Below, one piece after another: positions 1 to 64,000 of a stretch of DNA of 64,000 bases. The notes under the pieces were generated by a model. It saw only the letters and a program-made list of their open reading frames with translations. It had not been told where the DNA came from and did no database searches. Source of the DNA: Heterotrichella gracilis (Eukaryota > Sar > Xanthophyceae > Tribonematales > Xanthonemataceae). The DNA lies in the NCBI GenBank assembly GCA_032358255.1, contig JAULBX010003332.1:62001-126000 (forward strand), read 5' to 3'. Position 1 is the stretch's first letter; every line of letters starts with the position of its first letter. A program made the translations under genes and the position numbers.

Positions 1-3000
1 AGTGATCCCAAGCGACGGGAGGAGTACCTGGTGCGTTTCTAGGGTTTGTCTAATAATTCAATGATGGCGTCTGCATAAAGTATTGCCCCTCCGCGCCACA
101 CCTGCCTGTCTCGTTGAGCAACTGTTTTTATGTTCATTTTCCTGGCCGCAACTGTTGGTTGGTGGAGGAGCAGTTCCTGTCGTGGTGGTGATGGTGTGTG
201 TAAGGGGGGATGAACTGCTGTTTGCATGATGGCCAAGCGGCCACCAGGCGTTCCTGGGATAGCCTAGATGCATGGCCGATATTGTGGGGCATGGGTAAAC
301 ATGGGAACAGGGATGCATGCATTGGAGGGGGGGGATGCATACATTGGAGGACCAATGGCCCGACTGGGTGCGTGACAGTTACTGTGGGTGCATGGATGGT
401 CATTTGAAACAGGGTGGGCCTGGGGCTAGAACCCTTGTTGTGGTGCATGGGTTGCCAATGAGCGGGAACAGCTGCAGCACAAGGCCTGAACTCTGGGCAG
501 CCAGCATGCAGGCCTTTCGCATGAGTGCTTCAAGTGTGGGTGGGTGAGAGCCAACAAGGGTGATTATATATTGTTCTGCTGGTGCTACATGGGACAGCCT
601 GTGCAGGGGTAGACAGGTGTGCATGCATGGAATGTGTTTATGGCAGCTTGGCTACAGGGGGTGTAGGGCTGCGTTGCTGGAGTCTGAAAGCCTGTGATGA
701 ACTCCTTTCCCCCTGGCGCAGCTGCGGCTGATGACCCCGCCCAACTCCACGTGGGCCCAGATCATCACGCAGGCCAAGGCCAACCCCGAGATCCTGAAGC
801 AGACGGAGGTCATCCGCAACGTTCAGAACATCCTGCAGACCAACGTGTCGGTGTGCTCCTCGCTGGGCCACCCCTTCATGAGCCAGATGAGCCTGGTGTA
901 CCTGGACATGCTCTCGGTGTACAAGTGAGTAGGGAATTTCAAGTGCACAATCACTAGCATGATTACGAAAAGGGTGGGGCACTTACTGGGGCACCGCTTT
1001 TTGCCAGATCCATCAGGATACACCCCTGGTGCATCCATCAAGCTGCGCTGCAACTGTTGACTTGGGGTGATGGTGCATCTAGTTGGTATACCTGAACATG
1101 CTCTTTCATGCTCAGTACTCTTGGGGCACGAAGGGACCTTAGGGACCAAGGGACCTTAGGGATAGTGCGTGCCTCGTTTGCCCGCTTACCCTAAACCCTA
1201 AACCCACATCCCTCTCCCCCCAGGATGTATTCTGAGCTCATCTCCAGCACCATCGCCAGCGGCGGCCCGCACACGGCCAAGACCAGCGTGGTGAAGCTCA
1301 TGCGCAGCGTGAAGAAGGTGGCGCTGCGGCTCATCGAGACCTACGTGGACAAGTGCGAGGACGCGGCGCTGATCGCCACGCAGTTTGTGCCGGCGATGAT
1401 GGACCCGATCCTAGGGGACTACTTCAGGAATGTGCCGGATGCGAGGTGCGGCTGGTGGTGGTGTGGGGCGGTGGGTGGTGCATGTGCATGGTGGTGGGGT
1501 GTGGTGGTGTGCAGGGGCATAGGAGGTGCAATGTGCTTGATGCTGCGGGGGCAGGGGTCGATGGGGGAGTGGTGGGTACCTCTTCTCGTGTGTGGTGAGG
1601 GGTGGGGGCATGCGGGTTGTGAGTCAGTGGCAGGGCGGTTGCCTTTGAGGACATGGCGGCCCAGGCATGGTGTGCATATGCATACTTGAACGCTGGCACA
1701 GCCTGCCCATGCTTCACCTTTGTGATGCACACAGTGTCCACTTGGCACTGGGGGCATGTTCTCCTGCCATGGGATGCCCGGGGGATGCATGCATTGTGGC
1801 ATTTGGGATGGCATCTGGTACCACCATGGCATGTGCTGGGGGTCGCGCCTCCCACCTGGTGCACCCTGCTGCGCTAGCGTCTGACTTGAGGTGTGTGTCC
1901 CCTGGCCAGGGACGCGGAGGTGCTGAGCCTGTTCTCCGCCATCATCAACAAGCTGAAGGAGAAGATGGAGGTGGAGGTGCCGCGCATCTTCGAGGCAACC
2001 TTTGAGGTCACGCTGCAGATGATCACCAGGAACTTTGAGGTGCGGCAAGCATACCATGGGCTGGGCAAGTGGGGCAATACTGAGCCTAGGGGCTCATTAT
2101 GTGCCTGCAGATTGGCTTGCATTGTGCCACAGAGATTTATATGCTCCGCATTGCTTCATGGTGGCATTGTGCCTTGTGGGGCGGTAATTTTGCAGGGCCT
2201 GTGAACAATACGTGTGCATGGCATGCGCACTGCATGCTTGTCTCTATAACTATATTACCCCTCCCCTCGCAGGACTACCCCGAGCACCGCCTCCAGTTCT
2301 TCAGCCTGCTGCGCGCCATCACCAACCACTGCTTCAAGACGCTGTTCACCATGTCGCCCGCGCAGCTCAAGCTGGTCATCGACTCCATCGTGTGGGCCTT
2401 CCGCCACACGGAGCGCAACATCGCGGACACCGGCCTCAACCTGCTGCTGGAGATGCTGCTGTCGTTCCAGAACAGCGACTTTGCCACGCAGTTCTACCAG
2501 GCCTACTACCTGCAGCTCATGCAGGAGATCTTTGCGGTCATGACAGGTGGGGGGGGGGGAGGGGCTGGGGGGATTAGGATTAATAATAATGGAAATAAAT
2601 GGAATAAGTGTAATCTGGTTGATTTTAAGGAACGGAAACTAAAAGAAAAATGTGGTTGTTTATATCATGTGTATGTATGGACGGGGGAAAATCTGGTGTG
2701 ATTGGCACCCCTGATCATCCACAGTACCGTATGCATACTGCTGCATTGTTCATGGCTGATGGCATACAGTTCTGCAACCCCACCTACACTCTGCAAACAC
2801 ACTAACCCAGCCACCCACTTGCAGACACCTTCCACAAGCCGGGGTTCAAGATGCACGCCAAGATCCTGCACAACCTGTTCTCGGTGGTGTCCACTGACGT
2901 CATCAAGGCGCCGCTGTGGGACGTGGCGGCGCGCGGCCCCACCGCCTACCCCTCCAACGCCGCCTTTGTGCTGGAGTACGTCACCAACCTGCTGTCCACA

Positions 3001-3437
3001 TCCTTCCCAAACCTGCGGCCGCAGCAGGTGGCGGCATGCGTGAGCGGCATGGTGGACACCCGCGACTTCTCGGCCTTCAAGCAGCACGCGCGCGACTTCC
3101 TGGTGCAGACCAAGCAGTTTGCCAGCCAGGACAATGCGGACTTGTTTGCGGAGGAGGCGGCGCGGGAGCGGGAGGTGCGTGGGGGGTTGGGAGTTGGGGT
3201 GGTGAGGGGTTGCGCCTTGGGTGGGGATGCCCTGTCCATAGCGGGCTTGGGGAGGTGTGCAGCACTTGTCACCGAGGGGAGGAGAGGGGGAGAATGAATT
3301 TTCAAATGACCTTGCCTGCAGCTGGTGCTGCTGCTGATCCCTGTTTTCTTTTTCAGGCTGAGAAGGAGCGCATGGCCAAGATCCCAGGGATGCTCAACCC
3401 CAATGAGGTGCTGCCAGATGAGATGGCGGACACGTAG
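1..3437 (+). CDS. XPO1: Exportin-1 (CRM1/XPO1), C-terminal part, 5' end outside window
   Basis: Nuclear export receptor that carries leucine-rich NES cargo with RanGTP through the nuclear pore. Seven exons were placed: 1-30, 722-924, 1224-1445, 1910-2039, 2273-2546, 2825-3174 and 3357-3437; all phases agree and they give the last 429 residues of a protein usually near 1070. The match to CRM1 is clear along its whole length: [10 protein letters not shown], the [19 protein letters not shown] block, [47 protein letters not shown], and a C-terminal tail ending in [17 protein letters not shown], like the acidic CRM1 tail. These are C-terminal HEAT repeats and the autoinhibitory tail; the NES groove lies upstream of the window. 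Exon 1 (10 codons) is short and rests on a GTGCGT donor and the in-phase join. The intron before 1224 carries CCCTAAA repeats next to the acceptor. Confidence 0.93.
1189..1205. repeat. Telomere-like CCCTAAA repeat at an intron acceptor
   Basis: Two and a half perfect CCCTAAA units lie 18-34 bases upstream of the AG that ends the second exportin intron, followed by a C-rich tract. This is the usual place of a branch point and polypyrimidine tract, and the unit itself resembles the plant branch-site consensus CTRAY. Confidence 0.8.
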
Positions 3438-5223
3438 CCCCCAGGCCTTCAAGCACCCCCCGCCAGTGTCAGCCCTGTCCACTCAACCCACAGCGCTGCA
3501 CCTGGGCTGTGGGGTGTGCGGCGCCTGTGGGGCTAGTGCTCAATGCTGCACCCAGCGCTTGCTGCCCTGCTGTTGGCAAACGGCCCTGTGCAGGATGGGG
3601 ATCCCAGGTGGCCCCATGTGACCAGCACGCACTAGAGCCCCCAGCGCCATGCTGTTGTGCTGCTTCTGCGCTGACGCGTTGCCCATAGCGCTTCCTATAT
3701 GCGAGAGCCCCTCCGATACACCGCGCAGTGTTGCCGGCCCCACGTCCCCTGCCCTCCCTTTTTTCCAGGGTAGCCACCTTGGTTTGGCCGGACTGCGCTG
3801 GTGCCTGTTATGCACGCCTGTGCATGGGCAGGTTGTGCATGCAAGCAGTGCGCATCTTGTGGGATTTGGGAGTGCACTGCTTTCTTGTTGGGCTCATGCG
3901 CAGGCTTGCGCGCCACGACATGCATTGCTTCAGCTTGATTTCATTGTTTTGCTTCTGCATTTACCTCGATGGGACGAGTTTCTTGCATTCTCGTAGTGGA
4001 CTGGGCTAAGTCTTGGGAGTGAGGTAGGGGCGAGATGCATCCGGCTTGCTAGCTTACAAGTTTCCACTGTGGCCAGTATGGTTTTTGTACCGTGTCTCAT
4101 GCGCAGCTTTACCATTGCAAATGTGTGTTGCCGCATCGTGCCTGTCTGGCTGCCTTTTTTACCAGCACATTGGCTCATAGCTTGTTCTACTAATGGGTTT
4201 GACCGCACGTGGTGTGAGGGCTGTGAGATTCCGAGTGCAATGCCGAACAATATGCACAGCGCAGGATTAGAAACCTAGAATCATGATGCATGGCTTTGCA
4301 TAAACACGATACAATTGGTTTGTTGGGTACTACCTACTAGGCACATGTCATGACACTGATAACAGTGACTGTCTGGAAGGTGTAATGGTGTACTTGGGTT
4401 TACGATTTGATTTATAATCTATGGTAATACCATACGATGGGGCTTGTCTATTCGACGAATTTGACGTACTACTAGTGTCGTTGCCAATAATGATTATCAT
4501 GATCATCAATATTCAACTCCAAATTGGATGAGCAGGCTAGTAGCACAGTTCCACAGGCAGTGCCAACGGAATATCCCTGGATGGCCATTGAGATAGGCAT
4601 TGCCAATGAGCCCAACATACAATGGTTGCATGCTGCAGCAGTGGCTGGCGGTCCTCGCGAGGACCGAGGCCTCGTGGAGCTTAGTACACCCCAGGGTGGG
4701 GTCTTTCAAGCTAATAAATGTACATTCTAAATTAGATCGACTCGGAGAGACTCTGAACTTAGCTCGATCTAAATGTTCAACAATTGAAAACTACCTGTGG
4801 TGATATTCTGAAAACGCCTCTGGCTTAGTATATATTACATCATTGCCAATTGCCAATGGAGGGAACACTATGACGATTCCAATTAACTCGCGTCCTGAGA
4901 GGCCCTGCCCTACATGACAACATAGACCGCAAGTGAATGTGATTGGCGTGCAATCTTCAGCATGGAACCTGACAGGAAGTCAGGCCATTTCACAGAATGG
5001 CGTGGAATTTAATTACATACCATGTGCACGATCGGGACATGAGACCCACCCTTGCAATGCATGGAAGGCATGGCAGGGCCCCATGACAATGCAAAGGTGC
5101 CAACAAGGTGCTTGGCAGGGGCACGATATGCAGCCCCTTGTCACAGCACCACCTTTCCACACAGCAACACAAGAGCTTACAAGTAATAACAGTAATGATA
5201 ATAGTAATAATAACATAAAAGGT
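3438..5223. other. Intergenic, convergent 3' flanks
   Basis: About 1.8 kb between the exportin stop and the decayed MYND copy B. Composition turns AT-rich after about 4300. No ORF with recognisable motifs was seen on either strand, and no trace of a MYND finger exon, which by comparison with copy A would be expected here for copy B. Confidence 0.6.
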
Positions 5224-8200
5224 TTATTTTTCGAACGCAGCAGCACCACCACACCTCTCACCTTCTTCCCTGCTCCCCTCGGCAGGCGCATGGCTGACGT
5301 CTGGTGAAGGGCCACGGCCACCTATGCGCTCAGTGAACACATAGGCTATGCTCTCCTTGACACCTTCAACCATACACACCAGGGAGGGAACCATGTTCCA
5401 TGCATGCATGAGTACGAAAAAATTCTTTTTGCGCACGGCAGCGAGCGTTGCCGACCAGAGCTTCGGAGCTGCCTCCTGGTTGTCGTGGTACTTGTGTAGT
5501 AGCACCCCTGGGTAGGCCTGCGGGTTCTGGGGCAGCAAGGGGGCGAAAGAGGAGGAAGCATAAATTGTCGGGGACCATGGGGAGCCACTTTTCAACTGCA
5601 CATGGGGGAAAAGGGAGGTCAGGATGCAGGGTTTAGGGTTTTTTAGGACCATACGAAGCCACTCTCGCTCTCTTACAAATGAAGGTTGGGGGCCTTAGGG
5701 TTTAGAGTACACGGACACATCGCAAAACACCTTGCATCGCTCCCTAGGTGCAAACCCTGCAATAGCCACCACGTTGTGTCCCAATGCCTGGACGCATGAC
5801 GAGCGCCCGGTACCACATTCCGCCCATGTGAACCCTACGAGGTTTTCTACTTGCGCACGCATCCCTCTCCTTGTCAGTCACATCACTTGCTGTGTGAGTC
5901 ATATGCGCACGTCACCAGTTGCCAAACCCTAGCTGCATCTATTTCCTAGCTACAAACCCTAGCTCACCCTAAGGGTGTTGGTTGCGCCCACCTTCCCCTT
6001 GCTGTCCATCACCCCCCTTGCACCCATCTCCTCCAGTTTAAGCACCAAGGGGAGCATCTCAGGAGGTGCAGAGTCGTAGCCCACGCACAAAGCACCACGA
6101 TCTCCACCATAGGCCGGAATCGGAAACGCGACACCTGCCTGTGCTGTAGTCAAGCCCAGGATCTGCAGCTCCTTGTCAGTGACCGGTTTGACCTCCCCTC
6201 TCAAGGTCATTGTAATAACCCCCTTGGCCTTGTGGGCCAGGCGTGGCAGCAGGCGGTGCATGACGTGGGCCTGTGGGGAAAAGGCAAGATTAGGGGTTAC
6301 AACCACAGATCAAAAGTACAGACCACACAATAAGTGGATGACACGTCATGAGGACATAGCATGGACTACCGTATTGGACCTTTTATTCAGACAAGCGAGG
6401 ATCAGCAGCGATGAAGCATTGAAACAGCGCCGGGAAGGATTATTCAGTGATGACTGCCTTGCAGTGAGCTATGCAGTGATAGGCATCAACCTGCCAGTCA
6501 CCCACCCCTGTGTTTAGGGTTTAAAGTTTAGGGAGCATTGGCCCCAGTTCACTCTCATGGTCACTCCAGGTGATGAGGAATGAAAATACTTCACAGCCTT
6601 GGCCCAGAATACCAGATCCGACAACAGGCAAAGCTGCACCACCCTGCAGAATAGCATAGCAAAGATGCATCCCTCCATCCCCCCTTTCCTCAAACCCACC
6701 AGCAACACCCACCATTGGCTCCAGGTCGCCCCCCACCCGCGCCACCCCCTGTGCCCTGTCCAGCCTGACTTCCCCTGGTGCCAGGCTGTCATCCACCAGT
6801 GTGCGCAGGCGCCATTCGGAGGCTCGGGAGGAGCGGCGCTTGCCTGCGGGGGAGAGGGCAAACCCTAGGTTAGGGTACAGGGCTGAGAGTATCAAGAAAA
6901 AACTGTATGTGCAGAGGTGTAATTGGATTGATGCACTGGATGGCTAGTGCTGGCTGGCAAGGTTGGAATAAGTTGATGGTGAGTAGCCAACAGTAGCCCC
7001 CTCCCCATTCTACTGCTCTCACCGCTTCCAACCCCACACAGTCAAACTCAACTGCCCCTCCAGATGTTGAACCATGGTGTCCCCTGTCTCCCTCCCCACA
7101 TGTCACACCACATCCTCCCCCTCCCCCTCCCCACCACCCACCTGTCACCACCACGCTGCGGCACAGCCCCTCCATACTGGTCCACAGAGCGGAAGTCTCG
7201 GAAGTCTATCGGGTGGGGTTCGTCAGGAGGTGCCTGTGGTGGTAGTGGAGGCAGTGAATACCTAGCTAAGGGTTTTGGCATGGGGTGGGTGGGTTCTGGA
7301 TCATAACTTATGGTAGGTGGGCAAGGCCAAGAGTACAAATAGAATTTATTAATTGGGCGTGAGACAAGTCTGTTGAACAACAGTCAAGAACAAAAGCAAA
7401 CAACCATACACACCAAACAGGCTCAAATTTTGAAATACACCATGCCTGAAGCCTGTGGACACACAACTGGACGGTGCAATCTGTGCAAACAAACCTCGAC
7501 TACCAAGCAGGGTGTACAGCTAAATTGCATTACCCTAACACGCAATGAGCAGCAGCGATGCCAGCGCCCCTACCCCCACCTGTACACCTGCGCCACCACA
7601 TCCGTGTCGTGGTACAGCCTGGCTGCCAGCCGGGAGTCACTCACCACCTCCATCATGCGCGCAAGGCACAGAGCCACCTGCCCATGGGGGTAGGGCATGT
7701 CCAGCAGCCTGGCCAGTGCGGGGTACATGCCGGTTCGATACAGCATGCGCGCAAAGGGGAGAGCCTGGGTCTGGGAACGGCGAGGTAATTGCTCAGCCAC
7801 CGAGTGATGTAAGGAAATTAGACGTTAACAAGAACACCTGCTCATGTGGCATCAACATGAGCTGCCGATATGCCTGCAGTTTCTAGGGTTTTCAAGGGAG
7901 ATGCCTGCAGTCCGTAGGGTTTTTTGAGGAAGGTAACAAGACCCTGCTCATCCACCTCATGTGGCATGGTGAGTGCCTAAAATGTCTAGGGTTCTATAGG
8001 GTACCCAAAAGAGCCTCCCCACCCACCTTGAGGCAGGGCCTGGGTGATTGCATGAACAGGCAGTCGCTGGCGCAGTCATGGCCTGGCACGTGGCAGTGGA
8101 AGGAAGACTGGATGACGACAGCTAGCTGGCTGATCAGCTGCCAGGCGGTTGGGTCCCCGTTACGGTGTGAAGCTTGCACCAGGAGCCGGGTAAAGTAAGC

Positions 8201-11200
8201 GTAACGGTTTTCAGGGTCTGCATTAGCAACCCCTGCCTCCTGTCTCCTACCCTTGTTAGGGTTAGGGGGCATGGGGTCAAGGGGCATTGTCTGCCACATC
8301 TTGCCAAGGGGCGTGAACAAAAGGACCTGCGACGGGGAGGGGTGGGGGTGGGTGTCCATTGGGAGCTTAAAGGGTCCACGCCCGTATAAAGCATAAGAAT
8401 ATACATAAGTACACATATATAACATCATCTACCATATCGCTGAAAAGCAAGACGTTGAAGCAAGTACTGATGGCCATCATCACGACCACCACCACCACCA
8501 TGATCACAATCACTGCCACGGCTCACAAATGCTCTCAGCAACAAGCATTACTAACACAGCAACTTCCATGGCATTCACCAGTTGCAATTGCAAGCAGCGC
8601 CTTCAGGGCAAACAGATTGACACAGGGATACACACCAGCCTTCCTGCATCGCGCCCTTCCCCCACACTACTCCAGTATGCACCCCTTTCCTCCCTGCACC
8701 ACCCACCTCCACCCCCTCCCTCTCCACCTGCCCTGCCTCCCACATCTGGATAAGCGCGGCAAGGGCAGCACCCCCGCCGTCATCAGATATGCGCACACGT
8801 TCGTACACAATGCCTTCCTGGCCCATGGAGTACTGAATCAACGCCATCACCCTTGCCCGAAGCCACTGGCCAAAAAGCTGCAACCAGTGTTTAGCCAAAA
8901 CGCGGATGTGTATCTTCTGCGGTCCGATGCTTGCCTGCTCAGGCGGGTCTCCCTCAGCAGCTGATTCGATGGTTTCCCCCTGACCGGGCAGGGCAACCTC
9001 AACAGGTGGTTTGACGGGGAGTAGGAGTGCCCTTCCGCCTTGTGACGACCTGGTACATGCAGCAGGGTTCTGTTTAGGGTTTGGGAGTATAATTTAGGGT
9101 TCCTGGAGGGTGTATATCTGTTGTACAGCCATTGACATGTTCAGGGTTCCTCTAAGGTGGACGTACACACTCTCATGGTAGACTGTACATAATCTGTTGC
9201 ATTACACTCATGCTTCCCCACTTTTTTGCTCTGCTACACATATGCTCTGCTACACACCGTAACATTGATGTGCACAACAAAACCTTTGGCCAATCCCGGG
9301 ACATGCATGCACACGCTGGGCTAGCTATCTGGGCGCCTAGGGGTAGGGTGTGCGCCTGTGCTGTGTGCATCTGCAGCCGGGTAAAAGTAAGCAGTTATAC
9401 TTTGTGTAGGTTTCAGTGTTTGTGCCTGACCACAGTGGGTTTGCAGCCGGGTAAGGGTAATCAGTCGTAGGTGTAGGGTTCAGGGTAACAAGGTGTAGGG
9501 TTTAGGGTGCATGCCTGACTGTGGTGCGCTTACAGCTCGCCGCAATCGCTGCCATTAGCCCCGCCTGGTACCTCAGCGTATCCTTCCCTCCCAGGGTGGT
9601 GGTGCCCTTGGCAGCCAATTCGGCATCGATTGCCTCACATCTCTTTGGCTGCAGGGAGGATGTTTGCATACTTTAAAGCCTAGCAAGTCTTTTGCGGCAG
9701 ATTTTGACTCGGTGGTAATGCAACAAATGTAAACATCACAATAGTTTTAAATGTGCCGTCCTTTCCAACATTAGCCCAGCCAGGGATTCCGAAAGGCCTT
9801 TCAAAATCCCTGCAGCAAGTTTCCTACTGACAACCTTGACCTGACACAAATAACACAATGATACGATTGCCGCACAGCTTTTTGGCTGCAGAGATGAGTG
9901 TGTGCACCCAATGACCTACAATGCTGCACACCACTACCATGAACGCTTTTTCTCCATGGGCCGCCATTCTTTTAGTACACTCTTAGCCGATTGACTGTTT
10001 AGGGTCCAGGGTGTAGGGTTTAGGGTTTTTCTTCATGGCTGCCACTCCTGTACTTCGGCAACTGACTGGCTGTGGCACAGGACTGTACAACACACCCTCT
10101 CACCTGCAGCAGGCCCTCATGTACAACACACCCTAAACAGACACCCTAACTTGTGACCCTATACCCTCTCACCTGCATCAGGGCCTCATAGACCTCTTGT
10201 AGACCAACCAGCTGCCAGCCTGGCACCACATCCCCATCCACCGCGTGCCTCAGCAGCACAAGGGAGGCTTCATAGGGGCTCTTGAAATCCAACTCCACGT
10301 TTTCCATCTCCAGCAGGTCAGCTTCGTAGGTGAAGTCCATGGCGGCCATGGCTTGGATGTTCAGTCGCAGCAGGGCGGGTACTAGGCGCGGGTGGGTGGC
10401 CAGAAGTGTGCGGGCCTCGCCAGGCAGTAGGATGATCAGGTTGGTGATCAGCTCAATCCAGGTCATGATAGCGTAGCTAGCGGCATCGCCAGCAGTGATG
10501 TGTGCAACCAGGAGGTGTGCGCATCTGTCCATCACCCCCGTCTGGAACAGCCACCTGCATGGGACCAAGGAGCGCAACTCGCAATGTACGTCAAAAAAAG
10601 CTTTTTTGAATACATCAGAAGATATTGTGGGGTGAAAATGGTAAAGGATATATGTTCGTATATATTTAGTCCCACCTACCTGGAAGAGCCACTAGGACGG
10701 GCCACCTTGCATGGACCCAGGGGCACATCATGTTCTGTAATGATCAGTGCAATATGGCATCTGTTCCAAACGTTTAGAGCTATCCTACACGCATCAACTC
10801 CATGCCTGGGAGGTCATGTGCCGACCCACAGGGGAAGAGGAAATTGAATCCTTGCTGCAAAACCCTGCAGACCGTTCCAAACTACCCTCACAAGGTCCAA
10901 ACGTTTCCTTGCACGCCACAAGAAGGGCCCCATCAAGCCCTTCCACTGGTGTTCCCAAGTGCAGGCAAGATTCCCTTCAAGATTCCCTGATGTAGAATAC
11001 AAAGTATAATGCATTGCACCGCTTGTGCAACATTGACTGCTAGTGTAAGTGCATTGCTGAAAGGGGTGTAACTACCAAAGTAACAATATGACAGGACGAT
11101 AATGCAAGCCCAACTAAGAATCAGGTCGCCCTATGTCTCCTCCCCACCTTGCCACCTTCCTGATGTGGTCGTCCTGCAAACCCTCTCTCCATTGCCCGGA

Positions 11201-13410
11201 TGCGGCTATCAGGGCCTCCTCATTGCACCGCAGCTGCACAGATTCCCACGTATAGCTGGTGCGGGGGGAGGCTGGAGGCAAGGGGAGTGGAGGAACGTGA
11301 GGCAGGAGGGGGGTAGAGAGGGGACATGCTGTAGATTCAGGTGGAGGAGGGTGAGGGTAAACGTCCACACCCTTACAACGGCACGCTCATGAACCAGATC
11401 ATGTGCCAAAAAGCAACACAAGCGCACATGCACATGCACATGCAGGATGGCTGACATGCAGGCTTGCTTGCTTTGCACTCACGTATCGCTGTGCATTTCA
11501 GGAGCAGCTGGGATACCCCATACAACCAAGGGTGGCATGCAGGGGAGGAGAATCGCGTGTTGCCCCCCTCTTGCGGAGGGGATGCCTGGCTTTGCGCCAT
11601 GTCGCCCTCCCCTTGCGGAGGGGCTGCCTGGGTTTGGTCCATGTCAAGCCCCCCATGCAGAGAAGGCGTCTGACCCTTCCCCGCAGCGGTGATGTCTAGG
11701 AATATGCGAATGAACACGCGCACGCAGCCGTTGTGCCACAGGGCGACCGTGCCTTTGGGGGGAACCTCGGAATTTGAGAAGAAGCGCACGACCTCAAAGC
11801 CAAATCCTGCACAGGCATGCAGCCAGGCGCTTTCAGGCTGCGGTGTAAGGTCATGGCGGCTGCAGAAAGCCTGCACAGGGCTTCAAGAGCCAACGAAGGG
11901 GGCTGATGTACAGCTTTCGCATGGTAATTCCACACAAGAAAGAATGAATGTGAATTCCAACAGACACACCGCCAGCAGAACCCATGTACATGACACCCCA
12001 TCATGATTCATCGGTCATGATGTACAGACCGCTGGCCACGTCATGTCACGCCATTGGCACCATGGTAACACGCTCGAGGATCATGATGCAATGTAAATGA
12101 CGCACAAATACCCCACCAAACAGGTTGAGCTAGCACACCAATGACGACAGCGATGGATGTGCCTAGCGCCACCGCCACAAATTGTGCATGGGCTCGAAGG
12201 AACAAAATCCTGCCCCCAAATGTTTGAAAGATCCCACACGCACCTTCATCTGCTTGCGCCCCCTCCCATTTCCTCGGACCCCCATCGCCATGCTCCACCA
12301 GCCACTCCACCAGCGCAGCCAGCATATCGCTACCAAACAGCGCCATGTACTCGGCTCCATTCAGGGCAGTCATCAGTTGCTCCAGGCACTTGAGCCATTC
12401 GATGTCCCCTGATGCCAAGCATGACAGCCACCACCCGCCGCAGCTGCCGCCCCTCCTCATCCTGTAGACAAAGGTGCAACCAGGCTTTAGGTTTTAAGGT
12501 ATAGGACCACCAGCCGCCCCTCCTCGTCCTGACTGTGGGTGGGTGGGTGGGTGGGTGGTGTAGGCGATGAGGACTCGCATGGCCTACACGTCACGTGATG
12601 GTGAATGCTAGAGGACTTTACTTGGCAATAACTCTTGAGGATGAATGGCGTTTGACTCTTGGATAGCGATAACTGTTAAGCAGAGACGTGTTGGGGAGGA
12701 TAGCACCAGTGAATATGTGCCACAGATAAACCATGGAGTTGAAAACCCTACCGCAGGGTTTGCGCATCAACAACATTGCTGTATACTACCCAAAAATGGT
12801 CAGCAGTGTCTACCTCCAGCCCAGGCAATGGGCCTAAGGGTCGCGTGCCACACACTAGCCCAATCTTTTACCCTAGCCTAGGGTCAACTGTTTCTGTCCT
12901 CAGCCCCTCCATTACCCTGCCTAGGGACTACACGCACCTTCCTAAACAGATAGCCCTTCATCCATTTCTGGCTTTGAGCATGCCTGTCCTCGTCACCTGT
13001 CACCAGCAGCGCCGTCATAAGCTCCACCCATTTACTCACCAGGGGGAGCAAGGGTCCAGGTGGAGTAGGCTGCGAGGGGAGGGCACATATCGGGAGATTA
13101 GCAGGGGCAAATTGCAGAGCTGTGCAAGCCTGAGAAGCGCAGAAACCATCAGTTGCTGCTTGTACCCCAACTTCCAAAAGTGCTTGCAAGCATCACGAGC
13201 CTGTGCGACACCGTCTCTACCTAAGAAGCTTGTGGTTGCTGCACCCCCCACCCTCGCCTCCAACCCTACCCAGGGTATGCCCCATGCCCTCACCGTCCAG
13301 CTTGGCTATGGTGCACACAGGGTTTCGGGGGCACCCTCTCCCTCAAAGGTGCTGCACTGCTCCACCAACGCCAGGCTGTTCATCTCGGCGCACAGGTCGG
13401 GCTGTGCCTG
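5224..13410 (-). pseudogene. Copy B of the MYND-family gene: decayed tandem paralogue lacking the MYND exon
   Basis: Exons homologous, in the same order and with the same splice phases, to copy A at 14739-23830. Matching blocks include PTPPGPLL against PTPIETLL (near 13060), LVEHGDGG against LVEHGYTG (near 12290), ALWHNGCVRVF (near 11740), ELITNLIILLPGEA (near 10430), DTLRYQAGL (near 9580), AALAALIQMWEAGQV (near 8740), ARLYHDTDVVAQVYR (near 7600), TLVDDSLAPGEVRLDR (near 6770) and VGYDSAPP (near 6080). Damage is seen by comparison with copy A: a TAG at 13306-13308 where A has GAG; one extra base near 12415 that shifts the frame; a TAG at 7206-7208 where A has TGG; and an extra base at the acceptor near 11870. 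The exon ending at 5262 keeps its donor, but no MYND exon follows, so reading through ends at 5224. Transcription is unknown, and a shortened product cannot be excluded. Confidence 0.72.
12538..12560. repeat. GGGT microsatellite
   Basis: About five GGGT units in an intron of copy B; the G-runs could form a G-quadruplex. Confidence 0.7.
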
Positions 13411-14738
13411 TCTCCACAATCCCCGGGAGGTGCCCCAGGGTCTTGGGTGCTGGGTACCTCATGGTGGGTGCTGGGTCCTGCTCGTGGTGCAGGGAGTGGT
13501 TGGCACGGGCTTGAGCCACCTTCAATAGTGGTGGTTGGACTGGGAGGAGGTGGGTCCGCTTGGGGGCCTGAGGCTGGAAGGTCACTGGCGGTGCTGGCAG
13601 CAGCATTGGGGGTAATGGTAACGGTGGAGGTGGTGGTGGTGGTGGTGGTGGTGGTGGAGGTGGAGGTGGAGGCACCACCACCAGGCAAGCTTTGGGGCAT
13701 GGTGGTGCCAGACTGGAGGTGGCGCCCAAGAGCTGCCTGATGACTAGAACATTCGTCGAGTCCACAAGTTGGGTCCAGGGTAACCACTGAACCTAAAGGC
13801 GTATTGTCTCTGACGGAAGCATCCAGGGGCCCAGAAAAAGGGGGGGGAGCACAAGAATGCGTGGCCTTGCTCTGTACCGACCAAACCCACTCCAGAGTGC
13901 GTTTAAGGCTGGCCCGGGATACGAGGCACTGCTAACCAACGGCGCCTGGGATGGCTCAAGCTTCTGGGCACTTGACGTACGTGTTAGCCTCACAGTACGC
14001 CAGTACAGCAAGTTATTGGTTTGCCGGGCCAAGCACAGTGTATGGTTTGTGCACCAGTGCTATACACATGCATGCATGCATGCACACATATCCTGCCTAG
14101 CCACCCGTGATCTGGAACCAGTTATGGATGCTGTGCAGAAAACGACCAAATGCTGTCCACTACTATGGCCTGGCTGTTGCTTAATACTGCCCATCAGCTC
14201 CACTGTCCAATGACGTGAATTACCTATTTTATACCCAAGGAAATTAGTTGGAAAAAAGGGGTATTTAAAAAAACCTGATCCATTTATTGTATTCCTGACA
14301 GGCTTGAAAGCCTATTCAATCTTTCAAAACAAAAAGGAATCAGGGCTGCTATTACAACCATTAGCAGTATATCAAATACACTTGCACTTTTTCAACAAAA
14401 ATTGTACTGGAAAATGGTCCACCTTGACACTCCACATATTGCCCTCAACAATTATTCTGAAACACCTCCAGTCTGCCCAGCTAGGACTGCAAGATAGCCC
14501 AGCTGTCAGCCCCATACAACAAGGTGGACACAACCACAATTAAGGGGAAAAAACGCAAAAAATCACAATTTGAATAACCTCACCTTGGTGGACATTGACA
14601 CCCACCAAAAACAGCAGTTGAAAGATGATAATGGCACTTTGTTGGCGGTGTCGGGGTTCATGCAACTTCATCCCAGAAACCAAGGGTGCGAAGGGCACAA
14701 AACCACAAGCACTGTGGTGAAGCCCACCCATAGCGGTG
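13411..14738. other. Spacer between the tandem MYND copies
   Basis: Holds the low-complexity 5' flank of copy B (Ser/Thr/Pro-rich frames to about 13787 that cannot be tied to an exon) and the 3' flank of copy A. A GCATGCATGCATGC run lies near 14070. No separate gene is supported. Confidence 0.5.
13625..13680. repeat. GGT/CCA trinucleotide repeat
   Basis: Imperfect GGTGGT/GGAGGT tract at the 5' side of copy B. On the minus strand it reads as a run of Thr or Pro depending on frame. Copy A has only a short Ser/Thr-rich stretch at the corresponding place, so this is probably a local expansion. Confidence 0.7.
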
Positions 14739-17700
14739 CTAGCCAGCTGTCTCGTTGTTCCCCGCCTGTGGAGCAGCAGCCCTGCCAGATCCTGCACCGC
14801 GCCTCTCCCTCCTACGCAATGCAGCGCACTCCCCCTTGTGCGCCTTCCAGTGCGCTTGCTGGCACAGCTTGCCGCAGTAGCGCACCACCTCGCACCCACT
14901 GCAGCTCATCAGCTTGCACCCCTCTGGCATCTCCTTGGGCCTCATGCCACACATGCGGCACTCCCTGGCAGCAGACTTGATGGAGCCTGAATTGGCATCG
15001 CCAGATGCAGCTACCTCGTGGGTGGCATTTATTGCATCCCCTGCCGCCCCATTCCCTCCTGTGTAATAGAAAAAGAACATACACACAAGGTGACCAATGA
15101 CGTCTGGTTTTGGCGGACTTGCATATTATAGCACACAAGTCGGCACCGTGTGTTGCCACTTGGCAAATGGCCTGATTTGCAATTGATTATAGGCACTCGC
15201 ATCCCATCGGAACATACAAAGCACAACATAGGGCATGGGTGTGGGCCCTGAAGCAATTTATAAAATTCCATTCTGAAAATTCACTTATTTATTGCATCAT
15301 GATGGGTTCTGTTCACCAGGGGTAGGGGTAATGTGCGATTGCAATGGTGTGCTTCACCACATGCCACATATATAATGAGAAGGCATGCATCACATGATCC
15401 GACCACATGATCCGACCACATGATCCGATAATATCCCACACCCTCACCTTGCTGTCTGCTCCCACTGCCATGGCTGACGTCGGGGGAAGGACCATGGCCA
15501 CCGATGCGGTCAGTGAATGCATACGTCACCATTGGTGGGACTCCGTTACCGCCCGTGCCTACAAACACACACACCAGCGAGGGCACAAAGCCGCATGCGT
15601 GCATGGTCGACATGAACTCATCCGAGCGCATGGCTGTGAGCGCTTCATTGACATGTCTCATTCGTATTGCCTCTACTTGGGGGACCGCTGCATGCTGGCT
15701 GTTGTGGTACTTGTGTAGCCGCACCCCAGGGTTGGTGAGGCGGTCGTCGGCGGCAAGGGGGCAAAAGAGGAGGAAGTACATGTTGCTGGGGACCATGGGG
15801 AGCCACTCCTGCTTCAACTGCACAAGGGGGAGGAGGAGGGTTTGGATTTAGGCTGAGGTTGCCTGGGACCATGGGGTGCCACTCAGTTGCCAGACCCGCT
15901 TCCTCCACCTCTGCTTTGCAATCCGGTGAGAGTGCAAGGCCTAGGGTTGCACCACAGGCACCAAACTACCACAACACGCACACATGCGGACCCTAGCTAA
16001 GGGTTTGTGGCTGATGCCCAGACTTCCCCATACCGCACCTCCCTCACAACTCCCCCTTTGTCTGCAGAAGCAAATGAAAGTGGCAGTCTGTGGTCAATAC
16101 AAAGGTTGCCTCAGCTTATTTTGAGGGTTTTACTCCTTACAGGGTCACATCCCCCTTCAAATACAAGGCTGCGTAGCTATTCATTTATCTATCTTGCCTC
16201 AGCTAAAGGTTTTGGTTGCGCCCACCTTCCCCTTACTGTCCATCACATCCCTTGCAGCCATGTCCTCTAGCCTCAGCACCAGGGGGAGCAACGCAGGAGG
16301 GGCGGAGTCGTAGCCCACACATACCACGCTGTGAACTGTACCCGGTAGTGCCATAATGCTGCCTGCTCGTATATTTGACCAGCCCTTTGCTTTCAGATGC
16401 TCGTTGCTGACCGGTACAGACTTCCCTTTACTGCCCACTGCATATACCCCCTTGGCCTTGTGAGCAAGGCGCGGGAGCAGGCAGTGCATGACATGGGCCT
16501 GGGGAGCATGGGCACACTCAGGGGAATGGGAATAGGGTCAAAGTCATAGATGCATCAGTATGACTTTGAACCTATGTGACGGGTAGCCCCAATTGAGTGA
16601 CACTGAAATCCTCGATTGCCATGGCCACATCAATCAATTTGGCAGGGGTAAGTGCAAGGATCACGCAAGGATCGCGAGTGCAGACATAAAGGAGTTGGCC
16701 AGATATGGGACACGGTTATTGAGAACTAGGATTTGCAACAGTACCGTATACCGGTTAAGAATACGCAGGATCAGGAACAGCTGGGAGCCACATGGTGCGC
16801 AATGCAGCACGTCACAGCAAGGTACACGCAAGGTAACATGAAATCCGAACATGACCCAGCTCGTTTTCCCCCACATTCACCCACCCACCCACCCACCATT
16901 GGCTCCAGGTCGCCCCCCACCCGCACCACCCCCTGTGGCCTGTCCAGCCTGACCTCCCCTGGTGCCAGGCTGTCATCTACCAGTGTGCGCAGGCGCCACC
17001 TGGAGCGCCGGCGCTTGCCTGCAGGCAGGACAATGAACCCTAGCTAAGGGCACAGTGGGGACAATGTCATGCCAGCCCTGGCCATCCGGATTGGTGGTCT
17101 GGCAGTCGCAGTGTCAGGTTAAAACCCTACTTTAGGGTGCAGATTTGGCAGTGGCAGGGCTACCAAAGGAGCAATCAACTTAGGGAGCGTGCATGCTGGG
17201 TGATGGTGGGAGAGAGGGTGATAATGATGTTATCATATATCAATGTGGAACAAACAATCCATCCCATCAGCAATTGGTCCATCCTATCACCCCCTCATAA
17301 TCCTTGCAGGGGTGTTGATATATAAACCAGGAACCTGGTTTATATATCAACACCCCTGATCCTTGCTTAACTCCTGTATACCCACTTGTCACCATTGCAC
17401 TGCAGCACAGCCCCTCCATACTGCTCCAAAGTGTAGGTCTCTCACTATTCCACTGGGTGGGGTTTAACAATAGGTGCCTGTGAAGGGTGGGAGGTATAAG
17501 GACATGCATGCAATCATTGCGTACTGCCACCGTTGAATGGTTTTATGAATTATAGCAAGTGGAGCGACTGCCTTGGCACGGAAAACTTTCACTTGAGGAC
17601 ACAGATAAGGTAGGAATGGTATAACATATGTTACTATGTAGTTATTACTGACACGATTAACTAACAATGACTATTTATTATTTTACCCTTGACACAGGCC

Positions 17701-20700
17701 AACGCAAGCGCAGCTACACCCAGCTGGGGGTACCCACCCACCCATTATGAAATTAATGCAAATTACATCAGTCTACATGGAGATTTTTTCACATAGTCTA
17801 TCAAGATACAGCTGGGCGGCATAATCCTGTGCAAGAGGCAATGCTCATCTGGCTGTACCAGTGAGGTGCATGCGACTGTTTAGGGTTTAGGGTCTACCAC
17901 CCTACCAAGCATACATAGCAGCGCCCTGCCCCCACCTGTACACCTGCGCCACCACATCCGTGTCGTGGTACACCCTAGACTCTAAACCCTAAACACTAGA
18001 CCCCACCAGTACACCTGCGCCACCACATCCGTGTCGTGGTACACCCTCGACCCTAAACACTAAACACTGGACCCCACCTGTACACCTGCGCCACCACATC
18101 CGTGTCGTGGTACACCCTAGGCCCTAAACCCTAAACACTAGACCCCACCTGTACACCTGCGCCACCACATCCGTGTCGTGGTACAGCCTGGCTGCCAGCT
18201 GGCACTCACACGCCACCTGCATCAGGCGCGCCAGGCACAGCGCCACATGTCCCCGCCCCTGGGGGTGTGGCATGCCCAGTAGGCGGGCCAGTGCGGGGTA
18301 CATGCCGCTGCGGTACAGCATGCGCGCAAAAGGTATTGCATTTGCCTGGGGAAGGGATGGGAAATGCAGGGTTGTCATATGAAGAAGGTCTGGACAACTA
18401 TGTGTGGGATGAACCTGATAAGGACTCCTGGTGACCTGTTTTATACCAAATTACCATCGCTTAACCATTGCAAACAAAAAGGCCCCATAATATTGCCTGG
18501 AAAATTCACGTTGATTCACGCAAGATTTGGAACGGAAGACCACTGTCATAAGAACACGAACACTGCATAGTTCTCAAATCCCCTACTCACCCACCTTGAG
18601 GCACGGCTTGGGTGAGTGCCTGAAAATGCAGCTGGTAGTGCAATCATGGCCTGCCACGTGGCAGTGGAGGGATTTGTGGATGGTGGCGGCAAGCTGGCTC
18701 ATCAGCTGCCATGGCGCCACGGTGTCAATGCCGTTCCACCTCACGCGGTTCAGTGGAATCCTCTGCCACACCAAGCCAAGCCGCATGAGCAAGACTTGCT
18801 GCAGCGCAAGAGATGAGGAGCGTAGTTATTTATTTATTTATTTATTTATTTATTTGCTGCAGCGCAAACGGTGAATATCTGTCAGGCACTGGTGGGGGGA
18901 CAAAGGGGGCAGTAGTGAGTCACAATAATTGGGGGATCATCCCCCAATTATGTACTTTATGGCAAGAATCCGTTCGAAGAGCAATTTAATGGCGTGATTG
19001 TGACTGTCACCCATGAGATTGCAAATGTTTGATGGTTTTTTCTGCTTCTATGCCCAAACACCCCATAGGTACACTACAATTCACAGTCAGACACACCAGC
19101 CTCTCCCGCCACCCCTCCCACACCCCAACTTCAACATCACCGAGAGACAGGCACAACCTCACAAGTGTGTGGATATACATCACAGCCCACCCCTTTGTGT
19201 AATTTTTGTCTATTTTTAATACAGTTTGCCCCCCCCCACACACAACACCACCCACCTCCACCAACTCCCTGTCCACCTGCCCCGCCTCCCACATCTGGAT
19301 AAGCGCAGCCAGGGCAGCCCCAATATCGCCATCAGACATGACCACACTGTTGTACACGCCATTGCCAACGCCGGGGCATTTGAGGCCCACTGAGTAGCGA
19401 ATCAGCGCCATGACCCGCTGCTGAAGCCACACCCCCATCATTTGCAGCAATTGCTTTTCCAAATCGCAGAAAGCTATCATCTCCTCTTCGGGTACTGGTT
19501 CATGGTCATGTAGGGCACTGCCGAGTTGCAAAGTCCTGCATAGGAAACAGACGTTTTTGAGGGTTTTGGGTTACAACCTGAAGCGCTACCATGCTGTACT
19601 CCCAGGTTTAGGGTACAGGGCGATTGCCTAGGGTAACAGAGGGTTCTTGATCTGCATACGCCACCGGGTAGACGTCAGTACTGCCCATTGTTGTGGTATA
19701 TATGTTGGGGTTTAGGGTTTCCAATGCAGTATTACCTTGAGGTTCTAGTGTCTACAGGTTGCCTCGCAGTTAACTATAGGGTTTCAATAGTCACCCATAC
19801 ACCTTGAAGGTGTAGGGTTTAGGGTGCGTGCCTGGGTGCATTGTGTTTACAGCTGACCGCAATTGCNNNNNNNNNNNNNNNNNNNNNNNNNNNNNNNNNN
19901 NNNNNNNNNNNNNNNNNNNNNNNNNNNNNNNNNNNNNNNNNNNNNNNNNNNNNNNNNNNNNNNNNNAGCGACGAGCCCCGCTTCAAGGATTAGGGTTTTG
20001 AACTTAGGGTTTAGGGTTTAGGGTGCGTGCCTGGGTGCATTGCTTTTGCAGCTGGCCGCGATAGCAGCGACGAGCCCCGCTTCAAGGATTAGGGTTTTGA
20101 ACTTAGGGTTTAGGGTTTGGGGTACGTGCCTGGGTGCATTGCGTTTGCAGCTGGCCGCGATAGCAGCGACGAGCCCCGCTTCAAGGATTAGGGTTTTGAA
20201 CTTAGGGTTTAGGGTTTAGGGTGCGTGCCTGGGTGCATTGCGTTTGCAGCTGGCCGCGATGGCAGCGACGAGCCCCGCCTGGTACCTCAGCGTCTCCCTC
20301 CCTCTTAGAGTGGTGTAGCCTAGGGTTTCCAATTCTGCATGCATTGCTTTGCACTTTTGCCGCTGCACAGGAGGATTATTGTGTTAGCAAGGGCTTTTTG
20401 TGCAAGTATGCAATGAAAGGGAGGGTCATTTGCTTAAATTTCCTAAGAATTCCTGCCATGCAGCAATCGATGTGCGCATCAGGCAGAACTGCTTGACTGG
20501 ATTGCTAAACCGCATGCAATAACTGGTCAAACTGACTGTTGTTTGGGATTAAGCCACCGTTTTGAACCACATACCCTCCAGTTGTCTCACCTGTATCAGG
20601 AACTCCTTTGCTTTAGGATGGCCCCAGGGCTCGCCCAGCAGCTGCCAGCCTGGCACCATGTCCCTATCCACCGCGTGCCTCAGCAGCACAAGTGCAGCTT

Positions 20701-23700
20701 CATAGGGGGAGTGGGGGCCCTTGGTTGTGGTCTCCAGTTGCAAAAGAGCGGGTACTAGGTGCGGGTGGGTGATTAGCAGTGTGTGAGCCTCGCCTGGCAG
20801 AAATATTACCAAGTTTGTGATCAGCTCAATCCCCGCAACAATCCCGGCAGATTGGGACGGAGTCCCAATCACGGCATTGCCATACAATTCGGCCAGTCGC
20901 TGCGCGCATCTGTCCATGACCCCTTCCTGAAGGAGCCACCTGCAAGGGCCAGGGGGTGATGTACTCGATTCTGCTGAATCCCAAACCCTAAACCCTTAAC
21001 TGTAGTGCTTAACGGCATGAATTTGTCATGGTGTGGCAGTTGATTCATTGGTCCATGCATTGGAGCTGCAACATTGCAAAGGGAGGTGACAAAGCACACG
21101 TCTCCTAGACTTGGGAAGAAAGAACACCCTTCACCTGGTGCTAGGCAAGGCTCCTTTCCTATGTAATATGCCCATGTGACAAAAGTTCCCTTTCCACAAC
21201 CTTTTAACCCTGGCCCCGTCACATATATGTATACATGGAAAAGAAGCAGGCGGAATGTGTATTAAAAATAAATCAAACTCACGACCTCAATACAGCAAAT
21301 TCAATTGAATTGATCGCCATGCGCTTTCACGTGCATTTCCAGCGTCTGCCACAGCATTCTGTCTCATGTCCATTGCCATGCGTACATTGCCAAGGAGGTG
21401 AACAGCACAAAATCTCTGCAACAACAGTCCAACACTCACAATTTTTGCCTGGTTCCCTACCCACCTTACCACCCTCCTGATGTGCTCCCCTTGGACCTCC
21501 ACCCTCCACTCGGCGGTAGTGGCCATCAGGGCCTCCTCACTGCACCGCAGCTCCTCGGCATCCCAAGAAGCGGTCCCTCTGGGCGGGGCTGGGGGCAGGG
21601 TGGTCACTCAAAAGGGTGGTTAGCAAAAATTCAAGTGTTGGACTGTAGCTCTGGGACAGGTGTGTAATGCTGGGGCTGGCACCTGGTGAAGCAGCTTGTG
21701 AAGGGCTGTCAGGTAGACATTGCATGTGGCCTGTTTGTGGATGCACCCCTCCGTGCACACGTGGGAGACAGTGGCTGGACTGTGAGGGGGGCATCATGCA
21801 TATGCATCCCATGCATGGCACCAGGCACGAAAAGGACATTACAAGGACTGCCGTGTAATAATTGGCATGGGCTGAGTGTATTGTGATGGATTTCCATGTG
21901 CTTGATTGCTGTATTTGGAAGCTGGTAGATGTCACTGACATGATGTGCTGAGGTGAACATAATGTCAGGCGCGAGAGACGACGACTGCATTGTGCACCCC
22001 AGCAAAGGATCAACATTTAGCACTCACGCATGGTTGTGCATGCTACAAGCAGCCGAGAAACGTGCCACAGCATGTCGTGGCGTGGGGGTGGCTGCGTAAC
22101 ATCTCCCCCTTGCTGTGGTGGAGGCTGGGTATGCGTTTCACTGGCGAGGTCCATGAACAGCTGTGTGAACACGCGCACGCAGCCATTCTGCCACAGGGCA
22201 CGCGTGGCAAGGGGGAACAGCGCAAACAACGAGAAGAAGTGCATGGCCTCCGAGCAGAAAGCTGCGAAGGCACATAGAAGTTAGCAAATTGCAATGTGCT
22301 TCAGGGTCATGGCGGGCTGCAGGGACTCTCCAGGGCAATCAGGACTGAATAGAAGGGGTGTGATGCACATACCTGTTGGCAGGTCATGACAATGCAACTA
22401 ATCGGACCGTGGTTTAAGCTATCTTGTTGCTACACTGTGAGGACACAATTACACATTAGATGTATCGATCTGGACACACACTAGATGCTGAGACCCATGT
22501 TGCATGTGAACATGGCTCGAGAAAAATTGGTCCTTAGATCATGATGATCATGTACAATAAAAGTAACGCTGCTGAGAAACTCTATCGTGGATCATTACCA
22601 CGCTTGCATCATTACAACACAAATGCAACGCATTGACCCGCCCAGGACCCCACATGTCCCTTTATAACCCTCGCACCGTCATCAGCTATCCCATCCGCTG
22701 CCCTATTCGCTTTCCTCGCCCCCGTATAGCCATGCTCCACTAGCCACCACACCAGCGCAGCAGCTAGCTCACTGCTGGCCAACGCCATGTACTCCACTGG
22801 CTTCAGGCTACCCATACAAAGCCTCAAGCACTTGAGCCAGTCAATTTCCCCTGATGCAAGCTTGGTGGCCACCACACTCCGCAGCTGCCGCCCCTCCTCG
22901 TCCTGGGGCAGGGGGGGTAGGTAATGTAGGTTGTGGGCAAGTTTTGTGGGCTGTGGGATACCTGCTGGGCCCGCACAAAAACCTAAATATTCACGCTCAA
23001 AACATGAACTCCCCACATCCTGATACATACTGGGCATTCAATGGCAAATGCTGGTAAGCACAGCGCTAGCGCAGACGCGTGTTGACAGTCACAGCTGGCA
23101 AGAGTTGCATTGGTGTGTTGACTGCCATGATGCCCCAGGACCCTGTTCAATCCGCTTCTTCTGACGTAGTTGGTGTGGAATGTATATGTTAGGGCTTCTG
23201 CTCGCTGGGCTTACCCTTTTTGCAGGATTTCCTTGCAACTATTTCATTTTTCCTCTTGATGCAACCTTGAAAACACCACCCATACAATCTCTACTGAGAC
23301 AGAGCTCTTCATCAGCTCTGCACACCTTATTATGCACACCCCTTGTTTAAACCCTAGTAGGATTACCCTCACCTTTGCAAACAGATAGAATTGCAGCAAG
23401 GCTTGAAAGTTGGCGTGCCTGTTCTCGTCTTCCCCATCCAGCGCAGCCAATGTTTTCTGCACTTGGGGACTCGTCATGCAGAGCAGGGTCTCAATTGGCG
23501 TGGGCTGCAAGGGGAAGCATAGGTAGTCAGCCTCAGCATCCAAGGCCGTACTCTACTACGTTGAGGACGACTGAACCAGGTACTTGAGATAGTCTGGCGG
23601 TGCAACAAATCTACAGGTGAGCAAAAAGCCTGCACTGCAATTCTGGCAGTACAAAACGGTGCATACCCCCTCCAGAACCCTGCCAAGGGTTTTGCCCTCC

Positions 23701-23830
23701 CCCTCACCTTCCAGCTTGGCTCTGGCGCGCACAGCATCTCGGGGGCTTCCTCAGCTACAGGGGCGCTGTGCTGCTCGATTGCAGTTAGCTGGGGCAACAA
23801 GCGGCAGATCCTTGGTAGGTAGACATCCTC
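14739..23830 (-). CDS. Copy A: large helical protein with C-terminal MYND zinc finger (intact)
   Basis: Function unknown. Fifteen exons fit in phase: 23708-23830, 23373-23504, 22677-22902, 22028-22261, 21465-21588, 20591-20939, 20229-20362, 19256-19535, 18595-18798, 18149-18345, 17386-17477, 16897-17018, 16226-16498, 15448-15817 and 14739-15058, giving at least 1059 residues. The 5' start was not found; a further upstream exon is likely. The body is rich in Leu/Ala helices (for example ALVWWLVEHG, GIELITNLVIFLPGEA, AALAALIQMWEAGQ), suggesting ARM/HEAT-like packing, which is inference. The last exon holds a full MYND finger: CRMCG, then CSGC, then YCGKLCQQAHWKAHKGEC, with all zinc ligands. MYND fingers bind proline-rich partners. 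The ends of exons 7 and 10 are each copied in tandem in the following intron, and a 100-N gap lies in one of those introns. Large MYND proteins are common in green algae. Confidence 0.75.
14809..14951 (-). other. MYND zinc-finger domain within copy A
   Basis: C-x2-C, C-x2-C, Y-C-x3-C-Q-x2-H-W-x2-H-K-x2-C pattern encoded near the stop codon, followed by a basic Arg/Ala-rich tail of about 25 residues. It is the only named domain in this protein and is absent from the tandem paralogue. Confidence 0.9.
17307..17358. repeat. Perfect 25-bp inverted repeat (hairpin) in an intron of copy A
   Basis: Two perfect 25-base arms separated by only two bases. In the transcript it would lie 27 bases after the donor that ends the exon at 17386. 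The arms are AT-rich in the middle with GC-rich ends. No such element is seen at the matching intron of copy B. Confidence 0.9.
17930..18189. repeat. 71-bp tandem array duplicating the exon 10 end and its donor (copy A)
   Basis: The same 43-base stretch recurs four times at exact 71-base spacing (marker positions 17939, 18010, 18081, 18152). It corresponds to the last coding bases of exon 10 (residues YHDTDVVAQVYR) with the GTGGGG donor. Units are joined by degenerate CCCTAAACCCTAAACACTAG spacers, that is telomere-like sequence. The unit nearest the body of the exon (donor at 18148) gives the correct phase. Copy B has one unit only (near 7580). Confidence 0.93.
18827..18856. repeat. TTTA microsatellite
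   Basis: About seven TTTA units in the intron between exons 8 and 9 of copy A. Confidence 0.85.
18925..18951. repeat. 13-bp inverted repeat
   Basis: Perfect 13-base arms around a single base, in an intron of copy A. Short hairpin of unknown meaning. Confidence 0.75.
19867..19966. other. Assembly gap of 100 N
   Basis: Exactly 100 N, the usual placeholder for a gap of unknown size. It interrupts the 99-bp tandem array, so that array is longer than shown or was collapsed. Confidence 0.98.
19967..20285. repeat. 99-bp tandem array duplicating the exon 7 end and its donor (copy A)
   Basis: The marker AGCGACGAGCCCCGC starts at 19967, 20066 and 20165, and at 20264 in a slightly changed form, an exact 99-base period. 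Another unit edge is seen just left of the gap (19820-19866). Each unit holds the end of exon 7 (residues VAAIAASCKRNAPR), the candidate GC donor, and TTTAGGGTTTAGGG-type spacer. Units are nearly identical, which implies recent amplification or homogenisation. Confidence 0.93.
20223..20230 (-). other. Probable GC-AG intron donor of copy A exon 7
   Basis: Exon 7 must end in phase 2 to join exon 8 at 19535. The only fitting boundary is CAG followed by GCACGC. Copy B has CAG followed by GCATGC at the homologous place, again in phase 2, so a GC donor appears conserved between the paralogues. Confidence 0.6.
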
Positions 23831-24514
23831 CTGACCATGGCTCCAGTTGGCTGCTCATTGCTGCACCGGTTTGTGGTTCGAGACCCCACGCTGTTGGGTG
23901 CCGTGCCTTGCTGGTGGTGTTAAGGGTTGTGGACGAGGTCGAGGCTGCTCCTCTTGCCGCTGTAGCAGATGGGATACAGAAGAAGGCTGGTTCACCGGGG
24001 CGCCATGCCCACGGCAACTGGTGGTAGTGGAAAACGTGGCGGTGGTGGCAGTACTGGTCGCAGTGAGCGTGTGACTCGTGATTAGATATCACTGTGTTAG
24101 AAGCACCACCACTGGGAGATGGTGCGTGGCAGACGTCAGCCTCGGGAGCCCCTGGCTGATGGTGCGGGGTCCAAAGTGTCCGTTGGCAGCGGAAAGGGTG
24201 CGCGAGCTGGTGTAACAGCAGAGTTCTAGATGTGCAGCGGAATAATCAAAGTCAATGTGTCTCCAACAATAGTGGTGTTAAAGAACACCGGGTTTGTGAA
24301 GCATCAGAGCTTAACAGGTGATGGCAGCAGTAACGCTCTGTCGCTTCTGCACCGCATGTCACACATGTCGGGACTCCCCGGGTTCATACCCGTTCCTGTT
24401 ATTCTTACACTGCAGCTAGCCGATTGTCCTAAAACAACAACCGAATGCTTTCAACCCAACCCAGCCGTGCATGCGTGGACAGGTTGTGATTGGAGTACAC
24501 ATGCGGTGCAATCG

Positions 24515-25025
24515 TCAAGGGTTCCCCGCCCAAACCGTTTGCTTTATAGGCATGGAGCGAAAGTTTGTCAACAAACACCGCGCGCTAGGGTGTGGCCCTC
24601 TCCTACACCATTGGTCAAACGCCAGGTACACTTCCACAGGATGGCAGACAGCAGCTAGGCGCCGCGCGCAAGCCCCCTGGGCAACAAGCAGTACACACTG
24701 CTGGAACAGACAAATTGCAGCGCGATGGGTGCACGTGGCAACGCGCAGTAGAATCAGGCCGTCTGTAGCGATAGCGAGTGTGTGAAGAGCGCCAGTACTG
24801 GCCTCCGCGATGGTCGACACGCGAGCAATGGTACATTGTACTAGACGCACCATGCAGTAATGGTGCACCACCCCGTCCCCGAGCGCAACCCAGCAGCGCG
24901 TACGTACCGATGCATAGAAGCGCCAAGGCAGTGCCAGTGCCCACAATCAGGGCATGCTTGACTGCGGTGTGGTGGGTGGCGGGGACCCTGAGACAGAGCA
25001 GCCACTCCACCATCACAGCCACCAT
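24515..25025 (-). other. Doubtful ORF with a hydrophobic N-terminus
   Basis: An ATG at 25025 opens about 40 codons with a hydrophobic run (KHALIVGTGTALALLCIG) that ends at a good GTACGT donor. A second, overlapping frame (24515-24946) is also open and hydrophobic. No acceptor or family match could be fixed. It may be a small membrane-protein gene, the missing 5' exon of copy A, or chance. Confidence 0.22.
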
Positions 25026-25444
25026 GGTAATCGCTGCGAGATCTCTAGAGGGCTCAGTCTAACCAAGAGCATCTGGCAGAGGCTTTTACTTGGACACACA
25101 CTCTCTAGGTTGAACTACTCGGTTGACGACTTGATTGCTTTCAAAACCTTCGCAGCGCATATATGTACCAGTAGCACATATGAAACCTGCTGACCCACGA
25201 AAATAGTATCAATTATTTCGTCCCTGTCTTGGGGATGGGGATGGATGCTGCACTTGGGGACCCAGGGATTGTATGCGGGGTAACTTTGTAGGGTGGGGTA
25301 CAAGGATCTTCACAAAACAAACGAAAGAGCTTCAGTTGGTTTTGTCAACATAACCGTTTGCCCAATACTGTGTGACATTTCTCGTCTCCAATGTGGATGC
25401 AAACATATTGTAATGGTTCCAACTTCGGTTTAAAATGGTTCAAC

Positions 25445-25473
25445 GTGCAGGTCATAGTGACTATGACCTGCAC
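25445..25473. repeat. 13-bp inverted repeat, 3-base loop
   Basis: Perfect arms GTGCAGGTCATAG and its complement around TGA, in intergenic DNA downstream of the PEX6 stop. It could act as a 3'-end hairpin, but nothing else supports a role. Confidence 0.7.
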
Positions 25474-25737
25474 AAGGACTGTCCCGCAATATAGAGTGAG
25501 TCAGTGACTTGAGCGACCGTGTTCCATGGTGCCTTATCGTTATTGTACAAAATTAACCCCCTAAATTCCTTCAAGCGCCCATCAATCCAGGACCTGCATT
25601 ACGGTTAGTCCTGCGCTAGGATTTGCTGGACGTCAGAATGGGGCACTTCTCTTCAGGTATGGCATGTTATATCCGGGCAACAGCAAGTAGCAAAACACAC
25701 CTGCCAGGTAGTACATAGTGATCAACCCCGGGCCCCC

Positions 25738-32657
<6,920 letters not shown>

Positions 32658-33160
32658 GGTTCCCCGGGGAGAAAGCAGCCCGTCACTGGTTTGGTAACGC
32701 ACTCCTGCCCGAGTGCATAGTACGTAGGATTTGGAAGGAGGCAGGTCTTATATGGAAACTGGGAGGGAACCGGAATATTGACATTGATTTTATCACACTT
32801 GGCTGGGCTGCAGCGGAACAAGCAGAGCAATATTAAATGACTGGCAACTCGTGTTCCAAGAGTTACAGTTACAGGACTTTCGCGTAGGACAGGAGGGTTG
32901 TCTTGCAGGCCGACTTTGGGGCACGCATGCAGGCATGCATCCACAGGGATGCCGTGTATGAGTCAACCCCTTCCAATAGGAGTCCTTCAGCTGTACAGGC
33001 CTAAATTTAATCCTTTCACTCTGAATGGCAGATAACTGCTCAAAACAAGGCGTTGTGGTGGACAAGCATGCCACAATTTTAGATTATCATGACACTTCTC
33101 AACAGCTAGTTTAACCTTGGTCGTGGCCTTTCCAACAAAAACACCTCTACCACTGGCACA
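32658..33160. promoter_or_regulatory. Shared divergent promoter region, PEX6 and aminotransferase
   Basis: 503 bp between the start codons of two head-to-head genes. No clear TATA box or repeated element was recognised. A bidirectional promoter is inferred from geometry only. Confidence 0.4.
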
Positions 33161-36100
33161 ATGAACGCTGCCGAGAGCAACAACGATGGTCCTGCTCCAA
33201 GCACTAGCTCACACATCCCAGAAGATGCCTCTCCCCAGCAGCTCCCCACCCAACTCCACCACGCAACCGCCAGCGCTTTCCGCATGGAAGACCACATGAG
33301 TACCCACACCCGTGACAGGGAGCAAGGCGCACTGGCAAAAATTGCAATCGACTGTGCGGGCCTCGATGGGGTGGTATTCATGCACGCTGGCATGCCTCCT
33401 GACACAGCCTTCCCACTCGCCTCCATCTCCTTCACACTCACCGATGGCACCAGCTTCACTGTCGACAAGCCTGATGAGGTATTGTTTTCTGACCCCAAGT
33501 AGGATACAAGTGGCAGTTGAGTACATCAGTACCCCATGACGTCCCCTGCCTACTGGTGCGCAATAGTGCTGTTCGCCACAGATGTGTCAGGGTTTAGGCT
33601 TTGGGATCTAGGGCGCAGTGCCCATATTGGGCCTTCACCAGAGGGCCTGTTTAGGTCCATGGATCAGGGTGTCGTATGAAAACAGACTTGTTTAGGGTTT
33701 AAAGTTTAGGGTTCAGCCTGCCTTGACCACTGGCCTGTGTAGGGTCTAGGGGTTTAGCTTGCCTACTTATGTCCACAGGTATCTTTACCGGGCTGCAAAC
33801 ATATAGCATTCCGCCGCAATCACTGACAAATTATCACAGGGCACCTTGCTCTAGCGCCAAAGCTTCCAACGGGTTTTGCATCATTTACAAACCCTTGCCA
33901 GGGGTTTTGAAGGACACCACATGCCCCCCACACCCTGCCTGAACTACCCTTGTTTGATGCAGATCATCAGTGCCCAGCAGTACTGCTACTACCTCCGGGG
34001 TCTGCCCGTTTTGCAGGCCTGGCTGACCTCCCACGTGCGTGACCTCCATTCACCCCCTTGCCAGTTCGACGTGTGCATCACCAATGGGGCAAGCTATGGG
34101 ACCGAGGTAAGCAGTCTTATGAAACCCTGCATGAATTTGCAATTGCCCTAGAACTTTGGCATCTGTGTCCTTCTATGGTATGAGATCTGGGGTGGCTGGG
34201 GAGACCCCACCCAATGGGGCTCCTTGCCCTTGGTATTGCAAATTGCGAGGTGTTCGATGCATCCCCGCTAGTACACCCATGTCACTGCATCTGTATCCCC
34301 ACCCCTCCTCAGGTGGTGCTGGATGCGTTGCTGGAGAGAGGCGACCTGGTGCTGTGTGAGGAGTACAGCTACTCACACATCCTGGAAACCACGTTTTACC
34401 CCAAAGGCTACATCCCGGTTGGGGTCCCCACTGATGACATGGGGATCATCCCCTCACAGCTGGGACTGGTGCTGGAAAACTACCATGCGGTCGATGACAG
34501 CAACTCTAGGAGACCCAAGATGCTGTACACAGTGCCTGTGGGGTGCAACCCAACGGGGGTGACCACGACTGTAGAGCGAAAACGGGAAATCTACCAAATT
34601 TGCCGCGAATTTGGGCTCGTCATTCTGGAAGATGATGCATATTACTACCTTCAGTTCCCCCAAGGGCAGGAGGATGTTCCAGGTAGGTGTCATATGGATA
34701 GTATGTGTGTGTGTGCACACGAGGTGGTGCTGAAGGGTGGCGGGGCGGCTTGTCGCACTCTCTGCATGCCATTGCATGCATTGGTCCCAAGGTAAGTCTA
34801 CCGATTGCCGTTGCCTTGACAAACCACCTTGACACAAACCCTACCGTAGGGCATGACCACCTGGTGCATACACACATACATGACTAATATGTGTGTGCAC
34901 ACACGTAGTGGTGGCAAGGCGGATTTGGATAGCGCATTCTCTGCATGCCATGGCGTATTAATAAATCGCTTTGTTTTCTTAATCCTTGATGTAAATTCTA
35001 CGCAGGGCTAGACCATCTGGTACCCTCCTATTTATCGATGGACAGTGATGGGCGCGTGGTGCGTGTGGACACGGCAACCAAGTTCCTGGCACCGGGGTTG
35101 CGCCTGGGATGGGTCACGGCCAGCCCGGGATTTGTTGCAAAGTATGGGATGCTGTTTTTTGGGCCAACCCTGGGCGCGTGTGGCATATCCCAGGTGGGTG
35201 GGGATACTCCCAGTAATACCCTTATGAAGGTTCATGCCATGGCATCCCAGAAATTTCTGCGGTGCGCAGCGCTGCACATCATGTACCCAGCCTCGATCAT
35301 GCACATGTTGCTGGTCCAAAGTGCTCATGTTTCTTGTTGGAAACATTTTCAACGCAATACAACTGGCAGATGCATGGTGGGTAAACATATTCAGATAGGA
35401 TGGCATCAGGTGTGCCAAAAATAGTGCCACTAGTACCTGCAAAGGGTAGATCAACATCACTACCAAAACCATTTACTGCAGGTGATGGTTCATGCGCTCC
35501 TGCATGGGTGGGGCCGCGAGGGGCTGCACCGCCACCTCCAGTGCCTGCAGAGGGACTACCGCAGGAGGGCAATGGTGGTGCACACGGCGTGCCAGGAGGT
35601 GAGCAAGCTGGAACAGGGTTTAGGGTGGTGCAGGTACTGGACTGGTGGCAGCTATTATCCAGTCACTGCTCTGGCACTGGTCACTGCTCTGACACTGGAA
35701 AATGAAACCCCATGCAAGGTAATCAATTATTAGCTGGGTTTAGGCCGCTACAGGCACTGAGGGCTTTGTGCATTTTTTGCTGGGTTTGATACTGTTTGAG
35801 GTAGCATTCTTTTTGTAGGTTCCAATCGCGTTTGTAGGTTTCAGACATGAGCTAGAATTTCCTCGTGCGTCCCCTGAGACCGGCTTTGTGACTCCCACAG
35901 AAGCTGACTGGGCTGGCTGAGTGGCGCGTGCCGACAGCTGGCATGTTCCTGTGGCTGCGGCTGGGGGCGGGCGTTGTAGACGCATCAGACATATTGCCCA
36001 AACTCAAGGTAATAGCACTGATCAATTTTGCCATATTTCGCAGGTCTTTAATTATTCCATTTGCAACAAAGTGCACATCCTCAGTAATCCCTGTCTAGAC

Positions 36101-36459
36101 TGTAGATAATTCTGCATTATTCACAACCCAATGCATGGCGCTCTCCATTCCACCTAAACTCCTGAGATTAGGCATGCGATCAAACATGCTCCATTTAGGT
36201 GCACCCACCAATGGCACTCAGCACCAGCAACCAGCTCTCACACCTTCCCTTTTTCCCCTTGCAGGAGGCAGCAGTGGTGGTGGTGCCGGGGCGCGTGTTC
36301 CACTGCTCCGCCCGCAGCGACCCCCTGCTGCGCTGCCCCTACGTGCGCCTGTGCTTCACGCACTGCGAGTCTGACGCGCAGCTGCGGGAGGGGGTGGCGC
36401 GGCTGGCGGGGGTGCTGCGCGGGCTGGCGGGGCAGAGGGAGCTCGTGATGGGGCAATGA
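33161..36459 (+). CDS. PLP-dependent aminotransferase, fold type I (2-aminoadipate/aromatic type)
   Basis: Transfers amino groups using pyridoxal phosphate. Seven exons in phase: 33161-33478, 33963-34106, 34313-34682, 35006-35193, 35482-35598, 35901-36008 and 36265-36459; 479 residues. Landmarks of class I/II: ITNGASYG (cofactor phosphate loop), VPVGCNPTG (the Asn-Pro-x-Gly motif), ILEDDAYYYLQF (Asp-x-Tyr that holds the PLP ring), TATKFLAPGLRLGW (Schiff-base Lys followed by the phosphate-binding Arg), and YVRLCFTHC (substrate-carboxylate Arg). The closest recalled relatives are ARO8/kynurenine-aminoadipate aminotransferases and related aromatic enzymes; the substrate cannot be read from sequence. 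The first 70 residues are Ser/Pro/Gln-rich with no clear targeting signal. It is head-to-head with PEX6, but no PTS1 is present: the C-terminus is ELVMGQ. Confidence 0.88.
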
Positions 36460-37724
36460 CTGGTGGAAAAGTCACTTCAGGAATAATCACCAGTTCCATA
36501 AGAGGGTTAACACTGACTGACTAATCACTGCTATGGCAGCAGCTGCACGCAGTGAGGTGTTGTAACGGTGGTGGAAGGGGGTGGGCCAATTGTGGCTTGG
36601 CAGGCGGGGGTTGGCCAGAGGAGTGCAGAAGGGGTTGTGCTGCAGGGTACCAGCCTTTGGTCTTGCTTTTTGGACACTGAGCATCCTTCTAGTGATATGG
36701 AGTGCCGACAATAGGCTTTCGAAGTTCTTTTTGAGCATGCGGTCCCCGCTGTTGCATGCATGCCGTCAGGCATTGCATTCAATGCATGAAGGGAAATGCA
36801 CCTTCCTGCCACGGTACTCGTGGCCAACAGCAAGCCATAACCAAGTGCTTCTCGAACAGGTGATGCAAGCGGGCTCGCAAGCCCACGTTACGCAAATTGC
36901 ACCAAGCCGCGGGTCCCACCACGACTTTCCGGGAAATGAATTAATATTTCTGGGCCGCGGTGCAGCAAGCCAAAAACTCTGCTGCCTGGGACCCAAAAAG
37001 AGCGCGACTTTACGACAAAAAGGCACTGATAAAGGTGAAAAGCCGGGTGCAAAACAGCACAAGTGACGTGAAACGTTCGTGACGCAAGGAGTCGTCACAA
37101 CCTCAAGGGTCACAGCCCAGAGGTCAACAGCCCACAAAGAGCTGCTTCCGGATCCTTATGTCTCACTTCTCCAAAGCGTTACTTCGTTCCCGACTTTGTT
37201 TCGTTCGATTGTAAACACCAGCTTATATCACCTGATATCAATAGCAATCGCCTGCAACTTGCCGCCGCTGTTTTGCGTGCAGCCTAATCACCGCGTGCCG
37301 CTAACGTGGAACTACTGTGAAAGATCAAACCGCCTGCAGCTCACTGCGCAAACCTAGCTGGCGAAAGCAACTGTGCTGCTCTGATTGAGATACGTGCGAC
37401 TGTTTCAAGTTGCCTCAGGTGGGTTCCGGAATTGCTTCCATGCCATTCGATTGGCATGCCTCACGGTCTCGCCTCCCTGGGCTTTGATCAGCCAAGGACA
37501 CGCTGTGGGTGTGCTGGGTTACACCATAAAGTGCTCTAGTTGGCAGCAGTGGAATGATCTGGTCCTGATTGTGTGCTGCAGGCGCGTGTTGGACAATAGC
37601 AACTGGCCAGTGCGTTTGGCTCTCGGAGCCGTACTTCACGCGCGTGCACACTACAGTAAACTTCACTGGACGAAACTCCTCTCACCGCTTCACCCGTCCT
37701 ACGCTGCCAATACAGCGTGGCCCA
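36460..37724. other. Intergenic between aminotransferase and kinase
   Basis: About 1.26 kb between two plus-strand genes, holding the 3' flank of the aminotransferase and the presumed promoter and 5' UTR of the kinase. Open frames here have no motifs and no phase-consistent join. Confidence 0.55.
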
Positions 37725-40700
37725 ATGCTGCCCTGGTTTTCGAACCTGACCAAATATTTTGCAAGCCCGGACCCGCAACCGAGCAGGTGAGTGTTTGATA
37801 CCTTTCGGCAACTGCGTTCCATGCCCTGTTCCATACTCTGTATCACTTTCCAATTGTGTTCCGCTCTTAACCTAACGCCCGGACTTCTTCTCTTCTCAGT
37901 CTGGGAAAGGACCATGTCGCCTCAACCGGGGGAGCCTCAACCAGTAGCGCCCAACAGACCAACATAAACGCTGTAGGCAGCACAGGACCAGACCATCGTC
38001 GCACAACAGAAGGGGAGGGCACCGACCATGGTTGCTTTCCGAGTGCCCCAGGCCTTGCAGGAGAGCCCAATGCCCCATCGAGTACAGGGTCTGCTGGTAA
38101 GAGAATGCAAGCTCCTAGAGTGATCTTGGATTAGTTTTGCCAGCAGCAGGCTGCAACAGCTATCCCAAGTATCAGCAATAAACATACACTCGCTGTATGT
38201 GTTTTGAGAAGACTAGTCTGGCTTGCAGTATATATTGGTCGCACCGCTTGCTGGCCATATTTAGCTGTATCTCTGCAACCCGCCAGTTCTGCAGTGAAGT
38301 AGAACCACCTCCCTTGTGTGAGCTAGTGGACTTGTGCTAGCACCCCCCGCAGAGGCCTGCAAAGTCTCCTCGTCCCACTTAACTCAACAACAGTTATCTT
38401 CCCAGTGGTCCCGCAGTGTACCAGATATGGCACAGCAGGTTCTGAACGCACCCCCCCTCGTTGCGCAGGCTCGACCTCCACTGGGCACTTTGTACGAATC
38501 GACAGCTTTGCCCTCCTGGACCGCAGCCGTTTCATGGCCAATGGCTCATTTGCTGATGAAGACTTTAACCGCTACTCACAAGGCCGGTCAGGCAACTGCT
38601 GTGCTGAAGCCCCTGCCGCCAACCCCGATAGGGATGCCACAGGTAGGGACTTGGCCACAGCCCTTCACTTTGCAGCTCGCCAATCTCGGGTTGAACCTCC
38701 AAACTGAGCCTTCCTGACCCTAGTTTATGTGCATCTCATGCACCACGTCTTGAGACAGGCTGTGTTGCACTTTCTTGAATACTGTTTCCACACCACACGT
38801 GACTGTCAAATAAATCTTGTATAAATCTTGTATTACAGTGCTCCACTGGTGCGACCCCGCCACTGGGTTGCTGACGGACGAGCAGAAGGTCGCCATGGCT
38901 TCTGGCGACCAGTACTTGCTGTTGCAGCTGATTGGGCGAGGCGCCTATGGGGACGTGTATCTGGCGAGGTGCAAAGGAACTGGGACTCACGTGAGTTGGC
39001 GGTGTCCTGGAACCCTGCACCAATACCCTCCATTGGTGTTGTGTCCCTGCATATCTAGACAAGCAGGGAGCGCAAGTGCATTCAACCCAGCGCTCTGCTG
39101 CAGGCAGCGGAGGGACCTGCACCCATTGTACCACAACCTGTAGACTGCGCCCGCCAAGCCCATTCCCAAGCTTGCACCGCCTCCCCACTTGACTGGCACA
39201 TGCTTCCCCCAATACTCTCATTTGACGGAGCAGCACTGGGCTGGTACCAGCAGTCCCAGTACAAGGCTGGTTGGTGCAAGGCATGCAGGGCAGACTGCTT
39301 TATTGCTGGAACGCCTGTGGCCTGCGAGCTAACGCTCCACTCCCCGTGCTGCCAGGTGGCGATAAAGTTCATCGACGTGCGGACGCCGCGCGTGCTTGAG
39401 CTGGTGCTGCGGGAGGTGGTCAACCTGCGCGCCTGCACGGGCCACCCGCACGTGGTGGGGTTCCGGGAGCTGCTGCTCACAAAGTGGGGGGTGGGGCTGG
39501 TGATGGAGTACCTCAACGGGGGCACCCTGGAGGGGCTGCTGGAGAGGGACGGCGCGCTGAGCGAGCACAAGGCCAGGGGCCTGTTCCAGCAGCTGGTGGG
39601 GGCGGTGGAGTTCATGGCGCAAAAGGGGATTGCCAACCGGTATGTGGGATCGGGGGGGTTGGAGAAGGGTTTCTGATGAGGTGTCGGGTTGGATGGAGGT
39701 TGAGGTGCAAAAAGGGAATTGCAACAGCTCTGGCAGTGGAACAGTGTGAAATGCAAGACAATTGATACCCCAGGGGTTTTGCCCTGCTTAGTTGGTGAAG
39801 GTACTGCCAGCGCTACAGCCTATTGCAGCGGTTGCAGCTTGTGCACAAGTCTCCATTCCCATCGCCTAGCTGCCTTGTATACTCCATTGTTTCCATAGTG
39901 CGCTTAAAACCCCAAAACCCTCACCTCAAAACCCAAAACCCTAAGCCCCAAACCTCACACCCGCAGGGACATCAAACTGGAGAACCTGCTCCTAGACTGC
40001 CCTCCCAACGGCCCTCCCCAGGTCAAGCTGTGCGACTTTGGCCTCTCCAAGGACATCCTCCACGACAGCGCCCCCCGCAGCCTTGTGGGTACCCCCTCCT
40101 ACATTGCACCGGAGGTGCTGCTGCAGAACGAGGAGTACGACGGCCACAAGGCGGACGTGTTTGCGTGCGGGGTGGTGCTGTACTTCATGCTGCATGGAAA
40201 GTAAGTGGCGGAGTAAAAACCCTTATTTAGGGTGTTTCCCATGTTAGCCAAGAAATGCTGGTGATAAGCAGGGAATATGTAAAAGCACGCCTCTTCTCAT
40301 CCGTCCCTGTTGCCGCTCCTCTTGCTCGTTGCAAAGCTGGCATGTTGCCCCCCCCTGCCAAACCAATCCCTGGGATACCCCACCTTCCAACACGCACCCC
40401 CCCACCCCCCCCCCCGCACAGGCACCCCTTTGAACACAGCTGGCACGATTCGCATGGGCCCGGGCAGCAGGTGCGCGCACTGGTGGAGTACTTCAAGGCG
40501 GTGCAGGGCAGGTCCTACCCGCTTGCGGACGACCTCACACCCGAGTGCAGGTGAGGGGGCAAATGAGCATGCGCAATGCACACATGCAGACAGGCATATG
40601 GGTGTACGCTTTGGACATATCATGCACACCTGCATGGCTACATGAGGCATGTATGTGAGAGGCAAGTGGGAAGTGTGGGTGTGAAGTGGGCTGCTGTTCA

Positions 40701-41064
40701 CAAACCGCCAGCATGGACTGTGCATGTACCCTACTCGGCTTAAGCCATTGCAACACCCAGCGCAGCACAACACTACGATTTGACACCCCCCCATCCTCGC
40801 TGCAGGTCCCTCCTCCAGGCAATGCTGGACTACGACCCGGTTGCCCGCCCCTCCATGGCGGATGTCATGGCGCACCCCTGGTACACTGTGGGCGACGACA
40901 AGTCAGAAAAGGCCACCACCCAGCGCCGCAGCAACGAGTACCTGGCCAGCCGGCCGCAGGTTGGGGGGCTACAGAGCGATCAAGACATCATGCATCTGTG
41001 CAGGGGGGTGTTTGTGAGCGCTGAGCAGGCCAACATGAACTCCACAGGCAGGATGATGGGGTGA
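37725..41064 (+). CDS. Ser/Thr protein kinase, SnRK2/SNF1-like, with novel N-terminal extension
   Basis: Eight exons close in phase: 37725-37786, 37900-38096, 38406-38642, 38839-38990, 39356-39639, 39967-40200, 40422-40550 and 40806-41064; 517 residues. The kinase domain starts near residue 175: Gly loop [18 protein letters not shown] lysine, catalytic loop ANRDIKLEN (Asn replaces His of the usual HRD, while the catalytic Asp, Lys and Asn remain), CDFGLSKD, and SYIAPEVL. Lys after the catalytic Asp marks a Ser/Thr kinase, and the overall order resembles SnRK2/CAMK kinases. The tail after the domain is short and lacks the acidic patch of land-plant SnRK2. The first about 165 residues match no domain I know but include an aromatic block, [17 protein letters not shown] second possible start is the ATG at 38895 with a good Kozak context, which would give a kinase without the extension. 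Confidence 0.82.
39901..39966. repeat. CCCTAAA/CCCAAAA repeats at a kinase intron acceptor
   Basis: Degenerate telomere-like units fill the last 65 bases of the intron ending at 39966, covering the branch-point and pyrimidine-tract position. Confidence 0.65.
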
Positions 41065-42712
41065 TGGCTATGGGGACCAGCATGCGCTGCCTTGGGGATT
41101 ACGGTCTGTCAGGAGGTCACTGCATCCAAAGGACGGAGCATCTGGGGATAAAGAAGGAGCACGTGTGCACCTAGTTGCCGCAAGGGGAGCGGTAAAGGAT
41201 AAGGTTCCGCAGTGCACTTGCTGCGCTGATTTGGTAGTGGATTTCCTCATCATTGTTTTGGAGCATGGTAGCCTGAAAGGGCTGTACCAACGTTTGAATG
41301 TCAGAAGACGTCTTTTCACCACATCCTAGCTCAGAAATTGGCAACACACTTGCAAACAGGCTGCTCCAACACACATTTGGTGGTTGGGTACCAGCTGTGG
41401 CAGGCTTGCAATGAATCGCGCATTGGTTATGACCACGTGTGTACGTGCTGGGCTCCATGATGCAGTTTAAAAAAGCGTCGTGGAGCCAATTTGAATTGCT
41501 GAAGCATTTGGGTTGCAGCACAAGAACTACCTAGCATCGATGCGCTAGGGAGGTTCCTTGGCCATGCAAGCGTGCATGCCCATTTGTTCTGGCCCTTGTC
41601 GTATTCATATAATTTTGGCCGGAGAGGCAACCTTTTTCTGTATATATATATATAGCACGCATCAAATTGACCTTTTTCAACACTTTTGACTCGAAAGTGG
41701 CTTTTTCCAACACTTTTGAACAACTTTTCCCCGAATAACATACTGCACTGATGTGACATCGGCAAGCCCACCACTGGGTAGGGCCGACCCGGTCGATAGT
41801 GCACTCGGTGCAGTTTGCAGTCATGACTAGGTAGTGTGCACATGACTCTGCCGCTGAGAATCGTTGTTATGCTGTAGTGATTATCACACTGGATTACACT
41901 CCAGGACCTGCCAGGAAGTTCCAAGCATGCTTGACGAATTTTCTGTAGAGGAATTTGATGTGCATCGAATTGCAGGACGTCTTAGAATCTGATGCAGATC
42001 ATGCAAGCATCATGTCATGGGAACAGTTCCTTCCATTGAATGCTGCCAAGGTCCTTGTACTAGTCTTATCAGGCGTGTGGCGGCGTCGCTGTGTTTCCAA
42101 GTCGACCGTGGAGTACCGTAGCATGTCCGCCAAGGCTTGTCATGACCCACTTGGAATATTATTTTCCAAGCGGTATAGCGCCGCGCCATTATTAACCGTT
42201 ACTGTATCAGGCCTTTGCATGGTGCTTTCTGTTTGATTGTATCTGATACACAATGTGATTGAGTGGCACTGCTTCACCTTGCAACCGTCGTTTATCATGA
42301 GACTTCAATATTTGGTTACAATGTAGGTCATATTCAACATGAAACATCATATTTTAAATGTGGTGTAACACTTTCCCGACAACCATGATCACTGATTGTG
42401 GTCCAGGACACTTGGACCACACTGTGGCATCAGGTCAACCAAGTTGATGCGTGCTCATACCACAGCCATTCAGCACATTGTCAACCCCAAGGCTTGCTGA
42501 GCGTGTTCAACCAACTCAATCCAATCACGCCCTGCATACCTTCCTGCAGGATTACTGGTTTGGCAATAAGGTCACGACAGGCATGTTAGACCCGTGTCAC
42601 GAGTTGTCCACCAATGGTTCGAACTACAAAACCTGTTTTACCAGGCACTAAGCAGCCCTCAGTCCACAACATATTGTACATGAAATACCCATCCACAATT
42701 GCACCCTGGCTT
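41065..42712. other. Convergent intergenic region
   Basis: 1.65 kb between the kinase stop and the stop of the LOTUS-like gene. AT-rich in parts, with a TA-dinucleotide run near 41641-41654. No gene supported. Confidence 0.6.
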
Positions 42713-45700
42713 CTAATATGCAGAGTACCCACTCAAAGCGTAGGTGTTGGAGGAGTACCCCCCAGTGCTGTACCCCGTGCCACCGCCGGTGGTGGCGGTC
42801 GTGGTGGTGGTGGCGGCGCCTCCGTCCTGCACCCCACCATAGCCCGCCTGCTGCCCGCCATTGCCCACCCCATACTGGGATCCAGCCCCAGTGCCATAGG
42901 CAGCCTGGCCCGACATGCCGCTTGCACCCAGGCTCTGCTGGGCGCCATACTGCTGGGTAGAGGCCCCGCTGCCAACCGCGACATACTGCTGGGTAGCGAC
43001 GGCGCTTCCCACTGTGCCATACTGCTGCGCGTTGTATGACGCCAGGTTGCCAGAAGTGCCGTACCCCTGACCAGCGGTGGCGCTGCCGCCAGCTGTGTAT
43101 TGCTGCACATTGCTGGCGTTGCCCGCGGAGCTGTACTGCCCCCCACCAATGGCTATGTTGTTGGCGCCGCTGCCATACTGCTGGGTAGCCTGCGCGTTGC
43201 CCATGCCCCCATACTGCTGCGTGGTCTGCGCGTTTGCCACCGCGCTGTTCTGCTGGGTGGACTGCGCGTTACCCCCCGAACCATACTGCTGGCCGCCAAT
43301 GGCCGCTTGGCCATACCCCATTGAGCCAGTCTGCATGCCAGTCTGCTGGGAAGCCTGCGAAGCCTGCCCTGCCACCCCATACTGCCCGATCCCTGATCCA
43401 TAACCCCCCTGTGTCCCAACCCCGTACGCGGTCTGGGAGGCACTCTGCGCCTTTTGCTGATTGGCGGTGGAGCCGTACTGGCCGGTGGCGGCGGCCTGCG
43501 TGCCATACCCCCCCTTGGCGGGGGCCTCCACCTCCTGCTGCCCAGTGGCGCTCCCGTAGATGGCCTGGTAGCTGTAGGGTGCGGCAGTGGCTTGGCCCTG
43601 CTGCGCCTGACCCTGGCTAAGGGTCTGGGACTGGGACTGGCCCTGGCCCTGCTGCGCTTGGCCCTGGTTAAGGGTTTGGGACTGGAGCTGGGGCTTGGCT
43701 TGCTGGGTGGCTTGGGCTGAGCCACCGGTTGCCTGGGAGCGCTGGGTGTACCCAGAGTAGCCCTGCAGGGTTGGAATGGAGTTGAATCAGCAGGGGGACA
43801 TGGTCTCGGCATGGATTGGGAGGCAGCAGCGGCTGTGGATGTGTGTTTCCACAGTCCAGAATGTGCAAACACACAGGAACACAAGCAACTGACTCACAAC
43901 CACCCACGTGCGGGCGGCCATACCTGTGTGTTGTTGTTGCCTGCTGTGACCTGGATCCCCCTGTTTGGCGCCGCGTTGACGCTCCCCCCCTGCCCACTCA
44001 CAAAGGAGCCGGGGGACACAGAGAACAGGGAGCTGTACCCGCCGGTGCCGCCGCCCTGCTGCCCATACATGCCCGCGCCACCAGACTGCGCAGTCCCTCC
44101 CTGCTGCTTGCCAGGAGTGATCATACCGCCGCCCCCCTGCCCAGCGACCGCCTTCCCCTTGGCTGCGCCGCCCAGCGCCCCCCCTGCCGCAGCTGCCGCA
44201 GCCGCCCCCTGCTGCTGCCGCACCTGGGACAGGCCGCTGAAGAGGCTCGCCGAGATGCTGCTGCTCTGCTGCATGCTGTTGGCGTTCAGCGATGGAGCAG
44301 CGCCGCGGGCGCCAAAAGACCCCGCCCCCCCGCCGCCCTGCACGGGGCGCTGCACGGTGGCGAGGGCCACTGGCTTGGCCACCGCCTGGGTGGCATACTG
44401 CTGCTGCTGGGGGGCGGCACCTTGGGGGTTGGTGAAGGCCGAGGTGCCTGACATGTTGGTGCCAACCACGGCTGGTTTCGCCTGCTGCTGCTGCTGGGAT
44501 GCCAGCTGCTGCATGGCTTCCTGCACCTGCTGCTTCTGCTGGAGCAGCTGCTGCTGCTGCATATGGTTCTGCAGCTGCAGCATCCCGATCTGCTGCTGCA
44601 TGGCCTGCTGCTGGGGCTGCATGGCCTGCTGCTGGGGCTGGGGTTGGGGCTGCTGCACCACCGGCTGTTGGAAACTCACTGCCGCCCCGCCAGCGACGCC
44701 TCCCGCTATTCCCTGGCCCATCATGCTGCCCTGCTGGCCCACCAGCTGCTGCGGCATGGCGGCCTGCATGTTGTTGGCCACGCCAAAGCTCTGCTGGCGC
44801 TGCTGTGTGGGCGCCTGCTGCTGCATCTGCACTTGCATGGGTTGCTGCATCTGCATCTGCATGGGTTGCTGCACCTGCATGGGTTGCTGCATCTGCACGT
44901 GCATGGGTTGCACCTGCACCTGCATAGGCACCTGCTGCTGCTGGGCAACACCTGCAGAAGCACATTTATTAGGGTTTAGGGATTTAGGATTTAGGGACAA
45001 CCCTGCAGAATCACAAAGCAAGTTGTCGCTAGGCAGCAAGTAGACAAGACCCCACTTCCCAACTTGCAATGGGACAACAGCAGCCGGCTGCACACGGTGT
45101 CAGCTACAGACATTCTTCCCAATGCTGTTCAGGGTTAAGGGTAGGGGTTTAGGGTTTAGGGCTTACTGGGGCCGCACAATCTGCCACTGCTGAAACGTAC
45201 CGGTGCCAAACGCATAGCCTGCTCCGCCAGCCACACCCTGCTGCATCACCGCCCCAGCCATGCCAAAGGAGGCGTTGCCCATGGCCACGCCCTGTCCAGC
45301 CATACCCATGTTGCTGTTCGGTGCCATCGCCCTCTGCTGCTGCATTGGGACATTAGCCTGCCGCTGGAGCTGTGCAGGCAATCCACTGGTTAGCACATGC
45401 CACAGAATGAGGACAGACAACCACAGCAGAGAATGAGACAGCATCCACGTGCCACATGCCATGTGATCAAGAGCTAGGGCTTGGAATGGCGAAAACAAAC
45501 TCAGGCGTGTTTGGAAAGGTCGAAAAGAACAGGGCTGCTGCACAGAGGTGCAAGGACCCCGCTAAACCATAATCCCTAAACCCCGCTGAGGCACACACAG
45601 CACACACACCACACTCTGCCGCAAGCTGAATACATACCCGCTGCCACAGAGATTGCTAAGCATAGGAAAAGGCACAACGTGCGAACGGAAGCTAAGAGTT

Positions 45701-48700
45701 ATGGATGTGCTAACAAGCTGAGTGGCAAGCCTATGTGCCACTACAGCTGGCTGCATACCAATGCTGCAGCTTGGTGCTGCTGCACTGAGCATCACAGGTG
45801 CGCATGATTTCCTTCACCCCTCAAACGCAAGGAGTCCTTGCATAGGATCAACTTTTGGTTTTAATTTTATCACCCTCCATGATTGCGCCAGCTTGTCGAA
45901 TCACTCGCATCACATTTTAGCTACCACCAACAGTAAGATACCGCCAACTCATGGGCCGCTGATCCTCACAACCACTATCACTCCCTACTCGCCCTCTGGC
46001 ACCAACGAAGATGCTGTACACATTACCCTAGCGGGGCCAACAAATGCCAGGGCAAGTGCCCTGGCATACACCACACAGCAACTCTGATCCTGACCCGGCA
46101 ACAGCGAAGAAGCACTGCTACTGCGCTCACCTCTTGCATATTACCCTTTGCAGGGCCCACACCCTGCATGCCTGCCTGATCACTCATGCCCCGGACCATG
46201 GCCCGTGGGTCCCTGCGACTGGCCATCCCCATCCCCATGCCACCACTTGCCATCCCCAATGCAACGGTAGGCGCAAGGCCTCCCGTCCCCCTGTTGTTCC
46301 CGAGGCTGCCCATGTGGCCCATCCCACCCAGGGCCATACCCCTTGCCCCACCCACACCATGCATTGGTTGCATTGGGTTGTTGGCGGAGGGTACATGCAC
46401 GTGCATCATTTGAGGAGCGGTGTTGGCCATCGCCACTTTCTGGCGCTGCATTGGTATGTCTAGCGAGGGGGCCATGCCCATCATGTTGCCTACAGGTGTC
46501 AGCCAAGGGGGGTGCAACCTTAGCATTGCACGAGGTGTGAGCGAAAGGGGTGGTACAACCTTAGCATTGGACGGGGAGGGCACAAAGGGCCCTACAACCA
46601 TGATGATATTATGCAGCGTGATACAGGCAAGTATCAGGGTTGCACAACACCGAAGTACATACCCAAATGGTTATATGAGAAATGATATTACCCAGGGCAT
46701 TCTGCATTTTGCTTGCAGAAAAAACGCCATTGGTACAGTCCTGTGCATTGAATTTGATACCTATTCCCACAGGAAATGCCCTCACCCACCCATCCCATAT
46801 GGCTACCAGCACTGCAAAACCATTCACAATTTGATTAACATGTAGTGCTACAAAATAAGCTGGCCAACTCAAAGAATACGCCTTTAGATATGCCATTGCA
46901 TTGGGTTCTGTGCTGGTAAGCTCAAGGCTGCCTGCTAATCTGGCTGTATTGCTGAAACGCCTGAACTAAGTAGGTATACATGTGCATTCAAGCACTGAAG
47001 CCAGGTTAAGATGCCTGTTACGGCTTGCTGACACACTTTTCAGTGTGGCAAATGGCTTCGTGCTGGTTTAAGTATGCACCCTAAACCCTTAATATCCGAT
47101 ACATACAGGGAGGTGGACCTACACAACAGCAAAGCAAACACTCTACAAACTTTTTTCCGCACCACCTGGCGCCTGGCTGCAAACGTCACAGCAGGACCAA
47201 AACTTTGTTTGCTGTCATTGAGGACACTATGCCAACCTGAATCTGCACACAATGTAATAGCACAGCAACACACACTTACCTTGCATCATGGGCTGTGCCC
47301 CCCTGGCGCCAAAGCCCTGACCCATGGTGGTCCCCCTGTCGCCCAGTGCCCCGCGGCTCCCAGGCCACCCACTCTGGCTGTTAGTCTTGCTCACTGCACA
47401 CCACCAAAGCAAAGCACGTCACCACACGCTGCACATTTGTGGGTGGGTTTTCTTGTGTACAATCAGCAAGGCCTGTGCAAGATGCTGGGTGTGTTGTGGA
47501 AAACATGCAGGGCTAAGCGGTGCAAAATTCATAAACAAGGACATGCAGTATGTACAGAGGTACTACACGACACAAGAGGTTGTTGGCGGACGTACCTTTA
47601 GCTGCAGGTGCCTGGCTGCTTGCCCCTTTCTCTGGCTGGATATGGCGCTTCTTGTTGGCCTACACAGCAGCAGCAGTGGGATCATCGATTAGTTCGATTT
47701 CGTTTACCAACAATATTTCTAGAGGACTTTCACTGAACAGCCTGCACGGTCATGTTGTTTCCATGGGCTGGCATGTGTAGTAGGCGGAATTGCTGGAGCA
47801 AAGCAGCTCCCCTGTAGTGCTGACTAACCTTTTATACAATGTAGCCTGCTGTCTATCACAGTAATCAATGCAGGCTCTTACGGATATATAGAAAACAATC
47901 GAAAAAAATGACCAAATGTACATGTGATTCGAGAGACCTTGTTTGCTTCTCAAACACACACAGTGACCGTAGCGCCAGGCTTACCGAGTTGCGCAGCTGG
48001 GACTTGGTGCCTTCCTTGGCTGGCAGCAGCGTGTACACCGTCTGCTCGCCATCCTCAAGCACCACCTGCGAGATGAAGGCGCATTCAGACATGGCATGAG
48101 CAATGCCAGGGCAGAGCTGAGTTGCGCACACTTGTGCAGGACTGATGACTGATCTGCACCTCATCACCTGTCCTTGCACAACTGGGTTGGTTGGCGCAAG
48201 GCACATAGGATAGAGTGCAAATCTGGCTGTACTGCTGAACGCATGTACGTATCTGATGGCGGCTGGGAATGCCTTCTGTTTAATTGTTTGTAACTGACCT
48301 TCCACAAGCCATGTACTGTTACACCTGCTGGATGCATGTAAGTACGTAACCGACCTTGCACAGGTCTGTGGTGAGGTCCAGCAGCTCCTTGAGGCGGCTG
48401 AAGCCAAAGGCACGCTCGTCCAGCCGGTACTTGAACGACGTCTCAAAGTAGCTCTTCACCAGGGACAGAGGCAGGCGCGGGTTGGCTGCAGCAGGGGTTT
48501 AGAAGAGTTGAGAAAGGGGGGGCAGGGTGTCAGAGTGGAGTGAAAAACCCTGAAAAAAGGGGCAGGGGGCAAGTGGCGTGAGAGGGCATGGCGCATCAGG
48601 CTGGCTGGTAGTGCGTGGGCGGGGTATACAGGTGGCCTGAACAGTGCGCCGGAAATGATTACGGGATGCTGCAGTGTAGAGAGAATACGAAGGAGAGTTG

Positions 48701-51700
48701 TTGTTACCTTCCGATGTGCATTTCAGGTGCCACAGGAGCAGCATCTTGAGGTGCAGCAGCGGCGAGGGCAGCACGTGGGTGACGTGGCGCTCCTGCTTCA
48801 GCTTGACAAGGTCATAGTGGTCTGCCAACGCCTGAACACACAAGGGGTTGCAGGGTTAGAGCTGGCAAGAACAAGACGGCTTTTGCCACCTGATGGATAC
48901 CATTGGCACACGTACCCAGCTGCATCCACATGCCATTTTAGGGTTTTTGATAACCCTTACCATCACTCAAATTTTCAAGGCGTTCCACCACGCACACACA
49001 AAGTCACACAAGAGCACAGCTGCAGTCTGTGATTGATCATTAACAATTCACTCAATACTAGTTTATATGACCCCAGGTTGCGTCCCACCTGGTGCAGTGA
49101 GTCATAGCCCATGGTCTTGAAGTTGAGAGAGTAGTGGTAGCGCACCAGGAAGACCTTTTGGACGCCATCCATGCGCATGCCGCACTCCGGCCCTGGCCCA
49201 GGGGTGGCAGGGGTGGCATCGCCGCCCACAATGGCCACTGGCGCTGCCGCTGCAAAAATGGTCGCAGTCAATTCACTCCGACCATGTCATACATACGTGG
49301 GTAAACTCGTCTGCAGTATACTTCTCTCATAGCAACACGGCACTCCCGCAGGTACTCGCAGCAGGTCAGATTGCCATTGACCGCGCTCCCTGGCCCCACT
49401 CATGACCAGCCAATGCACCTTGCTGCTACTAAAACTGTACAGCAATACGCGTGTTGGGCTTCACAATTAGGGTTAAGTGTATCTTAGGGTTCACAATCAA
49501 GCTGAAAGGGTAACTTAGGGTTTTGGGCTTCCTATTAGAGTGCAAGGGATTTTTGGGGTCATTTTGAACATGCATCAGTGCCGCCAGACGCACCCAGCTG
49601 CGCCGACAGGGTTCAAGGGTTTCTTAGGGTGTGGGGCTTCACAAACAAAGTTTAAGGGTATCTTAGGGTTCACTCAGGACATGCATCTGCAACGCTCCCC
49701 AACGCACCCAGCTGCGCCGACAGCAGCGCCAGCTTCTCCTCAAGCACGCGGCGCAGGTCGGTGGCGGCATCAAACGCAGGGAACAGCGCCGCCTCGCCGC
49801 GCAGCTCCCGCTGGCGCACCAGGTCTGGCATGGCGCTCAGGCGCTCCTTGAGTGCGGCGACCTCCAGGTCCTCGGCGGCGGGCGACTTGGCACGCGCACG
49901 CCTGACGGGCAGGGAGGTGGGGGTGGGGGGGTGGTGGGGGGCCCAGGGGCAGGGGTTGTGCAGAGTGGGATGGGGATGGTCAGCATGGGAGGGCGGGAAC
50001 ACTTCCTAAGCGCATAGAGGACAACAGCCACTGTGGTTCTCTGGCACATCAACGCATGGCAATGGGATGGAGCATACACTGGTAAAAAGCCATGTCACCA
50101 TTCAACTCCTATGAGTGATCTATTCCATGTGTCCTAATGAACCCATGCACTTACTGGTAGTCTGCATGGAGCAGGTTGAGCCTGTAGCCGATGTGCTGCG
50201 AGGCCATGTAGTTGGGCAGGTTGCGCAGCAGCATGGGCAGCAGCAGCTGGAGGCTGGCCTGGCGCTGGGGGTTGACCACAAGCACCTGCAGGGGGAGAGG
50301 GCAGGAGGGGTTTGCACCAGGCGGCAGCCGATCGCATGGGAAGTTTATCAACACGCTGCTCAGCAAAGAAGGATGCAGGCAACAGGCAGTGGAGGGGACA
50401 GGGCGGAGGACACACTGCACAGGTCCCGTCGCTCTGCCCATGCGCAAATTCCACCGCAAAGCACGAGCCATCTACAGCGTTGGGACACATGCAAGCCCCT
50501 AGCAGCGCCGCACTTGCTTGCCCTCCTGCTCCTCGAGCGCGAAGAGGCCCTCCCCGCTGAGGCCCTCCACCACGCTGGCCAGCTCTGGCTGCAGCAGGGG
50601 GAGGCCATAGCCATATGCGCCCTTGAAGGCCTGGCTCAGTTCGCCCAGCGTGCATCGGGCAGGTGCTGCAGCGACAGCGTCCTCGGCAGCCGCCACCTCA
50701 GCTACGGGCTGCGCATCATCGGCTGCAAAGGGGGAGGAGGGGGTGTTGCTGTGAAGGCACATAGGTATGGTGTACATGGGTGGCATTTCACTCCAGATGA
50801 GTTCCCCGAGGCACAGGCTTCAGATGGATCCTAGCAGTAGGGTGCAGTGTGAACAACTGGTGCTGGCATTCAGCGGCGGTGAAGGGGAGGCAACTAAATC
50901 ACTTTCTACCACAGGGAGGAGGTCATGACCGTGAGGTGGCTGGGGATTTGTGGCTTGCACCAGTGCATACCTTGCTGTGTTGCCTTGAGCTCTACAGACA
51001 CTGCACCCGCGTCAGTGACCTCAAACTCCACAGAGACCTCCTGCTGTGGAGTGGCAGCCTCATCAGTCGCTGCCACTGGCTCGACCTCGGCAACCTCCGG
51101 AACCTCGGGGACCTCGGGGGCAGGCTGTGGGCCCGCAGGGAAGGCCATCACCACCACCCAGCGCAGTGCGCGCCTCAGTGCCTGGGGCTCAATGCTGACG
51201 CCCAGGTACTGCTCAGGCTCGATGGGGGGGGTCTGAGGCTCTGCAACACACAGGAGTTGAGCGGTCAGTGGCTGGAGGGCATTGTAGGTGGTCCAGATGA
51301 ACAAGAACAGGGTCCACCCATATGTGTGCACACACGCAAGTTGTGACAGACAAAAGAAATGAAAACATACAAAAAGTAAAAGTCAGCTTACTCTTGGGCT
51401 CCTTAGTCTTTGGGGGCTGTGGTGCCACGCCCTCAGCGGCGGCAGGAACCTCAGCACGGTCTCCTGCAGGCGCCTCGGCAACCTCCGCCTCCATCGCCTC
51501 TGGAGCATTGTCTGTTGCAGGCTGGGCGTCAGCCGCCACTTCCGTCGCCTCTGTGGCCTCCTCTTCGGCAGTGGCTGCTGGCTCCACCCCCTTGGCACTA
51601 GCTGCAGTCACCTCTGCACCACCTTTGGCTGCAGCCGCATCGGCAACCACCACCGTAGCGTCTGCCTCTACAGCAGGCTGCTTGGCTGCCGCAGGGCTGC

Positions 51701-52487
51701 CCGCCAGGGCCACCGCCTTGACGCTCTTGTCTGACTTGGTGAAAGCGGTGGCAGGGGTGCCGGGGGGGAACAGGAACACCTGGCTGCGCCCCTCGTTCCA
51801 TGCCAGCTGGCAGGTATCTGAGCAGTGCTCTGTGATCAGGGAGACCAGCCGGTCATAGCCCAGTGCCTTTTCGTCCAGCTTGTACCCGTGCTTGGTCTTG
51901 AATTCAGCCTTGAGGTGGCTGACAGAGAAGCCAGACTCGGGTGTCAAACTCCCAGCCAAGGGCTTCAGCTGCTCCCCAAGCTCTGTAACCTTCTCCTTGA
52001 CAAACGCTTTGAACTCTGTGATGATCTTCAGGTTGACCGACGACAACGCAGGCTCGCCGTCGTTCTTGCCGCGGGTACGCTTGCTGGGCAGGGTCTCCAC
52101 TATTGGCTGCACCCGTTTGCCACCAACGCTGGTGCGGGTTGAGGGAGGGGTTGGCTTCTTGCCGGCCTGCAGGTTCCTCCGGTTTGCTGGCCTGGCAAAC
52201 GCCTTGAAGCCTGAGGGCTCCGCTCCGAACTGGGCTTCAGGCATGAACGGCATCCCCCCCATTGGCAGAAGTCCAGGCGACATCCCAATCGGCTGCATGG
52301 CAGGCACGCCAAACCCGTTGAAGCCCATACCCATGCCCACGCCCATGCCCATCCCTGTCGGATCCATACTGAAAGCGGGGTTGGTGTTGAGCATGTCTGC
52401 TCCCATCATGCCTTGCTGCATCATATTGAATGGCATCCCACCCATGTTGACGCCAGTGAAACCTCCCTGAGACTGGAAGGGATTCAT
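42713..52487 (-). CDS. Multi-LOTUS (OST-HTH)-like protein with Gln/Gly/Met-rich tail
   Basis: Probable RNA-binding scaffold. Fifteen exons in full phase: 51392-52487, 50971-51240, 50514-50722, 50155-50285, 49708-49901, 49089-49249, 48708-48831, 48355-48485, 47985-48065, 47596-47659, 47280-47393, 46131-46489, 45201-45369, 43924-44951 and 42713-43762; 1726 residues. The N-terminus (1-100) is Met/Gly-rich, then basic. LOTUS-like winged helices: about 150-243 (FSVSHLKAEFKTKHGYKLD, then ALGYDRLVSLI), about 475-540 (TLGELSQAFKGAYGYGLPL, weak), about 655-710 (LNFKTMGYDSLHQALADHY, weak), and about 728-790 (SLVKSYFETSFKYRLDERA, then FGFSRLKELL). Between the first two is an Ala/Glu-rich linker (about 250-455); a charged helical stretch lies near 570-630. 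From about 820 to the end the protein is low-complexity: Met/Gly, then polyGln/Met-Gln repeats, then a tail repeating QQYG and GQG, prion-like in composition. LOTUS domains bind RNA, including G-rich RNA. The domain assignment is from pattern memory. Confidence 0.72.
43924..44951 (-). repeat. Q/M-rich coding low-complexity exon
   Basis: CAG/CTG-rich coding DNA giving repeats such as PMQVQMQQ and PQQQAMQ. The antisense strand is therefore a long Cys/Ala-rich open frame with no biological support. Confidence 0.85.
45139..45163. repeat. TTTAGGG repeats in a LOTUS-gene intron
   Basis: Two perfect and one degenerate TTTAGGG unit, about 40 bases after the donor of the exon ending at 45201; a further degenerate cluster lies at 44972-45000 near the next acceptor. 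Confidence 0.8.
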
Positions 52488-53523
52488 TCTGCCCGGGCTT
52501 GTGCGGACCTGGGCACACCAAGCAACGAGTTGGGTAAAAGAGTTCGGCAAGGGGTTTTATACCATTGATGAACTCGCGCGCCGGTTCACGAAAGTTGAGG
52601 TGGGACTCGCGGACATGTCAATCGTGCACCACGACACATATGCATGCAGAACGTTCCAGGCAACAAAAGAGAGCAAAGCAAGATATTGGGCAAACCCAGT
52701 ATTCAATATGCAATGTCTCGAGCTTCAGAACCCTGAACGCGGCTACACCCGCCATTGAACGTCGCTTCTTTCTAGACCACCACCAGGGGAAGCTCCTGAG
52801 CAGTTCACGCCACCTAAGACACGAGACCTATCGAAGATTACCTTGCTTAACACAACACCGTGACAGTTGCGCTCCTTTCGCCCCAAGAGCTGTCACATGA
52901 TTTAGCTGATTGGCGTGTCGCGCAATGGGGGTGCCTTGGCGAAGGGGTGATCCCCTGAACAACTGTGGCGGCTACCACCTCGCTGAACACGATGTACAGT
53001 GTAGAACGTAGTAGTTGGTCTAGCTGTTGAGGATCACACGACAAACACGTATATGCTGCGTCCACCTTTTCCAGGAGGCAACGGTCACCCACCAAGTCAA
53101 AAATGGTGGGCTTTATTATTTAATAACTGGTTTAACATTAAACCTGCAAATTGTTTTAAACATTGTCCTGCCTTTCCACCGCCGCCCTGAAACAGACTAC
53201 TTGTACCCTGTTGTCTGGGCAAACGATGGTTGTGGTAAGAAGCTGGGTGTACGATTAGAACCCTGTGTCGGCACACCACCTTTCTGTTGCATTTCCCGCG
53301 CATATGCATGCCAGGGCTCCATAGCTCGCAAGCTCCTGGTGACCGAAGTAGCTTTACAGTTCGACAGCGCAAACCAGTTTTAAGGAAACCCTCGAAGTTG
53401 GGAAGGTTCCGTGTTTTGCGGTGCAAGGTGGCAGAACAGCTTTCGTTCTTTAGTCGCCGCCTTTTTCCCACCATTTGCGTGTGCCTGTTCGAACTGTGCT
53501 AGTTCTTTGGAAGAAAGAGCGTG
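52488..53523. promoter_or_regulatory. Divergent promoter region, LOTUS-like gene and exonuclease
   Basis: 1.04 kb between the two start codons, without a supported ORF. Both genes appear to act on nucleic acids; a shared promoter is inferred from arrangement only. Confidence 0.35.
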
Positions 53524-56154
53524 ATGGCGCCAGAACGGCTTTCGTACTCCCTGTCTAAAGCCAAGAAAAAGAGGCCCTTAGACCAGCCCTCCACTCCTCA
53601 AGACAGCGCCAAGTCACCAACGGGCAAAGGTGCAAAGAGGCGAAGAGTCAGGCAGGCAGCCAGCAGCGGCGTGGTGTTTGAATACCCTGCTGGGAGCAAA
53701 GCCAACCAGGCCAGTGCTGAAGCCGGGAAGCACAAGAAGCGACACAGGGATGGCAAGGCCAAGAAGCAAAAGTCAAGCAAACCCAAGCACCAACAGCAAG
53801 ACCCACCTCAGCCAGCAGCCCTGCTCAGCCAGCCACCTGCACCTAGCCCTTCCCAGCCCCAGCAGCCCCAACAACTGGATCACATAGCCCCCTCTCCTGC
53901 GCCAACAGCGCCAGCAGCGCCAGCACTAGCAGCAACAGCACCAGCAGCCACCCCCTCCAAGCCAAAGAGTGCAAGGAGACTAGCGGCCGAGGCCTGTGTT
54001 GCTGCCAGATTCTCCAAAACCCCAGCCACAACAAACACGGCCCCAGGACGACCTCCCTGCGGCGTCCACAACCCCACCCACGATGCGCGGATCGCCGTTT
54101 GCACCAACTGCCCAGACAGCTGCAGCAGTGACCAGAACCGGTGGTGCCGGGTGGCTGTGCAGCTCCCGCATGTGGACTGGCCAGGGGTGATGCACTATGC
54201 AGAGCAGCAGGAGCGGATCCAGGGCAGCCTCGGGAACTCCGCCAATGCTCCCACCACGTGTGACACGCTGCACCTCAGCCAGGGCATGACTGCAGAGGTG
54301 AGCAACCTGAATGTGTGGACCCAGAGGGCAAGGCCAAACCCTAAACCCTAAATCAGAGATAGGCTGGTGCTTGCACGCAAGATAGTCATCCATTTTGAAG
54401 AGTCGCTACCTTCTCACTGTGGGATCGTAGCACAGTCACAAAAGTGTCCGCCTTGTTGCAGCGTGACAAGGGTGGGCACCTTGCAGCCATGCATGCTTTC
54501 GACTGCAATGCCGGCCAGGGCAACCACCATCCCCAAGTGCATTTATCCAAACCTGAACCCCCCCTCCCACAACAGGTGATTGAAAACGAATTCCTCCTCC
54601 CCGCCGCACTGTCGCGCCTCCGGGCCTCCATGACAGACTGCCTGATCGCCATCGACCTGGAGTGGCGGCCCTCGGTGATGGGCGGCGGCCACCGGGTGGC
54701 AATGATCCAGCTGGCCAGCAGCGCGGTGTGTGTGCTCATACGCGTGTGCCGCATGGGCTTCCGCATGCCGCAGTGCCTGCGCGAGTTCCTCAGGTGGGTG
54801 GGTTAGGGTTAAGGGGTTAGGGTTAGGGTTCCGCATCCCGCAGTGCCTGCGTGAGTTCATCAGGTGGGTGGGGTTGAGGTTGAGGGCTGAGGGTTTAGGG
54901 CTCCGCATGCCGCAGTGCCTGCGTGAGTTCCTCAGGTAGATGTGTGGCTGATGGGGGGCAAGCCATGGCATGTTGCACAGCCCCTGTGGGTGTGTGGCTG
55001 CGTGATGAACAAGTGGTGGGTGAGACTAGTGCGAAGTTATGCAGTGCAAATATCTGGTGGTGTGCACTGAGTGCTAGGCGTCGGAATGCTGAGGTGGTTG
55101 GGCAGTGTTGCTGCTGACAGTCATGCACATAACACATGCTGCGCAAATTCGAATTGATAAGGACACGTTTGTGTCGCCAGGTTCATCCTAACATGTGCTT
55201 GAGATTTCAATATAGTATAAGCAATGTGAAGGGTGGTGCCGGCCAATCTGGCTGCACCGCTGGGCAACTGGACATGGTGCTACAGTATACTGGCATTCAA
55301 TGTCTCAACCCTTTCCCCCCTCACCCTTTCCCCTTCACCCTTCCCCCCTCACCCGCAGCGACCCATCCATCCTGCTGCTGGGCTTCTCCTGGGAGAGCGC
55401 CGATGAGAAGATGATGCAGCAGACGTTCAGGCTGGGCAGGGACTCGTTTGGCGACTTCATGGACCTGAGAACCCTAGCGGAAAAGTTAGGGTATCAGGGC
55501 TACGGTCTGGCGGCGCTCACCCGCCAAGTGCTGGGGTTCAATCCTGCCAAGTCACGCAAGGTGGGTGGGTGCATGGTATGCACTGAACGTGCATTGTAAG
55601 GTACCCTCTTGGCTGCGTATGCATCCCTGCCAATGCATTCCATGTTAGTGCCAAGAACTGCACTGCTTTTTAACGGTGAGCCACAATCTGGATCCATGTT
55701 CTGTTGCCCCTATTGGGTACATGCCAGCTCACAGAATAGCAGCATACTACTGTAGTGATTTACACATGCGCCAGCTCATGATGGCACTTTGGAGGCTCAC
55801 ATCCTGCCCTGCCCATCTGGAAACCTATTTATCCCTTTGCAGATCTCCCTCTCCAATTGGGAGGCGCGCCACCTCAGCACCCGCCAGCTGCGCTACGCAG
55901 CCCTGGACGCCATCATGGCCGGCGCAATCTACCGCTGCCTGCGCTTCTGGCATTCGATGCCACCCGAGTGCTCAACCTGCAGAGTGACACTTGGCACAAA
56001 CCCCATGGCGCAGCCTCTCGTGTGCACCACGGAGGGCTGTGGCAAAGAGTTTGTCACTGGTCAGGCGCTGTTGCACCATGTGGAAGCCAGTGGCCACGCG
56101 GCGAGGTACACGAAGTGCATGGAATGTGGCAGGACAGTCGTGCGGAATAGGTGA
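53524..56154 (+). CDS. DEDDy 3'-5' exonuclease with C-terminal zinc finger
   Basis: Four exons in phase: 53524-54297, 54576-54793, 55359-55560 and 55843-56154; 501 residues. Residues 1-60 are basic with Lys-Arg clusters (KKKRPLD, KGAKRRRVRQ) that look like nuclear signals; 80-160 is Pro/Ala/Gln-rich. The exonuclease core (about 258-435) has ExoI LIAIDLEWRP (Asp and Glu), ExoII LLLGFSWESADEKMM (Asp), and ExoIII LRYAALDAIMAG (Tyr and Asp), so all four DEDD acids and the Tyr of the Werner-type subfamily are present. The C-terminus has paired cysteines CSTC, a C2H2-like finger CTTEGCGKEF with LLHHVEASGH, and CMEC. Closest in design to plant WRN-exonuclease-like or EXD2-type proteins; DNA or RNA preference is not readable. 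The donor of exon 2 is followed by two tandem copies of the same exon end; only the first donor keeps phase with exon 3. Confidence 0.86.
54340..54352. repeat. CCCTAAA repeat just after exon 1 of the exonuclease gene
   Basis: Nearly two CCCTAAA units about 45 bases into the intron, in sense orientation. Confidence 0.75.
54761..54944. repeat. 70/72-bp tandem array duplicating the exon 2 end and its donor (exonuclease gene)
   Basis: The block starting CCGCATGCCGCAGTGCCTGC and running through the AGGT donor recurs at 54761, 54831 and 54903. Between blocks lies GGTTAGGG/GGTTTAGGG spacer. Use of the second or third donor would break the phase with exon 3, so only the first is expected in the productive mRNA. 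Confidence 0.93.
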
Positions 56155-57616
56155 CGGATCCCCATCCATTTGCAGTGGCGCCACAGCGGCCTCCGCAATC
56201 GCCATGAGCACCACTTTCAGATTCTGCATGCATGACCATTAATAATTTTCTCTAGCCAGGGGCTCTTAGTGTAGGTCCTGTCCTCGTCATGGCCGCATTG
56301 CGGGCTCTAAGGGTTCCGAGGCGCCTTCCAGGGCGCCCAGCACTGCATCAGGCTGGGATTGCGTTGCCATGCAAGATTTGTTCAATGTGAGGCAAAAACA
56401 TTTAAGCCAGAGCTGCTGCCTGGAGAGGTAATTTGAGACATTAGCTACATTGTATGATTATCGAGCATTTATTGGGGTTTCCAAACATGAGAACCTTTTT
56501 CAAATTACCTGCCATCAATGACTGGCAATTCAAACTTTGTGATGTGTGTCGTGACGATTCATTGCGGGAAGGCTTCAGCAATTTCGTAATACGCTATGTC
56601 TCAGTGTTGCGTTCTGCATGCAGTGCAGCTTAGGCAAGCATTCAGCGCCAGGCGCTGTTTAACATAACTTATAAACATCACAAGTACGCAATATTGGTCA
56701 GCTTCCGCATTGAACATGATGAAGCAGACTCTGTAAAAGTATTGATCTAAAATGATTTTTACAAGATGTGATCTAAATTGTGGCCTTCCCAGCAGCAGGC
56801 AAACTACCTCACTGCCCCGCATGTACTTGCAGGCGCCTAATGATATGTGTCACCTGTAAACACCTCTAAATGCAGGCCTACTACCAACACTACTAGTACA
56901 CTATGCTACATGATGTACCAACCCTTCCAAAAATGTGACGGACGTCATGACGTCATGACTCATGAACCAGCACCATATATTGCATAAGATCCAAGCCTGG
57001 AACCACATGCCAGGCCCACTACAAGTGCGCTGGCATGCCATTGCTGCATATGACATTGTGTGCCGCAAGGTCAAGTTCCTGGACAGTTAGTCCACTAAAG
57101 ACTTGAGCCTGATCATCACTTGCCAGATAAACAAAGCATGGATATTCCATCACGACGAGCCACAAAAATCATGTTTGGTCAGTGGTTCTTGTGCAGGTCA
57201 TTATTGTGTGTGTCTGAGAACACTGCAGTTGATACCCTTTTGTGCAACATTTGTGGTTCACGGCATGCATTTGCGCAACAGCGCAGCTAGAGTATAGTGT
57301 AGTGCAAATCTATGTGAAAACGTGTGCATACTAGCTAATGACTGTGGTGCATGCATGCAAGTCCATATTCACGCGTGAACACAAAAGATGTGCACGACCA
57401 AAAAGCGGGCACCTGTGACGCCAGGCGTGCCCTGCCCTGCCACAGGCTCAGAGACAAAACATAGGCATGCATATATGCAGAATTGCCCCTGCATCAAAAC
57501 TGGCCCGACATATACTAACCCCCAGCAGCACTACCAGGCTGCTACTCCCACGCCATGCCCCTTCGCGCTGGCATCCACGCTCCCACCACGGCTGGAAGTA
57601 CTCCAGCACCAGATGC
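56155..57616. other. Convergent intergenic region
   Basis: 1.46 kb between the exonuclease stop and the catalase stop. No ORF with motifs was seen; AT-rich central part. Confidence 0.6.
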
Positions 57617-60600
57617 TTACAGGGCCCCCTTGGCCTGCAGCTTTGCAGCCACGCGCTGGCCTAGGCCGGCGTCGGCCTGGCTCCAGTAGCCAATCCACAC
57701 ACGGCGGGTTTCCTGCAGATCAGCCAAGCCACGTCAGCACGCGTTGCCCACTGCCATAGGTCTACACGCATCTGATGCAGCATTGCCTGCCTCCTCGGCT
57801 TCCCTTTAACAGGCAAATCCACATCCCGCACCCGCAGAAGTGGAGGCTTGCATAATGGACCAGCAAGCTGTACAAGCGCTGTGTGAGGGCCAGCTGCAGT
57901 ACCCACCTGAGTGACGCGTGGGTGCGACAGCATGTCCGCAATGCGCCCAATGAACCTGTCCTGGCGAGCAGGGTCAAAGGAGCGGAAGCGCGCGCCAGGC
58001 TGCTGGAAGTTGTTCTCCTTCTCGATGATTGCCTTCTCGCGCTTGCCCGACAGGTGCGCGGTGCTGATGGGGGTGCGCTCAGAGTGGCGCACGGGGTCAA
58101 AGCGCGAGGGGAAGTAGTTCACCTATGGGAGGAGAGGTGCATGCAAGTGAGAGGTATGCAACAAGCACGCTATGCATGGTGCGCTGCGGCATCATTGTTC
58201 ACTTCAGAACACTGAAGATGTGAGACCCTGACACAAGCATTGAGTTCATGCCAAGGTATCAGGCACGGCAATATATAAGCCATGTGCTGTGCAACACGGG
58301 AGCTGCTCTTTTTTGCAAGTTTGCAAACATGTATATTCATTTTAAAGCTGCATTTGCTCTCCAGTGTGTGACCCACAAGTACTGATACAACATTGATGTG
58401 ACATCAGGCACCCAACAGCGCGCCACTGCCAAGTTTAATTGACACCCAGTGTGCAAGGATACTGGACCAATCGGCAGTACACTGACTGTACTATGGGTGT
58501 TTGCGATGCGATCTGCAGCCATCGTGCCCCTCACCTCCTCGTCGCGGTGCATGAAGTTCATGAACCCCTCGTGGTGGTTGTTGTGATAGGCACACTTTGG
58601 CGCATTGGCGGGCAGCATGAGGTAGTTGGGCCCCAGGCGGTGGCGCTGGGTGTCGCCATAGGAGAAGATGCGGGTCTGCAGCAGCTTGTCATCACTGTAG
58701 GTGATGCCTGCAGAAAAGGGAGTGCATTTCAGCAAATGTGGGCAGGGGAGCAGTGTGCGCCATACATGCGCTGCTTAGGAAACTGTGTAGCCTGTAAATT
58801 GCGGACTAACACTTTGCTCGATCATGCATGCAGTCATTATGCAAGCATGCATTGTGGACCGGCCTGACTGATGGGTACCAAAAGTTGCCACATGCGACAC
58901 ATTCACAGATGCAGCAAGACCCATCCCAATCAATCACAGCCGCAAACACTTGTAAACTTCATAGCTGCAGCCGCAAACACTTGTAAGAGTTCATACCTGG
59001 CACCACCAGCGAGGGGCAGAACGCCAGCTGCTCGTTCTCCGCAAAGAAGTTGTCTGGGTTCTTGTTGAGCACCATGCGCCCCACCGGCTGCAGTGGGAAC
59101 AGGTCCTCGGGCCACGTCTTGGTCACGTCCAGCGGGTCAAACTCAAACTTGTGCTCATCCACCACGTCCATCACCTGGATCATGAGGTGCCACTCGGGGT
59201 AGTTGCCGGCTGCGATGGAGTCGTACAGGTCCTGCACAGCGGAAAGGGGAGCGTTGAGCAAGATTGTGTGCTTGGCAAGATGCCTTTGGCATAGCAGCAG
59301 CAGCACAACACAGCCTCTTTCCTCACCAATTCCCGCTGTACCAACTACCGTACAGTCGTCTGTCACGTCGCGGGCCATCCATACATGAAACTATGCAGCT
59401 GCATCAGTCATCATGCAGCCGCTTGCACGCAGGTCGCTGGCGCCGTACCTGCGTGGCGTGGCTGTGGTTGGTGCCGCCCACGGTGACCGCCTCATCGTCC
59501 AGCAGGTTGCGCACCCCGCAGGTGGGCTTCCAGTGGAACTTGACAAAGTTCTCCTTGCCCTCGCGGTTGACCAGCTTGAAGGTGTGCACACCAAAGCCCT
59601 CCATGTGGCGGTAGTTGGCGGGGATGCCCAGGTCGTCGAACAGGAAGGTGAACTGTAGCGAGCAAGGGTGGTACAATTAGCAAACTAGGAGTTCTAACAA
59701 CATTGTGACATGTTCTTCTATCCATACCAATTCTTTGGATTGATTTAAACTGGGTTAACTGAACAGAGGGACAACCCGTGGCCGGACAAAGTTGCCTGGG
59801 CAAGTAAAAGAGGTAGCCGGGGTACAGCGGTTGGTGCTCACCATGTGCAGCGCCTCCGGCACGTGCGAGAAGAAGTCGATGATGCGCCAGTCCTCCTGGA
59901 TGTGGCTCTTGGGGTTGGGCTTGAGGGCATGCACCATGTCTGGGAACTTCATGCCATCGCGGATGAAGAACACCTGTGGCAGCATGAGTTAGAGCACGAT
60001 TACCGGTTTATTCAAGGATACAAGAGGGGCCAGTTGAAGAGTGCTACGATACTCTCCGGAACGCAGAGCAACTCGTATAGCCTCTGTCCCCATACAGCAT
60101 GCATACCCCAAAAAGGTCAAGGAGCATACATGCTCTTACCAGCCAACTGGGTACCAGTTACACGGTGCGCTTACCGGCATGTTGTTGCCAACCATGTCGA
60201 AATTGCCCTCCCTGGTGTAGAACTTGACAGCAAAACCACGTGGGTCACGCAGGGTCTCTGGACTCCCACGCTCATGAATCACTGTGGAGAAGCGCACAAT
60301 CACGGGGGTCTGAACGCCTGGTGCACGCAGGAAGTCTGCACAAGTCAGGTGCGAGACGTCGTGGGTGACCTGCAGAGGAGGCACCGTTGAGCCCATGAGG
60401 AGGGAGCAAGAAGGCACAGGCGAGGCGGTGGCAACGTGATGCCCACACAAAACTTCCGCAACCAAGAAAAACAAGCAAGCAAGCAACGAAATGAAACACA
60501 AGACAAAACGCGCTTTGCACGCTTACTGTAACGATAAATAAGCAGTCACCTCAAAGAAGCCCTTGGCGCTGGCTCCCCTTGCATGCACCACCCTCTCTGG

Positions 60601-61057
60601 AATTCGCTCTCTATCGAACTGCACGTTTGGGCAAATGGCAGCTCTTCAGAATCGTTGAAACAGCAGTACAAAGCAACAGGTTTGAACTGAGGTGAACTGG
60701 CCTGCTCACCTGTGCAAGTTTCTCGATGAGGTGAAAGTCCTCCAGTAGAATTGGCCCTGTAACGAAGTCGCCATCTCAGTTTTGCCATCGTTATGGAAGT
60801 TGACAGTTAACAAGTATATGCAGAGCAAACCAACCATACCTCGCCTTCCCACTGTCAGTGACTGGTTGTTGTTCCACACTGGAGCACCAGTGTTGGTGGT
60901 CCAGTGTGCGGAATCGTAGGCAGAGCTTGGGCGATACTGCACTTTCAGCCGATGAGCCAATGAGTCACACAGCGTTCCTACATCAATGCGAAACGATGCA
61001 CACCGCGATGTGTGCAAGTGAACCGAAAGGTCCAAACCCGTACCTTTTGTGGATCCA
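57617..61057 (-). CDS. CAT: Catalase (plant-type, small-subunit haem catalase)
   Basis: Breaks H2O2 into water and oxygen, normally in peroxisomes. Eleven exons in phase: 61043-61057, 60840-60936, 60710-60756, 60550-60618, 60175-60369, 59842-59973, 59449-59652, 58997-59231, 58535-58707, 57907-58122 and 57617-57712; 492 residues, the same length as typical land-plant catalases. The start [14 protein letters not shown] matches the plant N-terminus and includes a five-codon first exon. Active-site signature [14 protein letters not shown] (catalytic His), distal Asn in FDMVGNN, and proximal haem Tyr in [14 protein letters not shown]. The C-terminus is [17 protein letters not shown] then AKLQAKGAL: no terminal PTS1, but an internal AKL seven residues from the end, reminiscent of the internal QKL-type signal of plant catalases. 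It is head-to-head with the phosphoglycolate phosphatase gene. Confidence 0.95.
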
Positions 61058-61670
61058 TCGTAGCAGCTGTGGGCGGTAACACGACAACCAAGGCTGAACC
61101 GTGTTGCACAGTGTCGCAAAGCTGTCTCGAAGAGATGGCTGTGTTTCAGCTGTCGGCAGCCTTGCAGTCCACAGGATGCAACCTTGTTTCACCTCCGGTA
61201 TCCTTGGCGGCGTTTGAACAAAAGCGGAATGCGTCTCCGCGAGAAAGTTGGGTTTCGGAAGCGTTTCCTTCCTTTTGAGCTTGAGAAGGCTTCGGGCGAC
61301 TCGCTCCTGCCGGCTGGCTGACGTGGCACATATGCCCTTTCCCCCCGCTTCCCTGCCCGTATAATCCAATTCTGCTGGTGCCAGCAACAGGGTGCAGCAC
61401 AGGGTTTGAAACAATACACCCGCCTGCTGCACAGGGATCAGTCACACCTTGTTGAAACACAGCATAGAGTGGCGAGTGCAGAACTGGGCCTTATCATGCT
61501 GATTCCAACAGCTGAAACACAGACAAACCTGGTTGGAATGCATGCATGCATGCATGCATGCATGTGCAAACCTTGCAACCAGCCAGATATTCACAATTCT
61601 ACAGCCGGTTTTATCCATCGCAACTGGTCAAGTAACTTATAGTGGTTGGACGTGGCTTGAGGGCGTGTTG
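61058..61670. promoter_or_regulatory. Divergent promoter region, catalase and phosphoglycolate phosphatase
   Basis: 613 bp between the catalase ATG and the earliest likely phosphatase ATG (817 bp to the later one). It holds a GCATGCATGCATGCATGCAT run at 61541-61564. Shared control is inferred from position and from the linked roles of the two enzymes. Confidence 0.45.
61541..61564. repeat. GCAT/ATGC microsatellite
   Basis: Six perfect GCAT units, self-complementary, in the divergent promoter region. A B3-type RY-like motif (CATGCATG) is contained in it, but such motifs are common in this window. Confidence 0.9.
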
Positions 61671-63534
61671 ATGATACTGGACCAACCTTGCCCTTCCAAT
61701 TTTACGGCTGTCAAGCATGACCCCAACACGACCCGGTACTTTGAGGACGGGGGCTTTGTTGTTGCCAGCGTTACTAGCCGGTTAAACTGGATACAGCCTG
61801 CTTCTCAGCCGCAGCTATTGCCGAAGCAACGCAACCACCGACACACCAACGTGCAAGCGTCTTTGCAGCAAAGCATGGCAGTCTCTGTGCCAGTCTTGCA
61901 GCCTGAAGACGCTCAAGCGCTATTGAGCGGCATTGATACACTTATATTGGACTGTGATGGTGTGTTATGGACAGGCAACAGCCTGGTGCCTGGCACTGTT
62001 CCGGTGCGCATGCACAGTATATAAAATTGGCCTCGCATAAGGGAGCAACACCACTGTGCCCATATGCAATCTTACCTGTAGTGCGAAGTAGACACGTTGG
62101 AAGCATATACAAACATTCAACTATGACACCTTATAGCCCCAAATCTATGAGATGAGTGCTGCCTGCTAAAGGTTTGCTGATTGCCTTTTCAATCCCAAGC
62201 CTCCAGGCAACCCACACCCCAAACCACTTCAGCATCACCTCATTCCCACACCTACTGCAGGCACTCGAGCACTTTCGAGGTTTGGGAAAGCGCATGCTGT
62301 TTGTTACCAACAACGCCTCAAAATCTCGGGCGCAGTATGTGGCTCGATTTGCCGGGCTGGGCATACAAGCAGCCGCAGAGGAGATTGTATCAGCATCCTA
62401 CGTAGCTGCGGCATACCTGCATTCCATTGGTTTCAGCCGCAAGGCACTGCTGTTGGGTACGGCAGGCCTGGCCGACGAGATGCGCCTTGCAGGTGGGTCT
62501 GGCGTAGTCATCGTTGACACAAAGCCCACCGTAATGGTCATTTTCGTTTTTCAGAGTGGGGAAATTGATAAAGCCATAGTGCTGTTTGGTGCAGAAAACT
62601 TGACCTTCCCGTGTGCAACAGGTATTTCCTGCTGCACCATACCTGACGTGTCTCCCCTGTCCTCTTGGGACGTGGACGCATTCGCCACCATGGCCCTTGA
62701 TGAGGGTATTGGCGCGGTGGTGGTGGGCTTTGACGGCACCTTCTCTTACTGCCACCTGGCATATGCATCGGCCTGCTTGCGAGAGCTGCCAGGGTGTCTC
62801 TTTGTAGCCACAAACCCGGACACCGGCGACAACATAGGTACCAATGCCGCTGTTTGCTTGGGAGTTCTTCTTTGCTGTGGTGCAGTACAGCCATACCTCA
62901 TAGAGCTTGCCTGTCACATCGCATCTACACATGCACACTTATCTGCACTTGCTGTTCTCCTTACCAGGATCCGGTCGTATGATGCCTGGCACCGGATGCA
63001 TTGTAGCAGCGCTGGCAGCAGCATGTGGGCGGCAGCCCTTTGTGGTGGGCAAGGGGGGTGACTCATGGCTTCTGCCCTTCCTCATCAAGGAGTACCAATT
63101 AGATCCATCCAGGGTGAGACTTGTTGTCATTGCAACTAGTGGTTGCTGACAGTATGCTGCACTGGTACCCAACATGAAAGCCATGCTTGTACAGCGTGGT
63201 GTTTGTTCTCACAAGTTGCCCAGCCTGTCACATGGTGGACCCATTGCCGTGGGTTGCAACCTGCTAGCACATTCAGTGGGTGAGAGCATGACAAGCAGAC
63301 GTCCCTTGCGTGTCCCAATCGCAGGCTTGCATTGTTGGAGACCGGCTTGATACCGACATTGCGCTGGGAAAGGAGGGTGACCTGTGGACTTTGCTTCCGC
63401 TGACTGGGGTGACGACTATGGCTGATGTGGCTGCTGCAGAGCAACAGTACCTGCCTGACTATGTCATGCCCCGCCTGGGTACATTGGCTGGATTTGCGGA
63501 AACAGGCGGGGAAATGGGGTTGTATGCTGCTTAG
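61671..63534 (+). CDS. PGP: 2-phosphoglycolate phosphatase (HAD superfamily, photorespiration)
   Basis: Removes phosphate from 2-phosphoglycolate made by Rubisco oxygenation, in the chloroplast. Exons in phase: 61671-62003, 62261-62492, 62622-62837, 62968-63113 and 63325-63534. The HAD motifs are all visible: I LILDCDGVLW (nucleophile Asp and acid Asp), II RMLFVTNNASKS, III VVGKGG (Lys), IV ACIVGDRLDTDIALG; the cap block IGAVVVGFDGTFSY and CLFVATNPDTGDNIG are typical of the PGP/nitrophenylphosphatase group. From the ATG at 61875 the protein has 310 residues, the usual mature size; from 61671 it has 378, with a basic, Gln/Ser-rich part before MAVSVPV that could be a transit peptide. I prefer the longer form because the enzyme should be plastid-targeted, but the start is unsettled. 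The 129-base intron 62493-62621 has no stop and keeps the frame if retained. Confidence 0.88.
62493..62621 (+). other. Stop-free 129-base intron of the phosphatase gene
   Basis: GTGGGT donor, CAACAG acceptor, length a multiple of three, no in-frame stop. Removing it restores the normal spacing between the MRLAG block and the IGAVVVGFD block; keeping it would add 43 residues in the cap region. Confidence 0.65.
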
Positions 63535-64000
63535 CCACCCACGTTTGCTGTAGCAGGTAGCTTGGCAATGGGCGTGGTGCAACTGGTATTGAGGGTGAAT
63601 GCTCGTCAACTACAGTATAGTGCTATATGGTGTTGTGAATTTTTTGAATTATTTTGCATGATACAGTGTGCGGTTTTAGAAGGAGGCGGAGTGTATATAA
63701 GAATGTTAACATCCTTGTTGACGTTTGTAAGGCACAGTTCAACACCGTAATGATTCACAGGCACTTCTGGCCTAGCTGGCCCAGGTGGCGACAACGTGTG
63801 CTCTTTGCCGTTTCAGCTGGCAGTATTCTCTCACAATCTAGGTTGACAAAGAACTTTTACCTTTCCTCATTAGCTTTCTGCAGCCATTAAATATGGGCAG
63901 GTATGGTAGGTCTAGTTGGGTGTAGCTTGTTCCCTTCTTTTACTTTTACAGCACGATTGCAGTGTATTTATTCATCATGGGGCATTGTCTCACAGATAAG
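63535..64000. other. 3' flank of the phosphatase gene
   Basis: 466 bases to the window edge, AT-richer, with no coding motif on either strand. Confidence 0.6.

Follow-up and report, generated by a model that had tools for sequence, protein, structure and literature searches.

What produces a tandem array in which the end of an exon, its splice donor and a spacer of the telomeric repeat TTTAGGG are repeated together, and do such arrays mark a wider process by which introns become longer? The question is raised by three loci in the window, i.e., the whole stretch of 64,000 nucleotides of Heterotrichella gracilis DNA that was analysed. A sequence-only reading of this DNA had proposed that telomeric repeats added or captured at a break just inside an intron, followed by copying back into the exon end, lengthen introns as a general process acting at donors and not at acceptors, while the first donor remains in use. 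Here, the arrays are compared with their paralogs, with the local duplications of an independent contig and with patterns searched in the whole genome.

Telomeric motifs in the window and in the genome

The window is internal to a contig of 405,685 bp (C35), in a genome of 68.5 Mb and 903 contigs. It holds 48 copies of TTTAGGG against a shuffle mean of 5.5 (about ninefold), a number reached in none of 100 shuffles, and in the genome the telomeric dimer TTTAGGGTTTAGGG is present 5629 times against five times for the reversed control. By these counts, telomere-type repeats are present at internal chromosomal sites, as in short interstitial telomeric sequences.

Genes were predicted by a simple self-trained hidden Markov model (HMM), for which the window and 200 kb of another contig, C2 (together, the sample), served as training data and which gave 434 exons and 405 introns; its labels are approximate, being wrong at array 2 and at an adenylate kinase gene, in which the duplicated segment was included. 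The predicted exons of the sample hold just one of 135 TTTAGGG motifs, and the motif is denser within 30 nt past predicted donors (about 2.0 per kb) than over all predicted introns (0.8 per kb). Among the motifs lying 30 nt or less from predicted acceptors in the sample, 12 of 14 are antisense. No overall strand bias was found for TTTAGGG in predicted introns (55 sense vs. 73 antisense, p 0.13), and the idea that it is a general sense-strand splicing motif was rejected on these counts. Of the 108 telomeric clusters in the sample, 17 fall inside a local duplication.

The three arrays and their paralogs

The arrays were detected with Tandem Repeats Finder, which gave the unit lengths and copy numbers reported below, and their splice sites were placed by homology and reading frame (a slash marks the border between exon and intron).

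17930-18189, minus strand: array 1, unit 71, 3.7 copies, written out as four copies of exon end and donor, ..GGCGCAGGTGTACAG/GTGGGG
18149/18148, minus strand: first donor of array 1
18149-18345, minus strand: exon with its 3' end duplicated in array 1, from an uncharacterised gene family

The exon of array 1 ends in ..AQVYR at the donor GTGTACAG/GTGGGG, and its tested piece (18149-18345) gave no Pfam match. Sense TTTAGGG spacers lie between the copies and none right after the last one, with CCCTAAA beginning about 37 nt further. Both the exon end and the position of the donor recur in six paralogs, which differ in what stands at this donor. In L004, L005, L006 and L007 the donor after ..AQVYR is single; the first three have no telomeric run directly past it, L005 having a single TTAGGG some 40 nt beyond. 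L003 has a single donor with TGTTAGGGTTTAGG directly after, that is, a telomeric run without duplication. L002 has a duplicated donor, with a left end that differs from that of the copy in the window, and in the family members on C794 and C29 the donor is duplicated with the opposite telomeric strand. Differing left ends and strands speak for separate events. Since the donor occupies one and the same position in all six paralogs, and the start of the next exon is visible, in the stretch read, in four of them (L002, L004, L005 and L007), the intron of array 1 predates the array; a duplication in the sample, C2:181168, may instead be a case of the new-intron type. A further array, on C307, resembles arrays 1 and 3, which is how it was found; it has four copies of a different exon end, accompanied by GTGGGTGGGG and by up to four TTTAGGG units.

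19967-20278, minus strand: array 2, 99-bp unit, 3.2 copies, with exon end, GC-type donor CACCCAG/GCACGC and CCCTAAA-type spacer
19809-19866, minus strand: part of the array 2 unit in a diverged last copy, beyond an assembly gap, with CCCTAAACCCTA again past the donor
20229-20362, minus strand: exon with its 3' end duplicated in array 2, its 3' boundary placed from paralogs and not by the gene finder
9505-9651, minus strand: paralogous exon segment of array 2 in single copy, with a GC-type donor followed by CCCTAAACCCTACACC, a telomeric insert without duplication

Array 2 adjoins the gap, which is of 100 N (19867-19966), and carries the telomeric G strand antisense, reversed relative to arrays 1 and 3. 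The homologous donor is ACAG/GTGCGT in L002, which also has CCCTAAA there, vs. the GC-type CAG/GCACGC in array 2. The introns of the paralogs are too diverged to be compared base by base. The gene finder had placed a donor 8 nt before the array, which would make the latter a purely intronic repeat; this was rejected, as two paralogs show coding sequence continuing into the unit and ending at the GC-type donor. The unit of array 2 is thus coding up to that donor, and all three arrays span a donor.

54759-54937, plus strand: array 3, unit 72, 2.5 copies, written out as three copies of exon end and donor, the first being ..GAGTTCCTCAG/GTGGGT
54576-54793, plus strand: 3'-5' exonuclease exon (gene matched to PF01612, E 4.2e-17) that runs up to array 3's first donor and continues in frame into 55359-55560

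The spacers of array 3 are degenerate TTAGGG/TTTAGGG, and the last copy has GTAGAT with no telomeric sequence beyond. At the predicted junction, CTCAG/GTGGGT and CCGCAG/CGACCC would be joined to give REFLSDPSIL in frame; the frame read past the first donor stops after WVG, which makes that donor necessary for this protein. The architecture described by the sequence-only reading at three loci, i.e., a tandemly repeated exon end, donor and telomeric spacer, is therefore borne out in arrays 1-3, with the addition that array 2 has a GC-type donor and a reversed telomeric strand, which that reading had not stated.

Local duplications in the sample

The sample contains 48 local direct duplications with copies 25-400 bp apart, 42 of them in C2, a contig that played no part in forming the idea. 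In C2, 15 of the 42 span a predicted donor, a number reached in 1 of 3000 position shifts (6.3 expected), and 9 span a predicted acceptor, vs. 6.4 expected (531 of 3000 shifts). TTTAGGG is present in 9 duplications, where 2.5 were expected (2 of 3000 shifts) and where a control scaled to noncoding length gave 2.35 (p 0.0008). Duplications that both span a donor and contain TTAGGG are 8 vs. 0.86 expected (none of 3000 shifts), and those that span an acceptor and contain TTAGGG are 2 vs. 0.82 (598 of 3000 shifts); put differently, the motif occurs in 8 of 15 donor-spanning and in 2 of 27 other duplications (Fisher p 0.0016). Over the whole sample, 17 duplications span a donor and 10 an acceptor (7.7 and 7.8 expected), and 34 of the 48 lack TTAGGG. 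By eye, two cases of acceptor type were recognised, C2:59127 and C2:181168, whose spacers are telomeric or nearly so; neither had been labelled an acceptor by the HMM.

When donor scores were compared between first and second copies in 20 rows, the second was equal in 12, lower in 5 and higher in 3, with clear degradation in C2:20726, C2:136925 and C2:189606.

Donor and acceptor patterns across the genome

The genome was searched for a donor followed within 30 bases by TTTAGGG and, after 15-45 further bases, by a second donor. This donor-TTTAGGG-donor pattern gave 34 matches, spread over 29 places, and no match in the reversed control, vs. about 1.7 expected from the 452 donor-TTTAGGG pairs of the genome and the donor density in the sample, an excess of about 20-fold; the pairs themselves are 452 vs. 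13 in the reversed control. The telomeric enrichment of donor-spanning duplications that had been predicted is therefore found both in C2 and in the genome. Among the first 12 rows of the 34, taken without selection, the exon side is duplicated in 10, in register without gaps in eight (L037, L038, L040, L041, L042, L044, L045 and L047) and with a small offset in L036 and L046; L043 is weak and L039 has no exon-side duplication.

TTTAGGG pairs beside strict donors are biased in strand (452 sense vs. 193 antisense), and the 193 antisense pairs gave five donor-CCCTAAA-donor matches. The mirror form at acceptors, acceptor-CCCTAAA-acceptor, has 22 matches at 18 places from 411 pairs, with about 2.5 expected, these being pattern counts some of which may be plain repeats, and the same-strand form with TTTAGGG has 12. 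With both telomeric strands pooled, donors have 39 matches (34 + 5) and acceptors 34 (22 + 12). One of the 18 acceptor places, on C264, is also one of the five donor-CCCTAAA-donor matches (TTGCAGGTATGT). The rates at donors and in the mirror form at acceptors do not differ (34/452 vs. 22/411, p 0.21). Specificity for donors, favoured by the HMM sample (17 vs. 10 of 48) but not by these patterns, was accordingly given up: the excess at donors and not at acceptors on which the sequence-only reading depended is not seen in the patterns, and the frequency at the two kinds of site is similar, an outcome of the kind which that reading had itself named as contrary to its model. Its process of intron growth stands in a general version, given the excess in C2 and in the genome, and falls in the version restricted to donors.

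Consequences for the encoded proteins

Two genes of C2 that contain duplications could be compared with their nearest relatives among solved proteins, and both matches point to the green lineage. C2:189606 encodes diaminopimelate decarboxylase and aligns to 6n2a, the chloroplastic enzyme of Arabidopsis, through ..LGSTITK/VNIFRD.., with no repeated segment; where the first copy has AAGGTA the second has AAGGGG, and GT is lost. C2:121119 encodes adenylate kinase, and 1zak, from maize, goes from ..FILLD straight to VPDELLVERV.., skipping the duplicated piece that the gene finder had included. Both pieces are absent from the proteins, and in both genes, as judged from these alignments, the extra copy behaves as intron. 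The expectation that the first donor stays in use agrees with the decarboxylase, whose first donor is the one that fits the protein.

Anatomy of the events and a model of their origin

In 26 events picked for a telomeric spacer, a duplicated segment lies around the spacer in 25, the exception being L039; in C2:135568, L009 and L034 the script paired positions within an array and not the basic unit. The telomeric run begins 5 bases or less from the first copy in 17 of the 25. The order X-telomere-X, X being a segment that holds a splice site and the adjoining exon edge and measures 15-84 bp in resolved single events, is directly observed, and for acceptors it is established in part, by the pattern counts and by the two cases read by eye. 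These local direct duplications with or without filler have the form of fill-in tandem duplications.

On balance, we think it somewhat more likely than not that the duplications are scars of break repair near exon-intron borders, in which telomeric repeats were inserted and the flanks duplicated. A staggered break spanning the border would be followed by fill-in of the overhang, so that X is present in two copies; between these, telomeric repeats that were captured or made by telomerase would be joined in to give X-telomere-X, and some sites would later expand into arrays via slippage or unequal exchange. The splice site adjoining the exon body would still work, the extra copies and the telomeric DNA would fall in the intron, and the longer intron would be tolerated, selection keeping those cases whose exon-side splice site works. 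The break, the fill-in, the action of telomerase and the mode of array growth are the steps that we infer. In 15 of 23 telomeric donor events no telomeric sequence follows the copy looked at last, as judged by an alignment score below 11 over the 45 nt past it, 11 being reached by 2.4% of random 45-mers from introns, and a spacer confined between the copies is expected if insert and duplication arose in one repair event.

Some observations count against this repair model: it is blind to the telomeric strand and does not predict the bias beside donors (452 vs. 193), the donors of second copies are mostly intact (12 of 20 equal), and 34 of 48 duplications have no TTAGGG. Healing of the break by telomerase is possible. 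Sense-strand events mostly fit the polarity of the enzyme, with a tight junction at the start of the G strand, and the four usable reversed-strand events are tight on the other side (exon-side gaps 0, 2, 1 and 1; far-side gaps 47, 14, 18 and 6), so that the junction gaps give no clear signal of telomerase polarity. The earlier proposal of a telomeric insertion at the donor followed by duplication is upheld by L003 and by 9505-9651, tagged and unduplicated; its telomerase healing is not, the exon-side junction being tight in both orientations.

A bolder form of the repair model, which we consider rather unlikely, is that intron growth in this lineage is continually driven by telomeric addition at breaks, with splice sites as hot spots at which G-rich ends (GTGGGT at donors; the antisense strand before acceptors) would offer 3' ends that telomerase can extend. 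Such priming, if true, would explain the mirrored strands, TTTAGGG sense at donors and CCCTAAA at acceptors. The strand pattern (452 vs. 193 at donors; 22 vs. 12 at acceptors) is compatible both with priming from G-rich ends and with spliceosomal selection, which are not separable here.

Alternative explanations

A possible account, though one that we would not call probable, places the telomere first: short inserts just inside introns would be fragile or slippage-prone sites, and ordinary tandem duplication would then copy edge, splice site and insert together. It is in keeping with the density of TTTAGGG just past donors (about 2.0 vs. 0.8 per kb) and with the insert past the donor both in array 2 and in its unduplicated paralog 9505-9651 (CCCTAAACCCTACACC), as well as in L002 (CCCTAAA). 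In 8 of the 23 events (array 2, C2:122255, L036, L037, L040, L043, L045 and L002) telomeric sequence does follow the copy looked at last, some of these loci seeming to have a further copy beyond it; with the tagged paralog of array 2, these indicate that telomere-first events exist too. However, the other 15 events would require a later loss of the telomere, as simple duplication of a tagged donor leaves one behind the last copy. Coincidence is improbable. Small duplications and telomeric inserts might both be common and be seen at exon edges since selection clears exons and decay hides those deep in introns, as the single TTTAGGG among 135 in predicted exons and the 34 of 48 duplications without TTAGGG would allow; but the excess survives the control for noncoding length (9 vs. 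2.35, p 0.0008), duplications with both donor and TTAGGG are 8 vs. 0.86, and donor triples in the genome are about 20-fold over chance.

It is very improbable that repeated donors and G-rich spacers form a functional element, selected because it steers donor choice or intron retention. The sense bias beside strict donors, the antisense motifs near acceptors (12 of 14) and the mostly intact second donors (12 of 20 rows equal) could be taken in this sense, but introns have no overall strand bias (55 vs. 73, p 0.13), second donors are degraded in C2:20726, C2:136925 and C2:189606, and paralogs do without the array. A TTTAGGG just before an acceptor would place an extra AG there, and the bias at acceptors may reflect the avoidance of such an AG. 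Introners, or another mobile element with long target-site duplications, would account for many dispersed insertions of similar appearance, yet by eye the telomeric repeat is all that the resolved events have in common, and the duplicated part is local and variable in length; we regard this explanation as scarcely credible.

Comparison with known systems

If RNA and strain data agree with the repair model, intron growth by repair would become directly countable, and copies of splice sites that act as decoys would have a plain reason. The genome offers many splice sites with such repair products, for which paralogs serve in part as controls, and joins two processes usually studied apart, namely telomeric insertion at breaks and change in intron length. 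One of the systems to which it can be compared involves CST, which is also a telomere complex. In human and mouse cells, small tandem duplications arise by CST and Pol alpha-primase fill-in of 3' overhangs (PMC8355091); the likeness lies in a local segment duplicated at an overhang break, whereas the abstract of that study has no telomeric filler or splice-site context. The short interstitial telomeric sequences of human and horse are also alike, being short internal telomeric runs with the target sometimes duplicated: among 66 horse loci, three have a pure target duplication and two more a deletion, addition and duplication (PMC7215372). In comparison with these inserts, here 17 of 108 clusters lie in local duplications, and the telomeric duplications are concentrated at exon edges. 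The telo boxes of Arabidopsis and rice are dispersed TTTAGGG-type motifs, proposed to derive from telomerase acting on free 3' ends, and are described as promoter elements that cluster in 5' regions (PMC3022908), whereas the motifs described here lie in predicted introns, are densest at splice sites and come with duplications.

Reviews cover the gain of introns through tandem duplication and through break repair (PMC3443670; PMC4974935), and direct repeats flank 43% of gained introns in Daphnia (as cited in PMC3443670). As in gain by tandem duplication, splice sites inside the duplication alter gene structure (PMC3443670); here, however, an existing intron grows, with a telomeric spacer. Across intron types, direct repeats have been described at or close to splice sites and taken as traces of break repair, but those repeats are of 4-30 bp and pair both ends of the intron (PMC11782384), whereas the present ones pair at one end, are longer and enclose telomeric DNA. 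A search of titles and abstracts, which reached few subscription papers, found none on telomere-spaced duplication of splice sites. The remark of the sequence-only reading that no named class of element has this form is thus apt for the combination and not for the single steps, each of which was already known: what looks new is the joining of these steps, with exon edge and splice site duplicated around a telomeric filler many times in one genome, and the scale on which it occurs.

Putative GC-Type Donors in the Window

Two donors in the window, both on the reverse strand, appear from sequence comparison with paralogs to be of the GC type, and GTGCGT is found in a paralog where they read GCACGC and GCATGC (slash, 5' splice site):
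Window 20228, reverse strand: putative GC-type donor, CAG/GCACGC, from paralog comparison
Window ~9514, reverse strand: putative GC-type donor, CAG/GCATGC, from paralog comparison

The Array 1 Gene Family and Its Fragments

The genes of the family to which array 1 belongs are clustered locally, in both orientations, at ~39.9, 49.9, 69.6 and 79.7 kb of contig C35, the last two lying within the window, and additional members are present on contigs C3, C431, C886, C794 and C29. The only piece of the family compared with Pfam gave no match.

A fragment of this family, comprising exon end, donor and a CCCTAG-type spacer, lies at 43.0-43.2 kb of contig C53, in apparently unrelated surroundings, as if it had been captured there. 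In another locus (L004), the intron 3' of the AQVYR donor contains a copy of part of the exon that precedes it (TGCATGCTGTACCGCAGCGGCATGTACC), and no telomeric spacer accompanies this copy.

Donor-Type Duplications in Other Genes

One adenylate kinase gene carries two distinct donor-type duplications, the spacer being GT-rich in one and telomeric in the other, and the exon upstream of a further array, on contig C307, appears to resemble a cyclic-nucleotide-binding domain:
C2:121119-121394: donor-type duplication, adenylate kinase gene
C2:122255-122445: donor-type duplication (L025), adenylate kinase gene
C307 ~19.4-19.7 kb, reverse strand: array (L012), its four copies each combining an exon end with GTGGGTGGGG and (TTTAGGG)n
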